Origin: Geodermatophilaceae bacterium NBWT11
GTDB lineage: Bacteria; Actinomycetota; Actinomycetes; Mycobacteriales; Geodermatophilaceae
DNA: 64,000 bases
Assembly: GCA_014218215.1 (NCBI GenBank)
Contig: CP043652.1
Span: forward strand, 1,674,001-1,738,000
Direction of reading: 5' to 3'
Shown here: one piece after another, positions 1-64,000 of the stretch
Numbering within the stretch: position 1 is the first letter of the stretch
Layout of the letters: the number at the start of each line of letters is the position of its first letter
Translations under genes and position numbers: made by a program
The notes under the pieces: generated by a model
Database searches by the model: none
Told to the model about the DNA's origin: nothing
Seen by the model: the letters and a program-made list of their open reading frames with translations, nothing else

Positions 1-339
1 CCGGCGCACCCCGGTGGGTCGCCGGCCGAGCAGGTAGACGACCACGGCCATCACGAACAGCCCGATCATCCAGGGCAGCAGGCCGTCGGCGAGCTCGGAG
101 TGCTTCTCCACCAGGTCGCTCTCCCCGACCATCCGCTCCAGGTTCTCCCCGCTGGCGGTGGACAGCGGGGTGAGCACCAGCCCGACGAGCGCCACGAGCG
201 GGGTGACGATGCCCAGCCGGCGGCGGGCGGCGGGCCAGAACGCGTGCAGCAGCACCAGGAGCGCGCCCAGCGGGACGAGGACGACGGTCGCGTGGACGAT
301 CAGCGGGTGGGCGGGCAGACCGAAGAGGGTCTCGGGCAC
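1..339 (-). CDS. DUF2231 family membrane protein (C-terminus cut by window edge)
   Basis: The visible 113 residues start at a GTG with an AGGAG ribosome-binding site a few bases upstream, and no stop is reached before the window edge. The N-terminus (PETLFGLPAHPLIVHATVV) is the typical opening of DUF2231 proteins, in which a short loop precedes several membrane helices. Two hydrophobic segments flank a charged loop near residues 55-80, and a further helix follows before the edge. The family is predicted integral membrane and its biochemical role is not established. It shares no operon with the regulator at 419-916, which runs on the same strand upstream of it across a 79-nt gap. Confidence 0.8.
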   Translation of the reverse strand, partial: MPETLFGLPAHPLIVHATVVLVPLGALLVLLHAFWPAARRRLGIVTPLVALVGLVLTPLSTASGENLERMVGESDLVEKHSELADGLLPWMIGLFVMAVVVYLLGRRPTGVRR

Positions 340-418
340 GGTGGGAGCTCCTGCAGGTGTGGCGTGGCGGTGCTGACGCCGTCAGTGAGCCATGGGGGCG
401 TGTGCAGGAGCTGTGACT

Positions 419-916
419 TCAGAGCTGTGGAGCTGTGCCGTCCTCGGGGCGGCGGGTGCCCCACGCGTAGGTCTGCTTGCGCAGGCCCAGGTAGAGGAAC
501 GTCTCGGTGGACTCGACGCCCTCGACGGCCCGGATCCGGCTCACGGTGTCCAGCAGCTGGGTGTCGTCGGCACAGACCACCTCGACGAGCAGGTCCAGCG
601 AGCCGGCGGAGATGACGACGTAGTCGACCTCGTCGAACTCGGCGAGCGCGTCCGCGACCGCGCGGCTGTCGCCCCGCACCCGGATGCCGACCATGGCCTG
701 GCGGGGGAAGCCGACCTGGCGCGGGTCGGTCACCGCGACGATCTGCATGACCCCGGCGTCCAGGAGCCGTTGCACCCGCTGCCGGACGGCGGCCTCGCTG
801 AGCCCGACGGCCTCGGCGATCCGGGCGTAGGGACGACGACCGTCCTGCTGGAGCTGCTCGATGATCGCCCGCGACGTGTCGTCGAGGACCAGCGCCGGGC
901 GTTCTCGGCTCGTCAT
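419..916 (-). CDS. Lrp/AsnC family transcriptional regulator
   Basis: A 165-residue protein with an N-terminal winged helix-turn-helix (about residues 12-60, including DGRRPYARIAEAVGLSEAAV) followed by an Lrp/AsnC ligand-binding (RAM/ACT-like) domain ending in a beta-strand with TETFLYLGL. Proteins of this family bind DNA as dimers or octamers and respond to amino acids or other small effectors. The ATG at 916 is preferred over an in-frame GTG at 931 because a G-rich SD-like stretch lies just before it. It is divergent from the alpha/beta hydrolase at 1044, so it may control that gene and itself; the shared 127-bp gap would hold the operator. The ligand cannot be read from the sequence. Confidence 0.9.
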   Translation of the reverse strand: MTSRERPALVLDDTSRAIIEQLQQDGRRPYARIAEAVGLSEAAVRQRVQRLLDAGVMQIVAVTDPRQVGFPRQAMVGIRVRGDSRAVADALAEFDEVDYVVISAGSLDLLVEVVCADDTQLLDTVSRIRAVEGVESTETFLYLGLRKQTYAWGTRRPEDGTAPQL

Positions 917-1043
917 GCCACGTCCCCCCACGGATCCCGTCGTCAGCCGGGTGCTCGACCACGGGAAACAGTAGTGCGCCCAGCACTGGCTAACTGTGTT
1001 AGCTTGTACCTAACAGCGAGAGCCACTCCCCCGGAGGTACGAC

Positions 1044-1874
1044 ATGACCGAGTTCCTGACCGTCGACGGCGGCACGCTCGCCTACGAGGTGACCGGCGCC
1101 GGACCGCTGGTCGTGCTGGCGCACGGCATGGGCGACACCCGCCGCGCCTACGACGCCCTCACCCCCGCCCTGGTCGCGGCCGGCCACCGGGTCGCCGCGC
1201 TCGACCTGCGCGGCTGCGGGGAGTCCAGCGTGGAGTGGGGCTCCTACACCCGCACCGACATCGCCGGAGACCTGCTGGCCCTGGTCCGCCACCTGGGCGG
1301 ACCCGCCGTCCTGGTCGGGCACTCCATCTCCGGCGGTGCCGCCACGATCGCCGCGGCCACGGCACCGGAGCTGGTCACCGCGCTCGTCGAGCTGACGCCG
1401 TTCACCCGGGCGCAGAAGATCGGCCTGGGCGACCTGCGGGTGGCCCGGTTCCGCCGCGGCATGACCCAGCTGGTGCTCGCGACGACGCTGGGCAGCACGG
1501 AGCGGTGGGCGCGCTACCTCGACGTCGCCCACCCCGGCACCAAGCCCGCCGGCTACGAGGCCCGGATCGCCGGCATCCAGGCCTCGCTCGCCGAGCCCGG
1601 CCGGATGGCCGTACTGAAGGAGATGGGCGCCACGAAGCCCACCGACGCCGGCCTCGCCCTGCCCCGGGTGACCTGCCCGGTCCTCGTCGTCCAGGGCTCG
1701 GAGGACCCCGACTGGGCCGACCCCCGCGCCGAGGGCGAGGCGATCCTCGCCGACCTCCCCACCGGGCTGGGCCGGCTCGCGGTGGTCGAGGGCTCCGGCC
1801 ACTATCCCCACGTGCAGCACCCCACCGAGGTCGCCGAGCTCGTGACGCCGTTCCTGGCCGGTGCGCGTGCCTAG
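1044..1874 (+). CDS. alpha/beta-fold hydrolase
   Basis: A 276-residue single-domain alpha/beta hydrolase. The oxyanion motif HGMG is near residue 27, the nucleophile elbow GHSISG places the catalytic serine at residue 94, the acid is probably D221 or D223 in the QGSEDPDW strand-loop, and the histidine is H253 in EGSGHYPHVQHP. Length and motifs match esterase or epoxide-hydrolase-like members; the substrate is not predictable. The ATG follows a GGAGG about 6 nt upstream. The 3' end overlaps the start of the TetR gene at 1861 by 14 nt, so the two are co-transcribed and probably translationally coupled, suggesting that the regulator senses a compound related to the hydrolase substrate. Confidence 0.92.
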   Translation: MTEFLTVDGGTLAYEVTGAGPLVVLAHGMGDTRRAYDALTPALVAAGHRVAALDLRGCGESSVEWGSYTRTDIAGDLLALVRHLGGPAVLVGHSISGGAATIAAATAPELVTALVELTPFTRAQKIGLGDLRVARFRRGMTQLVLATTLGSTERWARYLDVAHPGTKPAGYEARIAGIQASLAEPGRMAVLKEMGATKPTDAGLALPRVTCPVLVVQGSEDPDWADPRAEGEAILADLPTGLGRLAVVEGSGHYPHVQHPTEVAELVTPFLAGARA

Positions 1875-2430
1875 GGCGGGGCTGCACCCGGCCGCCGTGG
1901 TGGCCGCCGGCGCCGACCTCGCCGACGAGATCGGCTTCGGCGGGCTCACGATGGGCGCGCTCGCCGAACGCGTCGGGGTGCGCACGCCCTCGCTGTACAA
2001 GCACATCGCCAGCCAGGACGACCTGCACCGGCAGATCGCCGTCCTGGCCTTCACCGAGGCCGGCCACGCCGTCGGCGTCGCGGTCCAGGGGCGCTCGGGC
2101 AAGGACGCGTTGTCCGCGGCGGCCCACGCCCTGCGTGACTTCGTCCTCGCCCACCCCGGCCGGTACGCCGCCACGGTCGGCCTCACCCCCACCGGGCCCG
2201 ACGACCCCGTCGCGGTCGCCGCCGCCCAGGGGCTGGCGCCCTTCGACGCCGTGCTGCGCAGCTACGACATCGACCCCGCAGACCGCATCCACGCCCTGCG
2301 CGCGATGCGCAGCGTCTTCCACGGCTTCGCCACCCTGGAGGCCGACGGCGGATTCCAGTGGTCCACGGACGTCGACGAGAGCTTCGACTGGCTGATCGAC
2401 CTCGTCGACCGGGGCCTGCGGGCCCGCTGA
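1861..2430 (+). CDS. TetR/AcrR family transcriptional regulator
   Basis: A 189-residue repressor-type protein. The N-terminal helix-turn-helix spans roughly residues 12-58 (GGLTMGALAERVGVRTPSLY is the recognition region), followed by a helical effector domain resembling the WHG-type TetR C-terminal domain (KDALSAAAHALRDFVLAHPG and the later FHGFATLE). The GTG start lies inside the final codons of the upstream hydrolase, which gives a 14-nt overlap and explains the lack of an independent ribosome-binding site. The stop is 7 nt before the convergent stop of the CitE-like gene. A promoter other than that of the hydrolase is not evident. Confidence 0.9.
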   Translation: MRVPRAGLHPAAVVAAGADLADEIGFGGLTMGALAERVGVRTPSLYKHIASQDDLHRQIAVLAFTEAGHAVGVAVQGRSGKDALSAAAHALRDFVLAHPGRYAATVGLTPTGPDDPVAVAAAQGLAPFDAVLRSYDIDPADRIHALRAMRSVFHGFATLEADGGFQWSTDVDESFDWLIDLVDRGLRAR

Positions 2431-2437
2431 GGGACGG

Positions 2438-3277
2438 TCAGCCGGCGGCGGCCACCGTGGCACGGGCCTGGCGGGCGAAGGCCTCGTCGAGCAGCCGGCC
2501 CTGCGCATCGACCGCCACCCCGGGGGACGCGGCGAGCCGGGCGAGCACGTCGCGGGCGGCGGCGACCTGCTCGGGCGTCGGCCGGCAGACCCGCTCGACG
2601 ACGGCGACCTGGGCCGGGTGGATGCAGGCCCGGCCGCGGAACCCCAGCGCCACCAGCGCCCGGGTCTGCGCCTCGAAGGCGTCCAGGTCGCGGAACTCCG
2701 GGGACACCGCGGCCGGCGGCGGGGCGATGCCCGCGGCGGCCGAGGCGAGGACGACGGTGCTGCGGGCCAGCAGCAGCTCGGAGCCGTCCGGACCGGGGGT
2801 GACCCCGAGGTCGGCGGCCAGGTCGACCTCGCCCAGCTGCAGGCAGCTCACCCGCGGCCCGCCGGCGAGCGCGGGGGCGGCGAGCACCCCGGCGGCGCTC
2901 TCGACGAGCGGGCTGACCGCGATGCTGCCGGGCGGCCGGCCGGTGGCGACCTCGGCGGCCGACAGCTGCTCGTGCACCCGTTCCAGCAGGGCGCGTGAGC
3001 TGGTCTTGGGCAGGACCACCCCGGTCAGCCGGGGGGTGCGGGCGACGGCGGCGACGTCGTCCGCCCCTCGTCGTCCCCCGTTGACGCGGACCCAGACCTG
3101 CACGGGCACGGGGCCCCCGGCGCACCAGTCGAGGACGGCGGCGAGCGCGGCGTCCTTGCCGGCCAGCGGGACGGCGTCCTCCAGGTCGAGGACGACGGCC
3201 CCGGCGCCGGCCGCGGCGGCCCTGTCGAAGCGGTCGGGCCGGTCGCCGGGCACGTAGAGCCAGGAGCGCGCGCTCAC
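2438..3277 (-). CDS. HpcH/HpaI aldolase / CitE-like acyl-CoA lyase
   Basis: A 279-residue TIM-barrel protein of the citrate-lyase beta-subunit (CitE) family. Diagnostic motifs are RSWLYVPGDRPDRFDRA at the N-terminus, VVLDLEDAV with metal-associated acidic residues, an SPLVESAAGVL strand, and GFRGRACIHPAQVAVVE near the C-terminus, the CoA-binding hallmark. Stand-alone CitE proteins cleave malyl-CoA, beta-methylmalyl-CoA or citramalyl-CoA. It is the last gene of a four-gene operon; its start overlaps the acyl-CoA dehydrogenase stop by 4 nt. Beside a CaiB transferase and a MaoC hydratase, a citramalyl-CoA or methylmalyl-CoA lyase role is the most economical reading, but that is inference from context. 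Confidence 0.88.
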   Translation of the reverse strand: MSARSWLYVPGDRPDRFDRAAAAGAGAVVLDLEDAVPLAGKDAALAAVLDWCAGGPVPVQVWVRVNGGRRGADDVAAVARTPRLTGVVLPKTSSRALLERVHEQLSAAEVATGRPPGSIAVSPLVESAAGVLAAPALAGGPRVSCLQLGEVDLAADLGVTPGPDGSELLLARSTVVLASAAAGIAPPPAAVSPEFRDLDAFEAQTRALVALGFRGRACIHPAQVAVVERVCRPTPEQVAAARDVLARLAASPGVAVDAQGRLLDEAFARQARATVAAAG

Positions 3278-4437
3278 CCGACGACCGTAGCGCCGGAGAC
3301 CAGGGCCTTGGCGATGACGGTGCGCAGCACGTCGTTGGTGCCCTCACCGATGGCCATCAGCGGGGCGTCCCGGTAGAGCCGTTCGACCACGAACTCGGTG
3401 GAGTAGCCGTAGCCGCCGTGGATGCGCATGGCCTCCAGCGAGAGCGCGAGCGCGGTCTCGGAGGCGAACACCTTGGCCATCCCGCTCTCGGCGTCGACCC
3501 GCTGGCCGGCGTCGGCCTTCGAGGCGGCCCAGTAGGTGAGCAGCCGGGCGGCCTGCAGCTGGGTGGCCATCTCGGCGAGCTTGAGCGCGATGGCCTGGAA
3601 CTCCGCGATCGGGTGGCCGAACGCCTCCCGTTCGCCGGCGTACTTCAGTGCCGCGTCGTAGGCGGCCTGGGCGACGCCGACCGAGCGCCCGGCGATGTTG
3701 AGCCGGCCGATCTCCAGGCCGGAGAGCGCCTGCTGCATGCCGCGGCCCTCGGCGCCGCCGAGGAGGTCGGCGACCGGCACCCGGACGTCGACCAGGGATA
3801 TCTCACAGGACTCGGTGCCCTTGTAGCCGAGCTTGCCCAGGTCGCGGCTGACCTCGAAGCCCGGGGTGGTGGTGTCGACGAGCAGCAACGACATGCCGCG
3901 GTGCCGGGGGCTGGCCTTCGGGTCGGTCTTGACCAGCACCGGCAGGACGTTCGCGTGCCGGGCGTTGGTGATCCAGGTCTTGGTGCCGTTGACGACGTAG
4001 TGGTCACCGTCCCGCACGGCCGTCGTCCCGATGCCCTGCAGGTCGGTGCCCGCGCCGGGCTCAGTGAGGCCGACGCCGGTGCGCCACTCCCCGGTCGCCA
4101 ACTTCGGCAAGAAGCGCCGTTTCTGCTCGTCCGTGCCGTGCTTGGCGATCATCCAGGCGGACAGGCCGTGGCTGCCGAGGATGCCGGCGATGCCCATCCA
4201 GCCGCGGCTGATCTCCTCGTAGACGAGGGTGAAGCTGACCATGTCCAGGGCCAGGCCGCCGTACTCCTCGGGCGTGGTGAGCCCGAACAGGCCCATCGCC
4301 TTGAGGTGGTCGACGATCTCGGTCGGGTAGCGGCCGGTGCGCTCCCACTCCGAGGCGACCGGGACGATCTCGCGGTCGACGAAGCGGCGCAGCGCCTGCT
4401 GGAAGTCCTGCTGCTCCTCGTTGAGCGTGAAGTCCAC
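3274..4437 (-). CDS. acyl-CoA dehydrogenase family protein
   Basis: A 387-residue FAD-dependent acyl-CoA dehydrogenase. The N-terminal helical domain starts at MDFTLNEEQQDF, the middle beta-domain carries GLTEPGAGTDL and KTWITNA for FAD binding, and the C-terminal domain contains IHGGYGYS and the catalytic-base region AIGEGTNDVLR with E365 as the probable base. Members of this type oxidise short-chain or branched acyl-CoA, or glutaryl-type thioesters. The stop overlaps the CitE start by 4 nt and its own ATG is 2 nt from the CaiB stop, showing tight coupling. In Mycobacterium the fadE19 gene sits beside a citE and a maoC gene in the same way. The exact substrate is unknown. Confidence 0.93.
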   Translation of the reverse strand: MDFTLNEEQQDFQQALRRFVDREIVPVASEWERTGRYPTEIVDHLKAMGLFGLTTPEEYGGLALDMVSFTLVYEEISRGWMGIAGILGSHGLSAWMIAKHGTDEQKRRFLPKLATGEWRTGVGLTEPGAGTDLQGIGTTAVRDGDHYVVNGTKTWITNARHANVLPVLVKTDPKASPRHRGMSLLLVDTTTPGFEVSRDLGKLGYKGTESCEISLVDVRVPVADLLGGAEGRGMQQALSGLEIGRLNIAGRSVGVAQAAYDAALKYAGEREAFGHPIAEFQAIALKLAEMATQLQAARLLTYWAASKADAGQRVDAESGMAKVFASETALALSLEAMRIHGGYGYSTEFVVERLYRDAPLMAIGEGTNDVLRTVIAKALVSGATVVG

Positions 4438-4438
4438 G

Positions 4439-5644
4439 TCAGCTCCCCTGTTCTCCGAAGGCGCCGGCGGCTGCCAGCTCGGCGACCCGCTCGGGCGAGT
4501 AGCCCAGCAGGTCGGCGGTGATCTCGTGCTGGTGTTCGTTGCGGTGCGGGGCGCGTCGGTGCTCGACGGGTCGATCGCCGAACCGCACCGGGCTGCCGAC
4601 CTGCCGGACGGTGCCCCAGTGCGGGTGCTCGGTCTCCAGCAGCAGCCCGCGGGCGGCGGCCTGCGGGTCGGCGAGTGCCTGGTGCACGTCGTTGATCGGG
4701 GACGACGGGACCCCGGCAGCGGCCAGCAGCGCCAGCCAGTGCTCGACCGTGTTGCTCGCGAAAGCGGCCTTGAGCTCGGGGAGCAGCGCGTCGCGGTGCA
4801 CGTCGCGGGCGGTGAAGCTGGCGAAGCGTTCGTCGTCCCCCAGGTCGGGGCGTCCGAGGACGGCGACCAGCCGCTGCCAGAACTTCTCCTTGGCGCAGCC
4901 CACGACGAGCCAGCCGTTGCTGGCGGCGAACGCCTGGAACGGGACCAGCGAGGGGTGGGCGGAGTCCACGGTGCGCACCGGCTCGTAGCCGGCGTTCAGC
5001 GCCCAGGTGGCGGGATAGGTCAGCAGCGACATGGCGGTGTCGTAGAGCGAGACGTCGCAGTCACCGCCGACGCCGTCCCTCCTCGCCGCGTGCAGCCCGG
5101 CCATGAGGCTGAGCGCCGCGACGAAGCCGCTGGAGAAGTCGACGAGGCTCAGCCCGGTCTTGGTGGGCGGGCCGTCGGGGTCGCCGGTGAGGCTCATCCA
5201 GCCGGCGATGCCCTGCAGCACGTAGTCGTAGCCGGGCTCGGCGGCGCGCGGGCCGGTCATCCCGAACCCGGTGAGGCTGCAGCAGACGAGCGACGGGTTG
5301 AGGTGGGCGAGGTCGGCGTACCGGATGCCGATCTTGGCCGGGACGTCGCCGCGCAGGTTGGACCAGACGGCGTCGCTGGTGCGCACGAGGTCCTCGAACA
5401 CCGCGCGGCCGGCGGGGGTGGAGATGTCGAGGCTGAGGCTCTGCTTGTTGCGGTTGAAGGTCTCGAAGAACAGCGAGTCCTCGCCGGCGGTGTAGGGCGG
5501 GACGTAGCGGCCGATGTCGCCGCCGGTGCGCGGGTCCTCGATCTTGATCACCTGGGCGCCGAGGTCGGCCAGGTGCACGCTGCCGAACGGGCCGGCGCCG
5601 TACTGCTCCAGGGCGATGATCCGGACGTCCTCCAGCGGCCTCAT
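4439..5644 (-). CDS. CaiB/BaiF family CoA-transferase
   Basis: A 401-residue family III CoA-transferase with the interlocking-dimer fold. It begins MRPLEDVRIIALEQYGAGPF and carries the conserved PGYDYVLQG segment and, at residue 169 (LVDFSSG), the catalytic aspartate, the same position as in formyl-CoA transferase. Family members move CoA between carboxylic acids, typically from succinyl-CoA or acetyl-CoA. The stop of the MaoC gene overlaps this start by 4 nt. Encoded with a hydratase, a lyase and a dehydrogenase, it probably activates the free acid that enters this pathway, for example itaconate, mesaconate or citramalate; that choice is inference. Confidence 0.93.
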   Translation of the reverse strand: MRPLEDVRIIALEQYGAGPFGSVHLADLGAQVIKIEDPRTGGDIGRYVPPYTAGEDSLFFETFNRNKQSLSLDISTPAGRAVFEDLVRTSDAVWSNLRGDVPAKIGIRYADLAHLNPSLVCCSLTGFGMTGPRAAEPGYDYVLQGIAGWMSLTGDPDGPPTKTGLSLVDFSSGFVAALSLMAGLHAARRDGVGGDCDVSLYDTAMSLLTYPATWALNAGYEPVRTVDSAHPSLVPFQAFAASNGWLVVGCAKEKFWQRLVAVLGRPDLGDDERFASFTARDVHRDALLPELKAAFASNTVEHWLALLAAAGVPSSPINDVHQALADPQAAARGLLLETEHPHWGTVRQVGSPVRFGDRPVEHRRAPHRNEHQHEITADLLGYSPERVAELAAAGAFGEQGS

Positions 5645-6165
5645 GCCTGCAGGGGCCCGTTCTTGGCCTGTGGGAAGTGGTCCTGCCCGATGCCGGACTC
5701 CCGCGTGGCGACCATGACCGACCGCTTGTAGGAGATGACCTCGTCGCCGTCCTGGTTCAGGCCGCGGGTGACCATCGAGACGATCCCCGCGTACGGCCGG
5801 GACCTCGACGCGCGCAGCCCGGTGCAGAGGCTCTCGGCGTAGATCGTGTCCCCGGCGTAGACGGGGTGGGTGAGCTTCACGTCGGTCATCTCGAGGTTGG
5901 CGACGGCGTTCTGGCTCATGTCCAGCACGCTCAGGCCCAGCGTCAGCGCGATCGTCAGCCCGGAGTTCACGATCACCCGGCCCTCGGTGATCGGGTTCTG
6001 GGCGGCGAGGTGGGCGTTGACGTGCTGCTGGTTGGTGTTCATCGTCAGCAGCGTCAGCCAGGTGTTGTCCGCCTCGGTGATCGTGCGCCCGAGCGGGTGC
6101 TGGTAGACGTCGCCCACCACGTAGTCCTCGAAGTACCGCCCCAGAACGGCTGGGTGTGTGGTCAT
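5641..6165 (-). CDS. MaoC family hotdog dehydratase/hydratase
   Basis: A 174-residue hotdog-fold protein. The start at 6165 is chosen because GAGGGAGGT lies about 6 nt upstream, rather than an in-frame codon 18 nt further out. The sequence GRYFEDYVVGDVYQHPLGRT, the TEADN motif and MNTNQQH with H48 resemble mesaconyl-CoA / itaconyl-CoA hydratase-like MaoC proteins; the catalytic hydratase motif is an atypical variant with asparagine where many R-hydratases have aspartate. First gene of the operon MaoC-CaiB-AcadH-CitE. It is divergent from the amidase at 6237, and a 21-bp palindrome lies between the two. Function as an acyl-CoA hydratase is well supported by family; substrate is inferred. Confidence 0.88.
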   Translation of the reverse strand: MTTHPAVLGRYFEDYVVGDVYQHPLGRTITEADNTWLTLLTMNTNQQHVNAHLAAQNPITEGRVIVNSGLTIALTLGLSVLDMSQNAVANLEMTDVKLTHPVYAGDTIYAESLCTGLRASRSRPYAGIVSMVTRGLNQDGDEVISYKRSVMVATRESGIGQDHFPQAKNGPLQA

Positions 6166-6189
6166 GGAGACCTCCCTCGACACCCGGAC

Positions 6190-6210
6190 GCTAATTGTCT
6201 GATGATTGGC
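6190..6210. promoter_or_regulatory. candidate GntR/FadR-type operator between maoC-like and amidase genes
   Basis: A 21-bp imperfect palindrome centred on T6200. Its core ATTGTCTGATGAT (6194-6206) has arms pairing at 7 of 10 positions. It resembles the FadR-subfamily pattern GTC-N-GAC and matches the core ATCGTCTGACAGT at 16823-16835 next to a FadR-type regulator gene. It lies 24 bp upstream of the divergent MaoC start and 26 bp upstream of the amidase start, so it could control both. Confidence 0.5.
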
Positions 6211-6236
6211 TCCGCAAGCCCTTCCCAGGAGGTCTG

Positions 6237-7430
6237 ATGGACGACGCCGGCACCAACTCCGTGATCCGCCGGGTCGACCGGGGCGTCCCCGGCCCCGGGC
6301 CGCTGGCGGGTGTGCGGCTGGGCGTGAAGGACAACATCGACGTCGCCGGCGGCCCGACCACCTGCGGCTCGGCCTTCTTCGCTTCGCGCGTCCCCGCCGA
6401 GGACGCCGAGGTGGTGCGGCGGCTGACGTCTGCGGGCGCTTCTCTTGTGGCGACGCTGAACCTGAGCGAGTTCGCCGTCGGGGTGACCAACCAGAACTCC
6501 GCCGCCGGCCCGTGCCGGAACCCGTGGGACCTCTCCCGGATCCCCGGCGGGTCCTCGGGCGGATCGGGTGCCGCCGTCGCCGCGGGCGTCGTCGACTTGG
6601 CGCTGGGCACCGACACCGGCGGCTCGATCCGGCTGCCCGCGTCGGCCTGCGGGGTGGTCGGCCTGCGGCCGACGCACGGCTCGATCCCCATGGACGGCGT
6701 CTTCCCGGTCTGCGACGACGTGGACACGGTGGGGCCGCTCGCCCTTGACGTGGCCCTGGTCGCCCGGGCGCAGCGGGTGCTCACCGGGTCGTCCGCCCCA
6801 CTGCCCGCCGCTGCTCCCCCGCGCCGCATCGGCCTGCCGGTGCAGCTGCTGCCCGACATCGACCCCGGGGTGCAGGCGGTGGTGGACGCCGCGGTGGCGG
6901 TGTTCGACGCCGAGGTCGTGCCGATCGAGGTCGAGGGCCTGCTGGACGCGCAGGACATCGTCTACACGCTGGTCTACGCCGATCTGGCCCGCATCCACGC
7001 CGCACGGCTCGCAGACGAGCCGGAGCGCTTCCACCCCGACACCCTCGTGCGGGTCGGCCTGGGCGTGGACATCACCGCCGACGAGCGCGCCGCCGCCGTC
7101 CTCGCCCGCCGCGCCCTGCAGAGCCGGATCTCGGCGGCCATGGACGGCGTCGACCTCGTCCTCACGCCGACCCTCCCGGTCGACGTCCCCCGCGCCGACC
7201 CCGACGACGTGCTGCGGGTGTCCCGCCGGCTGGGGCAGCTGACCTACCCGTGGTCGCTGCACGCCGGGCCGACCCTGGCGCTGCCGGTGGGGTTCCACCC
7301 GTCCTCCGGCATGCCGGTCGGAGTGCAACTGACCGCGCTGGAGGACGGCGAGGACGTGCTGTTCGCGGCCGGCCTGTGGTTCCAGGAGCGGACGACGTGG
7401 CACGCCGCGCGGCCGCCCCTGATCGCGTGA
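6237..7430 (+). CDS. amidase signature family protein
   Basis: A 397-residue amidase-signature enzyme with the Ser-cisSer-Lys triad visible: K31 in GVKDNIDVAGG, S106 in PGGSSGGSG, and the nucleophile S130 in GTDTGGSIRLPAS. Such enzymes hydrolyse carboxamides or related C-N bonds; the family also includes allophanate hydrolase-like and GatA-like members, but the C-terminal part here is short and no glutaminyl-tRNA partner genes are present. The ATG at 6237 has AGGAGG 5 nt upstream, so an in-frame start at 6195 is rejected. It is divergent from the MaoC operon and may supply a carboxylate to it. Substrate not predictable. Confidence 0.9.
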   Translation: MDDAGTNSVIRRVDRGVPGPGPLAGVRLGVKDNIDVAGGPTTCGSAFFASRVPAEDAEVVRRLTSAGASLVATLNLSEFAVGVTNQNSAAGPCRNPWDLSRIPGGSSGGSGAAVAAGVVDLALGTDTGGSIRLPASACGVVGLRPTHGSIPMDGVFPVCDDVDTVGPLALDVALVARAQRVLTGSSAPLPAAAPPRRIGLPVQLLPDIDPGVQAVVDAAVAVFDAEVVPIEVEGLLDAQDIVYTLVYADLARIHAARLADEPERFHPDTLVRVGLGVDITADERAAAVLARRALQSRISAAMDGVDLVLTPTLPVDVPRADPDDVLRVSRRLGQLTYPWSLHAGPTLALPVGFHPSSGMPVGVQLTALEDGEDVLFAAGLWFQERTTWHAARPPLIA

Positions 7431-7567
7431 GCCCTCGGTCCGCGAGCCGTGCGACCCGACGGGGGCCGTGCGCAGCAGCTCGACCTCCCACGGATGGGCG
7501 GGGGAGCGAAACCGGCCGCTTGACCAGCACTTTCACCTGGATCTGAGCCCCTGAGTGCGGTACAATT

Positions 7568-7581
7568 CGTACAGGTGTTCG
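7568..7581 (+). promoter_or_regulatory. LexA-type SOS box upstream of the HNH/DUF222 gene
   Basis: CGTACAGGTGTTCG differs at a single base from the actinobacterial LexA pattern CGAAC-N4-GTTCG. It sits next to a TACAAT hexamer (7561-7566), a good -10 candidate, and 19 bp before the ATG at 7601. Several 13E12-family genes of Mycobacterium tuberculosis are known LexA targets, which supports the reading. Binding is not demonstrated. Confidence 0.6.
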
Positions 7582-7600
7582 AGTGGGTCCGGGAGGTGTC

Positions 7601-8998
7601 ATGGGGCTGGACGGGGGGTTCGACCCCTTCCCCGACGGCGGCACCTTCGCGCTGGACTCCCCGGCCGGTACCGCCACGATGGCTGCCCTCGCTGACGAGC
7701 GGGCCACCGAGAAGGCCGCGGCTCGCGAAGCTGCTCGACAGCTGTCGCTGCAGCTCCCCGATGACGTCGCCGACGTGCTGGCGATGGCGCTGCGACTCGT
7801 CGGCGTGGGCCCGCCCGAGGGCGGGGCGGCGGTGCAGGCCCCGGCACTTCTCGCCAGGGTGCGCGGCCTGACCCAGCTGGCCAGCGTCATCGACACCGCC
7901 CGCGTCCAGGCGGTGCGGTCAGCCGAGTGCGCCCAGGCGGCCGAGTTCGACGGCCACAAGTCCATGGCGTCCTGGCAGGTCGGCCACCTCAACGTGTCGA
8001 GTGCGACCGCCGCCCGCGCCGTCCGAGCCGGCCGCACCCTCGAGCAGCTGCCGACGTGGGCGGCTGCCGCCGCCTCGGGCCGGGTCACCCCCGACCAGAC
8101 CGCGATCGTGGCCAAGGTGGCGACCCACGCGCGGCTGGCGGTTGCCGCTGAGATGGGCGCGGACGTGGGCGAGATCGAGCGCGCCCTGCTCGACACCGCC
8201 ACGGGGACCACACCCGAGGCGCTGCCCGCGGTGACGAAGCGGCTGCTGGACTGGATCGACCCCGACGGGTGCGAGCCCGACCCCACCCAGCAGCGCGAAC
8301 TGCACCTGACCCCGTCGGTCGGCGGGGGCGGCACCATCCACGGCCGCCTCGACGCGGTGGGCTTCGAGAAGGTGTCCACCGTCCTGACCGCGTTCCAACA
8401 GACGGGCCGGGTCGCCGACGACGACCGCAACCACGCCCAGCAGATGGGCGACGCCCTCGTGCAGCTGGCCGACGCGCAGCTGGCCTGCGGCGACGACGTG
8501 CCGATGATGCGCAAGCACCGCGCCCAGATCGCGGCCACCATCTCCGCCGAGGACCTTCTCGACACCGAGGTCGTGAGCGACGCCGCTCGCCTCGGATCCG
8601 GCCAGGTCGTCTCCAACACCGCAGCGCAGCAGCTGTCCTGCGACTCGATCATCACCCGGGTGCTCTTCGGCCCCGACGGGATGCCGCTCAACATCGGCCG
8701 CGCCCAACGCCTGGTCCCCGCCCACATCCGCAAGGCCGCCGAAGCCCGCGACGGAGGGTGCGTCTTCGCCGGCTGCTCAGCCCCCACCTGGTGGTGCGAC
8801 GCCCACCACGTCCTCGAGTGGATAGCCGACCACGGCGAGACATCGGTCGAGAACACCGCGTTGCTGTGCGAGAGGCACCACACAAAGGTGCACCACGGGT
8901 TCTCGATCAGATGGGATCCCGATGACCGTCGATGGCGGACCTACCGGGAGAGCGGAAACGAGATCGTCGTCGGGTCGCAGACCCGGCCGAGCCCCTAG
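7601..8998 (+). CDS. HNH endonuclease signature protein with DUF222 (13E12 repeat family)
   Basis: A 465-residue protein of the family called 13E12 repeat in mycobacteria. The long alpha-helical DUF222 region covers roughly residues 40-330. The C-terminal HNH nuclease motif is intact: CVFAGCSAPTWWCDAHHV, then NTALLCERHHTKVHH. The start at 7601 has GGGAGGTG directly upstream; an upstream in-frame GTG is less well placed. In actinobacteria these genes are numerous, often at variable loci, and in M. tuberculosis REP13E12 copies are prophage insertion sites and some are SOS-induced. The molecular function is still unclear, with DNA cleavage expected from the HNH motif. A LexA-like box lies in its promoter, and the accessory region begins just after it. 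Confidence 0.93.
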   Translation: MGLDGGFDPFPDGGTFALDSPAGTATMAALADERATEKAAAREAARQLSLQLPDDVADVLAMALRLVGVGPPEGGAAVQAPALLARVRGLTQLASVIDTARVQAVRSAECAQAAEFDGHKSMASWQVGHLNVSSATAARAVRAGRTLEQLPTWAAAAASGRVTPDQTAIVAKVATHARLAVAAEMGADVGEIERALLDTATGTTPEALPAVTKRLLDWIDPDGCEPDPTQQRELHLTPSVGGGGTIHGRLDAVGFEKVSTVLTAFQQTGRVADDDRNHAQQMGDALVQLADAQLACGDDVPMMRKHRAQIAATISAEDLLDTEVVSDAARLGSGQVVSNTAAQQLSCDSIITRVLFGPDGMPLNIGRAQRLVPAHIRKAAEARDGGCVFAGCSAPTWWCDAHHVLEWIADHGETSVENTALLCERHHTKVHHGFSIRWDPDDRRWRTYRESGNEIVVGSQTRPSP

Positions 8999-9050
8999 AC
9001 CGGAGCACAGTCCGGCCGGGCGTACCTACGCCGCCGTTGGGTGTCCGCAG

Positions 9051-9069
9051 ACGACCGTCCATCGGGACG
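9051..9069 (+). repeat. cassette-boundary-like repeat, copy 1
   Basis: ACGACCGTCCATCGGGACG, 52 nt after the HNH gene stop. It is one of five same-strand copies found only between 9.0 and 12.6 kb; consensus ACGACCGTYYANCGGGACG. Confidence 0.6.
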
Positions 9070-9105
9070 GCTGAGGCGAGAACAACGTCCCATAGGTTGA
9101 TCAAC

Positions 9106-9579
9106 ATGACGGTGGACCGATCGCTCGAGGAGATCACCCCGGACAACATCGGTGACGCGCTGAGCATCGAGGTGCGGGAAGACCAGAAGCCAGCGGTCTC
9201 GCCGGTCGCGAACTCCCTGGCGGAGGCCTACGCGTTCGGAGAGCGCGCCTGGCCCCGGCTGATCCGGTGCGACGGGAACGCGGTCGGTTTCCTCATGGCG
9301 TTCTTGGACTTCGACTTCAACTACGCCCGGGAAATGGCGGAGCCCGACCTCCGCTCCGGGCTGTGGCGGCTCAACATCGCCGCGGCACACCAAGGGCGAG
9401 GCCATGGCCGGTACGCCGTGGCCGCCGTTGCCGCGGAGCTCCGCCGCCGAGGCACTCCGCGCCTCACGACGACCTGGCACGTCGGGGACGCCAGCCCTGA
9501 GCTCTTCTACCTGGGGCTGGGGTTCTCGCCCACTGGAGAGATGAGCGGAGGTGAGCGCGTGGGTGAGCTCGAGCTCTGA
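9106..9579 (+). CDS. GNAT family N-acetyltransferase
   Basis: A 157-residue single-domain GNAT protein. The central strand RLIRCDGNAVGFLMAFLDFDF is followed by the acetyl-CoA pyrophosphate-binding motif HQGRGHGRYA and helix, and a late GDASPELFYLGLGFSPTGE segment typical of the family fold, similar to acetyltransferases acting on small amines or antibiotics. There is no convincing ribosome-binding site before the ATG at 9106, but TAGGTT (9093-9098) lies 7 nt upstream, as expected for a -10 element of a leaderless transcript. It is the first of several small unrelated genes bounded by the ~19-nt repeat. Substrate unknown. Confidence 0.85.
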   Translation: MTVDRSLEEITPDNIGDALSIEVREDQKPAVSPVANSLAEAYAFGERAWPRLIRCDGNAVGFLMAFLDFDFNYAREMAEPDLRSGLWRLNIAAAHQGRGHGRYAVAAVAAELRRRGTPRLTTTWHVGDASPELFYLGLGFSPTGEMSGGERVGELEL

Positions 9580-9660
9580 GCCCGAGCAGTTGGTCTCGGC
9601 AGACGAGTGCGCGTCGTGCGACCAGGGGTACCGGGCGCCCACCTGCTGAATTGACTGGTC

Positions 9661-9678
9661 ACGACCGTCCAGCGGACG
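9661..9678 (+). repeat. cassette-boundary-like repeat, copy 2
   Basis: ACGACCGTCCAGCGGACG, about 80 nt after the GNAT stop. Homology with copy 3 extends upstream for a further 20 nt (9641-9660 against 10402-10421), including ACCTGCTGAA, so the pair share about 38 nt with only a few mismatches. Confidence 0.6.
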
Positions 9679-9728
9679 GGGGCGGAAAGGCGGTCTCACC
9701 GACGTCGAATGCGAATGATGCTGTCCCC

Positions 9729-10415
9729 ATGGAGCCGCAGGGACCTACGTACGAACAAGACCCGGCGGCAGCAGACTGGGTTCAGCCGCGGCTCACCGGG
9801 CCCTGGGGAACCGTCACCGGCACAGTCCCCAGCGGTTACCCCTCCTACGTCAGGCTTCTGCACCCCGCCAGCTCAGCGACCTGGTCAGACGTCGCCCTTG
9901 AGCTCGGCACACTCATACACCCCACGGTCCAGTGGCACCGGTTGTCCGGCGCATCCGACCCTCTCGACTCCAACACCTCCCGTCGGCCAGATCTGGCCCC
10001 AGCTCACGGCCACCTCGTCGCTGCAGCCCTCACACCGCTCACTCGACTGCTGGCCGAGCACACCAGTACCCCGCGCGACTGCTGGTTCTGCACGTGGACC
10101 GGTTACAGCTGGAGCAGTCCCACCGGCCGCTACGTGGTCCACCCCGGCCGTGAATACGTCCTGGGCCGAGGACCCATCACAGCGGCACTGGGCAACGGAG
10201 AACACCTGACCCCGGACTGGTTCCAACCCCAGTCGCCGAACCTGTGGTGGCCCGAGGACCGCGCCTGGTTCGTCGGCACCGAGATCGACTTCGACTCCAC
10301 CCTCATTGCCTGCACCACCGACCTCGCCGCAGCCCTCCTCGAGGGACCCGACCTCGAGACACTCCCGGTCAAGTCAGAGGACTCGCTGCGATACGACGCC
10401 GACCTGCTGAACTGA
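9729..10415 (+). CDS. conserved hypothetical protein (actinobacterial)
   Basis: A 228-residue protein I cannot assign to a functional family, though the pattern DWVQPRLTGPWGTVTGTVPSGYPSYVRLLHPA near the N-terminus looks like a hypothetical family seen in streptomycetes and relatives. It is Trp-rich, with a CWFCTWTGY segment, a GREYVLGRGP strand and a C-terminal NLWWPEDRAWFVGTEIDFDSTLI block, consistent with a soluble globular protein; no signal peptide or membrane helix. The ATG at 9729 is the first giving the conserved N-terminus. The stop is 6 nt before repeat copy 3. Base composition is lower in GC than the flanking metabolic genes. Confidence 0.75.
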   Translation: MEPQGPTYEQDPAAADWVQPRLTGPWGTVTGTVPSGYPSYVRLLHPASSATWSDVALELGTLIHPTVQWHRLSGASDPLDSNTSRRPDLAPAHGHLVAAALTPLTRLLAEHTSTPRDCWFCTWTGYSWSSPTGRYVVHPGREYVLGRGPITAALGNGEHLTPDWFQPQSPNLWWPEDRAWFVGTEIDFDSTLIACTTDLAAALLEGPDLETLPVKSEDSLRYDADLLN

Positions 10416-10421
10416 CCGGTC

Positions 10422-10439
10422 ACGACCGTCTACCGGACG
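10422..10439 (+). repeat. cassette-boundary-like repeat, copy 3
   Basis: ACGACCGTCTACCGGACG, 7 nt after the stop at 10413-10415; extended homology to copy 2 upstream overlaps the last codons of the preceding gene. Confidence 0.6.
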
Positions 10440-10522
10440 TCCCGCTCTCTGCGTCCCCGCTTTCGTGACAGGGTCGTCGTGCGGGTTGCTGTCCGGGACG
10501 GGGAACGGTCGGAGGAGGTTCC

Positions 10523-11433
10523 ATGGCGTCTGCGGCTGACCTTCGTCGTCGGTGGCTGGAACCTGGAGCGCCGGCGCTCGGCCGAGCGGTGGGGCGTTGG
10601 CTGACCGGGCGCGGCGAGCGGCCGGACGGGTTGGCCGACGTCTCCGGACGTACCGACCTGCGTGGTCTGTCACTGTCGGTGCTGCCCACCACGGTGGGTG
10701 ACAGCGAAGCAGCTGGGGCACCCGTGACCTGGGAGTCCCTGGACCTGCGTGGCGCCGACGTCGCCGAGCTCCGCTTGTTCGACGCCCGCATGCAGGACTG
10801 CCTGTTCGACCGGGCCAACTGCGCGGGATGGCGGGTGTGGGTCACCCGGGTCGAGGACTGCTCCTTCGTCCGCGCCGACCTGCGGAGCAGGGGGCTGGGC
10901 GGAGGCGGGCCCTGGAGGGGACGCACCACCACCTGGCGGCGGGTCGACTTCAGTCGCGCACGACTGGCGGAGTCACACTTCGTCGGCTGCGCACTGCACT
11001 CGTCCACCTTCGACACCCCTGGACCCCGACTGGTGATCGAGGACTGCGCCGTCACCGACCTCGTCGTCCGCGGGGAAGCCCGCACGATGATCGTCACCGG
11101 AGTAGTGGACCAAGCACATCCGCCCGGGTCGCGGTCGTTCACCGCGGATCTCTCGGCTGCCACGTTCCGGGACACCCACGTCATCGGCTACCCCTGGACG
11201 GGGTCACCCCGCCCCGACAGGACGACGTCCGCCTCATCCGCGATCTACCGGCGGCCCTGCCGGGCCTGCTCACAGCCCTGAGGACCCAGGACGACGACGG
11301 TCGCCTCCTCGCAGCGGTCTGGGAGAGGTGGCTCAGGCATCCGGGCCGACCCGGCACCGACCTCCTGCTGGACCTGGATGGTGATCCCCGCACCGCGGCC
11401 GCCGTGGACGCAGCCATCGCGTCCGGACGATGA
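10523..11433 (+). pseudogene. frameshifted pentapeptide-repeat-like protein
   Basis: A frame opening at ATG 10523 (GGAGG 6 nt upstream) encodes a protein with pentapeptide-like spacing, for example ESLDLRGADVAELRLFDARM, CLFDRANCAGW and CSFVRADL. At about 11191-11194 the reading leaves this frame: it would run on with unlikely sequence to 11281, while the next frame carries a sensible tail (LDGVTPPRQDDVRLIRDLPAALPG to a stop at 11433). Insertion of one C into the CCCC run at 11191-11194 would join both halves into about 303 residues. This is either a real inactivating deletion or an assembly error in a homopolymer. Pentapeptide proteins form right-handed beta-helices; some protect gyrase, but most have unknown roles. 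The stop overlaps repeat copy 4. Confidence 0.7.
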
Positions 11434-11448
11434 CCGTCTACTGGGACG
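11430..11448 (+). repeat. cassette-boundary-like repeat, copy 4
   Basis: ATGACCGTCTACTGGGACG. It overlaps the stop of the pentapeptide-like frame (11431-11433) and contains the reverse-strand stop (11438-11440) of the kinase-like gene, so it sits exactly between two convergent genes. Confidence 0.6.
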
Positions 11449-11998
11449 CAGACGCTCCAGAGAGGATCAGGTCCGCATGGATCTCGGGACGCTCCCGTGC
11501 CATGTAGGCGTCCTCGTGAGCCATGTCTACAGCCCATTGCTCCCGGGACGCTTCGCCGTCCCGCGCGATGCCCCTGGCCAGACGTTCGGCGCGGGGCGTG
11601 TCGATCCAGATCGAGTAGGCCAGGAACGGTCGAAAAACCAGTCGAGAGGCCGAGACGCCCTCCAGGATCACTACCGGGACTGGCTTAATCTCGACGCGCC
11701 CATCAAGGCGCCCGCCCGCCCAGTCGTAGGGCCTGAAGGCGACGGGCTTCCCCTCGCGCAGTGGAGACAGGACCTCCTCGATGACCCGTGGCCACCAGTC
11801 CAAGGGAGACGCCGGTGTCGCGAAGTGGTCGGTGTGCACCACGGGAGCCCCACCGAGCGCCTCGGCCAACAGCGCGGCCAGGGTTGTCTTGCCAGACCCA
11901 CCAGGGCCATCAATCGCCACCACCGACACCGGCGATCTGGGGGTGCGTTCGAGCACATCGCGCACCTGCTCGACCACCGCGGACACGTCAAAGCTCAC
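11438..11998 (-). CDS. uridine kinase-like P-loop protein
   Basis: A 186-residue P-loop protein. Walker A is AIDGPGGSGKTTLA near residue 30; HTDHFATP, WWPRVIEEVL and VVILEGVSASR follow the pattern of uridine kinase / phosphoribulokinase-like enzymes, with a lid region rich in arginine (TPRAERLARGIARDG). It lacks the full length of Udk (about 210 residues) but all core motifs are present. Several consecutive GTG codons could serve as start; 11998 is chosen as giving the shortest leader before the conserved helix, with modest certainty. It converges on the pentapeptide-like gene and is divergent from the DUF6924 gene. The phosphate acceptor is unknown. Confidence 0.8.
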   Translation of the reverse strand: MSFDVSAVVEQVRDVLERTPRSPVSVVAIDGPGGSGKTTLAALLAEALGGAPVVHTDHFATPASPLDWWPRVIEEVLSPLREGKPVAFRPYDWAGGRLDGRVEIKPVPVVILEGVSASRLVFRPFLAYSIWIDTPRAERLARGIARDGEASREQWAVDMAHEDAYMARERPEIHADLILSGASASQ

Positions 11999-12107
11999 CA
12001 CCTCAGTCTGCCGAGCAACGGCCGCGCCGTGACCCTCGCCAGCACTCCTGGGGCAAATGTCCCCAAGCCCGACCGCAAACCACCGACTAACGGAACTCAT
12101 CCCGGTC

Positions 12108-12563
12108 ATGACGGAGCAACTAGACCACCTGAGTCTGGTCCGTGAAGCTGGGGCGGTGACTGCCGCAGCTCGCAACGCCCCACCTGCCCTCGTGCGAACC
12201 GCGTTCAGCACGCAAAAGGCGTGGGATGCCGTGCAACAAGCTTTTTGCACACCATCCCCGGACGGCTTCCTCCCCTACGTCGAGTACGTGGACGACCCCG
12301 CTTATGACCAGATGTCACCGTCTGAGGTCCTTACCCATCTCCCTGGGAGCGAACGGTCCGTGGTCTTCCTCGCAGATGCCGTCACGGAGACGAGCCCCGA
12401 ACTTCTCGTGCTCGCTCTGCGCCCAGGCACACAGCCTGTGGCCTCCTTCCGCCTGCCTCCGGCTCAAGCGTGGTCCGTCGAGAACAACTTGACCCTCGCC
12501 AACATGGACTGGGATGACTTCACTGGTGCCGTAGATGCAGAAAACGTCTACCGAGGCTTCTGA
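12108..12563 (+). CDS. DUF6924-like protein
   Basis: A 151-residue cytoplasmic protein with no transmembrane segments. The segments LVRTAFSTQKAWDAVQQAF, YVEYVDDPAYDQMSP, VVFLADAVTETSPELLVLAL and WSVENNLTLANMDWDDFTGAV match what I recall of the DUF6924 family, whose members often sit in variable genomic regions; the function is unknown. No good ribosome-binding site precedes the ATG. The stop is 6 nt before repeat copy 5, the same arrangement as for the gene at 9729. The assignment rests on recalled family pattern, not on a search. Confidence 0.7.
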   Translation: MTEQLDHLSLVREAGAVTAAARNAPPALVRTAFSTQKAWDAVQQAFCTPSPDGFLPYVEYVDDPAYDQMSPSEVLTHLPGSERSVVFLADAVTETSPELLVLALRPGTQPVASFRLPPAQAWSVENNLTLANMDWDDFTGAVDAENVYRGF

Positions 12564-12569
12564 CCGTTC

Positions 12570-12588
12570 ACCACCGTTTAGCGGGACG
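12570..12588 (+). repeat. cassette-boundary-like repeat, copy 5
   Basis: ACCACCGTTTAGCGGGACG, 6 nt after the stop at 12561-12563. The core GTTTAGC is the most divergent of the five; the flanking ACC and GCGGGACG positions are kept. Confidence 0.55.
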
Positions 12589-12632
12589 TGGCCCCGTCTG
12601 GCTGCCAGTCAGTACGAGGTCATGAACCACAA

Positions 12633-12652
12633 AGGTCCGTCTTCGCGGACCT
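12633..12652. terminator. short hairpin in gene-poor gap
   Basis: AGGTCCG and CGGACCT form a 7-bp stem, extendable by one G-T pair, around a short CTTC loop. There is no U-tract. It lies between the DUF6924 gene and the remnant frame at 12665-12796, and could end transcription from either side. Confidence 0.4.
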
Positions 12653-12664
12653 CCGAATGAACCA

Positions 12665-12796
12665 CTAGGCCCCGATCTCCATGGGGTCGAGCTTGAGCTC
12701 TTCGATTGGCTCCGCCATCCGGCGCAGGAGGTGTGGCAGATCGTCCAGCGCGTTGGCGAGGCTCAGATGGCGGGTAGGCCAGCTAGGGCGAGCCAC
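12665..12796 (-). pseudogene. possible gene remnant (43 codons)
   Basis: A short minus-strand frame starting GTG at 12796 encodes a peptide with LANALDDLPHLLRRMAEPIE, which has the amphipathic-helix look of a protein C-terminus rather than random sequence; upstream the frame stays open for only a few more codons. There is no ribosome-binding site. It could be the 3' remnant of a gene truncated when the SIR2 gene arrived, or a chance frame. I recognise no family. Confidence 0.25.
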
Positions 12797-12838
12797 CCAA
12801 CGAGTGTCGATGACGACCGCCCCTCACACGAGACTCGT

Positions 12839-15319
12839 TCAGACCGGGTCGCCGTCGGCGTCGGCAAGCGCCGGGATGTCATCGTCGTGATCGACTGACT
12901 CCGGGTTGGCAACAGCAGTGGCAGCCAACCTCCTCAACTTCGTTTCAAGCGACCGTCGCTCGGACGCGAAGTCCGGGTCCGCAATTTGCGCCTCAGCGGA
13001 GGCCATTAGAGCGATGGCATCTTCCAAGACCTTTAGCGACCCCGAAAGCCGATAAAGCACCTCGCCGACTTGCCCCATAACTCGGTAGTTGTACCGATCT
13101 TTCGGAGAACGTGCTACGCAGGAACGTATCAGGCGCTCGGCCTCTAGCACCATAGCCAGGCGGTCTTCTGGCATTAGGGATGATTTCTGCTCAGCTCTTG
13201 CGATTGCGAGTAAAGCCCGGTACCGCTCGATGATCTGATCCTGCCCTAGATCGCGCCGGCTCACCTGAATTGCACGATCAGCGTCATCCAGGCTTCCCTG
13301 GTCAATCAGCAGGCGAACCAGGCGGCGACGGGGTATGCGCTCACCTGGCACCTTCGCGATCAGCTTCTCCAGGAGTTGGACGCGTTCGTCGACATCGATC
13401 AGCCGATTGATTCCCATATCATGGGAAGCGATGGAGCGAGCCGTTTCCATCTCTAGATGGATCGTTGGATTGAGCCCATCGATCAGGCGAGTAAGTAGGC
13501 CCAGCAGCTCAACCTGGTCGGCGTATTTGTAGGTCGCGATTACCTGAGCGATCACGTCATGACGGGTGACCCACCCGTACAACCCCATACGCACATCTAC
13601 GTCGTACTCGTCAACGACTTCCTCCATCTGACCAAGCAGGGTCTGAACACCCCCCGCCTCAAGGCCGAGTAGCCGCATGATCAGCTGTCTGTGAACCCGA
13701 CCACCCATGGACTGCAGCACTGCAACGTGCCTATACACGGTCTGGGACGACTCATCGAGATCAGCGAACTCTTGCAAGAGAATTTCATCAAGTCTCTCGT
13801 TCGCGAAAATGTTCTTCAGACAAACGAACATGTCTGCATTACACCGGTCACGGAGCCTGCGGATTTTGTCCTTGTGCCCAAGGTGGAGAAAGTCATGATT
13901 AACGAGCTGCCTGATACTCGCGACCCTGTCAACCAGGTTGACCATTTCGCTAATATCACCGTCGGTGAGCAGCGAGATTTTTTCTATGGAACCACGGCTG
14001 TAGAAGTAGCTGGATTTCATCTTGGTCCGCCACTGTGCGGCGTTGACCGTGACCACGATCCGTAGATGGGGTCGAGCAATCGCGCCGAGGCCGTCTACGA
14101 GGCGGTTGAGCGCAGCCATGTTCTGCGCACAGTCATCGACCAGGAGGATCCCCTGCCGGTTTGCACTGCGGAGCCGAGCCTCGACCTCCAGCCATGCGTG
14201 AGCGTCTAACGGAAAGTTATTGAGATGCTCCCAACAGCTGAAACCTTGACTCAATCGGGAGTACATCAAGCGCCGGGCGAGGGAGGTTTTCCCAACGCCC
14301 GCAGCGCCTGAGAGGACTAAAAAGAAGCTCCGCACACCTGAATCCTGGGTCTGCTTAAGCCGCGTCTCCACTGCCCTGCTGATCGTCAGACCGGCCTTGA
14401 TATCCGCATAAGTTGCGGGTGAACCATTGAAGAGCCTGCCAGGATTTGGAGCAAGATTGGAAGCGTGCTTTGCGTCCATCGTTGAAGTAGCAAGTCCTGG
14501 GGGCAACGCGTCCACCTCGGCGCTTTCCGCCTTAAACGCTGGGTGCAACTTCCCCTGCTGCTTGTCGAGCTCGTGCAGGAATGCTTCGAAGCTACCGCCC
14601 GCAACCTGGATGCCCCGTTGCTCGAAGAGCTGTGCTCGGCTCTCCTCGTAGTCGTAGGCCAGTAGAAAGACGCGACCTTGTACGCCCTGAGTCCGAAGCG
14701 CCGCAACATCTTTCGCCATTGCTCGCAAGTGGTGGTCACGAAGCGACTGACCGATTATGAGCGTGTCGCCGGTGTACATATTCGTGCGCAACGCATCGAA
14801 CATGCTTTGTCGATATTCGGCGAACGAGTCATAGTCATTCTCAGTCAGCAGCATACGCGAATTGCTGCCATCCGCTGTGTCTTGGGAAACGCAGCCGTGC
14901 ATCTTGTAGAGCACAACGTCAGTATGGGAGCCCGTTCTGGACGTGTACTCGTAGTTTGACCTGACTACGCGTAAGTCTCGCCCCGCAAGCCGGTATGACT
15001 CCTCCACTAGCCGGTCGAAGTTGGTAGTGAAGATGGCACGCCAGGAAAAGGCAGGGAGCGCAAGCATGCCTTGGGTTGGCGTCAAGTTCTGAAGCCTGAT
15101 CCTGAGGGCGGAAACCAAATCTTTACGTCCGTGTCGGTTTTCATATAGACCACAGACTTCGGCGAGGTCATCGCTGCCGGACCCGGCCGGCAACCGCTCG
15201 GCCAACTGAGTTGCCAATTGAGGCCCCGATGGTGCCCCAGAGGAAATTGACGCCCCAGCGCCTAAGAATAGGGAGGTCTGCGATGGGGTGATAAGAGAGA
15301 CCAGATCCTCAAGTTTCAC
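12839..15319 (-). CDS. SIR2-domain / P-loop NTPase fusion, candidate NLR-like (STAND) anti-phage protein
   Basis: An 826-residue protein from the GTG at 15319 (GGGGGAC upstream). Residues about 15-200 are a SIR2-like NAD-binding domain: LFLGAGAS (20-24), TTNFDRLVE (98-102), MHG with H141 and LIIGQSLRD (190). A P-loop NTPase follows, with Walker A GAAGVGKTS (338-346) and Walker B ILLVDD (391-396), then a long helical C-terminus resembling TPR-type repeats. SIR2-STAND fusions such as Avs5 sense phage proteins and deplete NAD+, so abortive infection is the favoured role by family. Composition is unlike the surroundings: two sampled 60-nt stretches are 50% GC against about 73%, which points to horizontal acquisition. 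Cys and AT-ending codons are also more frequent. Confidence 0.85.
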   Translation of the reverse strand: MKLEDLVSLITPSQTSLFLGAGASISSGAPSGPQLATQLAERLPAGSGSDDLAEVCGLYENRHGRKDLVSALRIRLQNLTPTQGMLALPAFSWRAIFTTNFDRLVEESYRLAGRDLRVVRSNYEYTSRTGSHTDVVLYKMHGCVSQDTADGSNSRMLLTENDYDSFAEYRQSMFDALRTNMYTGDTLIIGQSLRDHHLRAMAKDVAALRTQGVQGRVFLLAYDYEESRAQLFEQRGIQVAGGSFEAFLHELDKQQGKLHPAFKAESAEVDALPPGLATSTMDAKHASNLAPNPGRLFNGSPATYADIKAGLTISRAVETRLKQTQDSGVRSFFLVLSGAAGVGKTSLARRLMYSRLSQGFSCWEHLNNFPLDAHAWLEVEARLRSANRQGILLVDDCAQNMAALNRLVDGLGAIARPHLRIVVTVNAAQWRTKMKSSYFYSRGSIEKISLLTDGDISEMVNLVDRVASIRQLVNHDFLHLGHKDKIRRLRDRCNADMFVCLKNIFANERLDEILLQEFADLDESSQTVYRHVAVLQSMGGRVHRQLIMRLLGLEAGGVQTLLGQMEEVVDEYDVDVRMGLYGWVTRHDVIAQVIATYKYADQVELLGLLTRLIDGLNPTIHLEMETARSIASHDMGINRLIDVDERVQLLEKLIAKVPGERIPRRRLVRLLIDQGSLDDADRAIQVSRRDLGQDQIIERYRALLAIARAEQKSSLMPEDRLAMVLEAERLIRSCVARSPKDRYNYRVMGQVGEVLYRLSGSLKVLEDAIALMASAEAQIADPDFASERRSLETKLRRLAATAVANPESVDHDDDIPALADADGDPV

Positions 15320-15519
15320 ACTGTCCCCCGCCAGGCTATTGCGATACCGACACGTCCACTTGTGGACCCTAGGGCACGTCAAGGGCTGGGCCTAAGAGGG
15401 GTGCCTTGAAGATCCACTCATCCCAGTGCTTCACGAATTCGGCAGCCGACGCTGCCACCCCTCGGCTTAATCGTCCTCCAGCGAGCTGCCTCCTGTCTGC
15501 TGCGTGAGCCGAACCGAGC

Positions 15520-15753
15520 TCAGCGCGGTGTCCGAAGACCGTAGTGGGTCAGCCCGGCGTCTGCGGTCAGCGCGATGTGTGTGGCCGCCGGACCAGAAGT
15601 GCCGGTCACCGGCACGACCGCGACGTGACCCAGACGGCTGTTGAGGGCGTTGACGCTCAGCACCACGGCGGGGTGCCGGCCGAAGTCAGGGAAGTCGACG
15701 TCCCAGACCTCCCCACGGAACGGCTCAGGAAGCGGCACCGGTGGCCTCGCCAC
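15520..15753 (-). pseudogene. MazF/PemK-like toxin, C-terminally truncated
   Basis: The 77 codons begin with the conserved MazF pattern PFRGEVWDVDFPDFGRHPAVVLS and continue through VAVVPVTGTSG, but stop after GLTHYGLRTPR, where intact family members carry about 30-40 further residues including the DESYVN-type strand and final helix. No continuation is visible in other frames downstream. The truncation point lies about 200 nt from the low-GC SIR2 gene, so insertion of that DNA probably removed the toxin 3' end. A truncated MazF is unlikely to be an active endoribonuclease. The start overlaps the antitoxin-like gene by 29 nt. Confidence 0.7.
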
Positions 15754-15970
15754 CGTCCGCGGGACGTGCCCGTCGCACCCCGATCGGCAGGGGCACGGGC
15801 TGGTCGCCGTAAAAGTCGGTCACGCTGCGGGCCATCCGCTCCTCGGCGGCCCGCTGGCGCAGCATCGCCGACGCCGCGCACACGATCTCGGTGCGCGCGC
15901 TCATCCCCAGCACCGCGGAGTCCTTCCGGAGAGCAGCCACCAGGTCGGAGTCGAGGCGGGCCTGCCACAC
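15725..15970 (-). CDS. antitoxin-like ribbon-helix-helix protein (MazE-type partner)
   Basis: An 81-residue protein starting at GTG 15970 with an RHH-like N-terminus (WQARLDSDLVAALRKDSAVL then SARTEIVCAASAML) and a disordered C-terminal tail ending FYGDQPVPLPIG, the usual layout of antitoxins paired with MazF. It lies upstream of and overlaps the truncated toxin gene, the normal antitoxin-toxin order. The reading frame is open further upstream to about 16043 without a standard start codon other than this GTG. With the toxin broken the pair is probably a decaying module. Confidence 0.6.
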   Translation of the reverse strand: MWQARLDSDLVAALRKDSAVLGMSARTEIVCAASAMLRQRAAEERMARSVTDFYGDQPVPLPIGVRRARPADGGEATGAAS

Positions 15971-16042
15971 CTCGGTGGTCCCGCGGCCGTCGTCCTGCGC
16001 CCACGACCTGTCGTACCGCGCGGTGCTGTCGAGGGGAGGCGG

Positions 16043-16759
16043 TCAGCCCCGGCTCAGCCGGTCCATCTGCTCGTACGCCCCCGTCAGGTGGTCCAGGTGG
16101 CGCCGCATCGCAGTGGTGGCCCCGTCGGAGTCGCGCGCAGCAACCAGGTCGTGCAGCTCCGCGTGGTCGTCCGCCACACACGCCCAGAACCCGTCCGGCG
16201 CGTGGTCCCGCCCGAAGCGCGTCCCCAGCACCCGGAACAGCGGTGCTGTGATCACCTCCAGCAGCGGGTTACCGGTGGCCCGCAGCAGGACCAGGTGGAA
16301 GTCCTGGTTGGCCGCGTAGGTGGCCTCACCCACGGCGGTGGCGGGGTCGAACTCCGCCCGGCGCAGGTCGTCGAGGTGCTCGTCGGTCCGGTGCAGCGCG
16401 GCCTCGCCGGCCGCGGGCACCTCGAGGATGTGCCGGGTGGCCATCAGCTGCGCCACGGTCACCCGCTCGGCAGCCGCCATGAGGGCGACGCCTGTCTCCA
16501 GGTGGGCACTGATGTGCCCGATCGTGGGCACGCTGACGAAACTGCCGCCGCTGACCCCGCGGGTGGTCTGGATCAGGTTCTGGCTGGCCAGCGAGCGCAG
16601 TGCCTCGCGGACCGTCGACCGGCCGACCCCGAAGTCCGCGGACAGCTCCTGCTCGGCGGGCAGTCGAGCGCCGGGGGCCAGGTCGCCCGACAGGATCCGG
16701 GCCCGGATCTGCTCGGCCAGCACGGCGTACGCGGGTCCCGCCGGCGCACCGCTGGTCAC
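16043..16759 (-). CDS. GntR family regulator, FadR subfamily
   Basis: A 238-residue regulator. The winged HTH occupies about residues 8-75 (YAVLAEQIRARILSGDLAPG, then GVGRSTVREALRSLASQNLI) and is followed by an FCD effector-binding domain (ATRHILEVPAAGEAA, the NQDFHLVLLRATGNPLL metal-histidine helix and DDHAELHDLVAARD). The GTG at 16759 gives the normal family length. It is divergent from the WrbA-like gene, and the 87-bp gap contains a CAA-N2-GTC-T-GAC-N2-TTG palindrome that is the obvious autoregulatory site. FCD-type regulators usually respond to the carboxylic acid handled by the neighbouring catabolic genes. A very similar palindrome lies at 6190-6210. Confidence 0.92.
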   Translation of the reverse strand: MTSGAPAGPAYAVLAEQIRARILSGDLAPGARLPAEQELSADFGVGRSTVREALRSLASQNLIQTTRGVSGGSFVSVPTIGHISAHLETGVALMAAAERVTVAQLMATRHILEVPAAGEAALHRTDEHLDDLRRAEFDPATAVGEATYAANQDFHLVLLRATGNPLLEVITAPLFRVLGTRFGRDHAPDGFWACVADDHAELHDLVAARDSDGATTAMRRHLDHLTGAYEQMDRLSRG

Positions 16760-16820
16760 GGCGGCCAGTCTGCCAGCGGAGCGGTTCACACAGCGTTGAC
16801 AGGCCAGGCGTTGACGACGG

Positions 16821-16837
16821 CAATCGTCTGACAGTTG
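16821..16837. promoter_or_regulatory. candidate FadR-type operator between the GntR gene and the WrbA-like gene
   Basis: CAATCGTC-T-GACAGTTG, a 17-bp palindrome centred on T16829 with 6 of 8 arm positions paired and the invariant GTC-N-GAC core of FadR-subfamily sites. It ends 9 bp before the GTG at 16847, where binding would block initiation, and 61 bp upstream of the divergent regulator start. Confidence 0.6.
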
Positions 16838-16846
16838 GATGAGGCC

Positions 16847-17461
16847 GTGCCCGTCACCCCCCGCGTCGCCGTCGTCTTCTACTCCTCCACCGGCAACCTG
16901 GCCGCGATGGCGCAGGCCATCGGCAAGGGCGCGGAGGAGCAGGGCGCCGAGGTGCGGCTGCGCATCGTCCCCGAGCTCGCCCCGCCGGCCGCCATCGCGG
17001 CCAACCCGAAGTGGCAGGCCTTCGTCGACGCCGCGGAGTACGAGACCGCCACCCTCGACGACCTCGAGTGGGCCAACGGCCTGGCGCTCGGCAGCCCCAC
17101 CCGCTTCGGCCTCCCCGCCGGCCAGCTCAAGGAGTTCCTCGACACCACCGGCGGCCTCTGGTTCCAGGGCAAGCTCGCCGACAAGGTGGGCACCGCCTTC
17201 ACCAGCGCCTCCACCGGCCACGGCGGCCTCGAGTCGACGATCCTGGCGATGAACAACGTGCTCTACCACTGGGGCTCGCTCGTCCTGCCCCTCGGCTACG
17301 GCGAGCGGCACCTGATGAAGGAGTCGGGCAACCCCTACGGCGGCTCCTTCGTCTCCCGCTCCGGCGCGGCTCCCGACGACGTCGCCCTGGAGGCGTGCCG
17401 GCTCCAGGGCGTGCGCCTCGCGAACTTCGCCGGCTACGTCGCGAGCGGGCTGGCCGGGTGA
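16847..17461 (+). CDS. WrbA-like flavodoxin-family NAD(P)H:quinone oxidoreductase
   Basis: A 204-residue flavodoxin-fold protein. The phosphate-binding loop VFYSSTGNLAAMA at the N-terminus, the GSPTRFGLPAGQLKEFLD loop and the SASTGHGGLESTILAM segment match WrbA/NQO-type FMN proteins that reduce quinones by two electrons. The GTG at 16847 is preferred to an in-frame TTG at 16835, which lies inside the operator. The stop overlaps the start of the isochorismatase-like gene (GTGA). First gene of a plus-strand catabolic cluster under the divergent GntR regulator; it may protect against a quinone or redox-active intermediate. Confidence 0.9.
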   Translation: MPVTPRVAVVFYSSTGNLAAMAQAIGKGAEEQGAEVRLRIVPELAPPAAIAANPKWQAFVDAAEYETATLDDLEWANGLALGSPTRFGLPAGQLKEFLDTTGGLWFQGKLADKVGTAFTSASTGHGGLESTILAMNNVLYHWGSLVLPLGYGERHLMKESGNPYGGSFVSRSGAAPDDVALEACRLQGVRLANFAGYVASGLAG

Positions 17462-18078
17462 GCACGCCCGAGGCGGTGACCGTCGGCGTCGGCCGGCTGG
17501 ACTCCACCGAGCGCCCCGGCCTGGTGATGGTCGACTGCCAGCGGCTGTTCACCCTCGGCGGCGACCCCGGGACGGCGCTGGGCGCGGCGGCCGAGACCTG
17601 CGGCGCCGTCGTCGCCGCTGCCCGGGAGGCCGCCGTCCCCGTCGTCTGGCTGCGGGTGGTCTTCGACGAGGGCGAGGACCTCGGCCCGGTCTGGACGGCG
17701 AAGGCCCCCGCGCTCACCCAGCTGCGCCCCGGCGCCGAGCTGGCCGAGTTCGACCCCCGCACCGGCTACCGCCACGGCGACACCGTCGTGACCAAGAAGC
17801 GCGCCTCGGGCTTCGTGCGCACCGACCTGGACGACGTCCTCCGCGGCCTGGGCGTGCAGACCCTCGCCGTCGCCGGGTTCACCACCGCCGGGTGCGTCCG
17901 CGCCACCGTGGTCGACGCCGCCTCGCTCGACTACTCCCCCGTCGTCCTCGCCGACGCCATGGCCGACCGCTCGCAGCCCATCCACGACGCGGCCCTGGTC
18001 GACCTGGACGCCCGGTACGCCGACGTCGTGGCCGACGGGGTCGCCTGGTTCCACGCGCTCAGGGGTTCCGCCGCGTAA
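17458..18078 (+). CDS. isochorismatase-like cysteine hydrolase
   Basis: A 206-residue isochorismatase-fold hydrolase. The catalytic triad is visible as D26 in VMVDCQRLF, K113 (or K114) in VTKKRASGF and C146 in TTAGCVRATV. Members of this fold cleave amides or ureides, for example N-carbamoylsarcosine amidohydrolase, maleamate amidohydrolase, nicotinamidase and RutB. Co-occurrence with a RutA-like gene suggests hydrolysis of an acylated ring-cleavage product, but the sequence does not show RutB-specific features I could confirm. Translationally coupled to the WrbA-like gene by a 4-nt overlap; the start has no separate strong ribosome-binding site. Confidence 0.88.
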   Translation: MSTPEAVTVGVGRLDSTERPGLVMVDCQRLFTLGGDPGTALGAAAETCGAVVAAAREAAVPVVWLRVVFDEGEDLGPVWTAKAPALTQLRPGAELAEFDPRTGYRHGDTVVTKKRASGFVRTDLDDVLRGLGVQTLAVAGFTTAGCVRATVVDAASLDYSPVVLADAMADRSQPIHDAALVDLDARYADVVADGVAWFHALRGSAA

Positions 18079-18118
18079 ACGTCTGACCTATGGTCGCCGT
18101 CACAGACAGGAGGGGTCG

Positions 18119-19498
18119 ATGAGCACAGCAGCACTCGCCCGCCAGGTCGCCGACGCGGTCGTCTCGATCGGTCCGGACGACGTCCCACCCGAGGTCCTGG
18201 ACCGCGCCCGGCACCTGGTGCTCGATGCCGTCGGCCTCGCGTACGCCGCCACCGCGCACCGGTTCCCCTCCGTGGCCGCCGAGGCGCTGGAGTCCCTGGG
18301 CAGCGGCGACCACCCGGTGCTGGGCATGAAGACCCGCCTGTCACCGCGGGACGCCGCCGTCCTCAACGGCGTCCTGGTGCACGGCCTGGACTTCGACGAC
18401 ACCCACATCGGCGCGGTCACCCACGTCTCGGCGTCCGCCCTGCCCGCCGCCCTGAGTGCCGCCGTCGCCGCCGACGCCACCACCCGCGACCTGCTGCTGG
18501 CCTACGTGCTCGGTGTCGAGGTCGCCGCCCGGGTGGGCCTGGCCGGGGCCGGGGCGTTCCACGACCTGGGCTTCCACCCCACCGCGCTGGCCGGCGCGTT
18601 CGGCGCCGCGGTGGCTGCTGGCAAGGTCGCCGGGCTCGATGCCGACCAACTCGTCGCCGCGCAGGGCGTGGTCGGCTCGATGGCCGCCGGGTTGCTGGAG
18701 TTCCTCGAGGACGGCGCCTGGACCAAGCGGCTGCACCCCGGCTGGGCCGCGCAGAGCGGGCTGACCGCGGCCGCCTTCGCCAAGGCCGGCTGGACCGGGC
18801 CCGCCGCGGTCTACGAGGGCCGGTTCGGGCTGTTCGCCACCCACCTCGCCGGCCGGGACACCCACCCCGAGCTCGTCGCCGAGAGCCTGGGCACCCGGTG
18901 GGAGACCGCGGAGACGGCGGTCAAGCCCTACCCGGTCTGCCATTTCGCGCACGCCTTCGCCGACGCCGCGCTCTCCCTGCGCGAGCAGCACGGGCTCACC
19001 GCCGCCGACGTGGCCGGCATCCGCTGCGCCATCCACCCGGTGCCCGGCAAGGTCGTCTGCGAGCCGGCGGCCGCCAAGTGGGCCCCGCGCGACGAGTACG
19101 ACGCCAAGTTCTCGCTGCCCTACATCGTGGCGACCACGCTGGCCCGTGGTCGGTTCACCCTGGCCGAGCTCGAGGAGTCGGCGCTGCGCGACCCCGAGGT
19201 GCTGGCGCTGACCCGGCTGGTCGACGTCGTCCCCGACCCCGACAGCGCCTTCCCCACCGCCTACTCCGGCTGGGTCGAGGTGACCACCACCGACGGCCGG
19301 GTGCTCACCCACCGCGAGCAGGTCAACCGCGGGCACGCCGACCGACCGCTCACCAACGCCGACGTCGTCCTCAAGTACCGCGAGTCGATGGCCCCGGTCG
19401 CCGACGAGGCGACCACCGAACGGGTGCTGGCCGCCGTCCTCGCCCTCGGGGACGACACCCCCGCCCGCACGTTCGCCGAGGCCTGCGCCGCCGGCTGA
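18119..19498 (+). CDS. MmgE/PrpD family protein
   Basis: A 459-residue member of the MmgE/PrpD family. Recognisable pieces are the helical N-terminus ending DRARHLVLDAVGLAYA, the HGLDFDDTH motif with active-site histidine and aspartates, GFHPTALAGAFGAA, KRLHPGWAAQSG and the later VKPYPVCHFAHAF segment. Family enzymes include 2-methylcitrate dehydratase, cis-aconitate decarboxylase and iminodisuccinate epimerase. The ATG at 18119 has AGGAGG 7 nt upstream. GTCTGAC occurs again at 18081-18087 just upstream, a possible further site for the cluster regulator. Followed by a RutA-like gene and a lyase of the PrpB superfamily, so a dehydratase-then-lyase sequence is plausible. Confidence 0.92.
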   Translation: MSTAALARQVADAVVSIGPDDVPPEVLDRARHLVLDAVGLAYAATAHRFPSVAAEALESLGSGDHPVLGMKTRLSPRDAAVLNGVLVHGLDFDDTHIGAVTHVSASALPAALSAAVAADATTRDLLLAYVLGVEVAARVGLAGAGAFHDLGFHPTALAGAFGAAVAAGKVAGLDADQLVAAQGVVGSMAAGLLEFLEDGAWTKRLHPGWAAQSGLTAAAFAKAGWTGPAAVYEGRFGLFATHLAGRDTHPELVAESLGTRWETAETAVKPYPVCHFAHAFADAALSLREQHGLTAADVAGIRCAIHPVPGKVVCEPAAAKWAPRDEYDAKFSLPYIVATTLARGRFTLAELEESALRDPEVLALTRLVDVVPDPDSAFPTAYSGWVEVTTTDGRVLTHREQVNRGHADRPLTNADVVLKYRESMAPVADEATTERVLAAVLALGDDTPARTFAEACAAG

Positions 19499-19555
19499 CC
19501 CCCAGACCCCGGCAGCGACGCCGGCCCACCCCACCTTCTAGCCCCAGGAGCAGGC

Positions 19556-20608
19556 ATGGACTTCGGCGTCTTCATCCCGATCGGCAACAACGGCTGGCTC
19601 ATCAGCGAGAACGCCCCGCAGTACAAGCCCTCCTTCGAGCTGAACAAGCGGATCGTGCAGGAGGCCGAGGCGCAGGACTTCGCCTTCGCGCTGTCGATGA
19701 TCAAGCTGCGCGGGTTCGGGGGGAAGACCGAGTTCTGGGACCACAACCTGGAGTCCTTCACCCTCATGGCCGGCCTCGCCGCGGTCACGTCGACGATCAA
19801 GCTCTACGCATCGACGGCCGTCCTCACCCTGCCGCCGGCACTGGTCGCCCGGATGGCCACCACCATCGACTCGATCGCCCCCGGCCGGTTCGGGGTCAAC
19901 ATCGTGTCGGGCTGGGCGTCGGGTGAGTACGCGCAGATGGGCCTGTGGCCCGGCGACGACTACTTCGGCTACCGCTACGACTACTCCACCGAGTACGTGA
20001 AGGTCATGCAGGACCTCTGGGAGACCGGCACCTGCGACCTGGACGGCCAGTACTTCCAGATGACCGACTGCAAGCTGTCGCCCCAGCCCAGCAGCCACAT
20101 CGACGTCGTCTGCGCCGGGCAGAGCGAGCGCGGCATGCAGTTCTGCGCCGAGTACGGCGACTACAACTTCATCCTCTCCCCGGGCGTGAACACCCCTGAG
20201 ACCTACCGCGAGCCCACCGAGAAGCTGGCCGCGGCCGCTGCGAAGACCGGCCGGGACGTCGGGTCCCTGCCGCTGTTCATGGCGATCATCGCCGACACCG
20301 ACGAGGAGGCGCAGGCCAAGTGGAAGAGCTACCACGACGGCGCTGACCTGGCCGCGCTCGGTTACATGAGCGACGAGGGCGCCAAGGACACCACCGCCGA
20401 CGAGGGCGGGACGGCGCGCACGATCAACCTCCCCGAGGGCGCGGTCAACTTCAACATGGCCACCCTGGTCGGCTCCCCCGAGACCGTCGCCCGGCAGATC
20501 GACGAGGTCGCCAAGATGCAGGGCGTCAAGGGGATGATGTTCACCTTCGACGACTTCGAGCAGGGCGTGAAGACCTTCGGCGAGAAGGTCAAGCCCCTGC
20601 TCGGCTGA
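19556..20608 (+). CDS. rutA: RutA-like pyrimidine/amide monooxygenase (luciferase-like, FMN-dependent)
   Basis: A 350-residue luciferase-like monooxygenase strikingly similar to E. coli RutA as I recall it: [14 protein letters not shown] near the N-terminus, [42 protein letters not shown] and the VICAGQS-like [13 protein letters not shown]. RutA uses reduced FMN and O2 to open the uracil ring by flavin-N5-peroxide chemistry. The rest of a rut operon (rutC, D, E, F, G) is missing here, so the substrate may be uracil or another cyclic amide. Start ATG 19556 has AGGAG 7 nt upstream. No dedicated flavin reductase follows in this cluster; the WrbA-like protein or the reductases at 41.6 and 43.7 kb could serve. 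Confidence 0.85.
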
Positions 20609-20611
20609 GCC

Positions 20612-20653
20612 GCCGGCGGGGCTCCCGTCCCCCCGTGCGGGAGCCCCGTCGGC
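20612..20653. terminator. hairpin between the RutA-like and PEP-mutase-family genes
   Basis: Arms 20612-20627 and 20638-20653 pair over 16 bp with one mismatch (core GGGGCTCCCG / CGGGAGCCCC) around a 10-nt loop; no U-tract. As the next gene is on the same strand, it may act as an attenuator or 3'-end stabiliser inside the cluster. Confidence 0.6.
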
Positions 20654-20675
20654 CCACTCCTCGGAAGGACCCCTC

Positions 20676-21560
20676 GTGACCTCGTTCGTCGCCCCCCGCC
20701 CGAACCCACGCGCCCGGCTGCGTGAGCTGCTGGCCGCTCCCGGCCCGCTGATCGCGCCCGGCGCCTACGACGCGTTGAGCGCCCGACTGGTCCAGCAGGC
20801 CGGTTTCGACGTGGTCTACATGACCGGCTTCGGGACGTCGGCCTCGCTGCTCGGGCGGCCGGACGTCGGCCTGCTCGGCGGTGCGGAGATGACCGACAAC
20901 GCCCGGCGGATGGCCCAGGCCGTCGACGTCCCGCTCATCGCCGACGCCGACACCGGGTACGGCAACGCGCTCAACGTCGTCCGCACCGTGCGGGAGTACG
21001 AGCAGGCCGGCGTCGCCGGGCTGCAGCTGGAGGACCAGGTCTCGCCCAAGCGCTGCGGGCACATGACCGGCAAGGCCGTCGTGGACGTCGAGGAGGCCGT
21101 GTCGAAGGTCCGGGCCGCGGTCGCCGCCCGCACCGACCCCGACCTGGTGGTCATCGCCCGCACCGACGTCGCCCAGGTCGAGGGCACCCGGGCCGCGATC
21201 GACCGGGCGCTGCGGTTCGCCGACGCCGGTGCCGACGTGCTCTTCGTCGAGGCGCCGCGGACGGCCGAGGACGTCGAGCTGGTCGCCACCGAGCTGAAGG
21301 GCCACCACCTGCTCTTCAACTGGGTCGAGGGCGGGGCCACCGAGGGCCTGACCATGGACACCGTCGCCGAGCTGGGCTTCTCCCTGGTGCTCTTCCCCAT
21401 CAGCACGCTGCTGGCCGCCACGCACGCCATGCAGGCCGCGCTGTCGACGCTGAAGCAGACGTCCTCGACCGCGGGCGCCCCGATGGGCGACTTCGACGGG
21501 TTCCTGCAGACCATCGGCCTGCCCGAGCTCCGCGCCGACGAGGCCCGCTTCGCGAGCTGA
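20676..21560 (+). CDS. isocitrate lyase / PEP mutase family enzyme (PrpB-like)
   Basis: A 294-residue TIM-barrel enzyme. The metal site DADTGYGN (D90, D92), LEDQVSPKRCGHM with E119, D120 and the catalytic C127, and IARTDV all match the isocitrate-lyase / PEP-mutase superfamily, close to 2-methylisocitrate lyase, 2,3-dimethylmalate lyase and oxaloacetate decarboxylase. It starts at GTG 20676 with GGAAGG upstream. Downstream of an MmgE/PrpD gene, it could cleave the hydroxy-acid that the latter produces, as in the methylcitrate cycle or the dimethylmalate branch of nicotinate breakdown; the substrate is not determined from sequence. Confidence 0.9.
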   Translation: MTSFVAPRPNPRARLRELLAAPGPLIAPGAYDALSARLVQQAGFDVVYMTGFGTSASLLGRPDVGLLGGAEMTDNARRMAQAVDVPLIADADTGYGNALNVVRTVREYEQAGVAGLQLEDQVSPKRCGHMTGKAVVDVEEAVSKVRAAVAARTDPDLVVIARTDVAQVEGTRAAIDRALRFADAGADVLFVEAPRTAEDVELVATELKGHHLLFNWVEGGATEGLTMDTVAELGFSLVLFPISTLLAATHAMQAALSTLKQTSSTAGAPMGDFDGFLQTIGLPELRADEARFAS

Positions 21561-21561
21561 G

Positions 21562-21768
21562 TCAGGCGCGGCGGCTGCCGAGCACGCCGCAGACGGTGAG
21601 GACGTCGAGGCGCTGCTGGTCGGGGCGGGCGCGGAGCCACGCGGGCTCGGTCCGGGAGAGGAAGCGGGTGACGACGCGGACGGCGAGGTCGTCCGCGCCG
21701 GGCACCGCGGCGCGCTGGAGCCGACCGAACACCGTGCCGAGGTGGTCGACGGGGACTGCTGCTGTCAC
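21562..21768 (-). CDS. small hypothetical protein
   Basis: A 68-residue protein starting at GTG with GGAGG 7 nt upstream, which supports real translation. It has DHLGTVFGRLQRAAVPGADD followed by LAVRVVTRFLSRTEPAWLRA and no membrane segment. I do not recognise the family. It converges on the PEP-mutase-family gene with 1 nt between stops and lies between that gene and the pyruvate carboxylase start-distal end, possibly transcribed alone. Confidence 0.5.
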   Translation of the reverse strand: MTAAVPVDHLGTVFGRLQRAAVPGADDLAVRVVTRFLSRTEPAWLRARPDQQRLDVLTVCGVLGSRRA

Positions 21769-21871
21769 GTGCTGACCTCCGAGCTGAGGGCTCCCACCGG
21801 TGGGGCGGGACCAGCGTGCGACATGCGGAACAGGATCGTCCCCAGCTGACCGGCGTGATCACCCGGACGGG

Positions 21872-24800
21872 TCAGCCCAGCACCACCAGCAGGTCACCAC
21901 CCTCCACCTGCTGCACCGTGCTGATCGCCAGGCGCGCGACGGTGCCCGCCTGCGGGGCGGTGATGCCCGCCTCCATCTTCATCGCCTCGATCGTGGCCAC
22001 GGTGTCCCCGGCAGCCACCTCGTCGCCCTCGGCCACCTGCAGGGTGACCACGCCGGCGAACGGCGCCGCGATCTCCCCGGGCTTCGCGCGGTCGGCCTTC
22101 TCCGCGGCCTTCACCGCCGAGTCCACCGACCGGTCGCGCACGCTCACCGGGCGCAGCTGGCCGTTCAGCGTGCACATCACGGTGCGCATGCCGCGCTCGT
22201 CGGCGTCGCTGACCGCCTCGATGCCGATCAGCAGCCGCACCCCGGGCTCCAGGTCGACGGCGTGCTCGACGCCGCGCCGCAGCCCGTAGAGGAACTCCTT
22301 GCTGGGCAGCACCGAGGTGTCGCCGTAGGTCTCCCGGTGGGTGTCGAACTCCGCCGTCGGGCCGGGGAACAGCAGCCGGTTCAGCGTCGGCCGGGGGGTG
22401 TCGCGCAGGCCGTCGAGGTCGTCGTCGGACAGCTCGGCCGCCGGGGCCGCCGCCCGCCGTCCCTCCAGGGCCTTGGAGCGGAACGGCTCGGGCCAGCCGC
22501 CGGGCGGGTCGCCCAGCTCGCCGCGCAGGAACCCGACCACCGAGTCCGGGACGTCGAACTTCCCGGGGTCCTCGGCGAACGCGGTGACGTCGACCCCGGC
22601 ACCCACGAGCTGCAGGGCCAGGTCACCGACCACCTTGGACGACGGGGTGACCTTCACCAGGTGGCCGAGCAGCCGGTCGGCCGCGGCGTAGGCGTCCTCG
22701 ACCTCCTCGAACCGCTGGCCCAGGCCCAGCGCGATCGCCTGCTGCCGCAGGTTGGACAGCTGCCCGCCGGGGATCTCGTGCGTGTAGACCCGTCCCGTGG
22801 GCGAGGGCAGGCCCGACTCGAACGGCGCGTAGACCCGCCGGACGGCCTCCCAGTACGGCTCCAGGTCGTTGACCGCGGCCAGGTCCAGGCCCGTCGCGTA
22901 CGGGGTGTGGTCGGTCGCGGCCACGATCGCGCTGAGCGGGGGCTGCGACGTGGTGCCGGCCATCGACGCGACGGCACCGTCGACGGCGTCCACGCCGGCC
23001 TGCCAGGCCGCCATCAGCGTGGCGAGCTGGCCGCCCGCGGTGTCGTGGGTGTGCAGGTGCACCGGCAGGTCGAACCGCTCGCGCAGGGCCGTGACCAGCG
23101 TGGCGGCGGCCGGCGGGCGGAGCAGGCCGGCCATGTCCTTGATCGCCAGCACGTGGGCACCGGCCCCGACGATCTCCTCGGCCAGCCGCAGGTAGTAGTC
23201 CAGCGTGTACAGCTGCTCGGCCGGGTCGGACAGGTCGCCGGTGTAGCAGAGCGCCACCTCGGCCAGCGCCGTCCCGGTGTCGCGGACGGCCTGGATCGCC
23301 GGGTGCATCTGGGACACGTCGTTGAGCGCGTCGAACACCCGGAACACGTCGATGCCGGTGCGCGCGGCCTCGTGCACGAACGTCTCGGTCACCTGGGTCG
23401 GGTAGGGCGTGTAGCCCACGGTGTTGCGCCCGCGCAGCAGCATCTGCAGCGCGATGTTCGGCACCGCCTCGCGCAGCGCGGCCAGCCGCTCCCACGGGTC
23501 CTCGTGCAGGAAGCGCAGCGCGACGTCGTAGGTCGCCCCGCCCCAGGCCTCCAGGCTGAGCAGCTGCGGCGTCGTCCGGGCGACGTGCGGGGCGACGGCC
23601 AGCAGGTCCTTGGTGCGCACCCGGGTGGCCAGCAGCGACTGGTGCGCGTCGCGGAAGGTGGTGTCGGTGACCGCCAGCGCGGTCTGCGCGCGCAGGTCGG
23701 CGGCGAACTGCTCCGGGCCGACGGCGAGCAGCCGCTGCCGGGAGCCCTCGGGCGGGGTGCCCACCAGCTCGACCTGCGGGAGCTTCTCGGTGGGGTCGAC
23801 CAGGTGCGGGCGCTCGCCGTGCGGCTCGTTGACCGTGACGTCGGCGAGGTAGGCCAGCAGCCGGGTGCCGCGGTCGGCGGACTGCCGGGCGGTGAGCAGC
23901 TCGGGCCGCTCCTCGATGAACGACGTCGTCACCCGGCCGGCCCGGAAGTCGGGGTCGTCGAGCACGGCCTGCAGGAACGGGATGTTGGTGGAGACGCCGC
24001 GGATGCGGAACTCGGCGACCGCACGGCGGGCCCGGGCGACGGCGAGGTCGAAGTCCCGGCCGCGGCAGGTGAGCTTGACCAGCATCGAGTCGAAGTGCGC
24101 GCCGACCTCGGCACCCAGCGACGAGCCGCCGTCCAGTCGCACCCCGGCGCCCCCGGGCGAGCGGTAGGCGGTGATCCGCCCGGTGTCGGGGCGGAACCCG
24201 TTGGCCGGGTCCTCGGTGGTGATCCGGCACTGCAGCGCGGCCCCGCGCAGCACGACGGTGTCCTGGCTGAGCCCGAGGTCGGCCAGCGACTCCCCGGAGG
24301 CGATCCGCAGCTGGGACTGCACCAGGTCGACGTCGGTCACCTCCTCGGTGACCGTGTGCTCGACCTGGATGCGCGGGTTCATCTCGATGAACACGTGCTT
24401 GCCGCTCTCGTCGAGCAGGAACTCGACCGTGCCGGCGCAGGTGTAGTCGATGGCCTTGGCGAACGCGACGGCATCGGCGCACATCCGCTCGCGCAGCTCG
24501 GCCGGCAGGTTCGGCGCGGGGGCCAGCTCGATGACCTTCTGGTGCCGGCGCTGCACCGAGCAGTCGCGCTCGAACAGGTGGATCACGTTGCCCTGGGTGT
24601 CGGCGAGGATCTGCACCTCGATGTGCCGCGGGTTCACCACCGCCTGCTCGATGAACACCGTGGCGTCGCCGAACGCCGACTCCGCCTCGCGCATCGCGGC
24701 CTCGATCGAGCTGCGCAGCGCGCCCTGCTCGTCGACCTTGCGCATCCCGCGCCCGCCGCCCCCGGCGACCGCCTTCACGAACAGCGGGTAGGCCATGTCG

Positions 24801-25246
24801 GCGGCCTGCTCGCGCAGCGCGTCGACGTCGTCCGTCGGTTCGGTGGAACCCAGCACCGGCAGCCCGGCGGCCTTCGCCGCGGCGATCGCCCGGGCCTTGT
24901 TGCCGGTCAGCTCCAGCACCGCGGCGCTCGGCCCGACGAAGGTGATCCCGGCATCGGCGCAGGCCGCGGCCAGGTCGGGGTTCTCCGACAGGAAGCCGTA
25001 CCCGGGGTACACGGCGTCCGCCCCGGCGCGCTTGGCGGCTGCGACCACCCCGGCCACGTCGAGGTAGGCGCGCACCGGGTGCCCGGGCTCGCCGATCTCG
25101 TAGGACTCGTCGGCCTTGAGCCGGTGCACCGAGTTCCGGTCCTCGTGCGGGAACACCGCGACCGTGCCGGCGCCGAGCTCGTAGGCGGCGCGGAACGCCC
25201 GGACGGCGATCTCCCCGCGGTTGGCGACCAGGACCTTCTGGAACAC
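21872..25246 (-). CDS. pyc: pyruvate carboxylase
   Basis: A 1124-residue single-chain pyruvate carboxylase. The N-terminal biotin carboxylase domain (KVLVANRGEIAVRAFRAA; the glycine-rich KAVAGGGGRGMRKV ATP loop; FIEMNPRIQVEHTVTE) covers about residues 1-450; the carboxyltransferase domain holds VTDTTFRDAHQSLLATR and the metal ligands in HLHTHDT; the biotinyl lysine is K1090 in IEAMKMEAG. It makes oxaloacetate from pyruvate, bicarbonate and ATP for anaplerosis. The GTG at 25246 with GGGAG about 7 nt upstream is preferred to longer openings. Divergent from the SDR gene at 25308. Confidence 0.97.
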   Translation of the reverse strand: MFQKVLVANRGEIAVRAFRAAYELGAGTVAVFPHEDRNSVHRLKADESYEIGEPGHPVRAYLDVAGVVAAAKRAGADAVYPGYGFLSENPDLAAACADAGITFVGPSAAVLELTGNKARAIAAAKAAGLPVLGSTEPTDDVDALREQAADMAYPLFVKAVAGGGGRGMRKVDEQGALRSSIEAAMREAESAFGDATVFIEQAVVNPRHIEVQILADTQGNVIHLFERDCSVQRRHQKVIELAPAPNLPAELRERMCADAVAFAKAIDYTCAGTVEFLLDESGKHVFIEMNPRIQVEHTVTEEVTDVDLVQSQLRIASGESLADLGLSQDTVVLRGAALQCRITTEDPANGFRPDTGRITAYRSPGGAGVRLDGGSSLGAEVGAHFDSMLVKLTCRGRDFDLAVARARRAVAEFRIRGVSTNIPFLQAVLDDPDFRAGRVTTSFIEERPELLTARQSADRGTRLLAYLADVTVNEPHGERPHLVDPTEKLPQVELVGTPPEGSRQRLLAVGPEQFAADLRAQTALAVTDTTFRDAHQSLLATRVRTKDLLAVAPHVARTTPQLLSLEAWGGATYDVALRFLHEDPWERLAALREAVPNIALQMLLRGRNTVGYTPYPTQVTETFVHEAARTGIDVFRVFDALNDVSQMHPAIQAVRDTGTALAEVALCYTGDLSDPAEQLYTLDYYLRLAEEIVGAGAHVLAIKDMAGLLRPPAAATLVTALRERFDLPVHLHTHDTAGGQLATLMAAWQAGVDAVDGAVASMAGTTSQPPLSAIVAATDHTPYATGLDLAAVNDLEPYWEAVRRVYAPFESGLPSPTGRVYTHEIPGGQLSNLRQQAIALGLGQRFEEVEDAYAAADRLLGHLVKVTPSSKVVGDLALQLVGAGVDVTAFAEDPGKFDVPDSVVGFLRGELGDPPGGWPEPFRSKALEGRRAAAPAAELSDDDLDGLRDTPRPTLNRLLFPGPTAEFDTHRETYGDTSVLPSKEFLYGLRRGVEHAVDLEPGVRLLIGIEAVSDADERGMRTVMCTLNGQLRPVSVRDRSVDSAVKAAEKADRAKPGEIAAPFAGVVTLQVAEGDEVAAGDTVATIEAMKMEAGITAPQAGTVARLAISTVQQVEGGDLLVVLG

Positions 25247-25307
25247 GGACACTCCCGGGGACGGTGAACGGGTGTGGGCACGGTAGCGGGCCGGGTAGCG
25301 GACGGGA

Positions 25308-26189
25308 GTGACTCCGAATCGCACTGCCCTGGTGACCGGCGCCTCCAGCGGGATCGGCCGGGCCACCGCGCTGCTCCTCGCCGAGCAGGGCGCCCGCCTG
25401 GTGCTCCTGGCCCGCAGCGCCACCACCCTCGAGCAGGCCGCGGCCGACTGTCGTGCCGCCGGGGCCACCGACGTCGTCGTCGAGGCCTGCGACGTCAACG
25501 ACCGGGCCGGGCTGGGGGACGTCGTCCGTCGGTCGGTCGAGCGGTTCGGCTCCCTGGACCTGGTCGTGCACGCCGCGACCGTGATGGCCTACGGCGACGT
25601 GGAGGACCTGCGCGCCGAGGTGTTCGAGCAGGTCGTGGACACCGCGATCCACGGGACGGCGAACGTCGCCCGCCCGGTGCTGGCCCAGTTCCGCCGCCAG
25701 GGCCGCGGCGACCTCGTCGTCGTCAGCTCGCTGCTGGCCTCGATCACCGCGCCCACGATGGGCGCCTACGCCACCGCCAAGTGGGGCCAGCTCGGGCTGG
25801 TGCGCACCCTGCAGCAGGAGACCCGCGACGTGCCGGCGATCCACGTCAGCGCTGTCTCCCCGGGCGGGGTCAACACCCCGATCTACTACCAGGCCGCGAC
25901 CGTGCTCGGGAACACCGGACACCCGCCGCCCCCGGTCTACAGCCCCCGCCGGGTGGGCCAGGCGATCCTCGCCGTGGTCGAGAACCCGCGGCGGCTCAAG
26001 CAGTCCGGCATCGCCAACCCGCTGATCATCGCCGGCTACCGGCTGGTGCCGCCGGTGTTCGACGCCCTGGTCGGTCCGTTGCTCAAGGTGTTCGGGATGA
26101 GCCGGGACTCCGTGCCCGCCAGCGACGGGAACGTGTTCGCGCCGGTGCCGGAGAACGAGGCCACCACCGGCCCCTGGCGCGACATCTGA
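25308..26189 (+). CDS. short-chain dehydrogenase/reductase
   Basis: A 293-residue classical SDR. The cofactor motif is TGASSGIG at the N-terminus, NNAG is replaced by VVHAAT, the catalytic serine is in VSSLLAS and the YxxxK pair is in AYATAKWG. The C-terminus is longer than in FabG-like enzymes. Start GTG 25308 lies 61 bp from the divergent pyruvate carboxylase start, with only a GGGA-like ribosome-binding sequence. It is followed 16 nt later by the DUF1772 gene, so they may form an operon with the MpaB-like gene. The oxidised substrate is unknown. Confidence 0.92.
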   Translation: MTPNRTALVTGASSGIGRATALLLAEQGARLVLLARSATTLEQAAADCRAAGATDVVVEACDVNDRAGLGDVVRRSVERFGSLDLVVHAATVMAYGDVEDLRAEVFEQVVDTAIHGTANVARPVLAQFRRQGRGDLVVVSSLLASITAPTMGAYATAKWGQLGLVRTLQQETRDVPAIHVSAVSPGGVNTPIYYQAATVLGNTGHPPPPVYSPRRVGQAILAVVENPRRLKQSGIANPLIIAGYRLVPPVFDALVGPLLKVFGMSRDSVPASDGNVFAPVPENEATTGPWRDI

Positions 26190-26205
26190 CCCCTACGGTG
26201 GGTGC

Positions 26206-26616
26206 GTGCTGGCTGAGCTGACGGCGGTGGCCTGCGCGCTGGTGGGCGGGGTGTTCTTCGCGTTCAGCGGGTTCGTGATGGCCGCGCTGCGCCGACTGAC
26301 CGACGACGCGGGCTCGGCGGCGATGCGGGCGGTGAACGTGACCGCCGTCCGGCCGCCGTTGATGGTCGCGCTGTTCGGGACGGCGGCCGCCTGCGTCGCC
26401 GTCCTGGTGACCGGGCCGTCGGCGCTGCAGGTGGCCGGTGCCGCGGTCTACCTGGTCGGCACCGTGGGCGTGACGGTCGCGGCGAACGTGCCGCTGAACG
26501 ACGCCCTGGAGCGCGACGCCGCCACCTGGCCGCGCTACCGGCGCACGTGGACCCGCTGGAACCACCTGCGGACGGCGGCCGCACTCGCCGCCGCCGTCCT
26601 GCTCGTCGTCGACTGA
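26206..26616 (+). CDS. DUF1772 (anthrone-oxygenase-like) membrane protein
   Basis: A 136-residue protein with about four hydrophobic segments: VACALVGGVFFAFSGFVMAAL, MVALFGTAAACVAVLVTG, VAGAAVYLVGTVGVTVA and a final C-terminal helix, separated by conserved VPLNDALE and WTRWNHLRT. This is the pattern of DUF1772, which includes fungal anthrone oxygenases; bacterial members are uncharacterised. The start is a GTG 16 nt after the SDR stop. A membrane oxidoreductase role beside an SDR and an MpaB-type oxygenase is plausible but unproven. Confidence 0.85.
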   Translation: MLAELTAVACALVGGVFFAFSGFVMAALRRLTDDAGSAAMRAVNVTAVRPPLMVALFGTAAACVAVLVTGPSALQVAGAAVYLVGTVGVTVAANVPLNDALERDAATWPRYRRTWTRWNHLRTAAALAAAVLLVVD

Positions 26617-26700
26617 CAGCTCAGCGTCGTCCGGGCCAGCCGCGGAGCACCGTCAGCCGTCACTCGGCGGGACCGGGCGCGGAACCCGCACGATGGAGGC

Positions 26701-27627
26701 GTGTTCCTGCTCAGCGACCTCGCCGACTCCGCCCGGGCCTCCTTCCGCGGTCGGGTCTCCGGCGACCCCACCGGCGCGCCGGACTGGGTGCGCGAGATCG
26801 GCACGGTCGGCGAGGGTGACGGCTGGTTCGACCCCGACGGCGTGGTGTGGCGGGTGCACGGCGACCTGTCCACGCTGGTCGGCGGGGTGGCGGCCCTGCT
26901 CGGGCAGGGCGCGCATCCGCTGGCTCTGGCCGGCGTGCAGCGGCACTCGGCCTACCGCGAGGACCCCTGGAAGCGGCTGGCCGGCACGGCCCGCTGGCTG
27001 GTGGTCAGCACCTTCGGCTCGGCCCAGCTCGCCGAGCGCGAGTCGGCCCGGGTGCGCGGCATGCACCGTCGGGTGAAGGGCGTCATCGAGGACGGCCGGG
27101 CCTACTCCGCGGGCGACCCCGACCTGCTGCGCTGGGTGCACCTGGCCTTCACCGACGCGTTCCTGGCCGCGCAGACCGCGGTGGGCCGGGACATGAGCCG
27201 GTTCGGCCCGCGCTGGGCCGACACCTACGTCGGGGAGTGGGCCGTCACCGCCGAGCGGCTGGGCGCCACCGACCTGCCGCACACCGAGGCCGAGCTGGCC
27301 GAGGCGCTCGCCGCCTACGCCCCGACCCTGGAGCCGGTGCCCGCGGACCTGCTGGCCTTCCTCTCCGCCCCGCCCGGGCTGGGGGCCGCCGAGCGCGTCG
27401 TCTACTCCGGGTTCTCCGGCGGCGCCGCGCTGCTGGTCTCCCCCACCATCGCCCCGCTGGCCGGTGTGCCCGGGCGGGCGGTGCGCGGGCTGCGCGAGCG
27501 CGGGCAGCTCGCCGTCACCCGCGCCCAGCTCCGCGGCCTCAGCCTCGCCCTGGGCTCGCACAGCCCGTCGGAGGAGGCCGCCCGCTGGCGGCTGGGCACC
27601 GGCCCCACCCCCGCCTGGGCCGCCTGA
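26701..27627 (+). CDS. oxygenase MpaB family protein (DUF2236)
   Basis: A 308-residue DUF2236 protein. Indicators are an HGDLSTLVGGVAALLGQGAH segment followed by LALAGVQRHSAYREDPW, RVRGMHRRVKGVI, LLRWVHLAFTDAFLAAQ and the conserved RFGPRWADTYVGEW helix. MpaB-type enzymes bind haem and catalyse oxygenations such as latex cleavage (Lcp) and mycophenolic-acid side-chain cleavage. Histidines H75 and H122 lie in the usual motif regions. The GTG start at 26701 follows an 84-nt gap after the DUF1772 gene, without a strong ribosome-binding site. It converges with the TetR gene ending at 27631. Confidence 0.88.
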   Translation: MFLLSDLADSARASFRGRVSGDPTGAPDWVREIGTVGEGDGWFDPDGVVWRVHGDLSTLVGGVAALLGQGAHPLALAGVQRHSAYREDPWKRLAGTARWLVVSTFGSAQLAERESARVRGMHRRVKGVIEDGRAYSAGDPDLLRWVHLAFTDAFLAAQTAVGRDMSRFGPRWADTYVGEWAVTAERLGATDLPHTEAELAEALAAYAPTLEPVPADLLAFLSAPPGLGAAERVVYSGFSGGAALLVSPTIAPLAGVPGRAVRGLRERGQLAVTRAQLRGLSLALGSHSPSEEAARWRLGTGPTPAWAA

Positions 27628-27630
27628 CCC

Positions 27631-28224
27631 TCAGCCGCAGGAGGCCAGCACCTGGCTGCAGCGCTCGGCCACCGGCGGCCCGGCGACCGGGGTGCCGGCC
27701 CAGGAGGCGAGGCGACCGGCGTCCATCGCCAACCGCATCTCGGTGACCAGGTGCGCGGCGACCCGTTCGGGGTCGGTGCGCACGCCGGGGTGGTCGCAAC
27801 CGGCGAGCGCACGGGCCAGCTCGGCCTCGGTGCGGGCCTGCCCGTCCCGCTCCCAGTGCCGCAGCACCGGCTGGTTCAGCAGGTCCTCCAGCACGCGCCG
27901 GTTCGCGGGGTCGGCCATCGCACCGAGGTGCCGCTCCACGGCAGCGGTCAGCAGGCCCAGCACGGCCCCGACCGGCACGTCCGGGCCCAGGGCCGGGAGG
28001 TCGCGGACGGCCAGCAGCTCCCACGGGCACCGGTCGGCGAAGAACAAGGCCTGCTTCTGCGGGAAGTGGTTGAACACGGTGGCCACGGCGACGTCCGCGG
28101 TCTCGGCCACGAGCGCCACCGGGGTGTGGGCGAACCCCCGCTCGGCGAAGAGGGTCTGCGCGGCGGTGACGATGTCGCTTCTCGTACGGGCCGATCTGCG
28201 CGCCCAGCGGCCGGTCTCGGTCAC
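27631..28224 (-). CDS. TetR/AcrR family transcriptional regulator
   Basis: A 197-residue TetR protein. The HTH spans about residues 10-58 (RSDIVTAAQTLFAERGF then VALVAETADVAVATVFNHFP), and the helical C-terminus follows. Start GTG 28224 has GGGGG 5 nt upstream. It is divergent from threonine ammonia-lyase, with a 111-bp shared region, and convergent with the MpaB-like gene. Either neighbour may be its target; nothing in the sequence decides. Confidence 0.9.
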   Translation of the reverse strand: MTETGRWARRSARTRSDIVTAAQTLFAERGFAHTPVALVAETADVAVATVFNHFPQKQALFFADRCPWELLAVRDLPALGPDVPVGAVLGLLTAAVERHLGAMADPANRRVLEDLLNQPVLRHWERDGQARTEAELARALAGCDHPGVRTDPERVAAHLVTEMRLAMDAGRLASWAGTPVAGPPVAERCSQVLASCG

Positions 28225-28335
28225 GTCACCCCCTGCGTCTGTCGATCTGCACGCGGAGCGTAAGCGTCTGTGATCCACGTCGCAGGTGGGCCACCGGGGA
28301 CGGCACCCCCGGGGGCACGGGGGAGGATGTCCGCC

Positions 28336-29577
28336 GTGACCTCCTCCTTCTCCGCCGAGGTCGAGGCTGCCGTCGGGCGGCTGGCCGGCGTCGCGACGCC
28401 GACCCCCGTGCAGCGCAACGCCCGGCTCTCGGCCCTCACCGGCGCCGACGTCTGGTTCAAGCGGGAGGACCTGCAGGTCGGCCGCTCGTACAAGGTGCGC
28501 GGGGCCTACAACACGATCGCCCAGCTCGGCCGTGGCGGCACCGCCGTCACCGCCAGCGCCGGCAACCACGGCCAGGGCTTCGCCTACGCCTGCAAGACCC
28601 TCGGCGTGCAGGGCCACGTCTTCGTGCCCGGGACGACGCCGAAGCAGAAGCGCCAGCGGATCGCCGCGCTCGGTGGGGACGCCGTGACCCTGGTCGTCGA
28701 GGGCGACACCTACGACGACGCCGCCCGGGCCGCGGCCGAGCACGCCGCCACCACCGGGGCGACCCTGGTGCCGGCCTTCGACGCGCTGTCCACCGTCGCC
28801 GGCCAGGCCACCGTGGCCGTGGAGTTCCTGGCCCAGCTGCCCGTGGTGCCCGACGTCGTCGTCCTGCCGGTGGGCGGCGGCGGCCTGCTCGCCGGCTGCG
28901 CCACCTGGCTGGCCGAGCACGCCCCGGGCACCCGGGTGGTCGGTGTCGAGCCGGTCGGCGCGGCGAACATGGCCGCGGCGCTCGCGGCCGGGGAACCGGT
29001 GACGCTGGAGCAGATCGAGACGTTCGTCGACGGCGCCGCGGTGCGCCGGGCCGGCAACGTCACCTACCCGCTGGTGCGCGACTCCGGCGCCGAGCTGGTC
29101 ACCGTGCCCGAGGGCCAGATCTGCACCGAGATGCTGGAGCTGTACCAGGTCGACGGGGTGATCGCCGAGCCCGCCGGTGCGCTGGCCAGCGCCGCGCTGA
29201 CCGGGGGCGCCGTCGTCGTCGAGCCGGGGCAGACGGTGCTCTGCGTGCTGAGCGGGGGCAACAACGACGTCAGCCGGTACGCCGAGGTGGTCGAGCGCTC
29301 CCTGGTGCACCGCGGGCTCAAGCACTACTTCCTGGTCGAGTTCCCGCAGGAGCCCGGCGCGCTGCGCCGCTTCCTCGACGAGGTGCTCGGGCCCGACGAC
29401 GACATCGTGCTGTTCGAGTACGTCAAGCGGGACAACCGGGAGACCGGCGCCGCGCTGACCGGCATCGAGCTGGGCAGCGTCGACGGCCTGGCCCCGCTGC
29501 TGGCCCGGATCGAGGCCGGCCCGCTCAAGATCGAGCACCTGGCACCCGGGACGACGGCCTACCGCTTCCTGGTCTGA
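28336..29577 (+). CDS. ilvA: threonine ammonia-lyase (threonine dehydratase)
   Basis: A 413-residue PLP enzyme of fold type II. The PLP lysine is K53 in GRSYKVRGAYN; TASAGNHGQGFAYA and the glycine-rich phosphate loop VGGGGLLAG are intact, and a C-terminal ACT-like regulatory domain starts near HYFLVEFPQEPGALRRFLDE. It deaminates threonine to 2-oxobutanoate, the first step of isoleucine synthesis, and the ACT-like domain suggests feedback control by isoleucine. GTG 28336, with GGAGG 9 nt upstream, is chosen over ATG 28327, whose SD would touch the start codon; the difference is three residues. Followed closely by two small downstream genes. Confidence 0.95.
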   Translation: MTSSFSAEVEAAVGRLAGVATPTPVQRNARLSALTGADVWFKREDLQVGRSYKVRGAYNTIAQLGRGGTAVTASAGNHGQGFAYACKTLGVQGHVFVPGTTPKQKRQRIAALGGDAVTLVVEGDTYDDAARAAAEHAATTGATLVPAFDALSTVAGQATVAVEFLAQLPVVPDVVVLPVGGGGLLAGCATWLAEHAPGTRVVGVEPVGAANMAAALAAGEPVTLEQIETFVDGAAVRRAGNVTYPLVRDSGAELVTVPEGQICTEMLELYQVDGVIAEPAGALASAALTGGAVVVEPGQTVLCVLSGGNNDVSRYAEVVERSLVHRGLKHYFLVEFPQEPGALRRFLDEVLGPDDDIVLFEYVKRDNRETGAALTGIELGSVDGLAPLLARIEAGPLKIEHLAPGTTAYRFLV

Positions 29578-29585
29578 GGGACCCC

Positions 29586-29816
29586 GTGGCCGGCTCCCCG
29601 ACGGGCTTCGGGCACCGCGCGCTGGCCGGTGGCGAGGTGGAGATCACCCACCACGGGCGGGTCGCCACCACGCTGCGGGGTGCCGCGGCACAGCGGTTCC
29701 TCGCCGAGCTGGCCGCCGGTGCGGACGCCCAGCAGCTCATGGCCCGGGCGACGGGCAACTACCGCCGGGGCAACGAGCGCACCGCCCGCCAGCACCCGCG
29801 CAACCGGGGTCGCTGA
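29586..29816 (+). CDS. conserved small basic protein (actinobacterial)
   Basis: A 76-residue protein beginning at GTG 29586, 9 nt after the threonine-ammonia-lyase stop. The core GHRALAGGEVEITHHGRVATT followed by LRGAAAQRFLAELAAG and the basic tail GNYRRGNERTARQHPRNRG look like a conserved hypothetical family found widely in actinobacteria; the Arg-rich C-terminus could bind nucleic acid. No function is established. It lies in a probable operon between ilvA and the hydroxyacid dehydrogenase. Confidence 0.8.
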   Translation: MAGSPTGFGHRALAGGEVEITHHGRVATTLRGAAAQRFLAELAAGADAQQLMARATGNYRRGNERTARQHPRNRGR

Positions 29817-29841
29817 GGGGGGAGCGGGGTGCGCTGAGCGG

Positions 29842-30831
29842 ATGGCGGACCGGGACGGCGGCCGGTTGGCTGACGCGGTGACCCCACGCCTGCTCGTGCT
29901 CGACGACCGCGAGGGCCTGCTGCGCGACTCCCCGGGCGGGCGGCGGCTGACCGAGCTCGCCGACACCCGGTTCCTCGACGTCCCCCTGGCCGACGTGCCC
30001 GACGCCGAGCTCGTGGGCGTCACCGCGATCGTCACGATCCGGGAGCGCACCCGGCTGGACGCCGGCACCCTGGCCCGCTTCCCGGACCTGGGGATCGTGC
30101 TGCAGACCGGTGGCCACGCCTACCACGTCGACCTCGCCGAGACCGCCCGCCGCGGCATCCCGGTGACCCTCTGGCGCACCAGCGCCGCGCCCGAGGCGGC
30201 GATGCGCGAACTGACGTTCGGGCTGGCCATCGCCGCGCTGCGCCGGTTCCCGGAGGCCACCCGGGCCTTCGACGCCGGTGCCTGGCCACCGCTGCTGGGC
30301 GGCACGCTGGCCGGCCGACGGCTCGGGGTGCTCGGCATGGGCCGGCAGGGCCGCGCCGTCGCCGAGCTCGGCCGGGCGTTCGGCATGGACGTGGTCGCCT
30401 GGGCCCGGCCGGGCGGTGCACCCGCCACCGACGACGTCCCCCGGCTGGACCTGGACGAGCTGCTGGCCACCACCGACGTGCTGAGCGTCAACCTGCGGCT
30501 GACCGATGAGTCCCGCGGGCTGCTGGACCGCGACCGGCTGCGGGAGATGAAGCCGGGCTCGGTGCTGGTCAACACCGCCCGCGGGGCGATCGTGGACGAG
30601 GTGGCGCTGGCCGAGGTGCTCCGCGACGGCCCGCTGCGGGCGGCCGGGCTCGACGTGTTCGCCGTCGAGCCGCTGCCCGCGGACTCGCCGCTGCGCACGC
30701 TGCCCAACGTCGTCCTGGCCCCGCACGTGGGCTGGGTGGTCGAGGAGACCTTCGCCGAGTTCGCCCAGAACGTCGCCGACCAGTACGCCGACCACCTCGC
30801 CGGCCGGCTCCCGGCGTCCGAACTGGCCTGA
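29842..30831 (+). CDS. D-isomer-specific 2-hydroxyacid dehydrogenase
   Basis: A 329-residue NAD-dependent dehydrogenase. The Rossmann motif is GVLGMGRQGRAV, the catalytic arginine is in NTARGAIVDE, the glutamate is in VFAVEPLP and the histidine in LAPHVGW, the complete D-2-hydroxyacid dehydrogenase set. The ATG at 29842 has only GAGCGG upstream; GTG 29878 is an alternative giving a slightly shorter N-terminus. Paralogues act on phosphoglycerate, glyoxylate, lactate or formate-type substrates; the C-terminus lacks an ACT domain, so it is not SerA. Convergent with the AraC gene, stops 3 nt apart. Confidence 0.9.
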   Translation: MADRDGGRLADAVTPRLLVLDDREGLLRDSPGGRRLTELADTRFLDVPLADVPDAELVGVTAIVTIRERTRLDAGTLARFPDLGIVLQTGGHAYHVDLAETARRGIPVTLWRTSAAPEAAMRELTFGLAIAALRRFPEATRAFDAGAWPPLLGGTLAGRRLGVLGMGRQGRAVAELGRAFGMDVVAWARPGGAPATDDVPRLDLDELLATTDVLSVNLRLTDESRGLLDRDRLREMKPGSVLVNTARGAIVDEVALAEVLRDGPLRAAGLDVFAVEPLPADSPLRTLPNVVLAPHVGWVVEETFAEFAQNVADQYADHLAGRLPASELA

Positions 30832-30834
30832 TGC

Positions 30835-31833
30835 TCAGCGGTGCGTGCGCAGCGCCGTCCGCACCGTCTCGGACGGCGACTCCCCGAACTGGGCCCGGTA
30901 CTGCCCGGCGAAGCGGCCCAGGTGGGCGAACCCCCAGCGCAGCGCCACGTCGGTGACCGACCGGTCGCCCGCGGTCTCGGTCAGCTCGGCGCGCACCCGG
31001 TCCAGCCGCACCTTGCGCAGGTAGGCCAGCGGCGCCATGCCCACGGTCTCCCGGAACCCGGCCTGCAGCGCCCGCGCCCCGACCCCGGCCACCCGGGTCA
31101 TGTCGACGAGCGTGAGCGGCTGGTCGGGGTGGGCGTCGATGAGCTCCACCACCGCGCCGACCCGGGTGCGCTGCGCCGGCGCCGTAGGGGTGGCCAGCTG
31201 CGCGGAGTGCTCGTGCGGGACGGCGAGCAGCACCTGGGTCATCACGAACGCCTCGAGCTGGTCCCGGGCCAGCGGTGAGGTGGCCAGGCCACCGGGCCGG
31301 GCGAGCTCGCCGCGCAGGAAGTGCACCGCGGACACCAGGTTGCGTCCGGCCGCACGGGTCAGGTCCACGGTCAGGTGGAAGTCGATCGGCCCGCCCACCG
31401 GTCGCCCGAGCAGCCCGGCGAGGTGGTCCTCCAGCTGCCGGCGGGGCAGCTTGATCGCGTACTGCACGGCCTCGGGCGACCAGCGCACCGTGAACGGAGA
31501 CAGCGGCCCGAAGAGCACCCCACGCCGGCCGCCCGACGTCGCCGCCGTCCGGCCACCCTGGCTGACCTGGGTGGCGCCGCCCAGGGTGAGGTTCAGGTGG
31601 TAGCAGTCGAGCATCGCCGGGACGAGCAGTTCGGCGTCCGCGCCGTAGTTCAGGTGACCGACGGTCAGCTTGTGCGACTGCAGGAAGTTCAGCGTGAAGT
31701 CCAGCGGCCGGCCGTCCCGGGAGCGCAGGTCGTGCGGGATGTAGACGTCGGTGATGGCGGCCTGCGCCTCGGCCAGGTCCGACGTGCGCACCAGCCGGGA
31801 GGCCGGCAGCACCGCGTGTCCTGGGTCACCCAC
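30835..31833 (-). CDS. AraC family transcriptional regulator 1
   Basis: A 332-residue regulator with an N-terminal AraC_binding_2-like effector domain (LDFTLNFLQSHKLTVGHLNY, MLDCYHLNLTL, VLFGPLSPFTVRWS) and a C-terminal double HTH (TLVDMTRVAGVGARALQAGF; TDVALRWGFAHLGRFAGQYR). It is a paralogue of the protein at 35772-36755 over its whole length. The GTG at 31833 is chosen because it gives the same N-terminal length as that paralogue and lies about 8 nt after a -10-like TGCACT (31846-31841), implying a leaderless mRNA. Two half-sites 21 bp apart precede it at 31867-31902, so autoregulation is likely. Probable activator of the flavin-monooxygenase regulon. Confidence 0.9.
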   Translation of the reverse strand: MGDPGHAVLPASRLVRTSDLAEAQAAITDVYIPHDLRSRDGRPLDFTLNFLQSHKLTVGHLNYGADAELLVPAMLDCYHLNLTLGGATQVSQGGRTAATSGGRRGVLFGPLSPFTVRWSPEAVQYAIKLPRRQLEDHLAGLLGRPVGGPIDFHLTVDLTRAAGRNLVSAVHFLRGELARPGGLATSPLARDQLEAFVMTQVLLAVPHEHSAQLATPTAPAQRTRVGAVVELIDAHPDQPLTLVDMTRVAGVGARALQAGFRETVGMAPLAYLRKVRLDRVRAELTETAGDRSVTDVALRWGFAHLGRFAGQYRAQFGESPSETVRTALRTHR

Positions 31834-31866
31834 ACGAGCAGTGCACGGTACGACGGCCCCGGCGTC

Positions 31867-31902
31867 CATCCGCTGAGCGCACATCCCTGTCCGCTGGACG
31901 AC
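31867..31902 (-). promoter_or_regulatory. AraC-type half-site pair, promoter of regulator 1
   Basis: Reverse-strand half-sites TGCGCTCAGCGGATG (31881-31867) and GTCGTCCAGCGGACA (31902-31888), 21 bp apart and matching the regulon consensus mainly in GCGGA. A -10-like TGCACT follows 21 bp after the proximal site, then GTG 31833. Confidence 0.65.
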
Positions 31903-31907
31903 CCCAC

Positions 31908-31943
31908 TTCGTCCAGCGGACGACGGTCGTCGTCCGGCGGATC
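31908..31943 (+). promoter_or_regulatory. AraC-type half-site pair, promoter of LLM monooxygenase 1
   Basis: Forward half-sites TTCGTCCAGCGGACG (31908-31922) and GTCGTCCGGCGGATC (31929-31943) match at 11 of 15 positions and are 21 bp apart. A CACGAT hexamer at 31966-31971 fits the -10 position. The distal sites of this and the divergent promoter face each other, forming a perfect 12-bp inverted repeat at 31890-31920. Confidence 0.7.
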
Positions 31944-32017
31944 GTGCGGCCCGGTGCCCGGTGCCCACGATGCCGGGGACGGGTGGCACGCAGCCACCCC
32001 CGACGTGGAGGTCGACG

Positions 32018-33160
32018 ATGACCCTTCCCATGCACCAGGCCGACGGACTGCTGGGCCACTACAAGCCCACCACCGACAACCCGGTCTTCAACGACCAGAA
32101 GCTCAAGCTGGGCATCTTCTCCAGCAACTGCTCCGGCGGCGTGATCATGAGCGACGCCCCCACCGACTTCCGGGTCACCTGGGACCAGCAGCTCGACATC
32201 GCCCGCACCGCCGACCAGCTGGGTCTCGAGGCGATGGTGCCGGTCGGCCGGTGGACCGGGTTCGGGGGCAACACCGACTTCAACGGGGTCTGCTACGAGA
32301 CCTACACGTGGGCCGCGGGGCTGGCCCAGGCGACGGAGAACATCGGCATCTTCACCACCACCCACGTGCCGACCGTGCACCCGATCGTCGCGGCGAAGAT
32401 GGCCGCCACCATCGACCACATCTCCGGCGGCCGGTTCGGGATGAACCTGGTCATGGGCTGGTTCACCCCCGAGATGGAGCTGTTCGGCAAGAAGCAGCTC
32501 GAGCACGACGAGCGCTACGCCTACGGCCAGGAGTGGCTGGACTTCGCGATGAGGCTCTGGAACGAGGAGGGCACCTTCGACGTCGACGGGAAGTACTTCA
32601 CCTCCAAGGGCGCCAAGGCCTTCCCCAAGCCGATCCAGGACCCCCGCCCGGCCCTGCTCAACGCCGGCGCCTCACCGGCCGGGCAGGACTTCTCGGCCAA
32701 GAACGTCGACATCAACCTCATCGCGCTGCCCACCGAGGAGGCCCCGGCCTACGTCAAGGGCATCAAGGCGCTGGCCAACGACACCTACGAGCGCGACATC
32801 GACGTCTGGACGTACTGCCTGGTGATCTGCCGGGAGACCGAGAAGGAGGCCAAGGCGGCCCAGCAGGCGATCATCGACGCCGGCGACTGGCCCGGGGCCA
32901 ACATCATCATGGACGTGCTCGGCATCCAGTCGCAGTCCTTCGGCTCGCAGATCAAGCAGTTCCAGGAGCGCTTCATCGCCGGCTGGGGCGGCCCGAACCT
33001 CGTCGGCACCCCCGAGCAGGTGGCCGAGCAGTTCCACGAGCTGTCCGAGTCCGGCATGGGCGGGGCGATCTTCGGCTTCCACGACTACGCGAAGGAGCTG
33101 AAGGAGTTCGGCGCCGAGGTGCTGCCGATCATGCAGAAGAACGGCCTCCGGCACGCCTGA
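32018..33160 (+). CDS. luciferase-like (LLM) flavin-dependent monooxygenase 1
   Basis: A 380-residue flavin-dependent oxygenase of the LLM superfamily. Recognisable parts are KLGIFSSNCSGGVIM, RWTGFGGNTDFNGVCYETYT, IDHISGGRFGMNLVMGWFTPE and a C-terminal FIAGWGGPNLVGTPEQVAEQ block. The FGGNTDFNG element resembles RutA and the dimethylsulfone-monooxygenase/alkanesulfonate group, which use FMNH2 supplied by a separate reductase. It is a clear paralogue of the protein at 45641-46840 with the same motifs in the same order. ATG 32018 has GGAGG 6 nt upstream. Preceded by AraC-type sites; convergent with the E1-like gene. The substrate is unknown. Confidence 0.9.
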   Translation: MTLPMHQADGLLGHYKPTTDNPVFNDQKLKLGIFSSNCSGGVIMSDAPTDFRVTWDQQLDIARTADQLGLEAMVPVGRWTGFGGNTDFNGVCYETYTWAAGLAQATENIGIFTTTHVPTVHPIVAAKMAATIDHISGGRFGMNLVMGWFTPEMELFGKKQLEHDERYAYGQEWLDFAMRLWNEEGTFDVDGKYFTSKGAKAFPKPIQDPRPALLNAGASPAGQDFSAKNVDINLIALPTEEAPAYVKGIKALANDTYERDIDVWTYCLVICRETEKEAKAAQQAIIDAGDWPGANIIMDVLGIQSQSFGSQIKQFQERFIAGWGGPNLVGTPEQVAEQFHELSESGMGGAIFGFHDYAKELKEFGAEVLPIMQKNGLRHA

Positions 33161-33176
33161 CCACCCTCACCCACGA

Positions 33177-33238
33177 CTCGCCGCCCTCACCAGCGTTGGT
33201 GAGGGCGGCGAGGCGTGGATCAGGTCACCTGATCCACG
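33177..33238. terminator. double hairpin between convergent LLM 1 and E1-like genes
   Basis: First hairpin: CTCGCCGCCCTCACCA (33177-33192) pairs perfectly over 16 bp with 33197-33212 around a GCGT loop. Second: CGTGGATCAGGT (33214-33225) with ACCTGATCCACG (33227-33238), 12 bp around one base. No U-tracts; a bidirectional terminator for the convergent pair is likely. Confidence 0.75.
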
Positions 33239-33244
33239 CTGGGG

Positions 33245-35581
33245 TCACAGCAGGTCGAGGGCGGCGCCGACGACGGAGTCGGTGTCGATGCCGTGGTGCC
33301 GGTAGACGCTCTGCAGGTCGCCGGACTGGCCGAAGCGGGTGACGCCCAGGTGCGCGGCGGGCACCCGGTGCACGCCGGCCAGGAACGCCAGCGTGTGCGG
33401 GTGGCCGTCGAGCACGGTCACCATCGGGGTGGCCCGGTCGGCGGGGAACACCGAGCCCAGGACGGCGTCGTCCACCACCGGGGTGCCGACGTCGTCCAGC
33501 CCGCGGCGGGCCTGCAGCGCGCGGAAGAGCAGCCCCGGGCTGGTCACCACGACCACGTCGGCCGGGTGGCCCAGCGCGGTCAGCCGGTCGGCCGCGGCCA
33601 GGCCCTCGGTGATCATCGCGCCCATGGTCACGACGGTGACGGCGGGCTCGGCGACGCGGCGCAGTGCGTACGCCCCGCCCACCACCTGACGACGACGACG
33701 CTCGCGGGCGGCCGGGTCGGTCGGCACCTCGGCCAGCGCCTGGTCGACCGGCCGGGTGGACAACCGCAGGTAGGCGCTGGACCCGTCGGCCTTCCCGAGC
33801 CGACCCAGCGAGGCCAGCAGGCACCACTCGGTGTCCAGGGCGAAGCCCGGCTCGTAGGTGACCACGCCCGGCTGCTCCAGCCCGATCGAGGGGCTGGTGA
33901 TCGACTGGTGCGCCCCGCCCTCGGGCGCCAGCGTGACCCCGGACGGCGTCCCCACCAGGATCGACTGGCCGCCGGCGTAGACCCCGAAGCTCCACGGCTC
34001 CAGCGCCCGGGAGACGAACGGGTCGTACATGACGCCGATCGGCAGCAGCGGCTGCGCCCACCGGTTCCACGTGGAACCCAGCTCGCCCATCAGCGACACC
34101 AGGTTGACCTCGGCGATGCCCAGCTCGACGTGCTGGCCGCTGGGCCGCTCGCGCCAGTGCAGGATCGTCTCGGGGTCGTCGGAGAACCAGTCGCGGCGGT
34201 CCTCGGCCGACCAGACGCCGACCTTGTTCACCCAGCCGCCCAGGTTGGTGGAGCTGGAGACGTCGGGGCTGACCGTGACCACCCGGGCGCCGGCCTCGGG
34301 CGCGGCCCGGTTGAGGTCGAGCAGGGTGCGGCCCAGCGCGGCCTGGGTGGTCGCCGTGCCGGACGGCGTCCGGCCCAGGTCGGCGGGCACGGCCGGGGCA
34401 CCGGCGCCCTCGTGCTCGGGCTTGCGCAGGCGCCGCGCGGCATCGGCCAGCAGCCGGCCGGGCTCGGTGTGCGGGTCGAAGGCCGCCCACGGCTGCGCCG
34501 GGTCCACCCCCACCCGGTCGGCCAGCTCGTGCAGCTGGGCCTCGTTCAGCAGCGCGGAGTGGTTCTGCGGGTGCCCCTCGGTGGCCAGCCCGTAGCCCTT
34601 GAGCGTGTAGGCCAGCACCACGGTGGGGCGGGTGTCGTCGATCTGGGCGAACGCCGTCCGCAGGGCCTGCAGGTCGTGCCCACCCAGGTTGCGCACGGCG
34701 GCGACCAGGTCCTCGTCGGAGACCCCGGCGATCAGCCCGGCCACCGCGGCGGCCCCGGCGCCGTCCCCGGGCAGGTGCTCGCGCAGCTCGGCGGCGGTGC
34801 GGCGCAGCATCCGCTGGTACTCGGGGTTGGTCATCTCGTCGATCCGGTCGCGCAGCTCGGGGCCGCCCTCGCGGGTGTAGAGCTCCTCCAGCAGGGCGCC
34901 GTACTTGACGGTGAGCACCTGCCAGCCGGCGGCGGCGAACATGCCCTGCAGCCGGACGGCGCCCATCGTGGGCACCACCCGGTCCAGCGACTGGCGGTTG
35001 AGGTCGACCACCCAGACGACCTCGCCCAGCTCGGCCACCATCGGGTCGACCACGGCCTCCCAGACCGCGCCCTCGTCGAGCTCGGCGTCCCCGACCAGCG
35101 ACCACTGCCGGCCCGCACCGCCGGTGCCGAACTGGGTGTTGACGTAGCGGCGGGCGATCGCGCCCCAGATCGGCGCGGTGGCCCCGATGCCGACCGAGCC
35201 GGTGGAGTAGTCCGCGGGCACCGGGTCCTTCAACCGCGAGGGGTAGGACTGCAGGCCGCCGAACTCGCGCAGCGTGGTCAGCGCCGAGGCCGGCAGCTGG
35301 CCGAGCAGGAACTCCAGCGCGTGCAGCACCGGGGAGGCGTGCGGCTTGACCGACACCCGGTCCTCCGGGCCCAGCGTCTCCAGCCACAGCGCGGTCATGA
35401 TCGTCGCGATCGAGGCGCTGGAGGCCTGGTGGCCGCCGACCTTGAGCCCGTCGGGGTTGGGGCGCACCCGGTTGGCGTGGTCGACGATCGAGGAGGCCAG
35501 CCAGAGCACGCGCTGCTCGATCTCCCGCAACGCGGTGTCGTGGGTGCTCGTTCCGGCGGCGTTGCCGAGGGTGGCGGTCAC
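33245..35581 (-). CDS. thiamine-diphosphate enzyme, pyruvate dehydrogenase E1 (AceE)-like
   Basis: A 778-residue ThDP enzyme of the homodimeric E1/transketolase type. Residues about 170-215 carry the ThDP motif (LVGDAELDEGAVWEAV ending VVDLNRQSLDR, as in AceE), the N-terminal domain has VGGHQASSASIATIM, and the C-terminal transketolase domains have APEGGAHQSITSPSIGLEQP. It is shorter than actinobacterial AceE (about 900 residues) and is not beside E2 or E3 genes. The GTG at 35581 is chosen over ATG 35593 because a -10-like CATGCT (35594-35589) covers that ATG, making a leaderless GTG start. Two AraC-type half-sites precede it, so it belongs to the LLM regulon. It may act on a 2-oxo acid formed in that pathway. 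Confidence 0.82.
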   Translation of the reverse strand: MTATLGNAAGTSTHDTALREIEQRVLWLASSIVDHANRVRPNPDGLKVGGHQASSASIATIMTALWLETLGPEDRVSVKPHASPVLHALEFLLGQLPASALTTLREFGGLQSYPSRLKDPVPADYSTGSVGIGATAPIWGAIARRYVNTQFGTGGAGRQWSLVGDAELDEGAVWEAVVDPMVAELGEVVWVVDLNRQSLDRVVPTMGAVRLQGMFAAAGWQVLTVKYGALLEELYTREGGPELRDRIDEMTNPEYQRMLRRTAAELREHLPGDGAGAAAVAGLIAGVSDEDLVAAVRNLGGHDLQALRTAFAQIDDTRPTVVLAYTLKGYGLATEGHPQNHSALLNEAQLHELADRVGVDPAQPWAAFDPHTEPGRLLADAARRLRKPEHEGAGAPAVPADLGRTPSGTATTQAALGRTLLDLNRAAPEAGARVVTVSPDVSSSTNLGGWVNKVGVWSAEDRRDWFSDDPETILHWRERPSGQHVELGIAEVNLVSLMGELGSTWNRWAQPLLPIGVMYDPFVSRALEPWSFGVYAGGQSILVGTPSGVTLAPEGGAHQSITSPSIGLEQPGVVTYEPGFALDTEWCLLASLGRLGKADGSSAYLRLSTRPVDQALAEVPTDPAARERRRRQVVGGAYALRRVAEPAVTVVTMGAMITEGLAAADRLTALGHPADVVVVTSPGLLFRALQARRGLDDVGTPVVDDAVLGSVFPADRATPMVTVLDGHPHTLAFLAGVHRVPAAHLGVTRFGQSGDLQSVYRHHGIDTDSVVGAALDLL

Positions 35582-35616
35582 ACCGACCAGCATGACGCCC
35601 GCGCGCGCCGGGCGTC

Positions 35617-35652
35617 GATCCGCCCGCGGCAGCCCGACAGCCGCACACCGCA
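35617..35652 (-). promoter_or_regulatory. AraC-type half-site pair, promoter of the E1-like gene
   Basis: Reverse-strand distal site TGCGGTGTGCGGCTG (35652-35638), matching the consensus at nearly every position, and proximal site TGCCGCGGGCGGATC (35631-35617), 21 bp apart. The -10-like CATGCT follows 23 bp after the proximal site and is 8 nt before the GTG start. Confidence 0.7.
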
Positions 35653-35660
35653 CCCATCTC

Positions 35661-35696
35661 GACGCCCGGCGGACACCCTGCTGCGCGCAACGGCTG
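35661..35696 (+). promoter_or_regulatory. AraC-type half-site pair, promoter of regulator 2
   Basis: Forward distal site GACGCCCGGCGGACA (35661-35675) and proximal site TGCGCGCAACGGCTG (35682-35696), 21 bp apart; TAGATT (35718-35723) begins 22 bp after the proximal site ends. Lies back-to-back with the E1-like promoter. Confidence 0.7.
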
Positions 35697-35771
35697 GTCG
35701 GACCACCCGGTCCGGCCTAGATTGCGGCTCAGGTGTGGCTGGCGCCACACGGGTCGAGCCCGGAGGTGATC

Positions 35772-36755
35772 GTGCAGAGCAGTGCCGCGCTGCCGTTGTC
35801 ACGCTTCCCCGTCGTCGGGACGCACAGCCTCGAGGAGGCCCGCGACGCGGTCACCCGGGTGTACCTGGCGCACGACCTGACGGCCGACCACGACCGGGTG
35901 GACATGACGCTCAACGCCGTCGCCGACCACCACCTGACCCTGGGCTACCTGACCTACCAGGCGGCGGCGGAGCTGACCATGCCGCCGACCGAGGACTGCT
36001 ACCACGTCAACCTCACGACGGCGGGGTCCACCGACGCCGACCGCTCCGACGGCGCCCGGGCCCGCACCGAGGCCCGCCGCTCCGGCGCCGTGCTCAACCC
36101 GCTGCAGCGCAACACCGTGCGCTGGAGCGCCGACGCCGAGCAGCTGATCCTCAAGATCCCGCGCAGCAGCCTGGAGTCCCACCTCGGCGACCTGGTCGGC
36201 CGGTCGGTCGCCGAGGTGCTGGACTTCGACTTCGGCCTGGACCTCACCCACGCCGCCGGGCAGTCGCTGCTCAACTCGGTGGAGTTCCTGGCCCGCGAGC
36301 TGGACCGCCCCGGTGGGCTGGCCGACATGCCGCTGGCCCGCGAGCAGCTCGAGGCGTTCGTGATGACCCAGGTGCTGCACGCCGGACGGCACCAGTTCTC
36401 CGACGTGCTGGCCGCCCCCGCCGAGGCCGTCCGGTACGGCCGGCTCGCCCCCGTCGTCGCCTTCCTGGAGGAGCACGCCGACGAGCCGCTGACCCCGCAG
36501 CAGCTGGCCCGGGTGGGCTGCATGAGCGTGCGCACCCTGCACGCGGCGTTCCAGCAGCAGTTCGGGGAGTCCCCGATGAGCTACCTGCGCCGGGTCCGGC
36601 TGGACCGGGTGCGCAGCGAGCTGGTGCGCAGCGACCCGGCCACGGTGCGGGTCACCGAGGTCGCGATGCGCTGGGGCTTCTTCCACCAGAGCCGTTTCGC
36701 CCAGCAGTACCGGGACCGCTTCGGCGAGCTCCCGTCCGCCACCCTCCGGCACTGA
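35772..36755 (+). CDS. AraC family transcriptional regulator 2
   Basis: A 327-residue AraC regulator, full-length paralogue of the one at 30835-31833 (shared VYLAHDL, TPTED-like DCYHVNLTT, QLEAFVMTQVL and the double-HTH tail ending WGFFHQSRFAQQYRDRFGE). The effector domain covers about residues 1-200 and the DNA-binding domain 215-320. GTG 35772 has GGAGG 6 nt upstream; an earlier GTG at 35733 close to the -10 element is an alternative leaderless start. Its promoter carries the same 21-bp half-site pair. It is followed 20 nt later by the SCO6745-family gene. Two paralogous activators over one site family could integrate two inducers. Confidence 0.92.
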   Translation: MQSSAALPLSRFPVVGTHSLEEARDAVTRVYLAHDLTADHDRVDMTLNAVADHHLTLGYLTYQAAAELTMPPTEDCYHVNLTTAGSTDADRSDGARARTEARRSGAVLNPLQRNTVRWSADAEQLILKIPRSSLESHLGDLVGRSVAEVLDFDFGLDLTHAAGQSLLNSVEFLARELDRPGGLADMPLAREQLEAFVMTQVLHAGRHQFSDVLAAPAEAVRYGRLAPVVAFLEEHADEPLTPQQLARVGCMSVRTLHAAFQQQFGESPMSYLRRVRLDRVRSELVRSDPATVRVTEVAMRWGFFHQSRFAQQYRDRFGELPSATLRH

Positions 36756-36775
36756 CCCCCTCGAGGAGCCCCACC

Positions 36776-37690
36776 GTGGACTACGCAGAACTGTCGGCCG
36801 CCTTCCTGGCCGAGCCCTCCGCCGGGCGACCCGCCCCCCGGGTGCCCACCGGCGCGGCCCGCTCGCTGCGTGACGCGGCCGAACCGCTGGCCACCATCGG
36901 CTTCTGGGGCAAGCCCGCCTACGCCGCGATGGAGGCCCTGGGCCTGGAGTTCCTCACCGGCTACGTGTGGGGCCGCACCGCCCCGATGGGCGAGCCCACC
37001 GCGCCGGTCGTCGTCGCCGCCTTCGGGGTCTTCGAGCCCGGGCTGGTCACCTCCCTCTACGAGGACGCCCGCGGCATCGCCTCCCGCGCCGACGTGCTCG
37101 CCGCCCGGGAGCGCGGGGCCGTCGAGTCGCTGCACGAGGTGCTCGGCGACGTCCCCACCGGGGACGTCGAGACCGCCGTCGCCCAGCTCCGCCGGGCCAC
37201 CGACCTGGCCGTGGCCGACGTCGCCGGCCGCCCGCTGGTCGCCGGCCTGGCCTCGCTGGACTGGCCCGAGGACCCGCTGGGCCAGCTGTGGCACGCGCTC
37301 AACCTGCTGCGCGAGTACCGCGGCGACACCCACCAGGCGGCCAACGTCGCCGCCGGGCTGACCGGGGTGCAGATGAACCTGGTGACCGAGTACTGGGTGG
37401 GCTGGGAGCCCACCGCCTACGCCGGCACCCGCGGCTGGGCCCCGGAGGTCATGGCCGCCGCCGACGCCGACCTGGTCGCCCGCGGCTGGGTCGCCGACGG
37501 CGCGCTCACCCCGCAGGGCCAGACCGAACGCGACCGCATCGAGGCCCAGACCGACGCCGCCATGGACCGGGTGCTCGCCCCGATCGGCGACGACGTCCCC
37601 GCCCTGACCGAGCAGCTGGACGCCTGGTCGGCCCAGATCGTGGCGGCGGGCGCGGCGCCGTCGGACCCGTACAAGCGCATCTCCGGCTGA
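36776..37690 (+). CDS. SCO6745 family protein
   Basis: A 304-residue predominantly helical protein of the actinobacterial SCO6745-type family: AAEPLATIGFWGKPAYAAME, GYVWGRTAPMG, VAAFGVFEPGLV, the LWHALNLLREYRGDTHQAANV helix and a C-terminal winged-helix-like tail with LTPQGQTERDRIEAQTD. The last part looks like a marR-type helix-turn-helix, but no DNA-binding activity is known. GTG 36776 has AGGAG 8 nt upstream. It sits in the AraC 2 operon inside the LLM regulon; the role there is unknown. Ends before a strong hairpin. Confidence 0.8.
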   Translation: MDYAELSAAFLAEPSAGRPAPRVPTGAARSLRDAAEPLATIGFWGKPAYAAMEALGLEFLTGYVWGRTAPMGEPTAPVVVAAFGVFEPGLVTSLYEDARGIASRADVLAARERGAVESLHEVLGDVPTGDVETAVAQLRRATDLAVADVAGRPLVAGLASLDWPEDPLGQLWHALNLLREYRGDTHQAANVAAGLTGVQMNLVTEYWVGWEPTAYAGTRGWAPEVMAAADADLVARGWVADGALTPQGQTERDRIEAQTDAAMDRVLAPIGDDVPALTEQLDAWSAQIVAAGAAPSDPYKRISG

Positions 37691-37696
37691 CCCGCG

Positions 37697-37755
37697 GCAG
37701 GGGAAGCCCCGCACACACCCGTGGACCCCGGTGGTGTGTGCAGGGCTTCCCCTGC
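37697..37755. terminator. 23-bp-stem hairpin between convergent genes
   Basis: Arms 37697-37719 and 37733-37755 pair over 23 positions with one mismatch around a 13-nt loop; the outer arm is GCAGGGGAAGCCC. The same outer arm occurs in the hairpin at 50360-50426. Lies between the SCO6745-like and Zn-dehydrogenase stops. Confidence 0.75.
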
Positions 37756-37775
37756 CTGGGTGCGGGCGGTCCCCC

Positions 37776-38795
37776 TCAGGGCTCCAGGAGGACCTTGATC
37801 GCGCCGTCGCGCTTGGTGCTGGCGACCTCGAAGGCCTCCGGGGCGTCCTCGAGGGAGAAGCGGTGGGTGACCAGCGGGGAGAGGTCGACCCGGCCGGCCC
37901 GGATGAGCTCCAGCGACCGCTCGTACTGCCCGCGCCCGCCGTTGCCGCCGATGCCGAAGACGGTGGCCGTCTTGAGCATCATCGGGACGACGGGGATGCC
38001 CGGGAGGTCGTTGGCGTAGCCGATGAAGGAGGCCTTGCCCTCCTTGCGCACCAGGTCGATGACCGACGCCGAGGCCGCGGGCGCACCCGAGGTCTCCACG
38101 ACGATGTCGGCGCCGCGCCCGCCGTGCATCTCCAGCACCCGCTCGACCAGGCCGTCGGTGCGGCTGTCCAGGCAGTCGGTGGCCCCGAACGCCCGGGAGA
38201 CCTCGAAGACCTCGTCCCGGACGTCGGTCACGGTGAGCCGGCCGGCGCCCGAGAGCGCGGCGAACCGGGCCACGGCCAGGCCGATCGGGCCCTGGCCGAG
38301 CACCAGCACGGAGTCGCCCAGCTTGATCTGCAGCCGGTCGATGCAGTTCAGCGCGACGGCGAAGGGCTCCAGCAGCGCCGCGCCCCAGATCGGCACGCCC
38401 TCGGGGATCGGCACCAGGTTGACCCGCGGGACGGCGACGAGCTCGGCGAAGCAGCCGTCGCTCCACAGCCCGATGAGCTTCTTGTTCGGGCAGTCCAGCG
38501 AGGGGCCGTCGACGCACGCGGCGCACTGCCCGCACGGCAGCGAGGGCTTGACGGCGAACTGGCGGCCGATGAGCCCCTCGTCCACCCCCTCGCCCACCGA
38601 GACCACGGTCCCGGCGAAGTCGTGCCCGGGCACCCGCGGGAAGGGCGAGTCGATCCGGCCCTCGTACTGGTGGGCGTCGGTGCCGCAGAGCGAGGCGACG
38701 TCGACGTGCACGACCACGTGCAGCGGGTCGGCGGTGGGGTCCGGGCGGTCCTGGACCTCGACCTGGCCGACCCCGGTGAGGACGACGGCGCGCAT
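37776..38795 (-). CDS. zinc-dependent medium-chain alcohol dehydrogenase
   Basis: A 339-residue MDR protein with catalytic-zinc ligands C37, H58 and D59 (SLCGTD, PGHDF) and the structural-zinc cysteines C88, C91, C94 and C102. The Rossmann motif GQGPIGLAVARFAAL lies mid-protein. It belongs to the threonine-/sorbitol-dehydrogenase-like group that oxidises secondary alcohols with NAD(P). Its ATG overlaps the DinB stop by one base (TGATG), so the two are coupled. In the LLM regulon region it probably handles an alcohol or ketone intermediate; the substrate is unknown. Confidence 0.92.
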   Translation of the reverse strand: MRAVVLTGVGQVEVQDRPDPTADPLHVVVHVDVASLCGTDAHQYEGRIDSPFPRVPGHDFAGTVVSVGEGVDEGLIGRQFAVKPSLPCGQCAACVDGPSLDCPNKKLIGLWSDGCFAELVAVPRVNLVPIPEGVPIWGAALLEPFAVALNCIDRLQIKLGDSVLVLGQGPIGLAVARFAALSGAGRLTVTDVRDEVFEVSRAFGATDCLDSRTDGLVERVLEMHGGRGADIVVETSGAPAASASVIDLVRKEGKASFIGYANDLPGIPVVPMMLKTATVFGIGGNGGRGQYERSLELIRAGRVDLSPLVTHRFSLEDAPEAFEVASTKRDGAIKVLLEP

Positions 38796-39313
38796 CAGGC
38801 GTTCTCGCCCGTGTGGCCCTCGGGCACCTCGAAGCGCTCGGGCAGCTTGCCCCGGGACCTGAGGACGGCGTGCAGCTGGTCGCGGTGGTGCACGACGTGC
38901 CCGACGATGATCGGCAGCCACTCGGCGACCGTCATCCGGCCCAGCGTGGTGATCTCCACCGACCGCTCGAGGATCTCCGGGGTGTGGTTCGGCATCGTCG
39001 AGAGCATCGTGCGGCGCAGCGAGGCGATCTTGTCCGCGGCCTCGGCGGCGGTCGGCGGGATCGCGCCGATCGTGTCGTGGCCGATCTCCTCGCGGTAGAA
39101 GAAGTCCAGCTCGGGGTCGGCCTGCAGGCGGGCGATGTCGGCCACCCACAACAACCCGGCCAGGGTCATGTGGCTGACCACGGTCGCGCCGGTCCAGCCA
39201 CCGCCGGGGTCGGCGACGTGCAGGTCGCCGTCGTCGATGGTGCGCAACAGCTCCTCGACGGCGGTGAGCGTCCGGTCGGCGATCCGGGACTGCTCTGCTA
39301 CCAGGTCGGACAT
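38795..39313 (-). CDS. DinB family protein (maleylpyruvate-isomerase-like)
   Basis: A 172-residue four-helix protein. The metal-site histidines appear in TVVSHMTLAG and IIVGHVVHHRDQLH, the signature of the DinB / mycothiol-dependent maleylpyruvate isomerase superfamily. Such proteins often act as thiol-dependent transferases or isomerases. The start is ATG 39313 with GGAGA-like sequence upstream; a TACCTT (39367-39362) may be the -10. It shares a 196-bp divergent region with the CaiB operon but has no clear pair of AraC half-sites on its own strand. Coupled to the Zn dehydrogenase. Confidence 0.85.
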   Translation of the reverse strand: MSDLVAEQSRIADRTLTAVEELLRTIDDGDLHVADPGGGWTGATVVSHMTLAGLLWVADIARLQADPELDFFYREEIGHDTIGAIPPTAAEAADKIASLRRTMLSTMPNHTPEILERSVEITTLGRMTVAEWLPIIVGHVVHHRDQLHAVLRSRGKLPERFEVPEGHTGENA

Positions 39314-39407
39314 GACTCTCCCTGTCGTCGGCCGGGCTGCGGTGCCCGGCGTCTGCGGAGAAAGGTAGGGCGCAACACATGTGCGGTCCAGACCCGCGGG
39401 GCCAGGC

Positions 39408-39443
39408 TGCGCTGTGCGGATGGAGGTCCGCCGACGGCGGATG
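39408..39443 (+). promoter_or_regulatory. AraC-type half-site pair, promoter of the CaiB-ribBA operon
   Basis: TGCGCTGTGCGGATG (39408-39422) and CGCCGACGGCGGATG (39429-39443) share GCGGATG exactly 21 bp apart. TACCGT (39465-39470) begins 22 bp after the proximal site, which overlaps the expected -35, the class II activator position. Confidence 0.75.
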
Positions 39444-39509
39444 GTCGGCGTCCCCCGGACTGCCTACCGTCGGACCCGACCCCGCACGACGACGTGAGGA
39501 GCAGTCCCC

Positions 39510-40709
39510 GTGACCGGTGCCCTGGACGGCATCCGCGTGCTCGAGATCGGCACGCTCATCGCCGGTCCCTTCGCCGGGCGGCTGCTCGGCGACCAGGGGG
39601 CCGACGTGGTCAAGATCGAGGCCCCGGACCGCCCCGACCCGCTGCGCACCTGGGGCCAGGTGCACGAGGACGGCCGCGGCTTCTTCTGGACCGTGCACGC
39701 CCGCAACAAGCGCTGCATCACCCTGGACCTGCGCTCCGAGCGCGGCCAGGAGCTCTTCCTGGGTCTGGCCGCCGACGCCGACGTGGTGGTGGAGAGCTTC
39801 CGGCCCGGCACGCTGGAGCGCTGGGGCCTGGGCTACGACCGGCTGAGCGCGGCCAACCCCGGCCTGGTGCTCGCCCGGGTCTCCGGCTACGGCCAGACCG
39901 GCCCGATGGCCGCCCAGCCCGGGTACGCCAGCGTCGCCGAGGCCCGCGCCGGGATGCGCTACGTGACCGGCTTCCCCGGCCAGCCGCCGGTGCGGATGGC
40001 GCTGTCGCTGGGCGACTCGCTGGCCGGCATGTTCGCCTGCCAGGGCATCCTCACCGCGCTGGTCGCCCGGGGCCGCACCGGCCGCGGGCAGGTGGTCGAC
40101 GCCGCCCTCACCGACTCCTGCCTCGCGGTGACCGAGTCGATGGTCGCCGACTACTCGCGCGCCGGGCACGTCCGCCAGCCCAGCGGCACCCGGCTGGACG
40201 CCATCGCGCCGTCCAACAGCTACGAGACCGCCGACGGCACCTTCGTGATCATCGCGGCGAACCAGGACACCCTGTTCCGGCGGCTGTGCGCGGCGATGGA
40301 CCGCCCCGAGCTCGCCGACGACGAGCGGTACGCCACGCACACCGCGCGGGCCCGCAACCAGGACGAGCTCGACGCGCTGATCGGTGCGTGGGCCAGGGAG
40401 CTCCCGCCGGACGACGTGGTGGCCCGCTGCTCGACCGCCGGTGTCGTCGTCGGACCGGTCGCCACCATCGCCGACGTCGTGGCCGACGAGCAGTTCGCCG
40501 CCCGGGACATGCTCGTCGCCCACCACGACCTGGGCGTCGGTGCCGACGTGCTCGGCCCCGGCATCACCCCGCAGCTGTCCGAGACCCCGGGCACGGTCCG
40601 CTGGGCCGGCCCGCCGCGGCCGGGCAGCCACAACACCGAGGTCTACGGCGAGCTGCTCGGGCTCACCGCCGACGACCTCACCGAGCTGGCCGAGCAGGGA
40701 GTGGTCTGA
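39510..40709 (+). CDS. CaiB/BaiF family CoA-transferase
   Basis: A 399-residue family III CoA-transferase, paralogue of the one at 4439-5644. It opens ALDGIRVLEIGTLIAGPFAG and has the catalytic aspartate at residue 169 (LSLGDSLAGM). Head of a six-gene operon with HMG-CoA-lyase, FMN reductase, aldehyde dehydrogenase, flavin reductase and RibBA. The start is GTG 39510, with GAGGAG upstream, 40 bp after the predicted -10. It probably converts a dicarboxylic or branched acid to its CoA ester for the adjacent lyase, for example a 3-hydroxy-3-methylglutarate-type acid; this is inference. Confidence 0.93.
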   Translation: MTGALDGIRVLEIGTLIAGPFAGRLLGDQGADVVKIEAPDRPDPLRTWGQVHEDGRGFFWTVHARNKRCITLDLRSERGQELFLGLAADADVVVESFRPGTLERWGLGYDRLSAANPGLVLARVSGYGQTGPMAAQPGYASVAEARAGMRYVTGFPGQPPVRMALSLGDSLAGMFACQGILTALVARGRTGRGQVVDAALTDSCLAVTESMVADYSRAGHVRQPSGTRLDAIAPSNSYETADGTFVIIAANQDTLFRRLCAAMDRPELADDERYATHTARARNQDELDALIGAWARELPPDDVVARCSTAGVVVGPVATIADVVADEQFAARDMLVAHHDLGVGADVLGPGITPQLSETPGTVRWAGPPRPGSHNTEVYGELLGLTADDLTELAEQGVV

Positions 40710-40710
40710 C

Positions 40711-41628
40711 GTGGAGCTGCCCAGGAACGTCGACGTCCGCGAGGTGGGGCTGCGCGACGGTCTGCAGATCGAGGCGCCGATCCCGCTGGCGGCCAAGGTC
40801 GCGATGCTGGAGGCCCTCGTGGCCACCGGGGTCCAGCGCATCGAGGTCACCTCGTTCGTGTCGCCCAAGGCCGTGCCGGCACTGGCCGACGCCGACGAGC
40901 TCGCCGCGCAGCTGCACCGCTTCCCCGGGGTGCACTTCTCCGCGCTGGTGGCCAACCTGCGCGGCGCCCAGCGCGCGGTCGACGCCGGGATCCCGCACCT
41001 GGAGTACGTGGTCAGCGCCGCCGACAGCCACTCCCGGGCCAACGCCGGGCGGCCCACCGCGGAGGCCGTCGAGGCGGTCGGCGCGATCGCCGAGGTCTCG
41101 CACGGCGCCGGCGGGTCGCTCGAGGTGATCGTGGCGACGGCGTGGGACTGCCCCTTCGACGGACGGACCGATCCGTCCCGGGTGCTGGACGTCGTCCGGT
41201 CCGCGGTGGCCCAGGGCGCCGACCAGCTGTGCCTGGGCGACACCATCGGCACGGTCACGCCCCGGCGCACCGTCGACCTGCTCGACGCCGTCCGGGACGC
41301 CGCGCCCGGGCTGCCGCTGGGCGCGCACTTCCACGACACCCGCGGCACCGGCCAGGCCAACGCGCTGGCCGCCGTCCTCGCCGGGGTGACCCAGCTCGAC
41401 GCCTCGGTCGGCGGGCTCGGCGGCTGCCCGTTCGCCCCCGGCGCCAGCGGCAACATCGCCACCGAGGAGCTCGTCTACTGGCTGGCCGACTCCGGCGTGG
41501 AGACCGGCATCGACCTGGACGCCGTCCTCACCGCGGCCGCGGTCACCGAGGACGCGGTCGGGCACGCCCTGCCCAGCTCGCTGTTCCGGGCCGGTGGCAC
41601 CAGCCGCCCGCGGGGGGAGTTCCGGTGA
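40711..41628 (+). CDS. hydroxymethylglutaryl-CoA lyase
   Basis: A 305-residue TIM-barrel lyase. R15-D16 in GLRDGLQ, the metal ligands H206 and H208 in AHFHDTRG, the catalytic cysteine C239 in GGLGGCPFAPGASGN and N248 match HMG-CoA lyase, which splits HMG-CoA to acetoacetate and acetyl-CoA. The GTG start is 1 nt after the CaiB stop and the stop overlaps the FMN-reductase start. Paired with a CoA-transferase, it implies a tertiary 3-hydroxyacyl-CoA intermediate in the pathway. Leucine-catabolic HMG-CoA lyases are usually beside methylcrotonyl-CoA carboxylase genes, which are absent here. Confidence 0.92.
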   Translation: MELPRNVDVREVGLRDGLQIEAPIPLAAKVAMLEALVATGVQRIEVTSFVSPKAVPALADADELAAQLHRFPGVHFSALVANLRGAQRAVDAGIPHLEYVVSAADSHSRANAGRPTAEAVEAVGAIAEVSHGAGGSLEVIVATAWDCPFDGRTDPSRVLDVVRSAVAQGADQLCLGDTIGTVTPRRTVDLLDAVRDAAPGLPLGAHFHDTRGTGQANALAAVLAGVTQLDASVGGLGGCPFAPGASGNIATEELVYWLADSGVETGIDLDAVLTAAAVTEDAVGHALPSSLFRAGGTSRPRGEFR

Positions 41629-42158
41629 AGGTGCTCGGGATCGTGGGCAGCCCGACGGCGGGCGGCCGGACCGACGCCGCCGTCGCGGGCCTGCTGGCCG
41701 GGTGCACCGGCGCCGAGACCCGCAGGCTCAGCCTCGCCGACACCGACGTCCCCACCGTGCTGGACGCCATGGAGGCCGCGGACGCGGTCGTGTTCGGCAG
41801 CCCCACCTACCGGGCGTCGTTCTCCAGCCTGCTCCGCAGCCTGTTCGAGTCCGCCGAGCGCGGCCGGTACGCCACCGAGACCACGGCCCACCTCGCCCGG
41901 ACGACGGCGGCGATCGTGATGACGAACAACGCCCCCGAGCACTACCTGGCCCAGGACTCGCTGCGCAGCCTGCTGGCCGGGTTCTACGGCTGCCAGGTGC
42001 TCAGCCCGGGGCTGGTGCTCACCCACCCGCACTTCGAGGGCACCGAGCTGACCGCCGAGGCCGCCGAGCTGGCTGCCTCGCACGGCCGGGCCCTGGTCGA
42101 CCTCACGACCGCCGTCCTCGCCTCCCCCGCACTCCAGGCACTGGAACCCCAGGTCTGA
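41625..42158 (+). CDS. NADPH-dependent FMN reductase
   Basis: A 177-residue flavodoxin-like reductase. KVLGIVGSPTAGGRTDAAVA is the flavin-phosphate loop, and VVFGSPTYRASFSSLLRSLF is the conserved second loop of the SsuE/MsuE-type NAD(P)H:FMN reductases. These supply FMNH2 to luciferase-like monooxygenases, which suits the two LLM proteins of the regulon. Its GTG overlaps the lyase stop by 4 nt with GGGGGGAG upstream. One of two flavin reductases in the operon. Confidence 0.88.
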   Translation: MKVLGIVGSPTAGGRTDAAVAGLLAGCTGAETRRLSLADTDVPTVLDAMEAADAVVFGSPTYRASFSSLLRSLFESAERGRYATETTAHLARTTAAIVMTNNAPEHYLAQDSLRSLLAGFYGCQVLSPGLVLTHPHFEGTELTAEAAELAASHGRALVDLTTAVLASPALQALEPQV

Positions 42159-42195
42159 CCTGATGACCCCGCACCCTGACGACAAGGAGCAGTCG

Positions 42196-43686
42196 ATGAC
42201 GACCGCAACCCCCACCGACCTCGAGCGCTTCGGCCTGTTCATCGGCGGCGAGACCGTCGACGCCCGCTCGGGGAAGACCTTCGAGTCGCAGAACCCCTAC
42301 ACCGGCCAGCCGTGGGCGACCCTCGCCGACGGCTCCCCCGAGGACGTCGACCTGGCCGTCGCCTCGGCCCGCGCCGCCTTCGACGGCGAGTGGGGCCAGA
42401 TGTCGGGCTTCCAGCGCGCCGCGATCCTGCGGAAGTGCGGCGACGCGATCCTGGCGAACGCCGAGCGGCTGGCCCAGCTGGAGGTCAACGACTCCGGCAA
42501 GCTGATGCGCGAGATGCTCGGCCAGCTCAAGGGCCTGCCCCAGTGGTACTGGTACTTCTCCGGCCTGGCCGACAAGATCGAGGGCCGCACCGTGCCCCCG
42601 GTGAACCAGAACTACTTCGCGTACACCACGCGGGAGCCGGTCGGCGTCGTCGGCTGCATCACCCCGTGGAACTCCCCGCTGCTGCTGCTGACCTTCAAGC
42701 TCGCGCCGCTCCTGGCCGCCGGCAACACCTGCGTGGTCAAGCCCTCGGAGCACGCACCGGCCTCCACCGTGGCCTTCGCCGAGATCCTCACCGAGGCCGG
42801 GCTGCCCGCCGGCGTCATCAACGTCGTCACCGGCTGGGACCGCTCCACCGGCGAGGCGCTGGCCTCGCACACCGGCATCGACAAGGTCGCCTTCACCGGG
42901 TCCACCGCCACCGGGGCCGCCGTGGCCAAGGCCGCGGTGACCAACCTGAACCGGGTCACCCTGGAGCTGGGTGGCAAGAGCCCGCAGATCGTGTTCGCCG
43001 ACGCCGACCTCGACGCCGCCGCGAACGGCCTGGTCGCCGGCGTGTTCGCCGCCACCGGGCAGACCTGCATGGCCGGCTCCCGGCTGATCGTGCACGCCGA
43101 CGTGCACGACGCCCTGATCGAGAAGGTCGCCGCCCGGGCGAACGCGATCAAGCTCGGCGACCCCAACGACGCCGACACCGAGATGGGCCCGGTCGCCAAC
43201 CGCCCGCAGTACGAGAAGGTGCTGGGCTACCTGCAGGGCGCCGCTGCCGAGGGCGCGACCTTCGCCTGCGGCGGGGAGCCCTCGGCCGAGCTCGGCGGGC
43301 TCTTCGTCAAGCCCACCGTGGTCACCAACGTCGGTCCGGAGAACACCATCGTCCGCGAGGAGGTGTTCGGGCCGGTGCTCGCCGCCTACACCTTCACCGA
43401 GGAGGACGAGGCGCTGAAGCTGGCCAACGACACCCCCTACGGCCTGGCCGGGGCGGTGTGGACCAAGGACGTGCACCGCGCGCACCGGGTCGCCGCCAAG
43501 CTCCGCGCCGGCACCGTCTGGGTCAACGCCTACCGCGTGGTGGCCCCGAACATGCCCTTCGGCGGGTTCGGCAACTCCGGCATCGGCCGGGAGAACGGCG
43601 TCGAGGCGATCAACGAGTACACCGAGAACAAGTCGGTGTTCATCGAGCTCACCGGCGGCACCCGCGACCCCTTCCAGCTGGGCTGA
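42196..43686 (+). CDS. aldehyde dehydrogenase
   Basis: A 496-residue NAD(P)-dependent aldehyde dehydrogenase. N158 in TPWNSP, K182 in VKPSEHAP, the general base E257 in LELGGKSP and the nucleophile C291 in GQTCMAGS are all intact. Start ATG 42196 has GGAG 7 nt upstream. In this operon it would oxidise an aldehyde from oxygenase or E1-like chemistry to the acid that the CoA-transferase activates. Specific substrate unknown. Confidence 0.95.
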   Translation: MTTATPTDLERFGLFIGGETVDARSGKTFESQNPYTGQPWATLADGSPEDVDLAVASARAAFDGEWGQMSGFQRAAILRKCGDAILANAERLAQLEVNDSGKLMREMLGQLKGLPQWYWYFSGLADKIEGRTVPPVNQNYFAYTTREPVGVVGCITPWNSPLLLLTFKLAPLLAAGNTCVVKPSEHAPASTVAFAEILTEAGLPAGVINVVTGWDRSTGEALASHTGIDKVAFTGSTATGAAVAKAAVTNLNRVTLELGGKSPQIVFADADLDAAANGLVAGVFAATGQTCMAGSRLIVHADVHDALIEKVAARANAIKLGDPNDADTEMGPVANRPQYEKVLGYLQGAAAEGATFACGGEPSAELGGLFVKPTVVTNVGPENTIVREEVFGPVLAAYTFTEEDEALKLANDTPYGLAGAVWTKDVHRAHRVAAKLRAGTVWVNAYRVVAPNMPFGGFGNSGIGRENGVEAINEYTENKSVFIELTGGTRDPFQLG

Positions 43687-43689
43687 GCC

Positions 43690-44172
43690 GTGCTGGCCGA
43701 GCAGTTCCGTGAGGTGATGTCCGGGGTCGCGACCCCGGTGTCGGTGGTGACCGCGGTGTCGGCCGACGGCGTCCCGCACGGGACGACGGTCTCGGCCTTC
43801 GCCTCGTTGTCGATGGACCCGCCGATGGTGCTGGTGTCCCTGGACCGGGGGTCGGACCTGCTGACCCTGGTCCGGGACACCGGCCGGTTCGGGGTCAACG
43901 TGCTCGGGTCCACCCAGTCGGCGCTGGCACTGTCCTTCGCCCGCAAGGGCACCGACAAGTTCGCCAGCGTCGACTGGGTGCCCGACCAGGGCCTGCCCCG
44001 GTTGCCCGGGGCGCCGGGCTGGCTGGCCTGCGAGGTGGCCTCCCTGGTCGAGGGCGGGGACCACGTCGTGGCACTGGGCACCGTGCTGGCCGCCGACACC
44101 GCCGACGGTGCGCCGCTGACCTACCACTCGAGGGTGTTCGGCACCCACGCCGCACTGGAGGCCACGGCATGA
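43690..44172 (+). CDS. flavin reductase family protein
   Basis: A 160-residue split-barrel flavin reductase. The pattern SGVATPVSVVTAV, GTTVSAFASLSMDPPMVLVS and GRFGVNVLGSTQ is typical of HpaC/flavin-reductase domain proteins that deliver reduced flavin to two-component monooxygenases. The GTG start is 3 nt after the aldehyde dehydrogenase stop and its stop overlaps the RibBA start (ATGA). A second flavin reductase of a different fold from the one at 41625, suggesting that each LLM enzyme may have its own partner. Confidence 0.9.
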   Translation: MLAEQFREVMSGVATPVSVVTAVSADGVPHGTTVSAFASLSMDPPMVLVSLDRGSDLLTLVRDTGRFGVNVLGSTQSALALSFARKGTDKFASVDWVPDQGLPRLPGAPGWLACEVASLVEGGDHVVALGTVLAADTADGAPLTYHSRVFGTHAALEATA

Positions 44173-45428
44173 CCCGCAGGACACCCACCGAGGCCGTGCA
44201 GACCGCCGTCGCAGCGATCGCCGCCGGCGGCATGGTGATCGTCGTCGACGACGAGGACCGGGAGAACGAGGGCGACCTCATCCTCGCCGCCGAGCTGTGC
44301 ACGGTCGAGCAGATGGCGTTCCTCGTCCGGCACACCACCGGCATCGTCTGCGCCCCGATGCCCGCTGCTCGAGCCACCGAGCTGCAGCTGCCGCTGATGG
44401 TCACCGACAACACCGACGCCCACGGCACCGCGTTCACGATCACCGTCGACGCCCTGGACACCTCCACCGGCGTCTCGGCCGCCGACCGCGCCACCACCGT
44501 CCAGGCGCTGGCCTCGGCGGCCACCACGCCCGCGCAGCTGCGTCGTCCCGGGCACGTGTTCCCGCTCATCGCCCGCGCCGGCGGGGTGCTGGTGCGGGCC
44601 GGGCACACCGAGGCCGCCGTCGACCTCACCACCATGGCCGGGCTCTCCGGCGTCGGCGTGATCGGGGAGATCGTCGACGAGGACGGCTCCATGCGCGCCG
44701 GTGCCTCGCTCACCGCGTTCGCCGAGGAGCACGGGCTGCCGGTGCTGGCGATCGCCGACCTCGTCCGGCACCGCCGGGCCACCGAGCGCCTCGTCGAGGT
44801 CGTCGGCACCTCCGCCATGCCGACGGAGTTCGGGGACTTCCGCGCCACCGCCTACCGCAACACCCTCGACGGCACCGAACACCTCGCCCTGGTGATGGGC
44901 GACCTCGCCGCAGCCTCCCGGACGACCGAGGGCGCCCTGGTGCGGGTGCACTCCGAGTGCCTCACCGGGGACATCCTCGGCTCGCTGCGCTGTGACTGTG
45001 GCGGGCAGCTGGAACAGGCGCTGGCCGCGATCGCCGCCGAAGGCGCCGGCGCGGTGGTCTACCTGCGCGGCCACGAGGGCCGCGGCATCGGCCTCGGACA
45101 CAAGATCCGCGCCTACGCCCTGCAGGAGCAGGGCCTGGACACCGTGGACGCCAACACCGCCCAGGGCCTGCCCGTCGACAGCCGTTCCTACGGCGTCGGC
45201 GCCCAGATCCTCGGCGACCTCGGCGCCACCCGCATCCGTCTGATCACCAACAACCCCGCCAAGTACGGCGGCCTCGACGGCTACGGCCTCACCATCACCG
45301 GCCGGGTCGCCCTCCCCACCGTGGAGACCGCGCACAACGTGCGGTACCTGCGCACCAAGCGGGAGCGGATGGGCCACCTCGGCCCGCACCTGTCCGCCGT
45401 CGTCGACCTCCCCGTCGCCGGAGTCTGA
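44169..45428 (+). CDS. ribBA: bifunctional 3,4-dihydroxy-2-butanone 4-phosphate synthase / GTP cyclohydrolase II
   Basis: A 419-residue RibBA protein. The N-terminal DHBP synthase domain (about 1-205) has DDEDRENEGD, HTTGIVCAP, DAHGTAFT and RAGHTEAAVDL. The C-terminal GTP cyclohydrolase II domain has HSECLTGDILGSLRCDCGGQ with zinc ligands C264, C275 and C277, and RGHEGRGIGL. Both start riboflavin synthesis, from ribulose 5-phosphate and GTP. The ATG overlaps the flavin-reductase stop by 4 nt, so this copy is under the catabolic promoter, unlike a housekeeping rib operon (no ribD, ribE or ribH follow). It probably raises flavin supply when the FMN-dependent oxygenases are made. Confidence 0.95.
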   Translation: MTRRTPTEAVQTAVAAIAAGGMVIVVDDEDRENEGDLILAAELCTVEQMAFLVRHTTGIVCAPMPAARATELQLPLMVTDNTDAHGTAFTITVDALDTSTGVSAADRATTVQALASAATTPAQLRRPGHVFPLIARAGGVLVRAGHTEAAVDLTTMAGLSGVGVIGEIVDEDGSMRAGASLTAFAEEHGLPVLAIADLVRHRRATERLVEVVGTSAMPTEFGDFRATAYRNTLDGTEHLALVMGDLAAASRTTEGALVRVHSECLTGDILGSLRCDCGGQLEQALAAIAAEGAGAVVYLRGHEGRGIGLGHKIRAYALQEQGLDTVDANTAQGLPVDSRSYGVGAQILGDLGATRIRLITNNPAKYGGLDGYGLTITGRVALPTVETAHNVRYLRTKRERMGHLGPHLSAVVDLPVAGV

Positions 45429-45508
45429 CCCACCCCCTGACAAAGGAACCTCTGCACCCCCCATCAGCGCCGATGGGGGGTGTGGAGGTTCCTTCGTCAG
45501 GGGGTGGG
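45429..45508. terminator. large hairpin after ribBA
   Basis: An 80-nt imperfect inverted repeat: CCCACCCCCTGAC (45429-45441) pairs with 45496-45508, the AAGGAACCTC arm with GAGGTTCCTT and CACCCCCCATC with GATGGGGGGTG, closed by AGCGCC. Two small internal mismatches, no U-tract. It separates the operon from the LLM 2 promoter. Confidence 0.8.
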
Positions 45509-45514
45509 CAGGTC

Positions 45515-45550
45515 TGCGCCGAGCGGCCGGAGGGGTGCGCTGCGCGGCTG
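45515..45550 (+). promoter_or_regulatory. AraC-type half-site pair, promoter of LLM monooxygenase 2
   Basis: TGCGCCGAGCGGCCG (45515-45529) and TGCGCTGCGCGGCTG (45536-45550) agree at 12 of 15 positions and are 21 bp apart. TAGCGT (45572-45577) begins 22 bp after the proximal site, the same geometry as at 39.4 and 35.7 kb. Confidence 0.75.
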
Positions 45551-45640
45551 TCGAGGGCCCTCCGGCGGACCTAGCGTCGTCGGCGAGACGTGGCCCAGGG
45601 CACACCGAAGACCCGGCCCGCCGACCTCGAGGAGCCTCCC

Positions 45641-46840
45641 GTGACGACCACCGACGACCGTCCGACCGAGACCGCCAACGTCCGCCTGGGCCTGGCCCCC
45701 ACCGACCCGCGCCCGGCCAACGAGACCGGCCCGCTGGCCGACCGGCAGAAGACCAACCCGCTGTTCAACGACCAGAAGATGAAGCTGGGCCTGTTCGGCA
45801 CCAACTGCTCCTTCGGGCTGATCATGAGCCACGCGGCCAGCAGCTACGAGGTCACCTGGGAGCACACCAAGGCGATCGCCCAGCGCGCCGACCAGATGGG
45901 CTTCGAGGCCCTCATCCCGGTCGCGCGCTGGAAGGGCTTCGGCGGCTCGACGAACTTCAACGGCAACTGCTTCGAGACCTACACCTGGGCCGCCGGCCTG
46001 GCCGAGGCCACCGAGCACATCGCCATCGCCGCGACGAGCCACCTGCCCACGATGCACCCGATCGTCTCGGCCAAGCAGGCCACCACGATCGACCACATCT
46101 CCGGTGGCCGGTTCGCCCTCAACCTGGTCATGGGCTGGGTGACCCCGGAGATGGAGATGTTCGGCGGCTCGCAGCGCGAGCACGACCGCCGCTACGCCTT
46201 CGGCCAGGAGTGGATCGACTACGCGTTCAAGCTGTGGTCGGAGACCGGCAGCTTCGACGTGGACGGCGAGTTCTTCTACGGCCGGGACGTCGAGGCCTAC
46301 CCCAAGCCCGTGCAGGGCCCCCGCCCGGCGCTGGTGAACGCCGGCAACTCCGCCTCGGGCATCGAGTTCTCCGCCCGCAACGTCGACGTCAACTTCGCCT
46401 CCCTGGACACCCTGGAGAACGTGAAGACGTACACGTCCTCCCTCAAGGAGAAGGCCAAGAGCGAGTACTCCCGCGACATCCAGACGATGACCTACGGGCT
46501 GATCGTCTGCCGGGACACCGAGGCCGAGGCCAAGGCCGCGTTCCAGAACGTCGTGGACGAGGGCGACTGGGGCGCCGCCGGCAACGTCATCAAGATCGCC
46601 GGCTCGGGTGCCTCGCAGTCCTTCGACCACGTGGTGAAGGAGTACCAGGAGCGCTTCATCGCCGGCTGGGGCGGCTACCCGATCGTCGGCACCCCGGAGC
46701 AGGTCACCGAGGAGCTGGTGAAGCTCAACGAGGCCGGCATGGACGGGATGATCATGGGGCTCATCGACTACAAGGAAGAGCTCGAGATCTTCAACGACGA
46801 CATCCTGCCGCTGATGAAGCAGGCCGGCATCCGCCACTGA
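45641..46840 (+). CDS. luciferase-like (LLM) flavin-dependent monooxygenase 2
   Basis: A 399-residue paralogue of the enzyme at 32018-33160, with a longer N-terminus. Shared landmarks are FNDQKMKLGLFGTNCSFGLIM, WKGFGGSTNFNGNCFETYT, DHISGGRFALNLVMGWVTPE and FIAGWGGYPIVGTPEQVTEE. GTG 45641 is chosen for its GAGGAG about 8 nt upstream; the frame stays open further upstream without better signals. FMN-dependent by family, with reductase partners encoded just upstream. Two related oxygenases under one regulator could act on successive intermediates or on different substrates. Confidence 0.9.
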   Translation: MTTTDDRPTETANVRLGLAPTDPRPANETGPLADRQKTNPLFNDQKMKLGLFGTNCSFGLIMSHAASSYEVTWEHTKAIAQRADQMGFEALIPVARWKGFGGSTNFNGNCFETYTWAAGLAEATEHIAIAATSHLPTMHPIVSAKQATTIDHISGGRFALNLVMGWVTPEMEMFGGSQREHDRRYAFGQEWIDYAFKLWSETGSFDVDGEFFYGRDVEAYPKPVQGPRPALVNAGNSASGIEFSARNVDVNFASLDTLENVKTYTSSLKEKAKSEYSRDIQTMTYGLIVCRDTEAEAKAAFQNVVDEGDWGAAGNVIKIAGSGASQSFDHVVKEYQERFIAGWGGYPIVGTPEQVTEELVKLNEAGMDGMIMGLIDYKEELEIFNDDILPLMKQAGIRH

Positions 46841-46841
46841 G

Positions 46842-46893
46842 GAACGCAGAAGGCGCCCTTCCCGGGATCCCGGGAAGGGCGCCTTCTGCGTTC
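46842..46893. terminator. perfect 52-nt palindrome between convergent genes
   Basis: Each 26-nt arm is the exact reverse complement of the other, with no spacer; the centre is CCCGGGATCCCGGG and the outer arm begins GAACGCAGAAGG. It lies between the LLM 2 stop (46840) and the dehydrogenase stop (46902). A bidirectional terminator is the natural role. Confidence 0.75.
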
Positions 46894-46901
46894 TGGGGGG
46901 C

Positions 46902-47960
46902 CTACGGCTCGACGGTGACCTTGATGGCCGAGCCGGCCTTGACGATGTCGAAGGCCTCCAGCGCGCGCTCCAGGGGGAGCCGGGCGGTGATCAGGTCCTT
47001 GACCGGCACCTGGCCGGTGGAGATGTACTCCAGCGCCCGCTTGTTGTGCTCGGGGGCGGATCCGTTGGCGCCGTGGATGTGCAGCTGGCGGTAGTGCACG
47101 ACGTTGGAGTCGCAGGTGATCGTCGGGTTGGTCTTGGGCAGACCACCGAAGAAGGAGATCCGGCCGTTGCGGGCCGCCATCGCGATGGCCTGCTCCTGCG
47201 TGATGTTCGCGGCGGTGGCGGTGATGACGACGTCGGCACCGCGGCCGCCGGTCAGCTCCATGACCCGCTCGACGACGTCGACCTCGGCGCCGTTGATCGT
47301 CTCGTCGGGCTGGACGGCGTCGGCCGACATCTGCAGCCGCTCGGCGTTGACGTCGACGAGGAAGACCTTGCCCACCTTGTGCACGCCGCGGGCGATGCGG
47401 ATGTGCATGCAGCCGATGGGGCCGGCACCGAAGACGACGAGGGTGTCGCCCTCCTCGATGTCCAGCAGCTCCTGGGCGTTGATGGCACAGGCGAAGGGCT
47501 CGGCGGCCGAGGCCTCGTCGTAGCCGACGTTGTCCGGGATCCGGTTGAGCCCGTCGACCTTGAGCACCTGCTTGGGCACGATCATGAACTCGGCGAAGCC
47601 ACCGTCGTACTGGTAGCCGACCGAGGTCTGGTTCTGGCAGACGGCCATCCAGCCCTTGCGGCACTCGTGGCACTCACCGCACGGCACCGCGGCGATGACC
47701 TGCACGCGGTCACCGGGGGCCCAGCTGCTGCCGTACGTGCTGTTGACGTCGGCGCCGACCTCGACGACCTCGCCGGCGATCTCGTGACCGATGGTGCGCG
47801 GCGGGGTCAGGTTCTGGTGGCCGTTGTGGAAGATCTTGACGTCGGTGCCACAGGTCGAGCAGTTCTTCACCGCGATCTTGACCTCGTCCGGACCGCACAC
47901 GGGCTCCGGCACGTCCTCGAGGCGGACGTCTTCGGGGGCGTAGAACCGCAGGGCCTTCAT
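46902..47960 (-). CDS. zinc-dependent polyol-type dehydrogenase
   Basis: A 352-residue MDR protein with catalytic-zinc ligands C37, H59 and E60 (CSTCGTD, TIGHE) and the structural-zinc cysteines C94, C97, C100 and C108. The Rossmann motif GAGPIGCMHIRIA lies mid-protein. It resembles sorbitol/galactitol-1-phosphate dehydrogenase-like enzymes. ATG 47960 has GGAGGACACC directly upstream. It is divergent from a mannitol-type PTS permease, so oxidation of the imported polyol phosphate is plausible, replacing the long-chain MtlD type found elsewhere. The substrate is inferred from context only. Confidence 0.88.
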   Translation of the reverse strand: MKALRFYAPEDVRLEDVPEPVCGPDEVKIAVKNCSTCGTDVKIFHNGHQNLTPPRTIGHEIAGEVVEVGADVNSTYGSSWAPGDRVQVIAAVPCGECHECRKGWMAVCQNQTSVGYQYDGGFAEFMIVPKQVLKVDGLNRIPDNVGYDEASAAEPFACAINAQELLDIEEGDTLVVFGAGPIGCMHIRIARGVHKVGKVFLVDVNAERLQMSADAVQPDETINGAEVDVVERVMELTGGRGADVVITATAANITQEQAIAMAARNGRISFFGGLPKTNPTITCDSNVVHYRQLHIHGANGSAPEHNKRALEYISTGQVPVKDLITARLPLERALEAFDIVKAGSAIKVTVEP

Positions 47961-48280
47961 GGTGTCCTCCACAGGGCTGGATGAGGGGCGGGGACGGGCA
48001 GCTGGACCACACATGTCCACACCGAGATGTGTCTGTGGTCACCCTAGCTGCGGTCCCAGGCCGGTCGCCGGGCCGGAATGACGCCCGAGAGGGCCCGAGT
48101 GTCTCCGTTCAGGACCGAACGAGTCTGACTCTAGGTCCTTGACGCGCGCTGTGCGCCAGGATACAAACGCATACACAGATCCGTGACTGCCATCACAGGG
48201 TCTGTCACCCATCACTGAGCAGGCCCCGGAACACCCCGCCGACAGCGGCCTCCGAGGACCTCCACGGAGGAAGGCACGAC
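47961..48280. promoter_or_regulatory. 320-nt divergent control region of the polyol dehydrogenase and PTS permease
   Basis: No gene is visible. On the plus strand TTGACG (48139-48144) and TACAAA (48162-48167) are separated by 17 bp, a good promoter for the PTS gene. Near the dehydrogenase side, ACACAT (48009-48014) and ATGTGT (48027-48032) form an inverted repeat, with GACCAC/GTGGTC arms a little outside it, a candidate operator. The remainder is unremarkable. Confidence 0.5.
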
Positions 48281-50287
48281 ATGGCCAGCACCACAGAGGC
48301 AGCACCCCGCGGGGGGGCCCGGCTGCACGTCCAGCGGTTCGGCACCTTCCTGTCGAACATGGTGTTGCCCAACATCGGGGCGTTCATCGCCTGGGGCCTC
48401 ATCACCGCCCTGTTCATCCAGACCGGCTGGATCAAGCTGATCGGCGACGCGCTCGGCTACGAGGGCGGCTACGGCTTCGTCTCCCAGCTCGGCGCGTGGG
48501 CCAACGCCGACGGCACCCCGATGCACGAGGGCACCGGGATCGTCAGCCCGATGATCACGTACCTCCTGCCGCTGCTCATCGGGTACACCGGCGGCCGGAT
48601 GATGTACAACGACAGCCTCCGCGGCGGGGTGGTCGGTGCCATCGCCACCATGGGTGCCATCGCCGGCGCCAGCGGCACGCCCATGTTCCTGGGCGCGATG
48701 ATCATGGGCCCGCTGGGCGGCTGGTCGATGCGGAAGCTCGACGCCCTGTGGTCGCACAAGATCCGCCCCGGCTTCGAGATGCTGGTCAACAACTTCTCCG
48801 CCGGCATCTGGGGCGGTTTCCTCGCCGTCATCGGCTTCGTCATCGCCGGTCCGTTCGTCAGCGCCTTCAGCACCGCCGCCGGCAACGTCGTGGACTTCCT
48901 GGTCGAGCGGAACCTGCTGCCGCTGACCTCGATCTTCATCGAGCCGGCGAAGATCCTGTTCCTGAACAACGCGATCAACCAGGGCATCCTGACCCCGCTG
49001 GGCACCAACGAGGCGGCCAGCACGGGCCAGTCGATCCTCTTCCTGCTCGAGGCCAACCCCGGCCCTGGCCTGGGCCTGCTGATCGCCTTCGCGCTCTTCG
49101 GTCGCGGTGCCGCCAAGGCCTCGGCCCCCGGCGCGATCCTCATCCAGTTCGTCGGCGGCATCCACGAGATCTACTTCCCGTACGTGCTGGCCAAGCCGAA
49201 ACTCGTCGCCGCTGTGATCCTCGGCGGCATGGCCGGTGTGGCCACCAACCTGGCCTTCGGCTCGGGCCTGCGCTCCCCGGCCTCGCCCGGCTCGATCATC
49301 GCCGTCTGGGCGTCCTCCCCGCCGAGCAGCCTGCTGGGCGTCACGGCCTCGGTGGTCGTCGCGGCCGGTGTCTCGTTCCTCGTGGCGGCCTTCCTGCTGA
49401 AGATCGACAAGAGCGGGGACGGCGACCTGTCGGCGGCCACCGCGCAGATGGAGGCCAACAAGGGCAAGAAGTCCTCGGTCTCCGGGATGCTCGGCGGCTC
49501 CGGTGCCGGCGCCCCCTCGGGCCCGATCCACTCGATCGTGTTCGCCTGCGACGCCGGCATGGGCTCCTCGGCCATGGGCGCCTCGGTGCTCCGCAAGAAG
49601 GTGCACGGCGCCGGGTTCACCGACGTCACCGTGGTGAACAAGGCCATCTCCAACCTGACCGACGACGCCGACCTCGTCGTCACCCACCAGGACCTCACCG
49701 CCCGCGCCCGGCAGAAGACCCCCTCGGCCACCCACGTGTCGGTCGAGAACTTCATGGCCAGCCCGCGCTACGACGAGATCGTCGAGCTGCTCCAGCAGCA
49801 GAACGGCGCCGGTGCCGGCACTGCCGCCGCCGCGACCTCGGCCGGCGGGGTCGACAGCGGGCTGCTGGCCCGTGAGTCGATCGTGCTGGACGCCTCGGGC
49901 GACAAGTCCGCGGCGATCGAGCAGGCCGGTCAGCTGCTGGTCGCCGCCGGCGCCGTCGACGCCTCCTACGTGCGGGCCATGCACGAGCGGGAGACCTCGG
50001 TGTCGACCTACATGGGCAACCTGCTGGCCATCCCGCACGGGACGAACGAGGCCAAGCCCTCGATCAAGCGGACGGCGATCTCCTTCGTCCGCTTCCCGCA
50101 GGGCGTCGACTGGAACGGCAAGCAGGTCGAGTTCGTGATCGGCATCGCCGGCGCGGGCGACGACCACCTCAAGCTGCTCGGCCGGATCGCGGAGGTCTTC
50201 ACCGACGACGCCCAGGTCGCCCAGCTGTCGGCCGCCCGCACGCAGGACGACGTCCTCGCCGTCCTGGGGGCCATGCAGCCCGCGTAA
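48281..50287 (+). CDS. mtlA: PTS mannitol-type permease, EIICBA in one polypeptide
   Basis: A 668-residue PTS permease. EIIC occupies about residues 15-380 with multiple membrane helices and the conserved GGIHEIYFPY substrate motif; EIIB follows with the phospho-cysteine C423 in FACDAGMGSSAMG; EIIA ends the chain with the phospho-histidine H586 in AIPHGTNEAK. It imports and phosphorylates mannitol or a related hexitol, using HPr from elsewhere in the genome. ATG 48281 has GGAGGAAGG about 7 nt upstream. Separate EIIA proteins occur in many actinobacteria; here all domains are fused, as in E. coli MtlA. Divergent from a Zn polyol-type dehydrogenase; no mtlD or mtlR homologue nearby. Confidence 0.95.
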   Translation: MASTTEAAPRGGARLHVQRFGTFLSNMVLPNIGAFIAWGLITALFIQTGWIKLIGDALGYEGGYGFVSQLGAWANADGTPMHEGTGIVSPMITYLLPLLIGYTGGRMMYNDSLRGGVVGAIATMGAIAGASGTPMFLGAMIMGPLGGWSMRKLDALWSHKIRPGFEMLVNNFSAGIWGGFLAVIGFVIAGPFVSAFSTAAGNVVDFLVERNLLPLTSIFIEPAKILFLNNAINQGILTPLGTNEAASTGQSILFLLEANPGPGLGLLIAFALFGRGAAKASAPGAILIQFVGGIHEIYFPYVLAKPKLVAAVILGGMAGVATNLAFGSGLRSPASPGSIIAVWASSPPSSLLGVTASVVVAAGVSFLVAAFLLKIDKSGDGDLSAATAQMEANKGKKSSVSGMLGGSGAGAPSGPIHSIVFACDAGMGSSAMGASVLRKKVHGAGFTDVTVVNKAISNLTDDADLVVTHQDLTARARQKTPSATHVSVENFMASPRYDEIVELLQQQNGAGAGTAAAATSAGGVDSGLLARESIVLDASGDKSAAIEQAGQLLVAAGAVDASYVRAMHERETSVSTYMGNLLAIPHGTNEAKPSIKRTAISFVRFPQGVDWNGKQVEFVIGIAGAGDDHLKLLGRIAEVFTDDAQVAQLSAARTQDDVLAVLGAMQPA

Positions 50288-50301
50288 GCAGCTCCCGCAA
50301 G

Positions 50302-50337
50302 ACGACGGCCCCGGTCCCCACGGACCGGGGCCGTCGT
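50302..50337. terminator. 16-bp perfect hairpin after the PTS gene
   Basis: ACGACGGCCCCGGTCC (50302-50317) pairs perfectly with 50322-50337 around a CCAC loop. No U-tract. It begins 15 nt after the PTS stop. Confidence 0.8.
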
Positions 50338-50359
50338 GCGTCCGCATCCTCCCCCCACG

Positions 50360-50426
50360 CCCGGCAGGGGAAGCCCTGCACCCACGCCCGGACCTCCACC
50401 CTGGGTGCAGGGCATCCCCTGCCGGG
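50360..50426. terminator. 25-bp-stem hairpin related to the one at 37.7 kb
   Basis: Arms 50360-50384 and 50402-50426 pair with a single mismatch around a 17-nt loop. The outer sequence GGCAGGGGAAGCCCTGCAC is nearly the arm of the hairpin at 37697-37755. It lies between the PTS hairpin and the SDR start. Confidence 0.7.
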
Positions 50427-50449
50427 GGTGGGGCGGGCAGCATGGCCTC

Positions 50450-51199
50450 GTGGACACCCCCCAGCGGCCCGTCACCGTCGTCACCGGCGGCTCCCGCGGG
50501 ATCGGGGCGGCCACGGTCGCCGCGCTCGCCCGGGCCGGGCACGACGTCGTCGTGGGCTACCGCGCCGACGCGGACGCCGCAGCGCGGGTCGTCGACGACG
50601 CGACATCCGTGGGCGTCCGGGCGTTGGCCGTGCAGGCCGACGTCACGGTCCCGGCGGACGTCGACCGGCTGTTCGGCACCGACCTCGGCCCGGTCACCGG
50701 CCTGGTGGCCAACGCGGGGCTGACCGCCCACCTCGGCGACCTGGCCGACACCCCGGTGGACGTCGTCCGCACCGTGCTGGACGTGAACCTGCTCGGGGTG
50801 GTGCTCTGCTGCCGGCGGGCAGCCCAGCTGATGAGCACCGACCGGGGTGGCGCCGGCGGCTCGATCGCGGCGGTCTCCTCGGCGGCGGCGACGCTGGGCT
50901 CCGCGCACGAGTACGTGCACTACGCGGCGGCCAAGGCCGGCGTGGACGCCCTGGTCGTCGGGCTGGCGAAGGAGCTGGCCACGGCGGGCGTGCGGGTGAA
51001 CGGCGTCGCGCCGGGGCTGGTGCGCACCGACATCCACGCCGGCGCCGGCGACCCGGGCCGGCTGGACCGGGTGACCGCCCGGGTGCCGATGGGCCGCGCC
51101 GGGGAGCCCGACGAGATCGCCCCGGCCGTCGTCTGGCTCCTGGGGCCGCAGGCCGGCTACGTCACGGGCACGGTGGTCCGGGTGGCCGGTGGGCTCTGA
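50450..51199 (+). CDS. short-chain dehydrogenase/reductase (FabG-like)
   Basis: A 249-residue classical SDR: TGGSRGIGAATVA cofactor loop, NAGLTAH, catalytic serine in AVSSAAATLG, YVHYAAAKAG with the Tyr-Lys pair, and a C-terminal GAGYVTG-like QAGYVTGTVVRVAGGL. This is the 3-oxoacyl-ACP reductase-like subgroup that includes many sugar and alcohol dehydrogenases. GTG 50450 lies shortly after the hairpin, with no strong SD, so the transcript may be nearly leaderless. The next gene is an NDMA-dependent alcohol dehydrogenase with its own operator, so linkage to it is uncertain. Confidence 0.9.
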   Translation: MDTPQRPVTVVTGGSRGIGAATVAALARAGHDVVVGYRADADAAARVVDDATSVGVRALAVQADVTVPADVDRLFGTDLGPVTGLVANAGLTAHLGDLADTPVDVVRTVLDVNLLGVVLCCRRAAQLMSTDRGGAGGSIAAVSSAAATLGSAHEYVHYAAAKAGVDALVVGLAKELATAGVRVNGVAPGLVRTDIHAGAGDPGRLDRVTARVPMGRAGEPDEIAPAVVWLLGPQAGYVTGTVVRVAGGL

Positions 51200-51218
51200 G
51201 AACGATCCCAGCGGGGAG

Positions 51219-51270
51219 TGACACGGGTCACCACTGACCTCTACGGTCTCGGTACTGGCACTCGGTGCCA
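51219..51270 (+). promoter_or_regulatory. paired palindromes upstream of NDMA-type dehydrogenase 1
   Basis: TGACACGGGTCA (51219-51230) and TGGCAC-TCG-GTGCCA (51256-51270), the latter a perfect 6-3-6 inverted repeat. A TACGGT hexamer (51242-51247) between them fits a -10. The same two elements precede the tandem paralogue. Confidence 0.6.
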
Positions 51271-51295
51271 CGTCCCCGACCGAAGGTGAGCGACG

Positions 51296-52420
51296 ATGCC
51301 CATCCGCACCCGCGCAGCGATCATCCGGCAGTCCCCCGGTGAGTACGAGACCGTCGAGCTCGAGCTCGACGACCCCCGCCAGAACGAGGTCACGGTCAAG
51401 CTGACCGCCTCGGGCCTGTGCCACTCCGACGACCACCTGCAGACCGGCGACATGGTCCTGGGGCACTACCCGATGTGCGGCGGGCACGAGGGGGCCGGTG
51501 TGGTCACCGCCGTCGGCCCGCACACCCCGGGCTACGAGGTCGGCGACCACGTCGTCTTCTCGTTCCTGCCCGCGTGCGGGAAGTGCGCGGCCTGCTCGCG
51601 GGGTCAGTTCAACCTCTGCGACACCGGCGCCAACACCCTGGTCGGCTCCCGCGCGGACGACGTCAGCAGCTTCCGCATGCACCTGGACGGCGAGGACGTC
51701 GGGCAGATGGCGGGCATCTCCACCTTCGCCGAGTACACGACCGCGCACGTCGACTCGGTCGTGAGGATCCCCAAGGACATCCCGCTCAAGGAGGCCGCCC
51801 TGGTCGGGTGCGGGGTGCCCACCGGGTGGGGCTCGGCCACCAACATGGCCGGCATCGAGCCCGGTCACACCGTGATCGTGATGGGCGTCGGCGGCATCGG
51901 CATCAACGCGGTCCAGGGTGCCCGGCACGCCGGGGCGACCACCGTCATCGCCGTCGACCCGGTCCCCTTCAAGCGGGAGAAGGCCCAGGAGTTCGGGGCC
52001 ACCCACTCCTTCGCCGACATCGCCGAGGCCACCACGTTCGCCCAGTCGATCACCGAGGGCCAGGGGGCGGACTCCGCGATCGTGACCGTCGGCGTCACGA
52101 CCGGCGAGCACGTCGGCCAGGCCGTCGCCGCCATCCGCAAGGGCGGGACCGTCGTCCTCACCGGTGTGGGCAAGATGGCCGAGGTCGGCATCCCGGTCTC
52201 GCCGTTCGAGATGGTGATGATGCAGAAGCGCATCCAGGGTGCGATCTACGGCGGCAACAGCCCGCACGACGTCATCCCGCGGCTGCTGCGCATGTACCAG
52301 GCGGGTCAGCTCAAGCTCGAGGAGCTGATCACGAAGGAGTACACCCTCGACGAGGTCGCCCAGGGCTACCGCGACATGCACGCCGGCACGAACATCCGCG
52401 GCATCGTCGTCTACGAGTGA
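51296..52420 (+). CDS. NDMA-dependent alcohol dehydrogenase 1
   Basis: A 374-residue zinc MDR of the actinobacterial type that holds NAD(H) tightly and is assayed with the artificial acceptor N,N-dimethyl-4-nitrosoaniline. Catalytic-zinc ligands are C42, H64 and E65 (GLCHSDDH, CGGHEG); structural cysteines are C94, C97, C100 and C108 (CGKCAACSRGQFNLC). The nucleotide motif is MGVGGIGINAVQGA. ATG 51296 has AAGGTGAG upstream. It is tandem with a close paralogue 172 nt downstream. Members oxidise primary alcohols, in some cases methanol or lanthanide-linked formaldehyde metabolism, with PQQ-like cofactor mycofactocin implicated for related enzymes; no mycofactocin genes are in view. Confidence 0.92.
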   Translation: MPIRTRAAIIRQSPGEYETVELELDDPRQNEVTVKLTASGLCHSDDHLQTGDMVLGHYPMCGGHEGAGVVTAVGPHTPGYEVGDHVVFSFLPACGKCAACSRGQFNLCDTGANTLVGSRADDVSSFRMHLDGEDVGQMAGISTFAEYTTAHVDSVVRIPKDIPLKEAALVGCGVPTGWGSATNMAGIEPGHTVIVMGVGGIGINAVQGARHAGATTVIAVDPVPFKREKAQEFGATHSFADIAEATTFAQSITEGQGADSAIVTVGVTTGEHVGQAVAAIRKGGTVVLTGVGKMAEVGIPVSPFEMVMMQKRIQGAIYGGNSPHDVIPRLLRMYQAGQLKLEELITKEYTLDEVAQGYRDMHAGTNIRGIVVYE

Positions 52421-52493
52421 GGGCGCGGCCGCGCCGGCCACGGTCGGCGCGGTCCCCTCTGGACACGGTCGCGGACGCACGGCAGATTCCCAG

Positions 52494-52560
52494 TGACCGC
52501 GGTCACCGCGATGTCAACGCATGCGTTTATGGTCACACCGACACCTGACACCGGGTGCCA
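52494..52560 (+). promoter_or_regulatory. paired palindromes upstream of NDMA-type dehydrogenase 2
   Basis: TGACCGCGGTCA (52494-52505), a perfect palindrome, and TGACAC-CGG-GTGCCA (52546-52560), with the same 6-3-6 layout as the element before paralogue 1. TATGGT (52528-52533) between them fits a -10. Confidence 0.6.
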
Positions 52561-52592
52561 GTGCCGCCGATCCACAGGAGAGCTGAGCAACG

Positions 52593-53717
52593 ATGCCCAC
52601 CACCACCCGCGCCTCGATCATCCGCGAGTCCCCCGGCCACTACGAGACCGTCACCGTCGAGCTCGACGACCCCCGCAGGGGCGAGGTCCAGGTCAAGCTG
52701 GCCGCCTCGGGTCTGTGCCACTCGGACGACCACCTGCAGACCGGTGACCTCCAGGTCGCCACGTACCCCTTCTGCGGCGGCCACGAGGGTTCCGGCGTCA
52801 TCACCAAGGTCGGCCCGGACACCCCCGGCTACGAGGAGGGCGACCACGTCGTCTTCTCCTTCGTCCCGTCGTGCGGCAAGTGCCAGGCCTGTACCCGCGG
52901 TGACTTCAACCTCTGCGACACCGGCGCCAACCTGCTCGTCGGCTCCCGGGCCAACGACCCGACGGACTTCCGGATGAAGCTCGACGGCGAGAACGTCGGC
53001 CAGATGTGCGGCATCTCGACCTTCTCCGAGTACACGACCGCCGACGTCGCCTCGGTCATCAAGATCGACAAAGACATCCCGCTCAAGTCCGCCGCGCTCG
53101 TCGGCTGTGGCGTCCCGACCGGCTGGGGCACCGCGGTCGAGGCCGGCCAGGTCAAGCCCGGTGACGTCGTCATCGTCATGGGCATCGGCGGCATCGGCAT
53201 CAACGCCGTCCAGGGCGCCAAGCACGCCGGCGCGACCAGCATCATCGCCGTCGACCCGACCCCCTTCAAGCGCGAGATGGCGCAGGAGTTCGGCGCCACC
53301 GACGTCTTCGAGGACATGGACCAGGCCACCGCCTACGCCCAGTCGATCACCCAGGGCCAGGGCGCCGACGTCACCCTGATCACCGTGGGCGTGCTCAAGC
53401 CCGAGCACCCCGCCCAGGGCCTGGCGTCCATCCGCAAGGGCGGCACCGTCGTGGCCACCGGCCTCGGCGCGATGACCGACATGGCCCCGATCTCGATGTT
53501 CGACCTGACCCTCATGCAGAAGCGGCTGCAGGGCGCGATCATCGGCGGCCAGTCGCCGCACTCGGACATCCCGAAGCTGCTGCGCATGTACCAGGCCGGT
53601 CAGCTGAAGCTCGACGAGCTGATCACCAAGGAGTACACGCTGGACCAGGTCACCGAGGCCTACGAGGACATGCACGCCGGCAAGAACATCCGCGGCGTCA
53701 TCGTCTTCAACGACTGA
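52593..53717 (+). CDS. NDMA-dependent alcohol dehydrogenase 2
   Basis: A 374-residue paralogue of the preceding enzyme, same length, with zinc ligands at the same positions (C42, H64, E65; C94, C97, C100, C108) and MGIGGIGINAVQGA. The two differ mostly on the surface and in the substrate-lining stretch around residues 51-60 (MVLGHYPM against LQVATYPF). ATG 52593 has AGGAG about 13 nt upstream and GAGC closer. It has its own operator copy, so the duplicate is regulated in parallel rather than as a single operon. Probable isozymes for different alcohol chain lengths; inference. Confidence 0.92.
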   Translation: MPTTTRASIIRESPGHYETVTVELDDPRRGEVQVKLAASGLCHSDDHLQTGDLQVATYPFCGGHEGSGVITKVGPDTPGYEEGDHVVFSFVPSCGKCQACTRGDFNLCDTGANLLVGSRANDPTDFRMKLDGENVGQMCGISTFSEYTTADVASVIKIDKDIPLKSAALVGCGVPTGWGTAVEAGQVKPGDVVIVMGIGGIGINAVQGAKHAGATSIIAVDPTPFKREMAQEFGATDVFEDMDQATAYAQSITQGQGADVTLITVGVLKPEHPAQGLASIRKGGTVVATGLGAMTDMAPISMFDLTLMQKRLQGAIIGGQSPHSDIPKLLRMYQAGQLKLDELITKEYTLDQVTEAYEDMHAGKNIRGVIVFND

Positions 53718-53721
53718 GGAA

Positions 53722-53771
53722 CTGACGAGAAAGGCGCTTCTTGCACTCGCACGAAGCGCCTTTCTCGTCAG
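53722..53771. terminator. 19-bp perfect hairpin between convergent genes
   Basis: CTGACGAGAAAGGCGCTTC (53722-53740) pairs perfectly with 53753-53771 around a 12-nt loop. It begins 5 nt after the dehydrogenase 2 stop and covers the stop of the DUF2277 gene. Confidence 0.8.
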
Positions 53772-54037
53772 CGGGGGTAACGGGCGGCGGCCTTCTCGCG
53801 GGCTCGGGCGGCGAGGACCTCGCGGTCGCGTGGGGGCGCCGTCGTCCGCAGGTCCTCCAGCAGGTGCCGGGTGGCGTGCGCGATCTCGGCCACCGCCCGG
53901 TCGAAGACCTCCTGGTTGGCCTGGGAGGGCTTGACCGACCCACTCACCTTGCGGACGAACTGCAGCGCGGCGGCGTCGACCTCGTCGGGCGTCGTGGCCG
54001 GCGCGAGGTTGTGCAGGACCCGGATGTTGCGACACAT
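53768..54037 (-). CDS. DUF2277 family protein
   Basis: An 89-residue protein with the full DUF2277 signature: MCRNIRVLHNLAPATTPDEV, AALQFVRKVSGSVKPSQANQ, FDRAVAEIAHATRHLLEDL and a basic KAAARY tail. It is widespread in actinobacteria, cytoplasmic, and of unknown function. It starts at ATG 54037 and ends inside the bidirectional hairpin. It is downstream of the acyl-CoA dehydrogenase stop (54067) on the same strand by 29 nt in the upstream direction, so co-transcription with that gene is likely. Confidence 0.93.
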   Translation of the reverse strand: MCRNIRVLHNLAPATTPDEVDAAALQFVRKVSGSVKPSQANQEVFDRAVAEIAHATRHLLEDLRTTAPPRDREVLAARAREKAAARYPR

Positions 54038-54066
54038 GGCGGTGACGGTAGGCCCGCCCGCACCCC

Positions 54067-55257
54067 TCAGGCCAGGGCGAACTCGGCCGGGGAGACCGCC
54101 GTGGAGACCGCGCCGCCCTTGGCCAGCGCCCGGCTGATCACCAGCCGCTGGATCTGGTTGGTGCCCTCGAAGATCTGCATGACCTTGGCCTCGCGCATGT
54201 AGCGCTCGACCGGGAAGTCCCGGGTGTAGCCGAAACCGCCGAGCACCTGGACGGCGTCGGTGGTCACCTTCATCGCGTTGTCGGTGGCCACCAGCTTGGC
54301 GATCGAGGCCTGCTGGGAGTAGGGCAGACCGGCGTCCTTGAGCCGCGCGGCGTGCAGCGTCATCGCCCGGGCGGACTCGACCGCGGCGGCCATGTCGGCC
54401 AGCAGGAACGCCAGGCCCTGGTGCTCGATGATCGGGACGCCGAAGGTCTCCCGCTCCTTCGCGTAGGCCAGCGCGTCGTCCAGCGCGCCCTGGGCCAGGC
54501 CCACGGCGACCGCGGCGATGCCCAGCCGCCCGGCGTCCAGACCGGCGAGGGCGATGGGCAGGCCCATGCCCTCCTCGCCGAGCCGGCGGTCGGCGGACAC
54601 CCGGACGCCCTCGAAACGCATGGTCGCCGTCGCCTGGGCGGTGAGGCCCATCTTCCGCTCCGGCGGGTCGGCGACCAGACCGTCGCTGTCGGCCGGGACC
54701 AGGAAGCAGGAGATGCCTCGCGAGCGGTGGTCCGACGTCCGCGCCATGACCTTGTAGAAGTCGGCCTCGCCGCCGTGGGTGACCCAGGCCTTCTCCCCGG
54801 TCAGCACGTAGTCGTCCCCGTCGCGGACGGCGGTGGTGCGCATCGCGGCCGGGTCGGAGCCGGCGTGCGGCTCGGAGAGGCAGTAGGCACCCAGCAGCTC
54901 CCCGCCCAGCATGTCGGGCAGCAGCCGCTGCTTCTGCTCGTCGGTGCCCTGGGTGACCAGCCCGAAGCAGGACAGCCCGTGCACGCTCACCCCGACGCCC
55001 ACACCCGCCCAGACCGCGCTGATCTCCTCCAGCACCTGCAGGTAGACCTCGTAGGGCTGCGCGCCGCCGCCGAACTCCTCGGCGTAGGGCAGGCCCAGCA
55101 GGCCGGCGCGGCCCAGGGTGCGGAACGCCTCGCGCGGGAAGACCTCGTCGGCCTCGGCGGCGACCACCTTCGGCGCCAGCTCCTCGCGGGCCAGCTCGCG
55201 GGTGAGCTCGAGGAGGTCGGCTGCCTCCTGGGTGGGGACCAGACGCTGGACCGGCAT
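54067..55257 (-). CDS. acyl-CoA dehydrogenase
   Basis: A 396-residue FAD acyl-CoA dehydrogenase. Domains in order: N-terminal helices starting QEAADLLELTRELAREEL, FAD-binding YCLSEPHAGSDPAAM and KAWVTHGG, and the C-terminal helical domain with QVLGGFGYTRDFPVERYMR and the base E364 in IFEGTNQIQR. ATG 55257 (AGAGG 8 nt upstream) is preferred to ATG 55272. It is divergent from the TetR gene at 55318, with a GTACTG-N12-CAGTAC palindrome between them, so repression by that TetR protein is likely. Short- to medium-chain acyl-CoA oxidation is expected. Confidence 0.94.
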   Translation of the reverse strand: MPVQRLVPTQEAADLLELTRELAREELAPKVVAAEADEVFPREAFRTLGRAGLLGLPYAEEFGGGAQPYEVYLQVLEEISAVWAGVGVGVSVHGLSCFGLVTQGTDEQKQRLLPDMLGGELLGAYCLSEPHAGSDPAAMRTTAVRDGDDYVLTGEKAWVTHGGEADFYKVMARTSDHRSRGISCFLVPADSDGLVADPPERKMGLTAQATATMRFEGVRVSADRRLGEEGMGLPIALAGLDAGRLGIAAVAVGLAQGALDDALAYAKERETFGVPIIEHQGLAFLLADMAAAVESARAMTLHAARLKDAGLPYSQQASIAKLVATDNAMKVTTDAVQVLGGFGYTRDFPVERYMREAKVMQIFEGTNQIQRLVISRALAKGGAVSTAVSPAEFALA

Positions 55258-55274
55258 GACGGGACCTCTCATCG

Positions 55275-55298
55275 GTACTGCAGGACGGCGTTCAGTAC
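55275..55298. promoter_or_regulatory. operator-like palindrome GTACTG-N12-CAGTAC
   Basis: Perfect 6-bp arms (55275-55280 and 55293-55298) lie between the acyl-CoA dehydrogenase and the TetR gene. A TAGCCT hexamer (55305-55310) is 7 nt before the TetR GTG, implying a leaderless transcript whose promoter the site overlaps. Confidence 0.55.
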
Positions 55299-55317
55299 GG
55301 AAGATAGCCTGGACGAC

Positions 55318-55905
55318 GTGACCACGGCCAGAGCTGCCACCCGCGGCCCGGCCCGTCGGGAGGCCCTCCTCGACGAGCTGGTCGACCTGTTCCTCGCCGA
55401 GGGGTTCGCCTCCTTCACCCTCGACGAGCTGGCCCGCCGGCTGCACTGCTCCAAGAGCACCCTCTACGCCGTCGCCGGGAGCAAGGAGCAGCTGGTCGTC
55501 GCCGTCGTCCGGCGGTTCTTCGCCCGGGCCACGCAGGCCGTGGAGTCCCGCGCCGCCGACCCGGTCGACCACCGGGAGCGGATCGAGGCCTACCTGCTGG
55601 CGGTCAGCGAGCAGCTGCGTCCGGCCGGGCCGGCGTTCTTCACCGACCTGGCCGCGTTCCCGCCGGCGGCCGAGGTCTACGCCCGCAACACCCGGACGGC
55701 GGCCCGGCGGGTGCAGCAGCTGGTCAGCGAGGGCGTCGCGGCCGGCACGATCCGGCCGGTGCACGCCTCGTTCGTGGGCGCGGCCGTCGCCCAGGTCATG
55801 GGGGCGATCCACGCGGGGACCATCACCACCGAGACGGGCCTGGACGACGCCGCGGCCTACGCCGAACTGGCCGCCCTCGTCGTGGCCGGACTGCGCCGGG
55901 CCTGA
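55318..55905 (+). CDS. TetR/AcrR family transcriptional regulator
   Basis: A 195-residue TetR regulator. The HTH lies near residues 12-58 (LVDLFLAEGFASFTLDELAR, then LHCSKSTLYAVAGSKEQL), followed by a helical effector domain. The GTG at 55318 has no ribosome-binding site but is 7 nt after a TAGCCT -10, consistent with leaderless translation. Divergent from the acyl-CoA dehydrogenase, the probable target, with an acyl-CoA or fatty-acid effector likely by analogy to FadR-like TetR proteins. Confidence 0.9.
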   Translation: MTTARAATRGPARREALLDELVDLFLAEGFASFTLDELARRLHCSKSTLYAVAGSKEQLVVAVVRRFFARATQAVESRAADPVDHRERIEAYLLAVSEQLRPAGPAFFTDLAAFPPAAEVYARNTRTAARRVQQLVSEGVAAGTIRPVHASFVGAAVAQVMGAIHAGTITTETGLDDAAAYAELAALVVAGLRRA

Positions 55906-55974
55906 CCAGCTCGATTCCCGCTGAGACCGTGAGAGCGGCCACACCCGGGTTGACCGGGGGCGCGACCGCAGCGG

Positions 55975-55993
55975 TAAGGTGAGCCTAACCGAT
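55975..55993 (+). promoter_or_regulatory. DtxR/IdeR-type iron box, siderophore permease operon
   Basis: TAAGGTGAGCCTAACCGAT matches the DtxR/IdeR consensus (TWAGGTTAGSCTAACCTWA) at 16 of 19 positions. It overlaps a TAAGGT -10 candidate whose TTGACC -35 lies at 55950-55955, so iron-loaded regulator would block RNA polymerase. Confidence 0.8.
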
Positions 55994-56042
55994 CATGGTC
56001 CCGTGGGGCCGTGTGTCCAGCCCCCGCCCCCAGGAGACGCCC

Positions 56043-57131
56043 GTGCCCCAGCGCGCTGTCGTCCCTGCCGCGGCGGAGGGCACCCCCGGTGACTCCGCCG
56101 CCGACGACCAGCGCAGCCGCGGCCTGCTGCACGGCGCGGCCACCCGCATCGGCGGGCTCTGGCTGCTGCTCGCGCTCACCGTCGTGGTGTGCGGACTCAG
56201 CATCGCCGTCGGCACCCGCGCGATCGGGCTCGGCACCGTCTGGCAGGCCCTCACCGACAACGGCTTCCCCGGCGACGAGGCCGTGGTGATCCGCGAGCTC
56301 CGGGTGCCCCGCACGCTGCTCGGCATCCTGGTCGGACTGTCCCTCGGCGTCGCCGGTGCCCTCATGCAGGGCCACACCCGCAACCCGCTCGGCGACCCCG
56401 GTCTGCTCGGGGTCGCTGCCGGCGCCTCGGCCGCCGTCGTCCTGGCCATCTTCGTGCTGGGCGTGACCACCCCCGCCGGGTACGTCTGGTTCGCCTTCGG
56501 CGGCGCGCTGGCCGGCTCGGTCGCGGTGTTCGCCATCGGCTCCAGCGGCCGGGGCGGGGCCACCCCGGTCAGCCTGGCGCTGGCGGGAGCCGCGCTGTCG
56601 GCCCTGCTCTACGCGCTGGTGCGCGCCGTGCTGGTCAGCGACAGCCAGACCCTGGACAGCTTCCGCTTCTGGGTGGTGGGGTCGCTGGCCGGCCGGGACG
56701 CCTCGATCGCCTGGCAGGTGCTGCCGTTCATCGTCGTCGGGCTGGTGCTCGCGGTGGTCAACGCGCCCGCGCTCAACCTGCTCGGGCTGGGCGAGGACGT
56801 CGCCCGCGGCCTGGGCCAGAACGTCCTGCTCGCCCGGGTCGTCGGCATCGCCTCGATCACCCTGCTCACCGGCGCGGCCACCGCGGCCTGCGGCCCGATC
56901 GGCTTCGTCGGCCTCGTCGTCCCGCACGTCGCCCGCGCCCTCACCGGCCCCGACCACCGCTGGTTGATCCCGTACTCCGCGCTACTCGGCGTGGTCCTGC
57001 TGCTGACCGCCGACGTCGTGGGGCGCATCGTCGTCCGGCCCGGGGAGCTGCAGGTGGGCATCGTGCTCGCCCTGGTCGGCGCGCCGTTCTTCATCGCGCT
57101 GGTCCGTCGCAAGCGGCTGGTGGGCCTGTGA
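56043..57131 (+). CDS. iron-siderophore ABC transporter permease (FecCD family) 1
   Basis: A 362-residue integral membrane permease with about 9-10 helices. After a 40-residue N-terminal extension, VPRTLLGILVGLSLGVAGALMQG is the conserved FecCD segment, followed by NPLGDPGLLGVAAGASAAV and the GPIGFVGLVVPHVAR loop that contacts the ATPase. Start GTG 56043 has AGGAG 6 nt upstream. The stop overlaps the second permease start (GTGA). Under the iron box at 55975. Imports an Fe3+-siderophore across the membrane. Confidence 0.94.
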   Translation: MPQRAVVPAAAEGTPGDSAADDQRSRGLLHGAATRIGGLWLLLALTVVVCGLSIAVGTRAIGLGTVWQALTDNGFPGDEAVVIRELRVPRTLLGILVGLSLGVAGALMQGHTRNPLGDPGLLGVAAGASAAVVLAIFVLGVTTPAGYVWFAFGGALAGSVAVFAIGSSGRGGATPVSLALAGAALSALLYALVRAVLVSDSQTLDSFRFWVVGSLAGRDASIAWQVLPFIVVGLVLAVVNAPALNLLGLGEDVARGLGQNVLLARVVGIASITLLTGAATAACGPIGFVGLVVPHVARALTGPDHRWLIPYSALLGVVLLLTADVVGRIVVRPGELQVGIVLALVGAPFFIALVRRKRLVGL

Positions 57132-58225
57132 CCGCCGGCGGCTCGATCACCACGCGCTCCACCCCGCAGCACGTGGACAAGCGGCGCACCGTCCGCATCG
57201 GGCCACTGTCGGGCGTCGTCCGCACCCGGCAGCTGCTGCTGCCGGTGGTCGCCGCGATCGCCCTGGTGCTGGTCAGCGCGGTCAGCATCGGCCGCGGCGA
57301 CTACCCGATCGGGCTGCTCGACGTGCTGCGCACGCTCGTGGGTGCCGGCGACCAGACCCAGCAGTTCATCATCACCGAGCTGCGCGCCCCGCGGATCGTC
57401 GTGGGGGCCCTCGTCGGCCTGGCCCTGGGCCTGTCCGGCGCGCTCATCCAGACCTTCGCCCGCAACCCGCTGGCCAGCCCCGACACCCTGGGCATCAACG
57501 CCGGCGCCTCGGCCGCCGCGGTCGCGGTGATCGTGCTGGGGGGCGGGTCGAGCGCCGCGGCGGGCCTGCTCGGCGGACTCGGCCTCCAGGTGGCCGCGCT
57601 GATCGGCGCGCTGCTCACCGCCCTGCTCATCTTCGTGCTGGCCTGGAACAAGGGCGTGGACGGCTACCGCCTGGTGCTGGTCGGCATCGGCCTGGGCGCG
57701 GTGGGCTACGCGGTCGTCGACTGGCTGCTCACCCGCTCCGACATCACCGACGCCGCCGCGGCCACCGTGTGGCTGACCGGCTCGCTCAACGCCCGCACCT
57801 GGGACCAGGCCTGGCCGCTGGCGCTGGCGCTGCTGGTCCTCGTGCCGGTCGCGCTCGCGCTCTCCCGGGTGCTCGGCGTGCTGCAGTTCGGCGAGGACAC
57901 CGCCCGTGCCCTGGGCATCCGGGTCGGCCGCGCCCAGGCCACCGTCGTCCTGGTCGCCGTGTGCCTCGCCGCGGCCGCCGTCGCCGCGGCCGGGCCGGTC
58001 CAGTTCGTCGCCCTCGTCGTCCCCCAGGTCGCCGTCCGGCTGGCCGGGGGCTCCCGCCCGCCGCTGCTGGCCTCGGGCCTGCTCGGCGCCCTGCTCGTGG
58101 TCGGCGCCGACCTACTCGCCCGCACCGTGCTCCCCGTCGCGCTCCCCGTCGGCATCGTCACCGCCGTCATCGGGGCGCCCTACCTGCTCTGGCTGCTCGT
58201 CCGCGGCCGCCGCAGCATCACGTGA
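57128..58225 (+). CDS. iron-siderophore ABC transporter permease (FecCD family) 2
   Basis: A 365-residue FecCD permease, the heterodimer partner of the preceding one. APRIVVGALVGLALGLSGAL, NPLASPDTLGINAGASAAA and GPVQFVALVVPQVAVRLAG are the matching conserved segments. The GTG start overlaps the upstream stop by 4 nt. The ATPase gene follows 14 nt after its stop. Helix topology and length are normal for FepG-like subunits. Confidence 0.94.
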   Translation: MTAGGSITTRSTPQHVDKRRTVRIGPLSGVVRTRQLLLPVVAAIALVLVSAVSIGRGDYPIGLLDVLRTLVGAGDQTQQFIITELRAPRIVVGALVGLALGLSGALIQTFARNPLASPDTLGINAGASAAAVAVIVLGGGSSAAAGLLGGLGLQVAALIGALLTALLIFVLAWNKGVDGYRLVLVGIGLGAVGYAVVDWLLTRSDITDAAAATVWLTGSLNARTWDQAWPLALALLVLVPVALALSRVLGVLQFGEDTARALGIRVGRAQATVVLVAVCLAAAAVAAAGPVQFVALVVPQVAVRLAGGSRPPLLASGLLGALLVVGADLLARTVLPVALPVGIVTAVIGAPYLLWLLVRGRRSIT

Positions 58226-58239
58226 AGGAGGGACCGACC

Positions 58240-59073
58240 ATGACCGCTGTCCTGGCACACCCCGAACTCGGCACCGAGGCCACGCCCCGGGTGCGGCTGG
58301 CGGCCGAGCAGGTGCGGCTGGCCTACGGCGAGAACGTCGTCGTGGACTCCCTGGACCTGGACCTGGTCGACGGGTCGTTCACCGCCATCGTGGGCCCCAA
58401 CGGCTGCGGCAAGTCCACCCTGCTGCGCGCCCTGGGCCGGTTGCTGCGCCCCACGTCGGGCCAGGTGGTGCTCGACGGCAAGCCGATCGCCAAGACCCCC
58501 ACCCGCGACGTCGCCCGGGTGCTCGGCCTGCTCCCGCAGACCCCCATCGCCCCCGAGGGCCTGACCGTGGCCGACCTGGTCGCCCGCGGCCGGCACCCGC
58601 ACCAGTCCTGGCTGCGCCAGTGGTCCCGGGACGACGAGGCCGTGGTCGCCGAGGCGCTCCGCTGGACCGACATGCTCGACCTGGCCGACCGCCCGGTCGA
58701 CGCGCTCTCCGGTGGTCAGCGGCAGCGGGCCTGGATCTCGATGGCCCTGGCCCAGGGCACCGACCTGCTGCTGCTCGACGAGCCCACCACCTACCTCGAT
58801 CTCTCCCATCAGATCGACGTGCTGGAGCTGGTCGCCCGGCTGCACGCCGAGCGCGGCCGCACCGTGGCCGTCGTGCTGCACGACCTGAACCTGGCGGCGC
58901 GCTACGCCCAGCGGCTGGTGGCCATGAAGGACGGCGTGCTGGTGGCCTCCGGCACCCCCGCCGAGGTGCTCACCGAGCAGCTGCTCGACGAGGTGTTCGA
59001 CCTCGAGGCCCGGGTCATCGAGGACCCGGTCTCGGGCACCCCGATGGTGGTGCCGGTCCGCCGCCTGCGCTGA
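58240..59073 (+). CDS. iron-siderophore ABC transporter ATP-binding protein
   Basis: A 277-residue ABC ATPase of the FepC type. Walker A is GPNGCGKST, the signature is LSGGQRQRAW, Walker B is LLLLDEPTTYLD and the switch histidine is in VLHDLNLA. ATG 58240 has AAGGAGGG about 8 nt upstream. It energises the two permeases encoded just upstream; the cognate binding lipoproteins are encoded at 61606-63673 under a second iron box. Confidence 0.96.
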   Translation: MTAVLAHPELGTEATPRVRLAAEQVRLAYGENVVVDSLDLDLVDGSFTAIVGPNGCGKSTLLRALGRLLRPTSGQVVLDGKPIAKTPTRDVARVLGLLPQTPIAPEGLTVADLVARGRHPHQSWLRQWSRDDEAVVAEALRWTDMLDLADRPVDALSGGQRQRAWISMALAQGTDLLLLDEPTTYLDLSHQIDVLELVARLHAERGRTVAVVLHDLNLAARYAQRLVAMKDGVLVASGTPAEVLTEQLLDEVFDLEARVIEDPVSGTPMVVPVRRLR

Positions 59074-59082
59074 GCGGAGGAC

Positions 59083-59409
59083 TCAGCTGCGCGGGGCGAC
59101 CTCGCCCATGGCGCCCCAGTCGTCCTGCGGCACCTCGACGTTGATGATCTTCGGGGTGTCGGTGACCAGGTAGGACATCTCGTCGATGGCCTTCTGGAAG
59201 TGCGGCTCGGCCACGTGGGCCTCCCCGGCGGCGCCGTCCCGGAAGGACTCCAGCAGCACCCAGGTGTTCTCCTCCTCGAGGCTGCGCGACCACTCGAAGA
59301 AGACGTTGCCGGGCTCGGCCCGGACGGCGGCGGTGAACTCGGCGGTGACCCGCTCCCACTCCTCGACCTTGTCGGGGCGGACCGGGAACTTCACGGCGAT
59401 GAAGATCAT
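59083..59409 (-). CDS. antibiotic biosynthesis monooxygenase (ABM/YgiN-like) domain protein
   Basis: A 108-residue ferredoxin-like dimeric alpha-beta barrel protein. IAVKFPVRPDKVEEWERVT, FFEWSRSLEEENTWVLLESF and HVAEPHFQKAIDEM match ABM-domain proteins such as YgiN quinol monooxygenases. ATG 59409 is preferred to longer frames because GAGGATGG lies upstream. Convergent with the siderophore ATPase (stops 10 nt apart). A role in quinone handling or haem/siderophore chemistry is possible, but none is shown. Confidence 0.85.
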   Translation of the reverse strand: MIFIAVKFPVRPDKVEEWERVTAEFTAAVRAEPGNVFFEWSRSLEEENTWVLLESFRDGAAGEAHVAEPHFQKAIDEMSYLVTDTPKIINVEVPQDDWGAMGEVAPRS

Positions 59410-59434
59410 GCAGCCATCCTCACCGACACCACGA

Positions 59435-59463
59435 GGCCCCGCCTCCCGGAGGGAGACGGGGCC
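59435..59463. terminator. hairpin upstream of the ABM gene, downstream of the BCCT gene
   Basis: GGCCCCG-C-CTCCC pairs with GGGAG-A-CGGGGCC (59435-59463) around a GGA loop. A second weaker inverted repeat, CCTCGGTGC/GCACCGAGG, spans 59483-59534. Either could end the BCCT transcript (stop at 59542). Confidence 0.6.
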
Positions 59464-59541
59464 AGGTGACGTGCTGGAACGGCCTCGGTGCAGGGCCCCG
59501 CGGCGCGCGGAGCGTGCCGTGGGGGGCACCGAGGTCCTTCC

Positions 59542-61386
59542 CTAGTCCCGGGGTTCCTGCGGGCGGCCGGCGCCCATCGGCTCCCGCACCGGGATGGGCG
59601 AACCCACGTCGGCGATGGTGTTCTCGCCGTCCCGACGCCGGTCGGCTGCGGTGCGGGCCGGGGTCGGGCCGTCGGCCACGCCGTCGCCGTCCTCGTCGGG
59701 TGCGTGCCGCACCGAGATGACGAAGTCGTCGCCGTGCGTGGTGAGGCCGTGCACGACGGCCTGCTCGACCGCCTCCTCGGCGACGGTGCTGCGCAGCACC
59801 ATCGGGTCGCTGCGCAGGTCCTTGGCCAGGGAGAACGCCAGGCCGACCATGACGATGGCGAACGGCAGCGCCGCGATGATGGTCAGGTTCTGCAGGCCGG
59901 TGAGGGCCTCGTCCCCGCCCACCAGCAGCATGATCGCCGCGACAGCGCCCATGACGACGCCCCAGAAGACGACCACCCAGCGGGAGGGCTCCAGGGTGCC
60001 GCGCTGGGAGAGCGAGCCCATCACGATCGAGGCGGCGTCGGCACCGGAGACGAAGAAGATCGCCACCAGGACCATCACCAGCACCGTGGCCACGCTGGCC
60101 AGCGGGTACTGCTGGAGGACGCCGAAGAGCTGCCCCTCGCTGGTGGACTGCCCGGCGACGTCGACCCCGCTCTGCTGGGCGGCGATCCCGGCCCCGCCGA
60201 AGATCGCGAACCAGACCAGGCTCACGACGCTGGGCACGAGCAGCACGCCGGTGACGAACTGGCGGATGGTGCGGCCCCGGGAGATGCGGGCGATGAACAG
60301 ACCGACGAACGGCGTCCAGCTGATCCACCAGGCCCAGTAGAAGACCGTCCAGCCCTGCAGCCAGGTGGCCATGGCGTCCCCGCCGGAGGCCTCGGTGCGG
60401 GCGGCCATCTCACCGAGGTCGGAGAAGTAGCTGCCGATCGCGCCCGGGATCAGGTTGAGGATCAGCACGGTCGGGCCGACCACGAACACGAAGACGGCCA
60501 GGGTCAGCGCCAGCACCATGTTGGTGTTGGACAGCCACTGGATGCCGCGCGAGATGCCGGAGACCGCCGAGGCGACGAAGGCCATGGTCAGCACGGCGAT
60601 GATGACGACGAGCAGGCCGTTGCCGACGTCGCCGGCCCAGCCGAGGATCTGCACGCCGGAGCCGATCTGCAGGGCGCCGAGGCCCAGGGAGGCGGCGGAG
60701 CCGAACAGCGTGGCGAAGATGGCGAGGACGTCGATGACCTTGCCGGCCGGGCCGCTGGTGCGCTTCTCCCCGAACAGCGGGGCGAAGGCGGCGCTGATCA
60801 GCTGCTTGCGGCCACGGCGGAAGGTGCCGTAGGCGATCGCGAGCCCGACGACGGCGTAGATGGCCCACGGGTGCAACGACCAGTGGAACAGCGTCGTGGC
60901 CATGGCGGTGGAGACGGCGTCGGGGGTCTCGGCCTCCACGGTGCCCGGCGGCGGGGAGACGTAGTGCGACAGCGGCTCGCTGACGCCGAAGAACATCAGG
61001 CCGATGCCCATGCCCGCGCTGAACATCATCGCGATCCAGGAGACGGTCTTGAACTCCGGCGCCTCGCCGTCGCGACCCAGCGGGATCTTCCCGTAGCGGG
61101 ACGCGGCCAGCCAGATCACGTAGACCACGAAGCCCGAGGCGATCAGCACGAAGAACCAACCGAGGTTGGACTCGATCCAGGACAGGGCGCTGCCGCTGGT
61201 GGACCCGAGTCCGGCGGGGCTGGCGAAGCCCCAGGCGACGAAGGCCAGCGCGATGGCCGCGGCGACCCCGAACACGACGGTGTCCAGGTGGCCCTTCTCG
61301 TCGGCGGTGGCCGGTGGTGGCTCGGCGATCGCGGGGTGCGCGCCGGTGTCGGCCGGGCCCCCCGAGGTGCTGGGTGTGGTGGTCAT
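59542..61386 (-). CDS. BCCT family transporter (betaine/choline/carnitine type)
   Basis: A 614-residue secondary transporter with 12 predicted helices. FSAGMGIGLMFFGVSEPLSH is the glycine-rich helix, and the family signature FYWAWWISWTPFVGLFIAR follows in the middle. A charged C-terminal tail of about 60 residues (VRHAPDEDGDGVADG and beyond) may act as an osmosensor, as in BetP. ATG 61386 lies after a 219-nt leader. It imports compatible solutes or quaternary amines, driven by Na+ or H+. It interrupts the siderophore locus. The substrate is not distinguishable by sequence. Confidence 0.92.
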   Translation of the reverse strand: MTTTPSTSGGPADTGAHPAIAEPPPATADEKGHLDTVVFGVAAAIALAFVAWGFASPAGLGSTSGSALSWIESNLGWFFVLIASGFVVYVIWLAASRYGKIPLGRDGEAPEFKTVSWIAMMFSAGMGIGLMFFGVSEPLSHYVSPPPGTVEAETPDAVSTAMATTLFHWSLHPWAIYAVVGLAIAYGTFRRGRKQLISAAFAPLFGEKRTSGPAGKVIDVLAIFATLFGSAASLGLGALQIGSGVQILGWAGDVGNGLLVVIIAVLTMAFVASAVSGISRGIQWLSNTNMVLALTLAVFVFVVGPTVLILNLIPGAIGSYFSDLGEMAARTEASGGDAMATWLQGWTVFYWAWWISWTPFVGLFIARISRGRTIRQFVTGVLLVPSVVSLVWFAIFGGAGIAAQQSGVDVAGQSTSEGQLFGVLQQYPLASVATVLVMVLVAIFFVSGADAASIVMGSLSQRGTLEPSRWVVVFWGVVMGAVAAIMLLVGGDEALTGLQNLTIIAALPFAIVMVGLAFSLAKDLRSDPMVLRSTVAEEAVEQAVVHGLTTHGDDFVISVRHAPDEDGDGVADGPTPARTAADRRRDGENTIADVGSPIPVREPMGAGRPQEPRD

Positions 61387-61549
61387 CGGTGGGCGTGGCG
61401 CACGGGTTCGGCGCCCCTCCGTTCGGGCTCGGGGACAGGGAGCCGGCCCGTCCTCCCAGGTGAGAGGCGCAGAGCCGACTCCCCACCGTCCGCCCCACCG
61501 GCCCCACAGGTCAAACCGAGGTCGGTCACAGCAACCCTTTCGTGACACA

Positions 61550-61586
61550 ACGACGCCCCCTCCGGCAGGGCGGGAGGGGGCGTCGT
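61550..61586. terminator. hairpin between binding protein 1 and the BCCT gene
   Basis: ACGACGCCCCCTCC (61550-61563) pairs perfectly over 14 bp with 61573-61586 around a 9-nt loop. It ends the siderophore-binding-protein transcript; the 160 nt that follow up to the BCCT start are a GC-rich leader in which I identify no known riboswitch. Confidence 0.75.
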
Positions 61587-61605
61587 CAGCAGGTGCGGAG
61601 GCGGG

Positions 61606-62631
61606 TCAGCCCGGGAACTGCTCCTGCAGCTGGGGCAGCAGCGCGTCGAGCGCGAACGGCACGCTGAGCACGTCGTTGTAGGAGATCGCACCACCCTCGG
61701 CGGACGGGTCGAGGTACAGCACCCGGCCCGCGGCGACCGCCGGGATGGCGGAGAAGACCGGGTCGGCCTCGAGCTGGGCGCGGGTCTCCTCGAGGTCGAA
61801 CAGGGCCGGGACGACGATCAGGTCGGCGTCCAGCAGCTGGGACTCCTCGGCGGAGACGGTGGTGAAGAAGGAGTCGGTCTCCAGCCCCTGCACGGCGTCG
61901 GTGAGCTCGAAGCCGAGGCTGCGGAAGAACTCCACCCGGGTGTCGCCGGCGACGTAGACGCCGTAGCCACCGGCGCCGGTGGTGTCCGGGACGGTGATGG
62001 TCACCGTGGCGTCGGCGAACTGCGGGTTGGCGTCGGCGGCCTCGGTGAGCGAGCCGTCGACGTCCTCCAGCAGGGCCTGGGCCTCGTCGGCCTTGCCGAG
62101 GGCCTCGCCGATCATCGTGGTGGCCTCGTCCCGGCCGACCAGGAAGGCGTCGGAGCCCTCGGGGCGGGCGAGCACCGGCACGAGCTGGGAGAGCTGGTCG
62201 TACTCCTCCTGCTCGATGCCGCTGCCGATCGCGATCACCAGGTCGGGCTCCAGGGCCAGCACGTCCTCGACGGTGGGCACCTCGGCGACCGGCAGCAGCT
62301 CGATGTCGCCCTCGGCGGCCGGCTCGTCCTGCGCCCACGGGCCCAGGCCCGGGACGGTGGCGTCGGGGAAGGTGGAGAACTCCTGGAAGGCCACCGGGGT
62401 GACGCCGAGCGCGAGCACCGTGTCGACGTCGGTGTAGCCGGTGACCACGACGCGCTGGGGCTCGGACTCGATCGTGGTCTCCCCGAAGGCGTTCGGGATG
62501 GTGACCGGGAAGGCCCCGTCGGAGGCGGTCGAGGACCCCTCGGCGGCGGGCTCGTCGGACCCGCCACCGCAGGCGGTCAGGGTCAGGGCAGTGACCGCGG
62601 TGAGGGCGGCCAGGGTGGTGCGTCGGGACAT
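61606..62631 (-). CDS. iron-siderophore ABC transporter substrate-binding lipoprotein 1
   Basis: A 341-residue secreted lipoprotein. The signal peptide ends at the lipobox LTAC with C21 as the lipidated residue, followed by a flexible GGGSDEPAAEG linker. The class III periplasmic-binding fold is seen in FPVTIPNAFGETTI, EPQRVVVTGYTDVDTVLALG and DVLALEPDLVIAIG. It captures a ferric siderophore for the FecCD-type permease encoded at 56-58 kb. ATG 62631 follows GGAACC-like sequence; the gene is 25 nt after the paralogue's stop, forming an operon with it. Confidence 0.92.
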   Translation of the reverse strand: MSRRTTLAALTAVTALTLTACGGGSDEPAAEGSSTASDGAFPVTIPNAFGETTIESEPQRVVVTGYTDVDTVLALGVTPVAFQEFSTFPDATVPGLGPWAQDEPAAEGDIELLPVAEVPTVEDVLALEPDLVIAIGSGIEQEEYDQLSQLVPVLARPEGSDAFLVGRDEATTMIGEALGKADEAQALLEDVDGSLTEAADANPQFADATVTITVPDTTGAGGYGVYVAGDTRVEFFRSLGFELTDAVQGLETDSFFTTVSAEESQLLDADLIVVPALFDLEETRAQLEADPVFSAIPAVAAGRVLYLDPSAEGGAISYNDVLSVPFALDALLPQLQEQFPG

Positions 62632-62656
62632 CGGGGTTCCTCGTCGGGTCGTGGGG

Positions 62657-63673
62657 TCAGGCGGCGCTGGTGGCGGCGAGCGCCTGCACCAGCAACGGGG
62701 TGAGCTGCTCGACGGCGAAGGGCGCCGAGAGCACGGTGTTGTAGGACATCGCGCCGCGCAGGTCGGCGTCGGGCAGCACGAGGCCACCGGCGGTCACCAC
62801 AGGCAGGCCCTGGAGCACGGCGTCGGCCTCGACGACCGGTGCGCTGGCCTCGTCGGTGAGCACCACGAGCGCGTCCCCGTCGGCCAGGTCCAGGCGCTCG
62901 CTGGACAGCTCGACGTAGAAGCTCTCCCCGGTGTCCTCGGCGAGGATGCCCTCGGGGACGGACAGGCCCAGCTGGTCCATGACCTGGCCACGAGCGTCGG
63001 CCGGCAGGTACGCGCCGTAGACCCCGCTGTAGGGCAGCAGCACCGCGGCGGTCGCACCCGCGAACTGCGGGTTGGCCGCGACGGCGTCGTCGAAGGCCGC
63101 GTCGGCGGTCTCGATCAGCTCCTCGCCCTCGGCCTCCTTGCCCAAGGCCTGCGCGATCATCCGGGTCGCGTCGTCCCGGCCCACGCCGTAGGCAGCGGTG
63201 CCCGCGGGGCGCACCAGGGTGGGGGCGACCTGGGAGAGCTGCTCGTAGACGGTCTCGTCGAAGCCGGCGGAGATGCCCACGATCAGGTCGGGGTCGAGAG
63301 CGGCGACCTCCTCGACGCTGACCTCGGCGGTCGGGTCGAGCACGGTCAGCTCGGCGCCGTCCAGGTACTCCTCCGCCCAGGGCCCCACGCCCGTCTCGGC
63401 GTAGAAGGAGAACGGCTGGACGGCGACCGGGACGACCCCGAGGGCCAGGATCGGGTCGGAGTCGGTCACCCCGAGAGCGACCACCCGCTCGGGGGCCTCC
63501 TCGATCGTCGTGCTGCCCCAGATGTGGTCGACGGTCACCGGGAAGGCCGCCGAGGACGACCCGGGTGCCGTGCCCGCTGCGGCGGGCTCGTCGTCCCCGG
63601 ACCCGCAGGCGGCCAGCCCCCCGACCAGCAGGGACGTGGACAGGACGGCGGTCAGACGGGCAGTGCGGCGCAA
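62657..63673 (-). CDS. iron-siderophore ABC transporter substrate-binding lipoprotein 2
   Basis: A 338-residue paralogue of the neighbouring binding protein. The lipobox is LAAC with C23, then a GSGDDEPAAAG linker; FPVTVDHIWGSTTIEEAPER and AALDPDLIVGISAG match the fold. The start is a TTG at 63673, supported by AGGAG 6 nt upstream and the in-frame signal peptide. An iron box lies 20-40 nt upstream. Two binding proteins for one permease suggest that the importer accepts two siderophores. Confidence 0.9.
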   Translation of the reverse strand: MRRTARLTAVLSTSLLVGGLAACGSGDDEPAAAGTAPGSSSAAFPVTVDHIWGSTTIEEAPERVVALGVTDSDPILALGVVPVAVQPFSFYAETGVGPWAEEYLDGAELTVLDPTAEVSVEEVAALDPDLIVGISAGFDETVYEQLSQVAPTLVRPAGTAAYGVGRDDATRMIAQALGKEAEGEELIETADAAFDDAVAANPQFAGATAAVLLPYSGVYGAYLPADARGQVMDQLGLSVPEGILAEDTGESFYVELSSERLDLADGDALVVLTDEASAPVVEADAVLQGLPVVTAGGLVLPDADLRGAMSYNTVLSAPFAVEQLTPLLVQALAATSAA

Positions 63674-63693
63674 CGGAGCTCCTCGGTCAGTGG

Positions 63694-63712
63694 TGAGGGC
63701 AGCCTAACCTGA
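63694..63712 (-). promoter_or_regulatory. DtxR/IdeR-type iron box, binding-protein operon
   Basis: On the minus strand TCAGGTTAGGCTGCCCTCA matches the IdeR/DtxR consensus at 15 of 19 positions. It ends 20 bp before the TTG start of binding protein 2 and overlaps the stop codon of the preceding partial gene. Confidence 0.8.
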
Positions 63713-64000
63713 GCTGGGCAGCAGCTGTGTCAGCAGTGCCGCGCGGATGCTCGGTCGGGAGCCGAAGACGAGCAGGAACAGCGCCTCGCGGGCCAGCCGC
63801 TCCGCCGGGTGCCCGCGGCCGACCGAGCGGCTGCCGGTGGCCACGGCGAGCAGTCCGCTCGCGCGGTGGGCCAGCGCCGCGGCGGCCGCCCGGGCGGCGG
63901 GCAGCTCCGCCGGGCCGGCGGCGTCCAGCTGTGCGCGGACGGCGGCGAGGTCGGCGTCCAGGGCGGGCAGCTCGGCCAGCCGGGCGCACCGGGCGGCCAC
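63704..64000 (-). CDS. acyl-CoA-dehydrogenase-like protein, C-terminal fragment (runs off window)
   Basis: The last 98 residues of a protein whose start lies beyond the right edge. The visible part is helical and Ala-rich, with AVATGSRSVGRGHPAERLAR followed by EALFLLVFGSRPSIRAALL, the pattern of the C-terminal helical domain of acyl-CoA-dehydrogenase-fold flavoproteins, some of which act in siderophore acyl-chain formation (MbtN/FadE14). Assignment from this tail alone is tentative. It sits just upstream of an iron-controlled operon, and its stop overlaps the iron box. Confidence 0.45.
   Translation of the reverse strand: MAARCARLAELPALDADLAAVRAQLDAAGPAELPAARAAAAALAHRASGLLAVATGSRSVGRGHPAERLAREALFLLVFGSRPSIRAALLTQLLPSSG

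Follow-up and report, generated by a model that had tools for sequence, protein, structure and literature searches.

Probable XylS/Pm-like operator pairs at six promoters of an actinobacterial flavin monooxygenase gene cluster

Six paired direct repeats lie before the genes of a cluster encoding two luciferase-like monooxygenases (LLMs) in the window analysed here, a 64,000-nucleotide stretch of the Geodermatophilaceae bacterium NBWT11 genome, and they are very probably operators of XylS-type activators that co-induce flavin supply and degradation enzymes. An AraC-family regulon common to the six promoters is strongly supported at the sequence level, by features read directly from the DNA and its relatives: the sequence of the sites, their spacing, the position of the -10 hexamer, conservation, linkage to genes and the domains of the regulators.

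Gene content and the paired half-sites

The two regulators, AraC1 (30835..31812, minus strand, start codon approximate) and AraC2 (35733..36755, plus strand), each carry an N-terminal AraC_binding_2 domain and a C-terminal double HTH (HTH_18), as AraC/XylS regulators do, and the monooxygenases LLM1 and LLM2 are encoded on the plus strand at 32018..33160 and 45590..46840. An E1-like ThDP enzyme of transketolase/AceE-like type (33245..35581, minus strand, GTG start at 35581) does not reach the cut-off for AceE itself, and directly 3' of AraC2 lies an HTH_67 protein by Pfam (36776..37690, plus strand), the SCO6745 protein of the first-pass annotation. That annotation had omitted an NADPH-dependent FMN reductase. 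The operon order on the plus strand is a CaiB-type CoA-transferase of family III (39510..40709), an HMG-CoA lyase-like protein (HMGL; 40702..41628, start approximate; 290 bits, above the 246-bit cut-off of NF004283), the FMN reductase (41625..42158), an aldehyde dehydrogenase (ALDH; 42163..43686), a flavin reductase (43690..44172) and RibBA (44169..45428; 592 bits, above the 569-bit cut-off of NF006803). Pfam scans of the neighbouring genes gave hints only.

The six 36-bp pairs are present exactly where the first-pass annotation had placed them. Predicted operator pairs precede AraC1 (31867..31902, minus strand; distal half-site GTCGTCCAGCGGACA, proximal TGCGCTCAGCGGATG), LLM1 (31908..31943, plus), the E1-like gene (35617..35652, minus), AraC2 (35661..35696, plus), the CaiB operon (39408..39443, plus) and LLM2 (45515..45550, plus). 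The 21-bp step between direct half-sites applies to 12/12 half-sites of the window, and so does CGG at half-site positions 10-12. The consensus given for the window, TGCGCTSNGCGGMTG, proved loose: a relaxed.GC-N7-GG form occurs in 8/12 window and 142/162 distant half-sites, the strict XylS form TGCA-N6-GGNTA in 0/12 and 9/162 respectively. The LLM1 pair combines a variant box A (TTCGTCC / GTCGTCC) with the usual box B.

Specificity, conservation and the -10 hexamer

Scored by leave-one-out against 798,600 positions, representing 400 kb of random DNA from the same genome, the pairs range from 15.0 to 28.9 bits. Five of them exceed every one of these positions (AraC1, at 28.9 bits; LLM1, at 22.2 bits; E1, CaiB and LLM2), and AraC2, the weakest at 15.0 bits, is equalled by two. 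A matrix built from distant loci (M2), run over 400 kb of random own-genome DNA, gives no step-21 pair that reaches 12 bits, and it scores five of the six window pairs at 18.3-25.7 bits (CaiB 25.7, AraC1 22.1, E1 21.8, LLM2 21.1, AraC2 18.3); LLM1, at 4.2 bits, is weak. A profile of 71 rows, 21 of them orthologous Klenkia/Modestobacter promoters, was applied to the own genome, with 150 of 17,068 first-look candidates scored. The best four of the 75 matches listed all fall in this cluster, so that the regulon appears local to it. CaiB is the best match listed (E 3.1e-4), with LLM2 at E 8e-4 and E1 at E 0.0015 in profile R1, AraC1 at E 0.011 and AraC2 at E 0.119 in R1; the LLM1 pair is not among the 75 listed and reaches 11.0 bits in R1, eighth in the window. 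By the profile, M2 and leave-one-out tests alike, such pairs are therefore not equally frequent throughout the genome.

Several further candidates were set aside. A pair at 29809..29844 (plus strand), before a 2-hydroxyacid dehydrogenase, scores 20.4 bits with the window matrix, but only its proximal half is strong (M2, -5.7 + 18.5); its profile match is partial and shifted in register (E 0.21), TANNNT is absent from +20 to +25, and it was demoted from full seventh promoter to weak candidate. A third tandem half-site at 45557 was dropped, as it is not conserved in aligned relatives, and a match elsewhere in the genome (G000:C1:854062, profile E 0.11) is partial, its region containing no 21-bp pair of at least 13 bits.

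The sites are conserved upstream of orthologous genes in related genomes. Across seven aligned promoters, the window's among them, the core of the CaiB pair is identical and that of the LLM2 pair is conserved at 0.96, while the LLM1 pair is kept in loci L107, L110 and L115. With the matrix of the 12 window half-sites, 34 distant loci yield 58 pairs of at least 17 bits at the 21-bp step, compared with 0-6 apiece for 28 alternative steps; 11 near loci yield 39 against 0-6, several of these loci being the same genome twice. In 29 distant actinobacterial loci, 61 of the 70 pairs of at least 15 bits stand before cluster genes on the correct strand. A matrix refined on those 61 gives 81/87 so placed, 12-135 bp from the start, a count that is not independent because the refinement was trained on gene-linked pairs, and it finds at least one gene-linked pair in 29/29 loci. 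No 21-bp pair of at least 13 bits was found in two distant LLM clusters, L195 and L198, nor one of at least 16 bits in four Bacillus-group loci (L094-L097), nor any among the top matches of the second LLM2-like locus of genome G097 (L109). L198 shows an apparent 22-bp step.

TANNNT stands at exactly +22/+23 in 72 of 80 distant pairs, a feature not used in their selection (controls: 0.35% of random positions, 2.8% of shuffled ones), and the hexamer of Pm, TAGGCT, is likewise at +22. The first-pass annotation had placed a -10-like hexamer after the proximal site at all six promoters. This stands in part: AraC2, CaiB and LLM2 have TANNNT at +22, and in the other three +22/+23 is occupied by TGCACT (AraC1, which has an additional TANNNT at +17), CACGAT (LLM1) and CATGCT (E1). 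TGCACT is retained in L107 and L110. CACGAT is present in both as well, though displaced by a single base in L107, and of the two E1 relatives one retains CATGCT. Assuming a 17-bp spacer, the hexamer positions of the distant pairs, of three window promoters and of Pm would fit a two-base overlap of the proximal half-site with the -35.

Chance resemblance in a GC-rich sequence is an extremely improbable explanation of the pairs. The bare core GCGGMYG-N14-GCGGMYG is indeed unspecific, with 55 matches in the genome against 191 for its reversed control, and was discarded as evidence; the step-21 excess and fixed -10 position in distant genomes nevertheless contradict chance, as do the gene linkage and the profile, M2 and leave-one-out scores. 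Binding of the repeats by another regulator family, the AraC genes being mere neighbours, is a little less remote though still distinctly unlikely: related clusters of other phyla contain GntR or IclR genes, yet an AraC2-like gene accompanies the sites in 28/29 distant actinobacterial loci (the exception, L070, is truncated by a contig end), and spacing and the -10 position of the distant pairs are those of XylS/Pm, whose operator the refined matrix also finds.

Proposed mechanism and the two paralogues

Binding, activation, the assignment of regulators to sites, effector and substrate are the inferred parts of the model that follows. An AraC/XylS-family dimer (AraC2, and at LLM1 probably AraC1) would bind two 15-bp direct half-sites, each consisting of box A (TGC) and box B (GGMT) and separated by a 6-bp gap, which sets the halves 21 bp apart, a distance of two helical turns. 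If the -10 is at +22 and the spacer measures 17 bp, the -35 hexamer would overlap the proximal half-site by two bases, as is reported for Pm. The regulators would sense a pathway compound and turn on all promoters jointly, inducing flavin supply (RibBA and two reductases) along with the two flavin-dependent LLM monooxygenases, while downstream ALDH, CoA-transferase, CoA-lyase and E1 steps would break down the substrate.

The earlier treatment of the six sites as one class stands as far as the shared AraC-family regulon goes, but that of LLM1 seems to form a separate class of specificity, a hint that the two paralogues split the operator between them. Box A of LLM1 is TTCG/GTCG in all four family genomes with AraC1 (the window, L107, L110 and L115) and canonical in all three LLM1-bearing genomes without it (L104, L105 and L106); AraC1 orthologues share 91-98% identity in the three other family genomes. 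The HTH1 segment reads GARALQ in AraC1 and SVRTLH in AraC2, whereas HTH2 is alike. A tentative reading, somewhat less likely than not, is that these XylS-type activators divide one undescribed actinobacterial degradation route through HTH1 and a matching box A: AraC2 would read TGCR and AraC1 TTCG/GTCG, thereby owning LLM1, with box B and HTH2 common to both. The route would comprise LLM oxygenation, ALDH, CoA transfer, HMGL-type cleavage and an E1-type 2-oxo acid step.

It is also conceivable, if rather doubtful, that AraC2 alone runs all promoters including LLM1, the variant box A being drift and AraC1 redundant or regulating other things. AraC1 at this identity is confined to 4/112 family genomes, our own counted, its own promoter looks canonical in L107 and L110, the seven LLM1 genomes, several of them close kin, offer few independent contrasts, and the GARALQ regulator of L220 has no nearby pair of at least 17 bits. 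Drift is contradicted by conservation, which among the six sets is highest for the variant half-sites of LLM1 (0.96, n=3), and both the distribution of the variant and the difference in HTH1 run counter to control by AraC2 alone.

Comparison with known systems

No published pathway with this gene set was found in the open-access literature, a search that took in few subscription journals. Relatives of the E1 in Rhodococcus adjoin an E2 and an Lrp gene, so that the E1 alone cannot identify the pathway. RutA and SfnG are the nearest curated models for both LLMs and the nearest solved structures for LLM2, but LLM1 and LLM2 score 183-188 bits against an NCBIfam equivalog cut-off of 383 for SfnG and 167-175 against 498 for RutA, and neither assignment was kept. 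The regulators likewise fall short of AndR, the anthranilate dioxygenase regulator (AraC1 152 and AraC2 130 bits; NCBIfam cut-off 350).

The AraC activator layout proposed earlier is upheld but is more exactly that of XylS/Pm than merely AraC-type. On the TOL plasmid pWW0, within a 30-kb segment picked to contain Pm, the refined matrix has the Pm operator as its best match, at step 21 with 24.7 bits (the next at step 21 reaches 2.5); the matrix from window sites alone did not find Pm there. Passages on XylS/Pm of Pseudomonas putida pWW0 describe two 15-bp direct half-sites with a 6-bp gap (PMC4225500, PMC4514859, PMC5481539), written TGCA-N6-GGNTA-N6-TGCA-N6-GGNTA (PMC4514859), the TGCAN6GGNTA repeats overlapping the -35 by two bases (PMC4225500). 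TANNNT at +22 past the proximal half recurs in three of the six window promoters, and PF14525 and PF12833 are common to XylS, AraC1 and AraC2. The half-site here is GC-shifted and looser (distant consensus TGCACTSARCGGATA), and an LLM/CoA-lyase cluster with several promoters and a second regulator takes the place of meta-cleavage. BenR/Pben of Pseudomonas fluorescens differs, in the relevant passages of PMC1360089, in its 5-bp gap and benzoate dioxygenase operon, its sites being termed putative by the authors.

XylS-type operators on a flavin monooxygenase have already been described in Rhodococcus sp. YH-5B, where passages of PMC6205950 place the actinobacterial AraC/XylS regulator CphR on the two-component monooxygenase genes cphA2A1, with imperfect TGCA-N6-GGNTA direct repeats and a two-base -35 overlap. 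Those repeats, at -35 to -49 and -55 to -69, have a 20-bp step and serve a single divergent operon with a phenol-type substrate. New here are the breadth of the sites across several actinobacterial genera, the LLM/CoA-lyase gene set and the hint of an operator split between paralogues. The cluster is a source of promoter parts for use in GC-rich hosts, and it provides a natural test case for a change of box A specificity between paralogues and a sharply delimited gene set for tracing the substrate of a flavin monooxygenase pathway. The XylS/Pm operator code, which in the passages cited governs aromatic pathways and a single operon of Rhodococcus, would thereby extend to a multi-genus actinobacterial regulon.

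The six putative operator pairs and their conservation

The first-pass annotation had proposed six 36-bp pairs of direct half-sites, and a reading of the window places every one where it had put them, at 31867-31902 (-), 31908-31943 (+), 35617-35652 (-), 35661-35696 (+), 39408-39443 (+) and 45515-45550 (+). Each comprises two 15-bp half-sites (each with a box A and a box B) separated by a 6-bp gap, and one lies upstream of each of the genes for the AraC-type regulators AraC1 and AraC2, the luciferase-like monooxygenases LLM1 and LLM2, the E1-like ThDP enzyme and CaiB. The short core GCGGMYG-N14-GCGGMYG is worthless as evidence, because it matches 55 times across the genome (a single 4.59-Mb contig, in which the window spans C1:1674001-1738000) against 191 for a reversed control. 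When every pair was scored by a matrix of the other five, five of the six outscored every one of the 798,600 positions in 400 kb of random own-genome DNA, while the AraC2 pair (15.0 bits) was equalled or exceeded by two.

A matrix of the 12 window half-sites was used to scan relatives at all half-site-to-half-site steps of 16-44 bp. Among 34 distant loci (677 kb from Pseudonocardia, Actinomycetospora, Streptomyces, Mycolicibacterium, Nakamurella, Arthrobacter, one unclassified actinobacterial MAG and four Bacillus-group loci), 58 pairs scoring 17 bits or more have a 21-bp step against 0-6 at any other; 11 near loci, several of them one genome fetched twice, gave 39 pairs against 0-6. The nearest named loci by LLM2 belong to Klenkia species and Modestobacter lapidis, which makes Klenkia the probable genus. 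In 29 distant actinobacterial loci, some closely related (near-copy L085 and the Bacillus-group loci omitted), 70 pairs reach 15 bits, and 61 of these precede cluster genes on the correct strand. A refined matrix trained on those 61 (consensus TGCACTSARCGGATA) finds at least one pair in all 29 loci and places 81 of 87 pairs before cluster genes on the correct strand (ALDH 27, AraC 22, flavin reductase 13, RibBA 9, CaiB 9, LLM2 1), two refined-matrix pairs overlapping another; the count of 81 is not independent, since the refinement trains on gene-linked pairs. Orthologous Klenkia/Modestobacter promoters, in alignments anchored on the pairs (3 to 7 sequences per alignment), show half-site identities of 0.75-0.96 (E1 0.60) versus 0.30-0.56 in the 40 bp upstream, and MAFFT alignments made without the matrix recover the same conserved islands.

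Promoter geometry and extent of the proposed regulon

Among 80 distinct distant pairs, selected without use of the -10, 72 carry TANNNT at +20 to +25 past the proximal half-site (control rates 0.35% at random positions and 2.8% in shuffles), 34 of these at +22, 38 at +23 and none at the other four positions. TANNNT lies at +22 in the window promoters of AraC2, CaiB and LLM2; at +22/+23 those of AraC1, LLM1 and E1 carry different hexamers. With a -10 at +22 and a 17-bp spacer, the -35 hexamer would overlap the proximal half-site by two bases. At 35581-35594 the E1 transcription start predicted from a -10 at +23 almost coincides with its GTG, which suggests a leaderless mRNA.

The own genome was searched with a profile built from 71 sites outside the window, including 21 from orthologous Klenkia/Modestobacter promoters; 150 of 17,068 first-look candidates were scored, so that further weak sites may exist. 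The best four among the matches listed are the window pairs at 39408, 45515, 35618 and 31867 (E 3.1e-4 to 0.011), followed by a partial profile match outside the window (E 0.11) and then the AraC2 pair (E 0.12). The LLM1 pair is absent among the 75 matches listed, and scores 11.0 bits with that profile inside the window. The refined matrix, made without window or near sites though seeded by the window matrix, gives five window pairs 25.7, 22.1, 21.8, 21.1 and 18.3 bits and the LLM1 pair 4.2, and detects no step-21 pair of at least 12 bits in 400 kb of random own genome. The putative regulon seems confined to this cluster.

Gene content and the two regulators

Distant clusters share a constant module of AraC, ALDH and LLM2; RibBA, flavin reductase, CaiB and the HMGL-like lyase occur in many, and E1 in four Streptomyces loci and L196. 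Siminovitchia (L095) combines MFS, FMN reductase, LLM, ALDH, flavin reductase and AraC genes. Aconitase-like genes lie nearby in L082 and L093. A Peribacillus plasmid carries LeuCD-like genes together with CaiB and HMGL, and on a Variovorax plasmid such genes accompany one of the isocitrate-lyase family. The L198 cluster has an amidase and a binding protein nearby, and that of Variovorax an isochorismatase-family hydrolase. In the pathway we propose, LLM1/LLM2 would oxygenate the substrate, an aldehyde would then be oxidised, CoA transfer would provide activation, the HMGL-like lyase would cleave a 3-hydroxyacyl-CoA and E1 would use a 2-oxo acid; by analogy with RutA-like enzymes, the substrate is perhaps a cyclic amide or N-heterocycle.

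A third LLM-like gene (19556-20608; about 28% to LLM2, close relatives in L103 and L115) has no preceding 21-bp pair among the best eight per strand. Many plasmids of bean-nodule rhizobia (e.g. Rhizobium L118) carry an LLM with about 45% identity to LLM2, accompanied in the one Rhizobium plasmid locus examined by flavin reductase, lactonase-like and ABC transporter genes.

The LLM1 pair has box A TTCG/GTCG in place of TGCR. This variant precedes LLM1 in the four family genomes having a close AraC1 (our own, G000, with G081, G088 and G095), whereas a canonical pair, immediately behind the upstream gene, precedes it in the three LLM1-bearing genomes without one (G076, G080, G082); as AraC1 and the compared LLM1 stretch are 98% alike between G000 and G081, and the others are mutually close too, the contrast represents few independent events. 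HTH1 generally reads box A in this regulator family. The HTH1 segment with XylS residues 240-248 reads SPRSLYNLF in XylS, SVRTLHAAF in AraC2 and GARALQAGF in AraC1, whereas HTH2 is alike. Near other AraC1-like regulators with SARALQ, the best pair has TTCG in one half at L212, L213, L215 and L216 (near 1379, 22-bp step) and in both at L219, these pairs being detected mainly by the window matrix, which includes the variant. The SVRALQ regulator of L203 has TGCG in both halves of its pair; the GARALQ (L220) and TARGLQ (L202) regulators have no nearby pair of at least 17 bits. The two regulators perhaps have two operator codes. For CphR, a XylS-type regulator of Rhodococcus, the published account assigns only one HTH to each sub-motif, without saying which (PMC6205950).

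Comparison with XylS/Pm and CphR

At Pm, the XylS-activated promoter of the TOL plasmid pWW0 of Pseudomonas putida, the sites are described as direct repeats TGCA-N6-GGNTA with a two-base overlap with the -35 (PMC4225500), in the order TGCA-N6-GGNTA-N6-TGCA-N6-GGNTA (PMC4514859; also PMC5481539 section 4), a 21-bp step. When 30 kb of pWW0, picked to contain xylS and Pm, were scanned with the refined actinobacterial matrix (29 steps, both strands), the Pm operator came out on top, with 24.7 bits at step 21 (runner-up at that step 2.5), directly upstream of dioxygenase genes and with TAGGCT at +22; the window-only matrix did not find Pm in the same 30 kb. Strict TGCA-N6-GGNTA occurs in 0/12 window and 9/162 distant half-sites. 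Judged by sequence, the window and actinobacterial sites have the XylS/Pm layout with a GC-shifted, looser half-site, and XylS, AraC1 and AraC2 alike combine AraC_binding_2 with HTH_18.

Among the papers listed in a search of the open-access literature for operator and pathway, none gave an account of this cluster. The best pair near the AraC1-like regulator of L203 (1311-1347 (-), coinciding with L198 about 12270-12306) also has a 22-bp step, and such 22-bp steps, which like those at L212, L213, L215 and L216 belong to regulators in other families, with the 20 published for CphR, indicate that the step differs among subfamilies. Other XylS-type regulators may use the strong pairs at L114:5057 (+) (step 20, 26.2 bits) and L121:14424 (-) (step 19, 24.1 bits). 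For an actinobacterium, control of a two-component flavin monooxygenase by a XylS-type regulator has already been published for CphR, whose step is 20, against 21 for the window pairs (PMC6205950).
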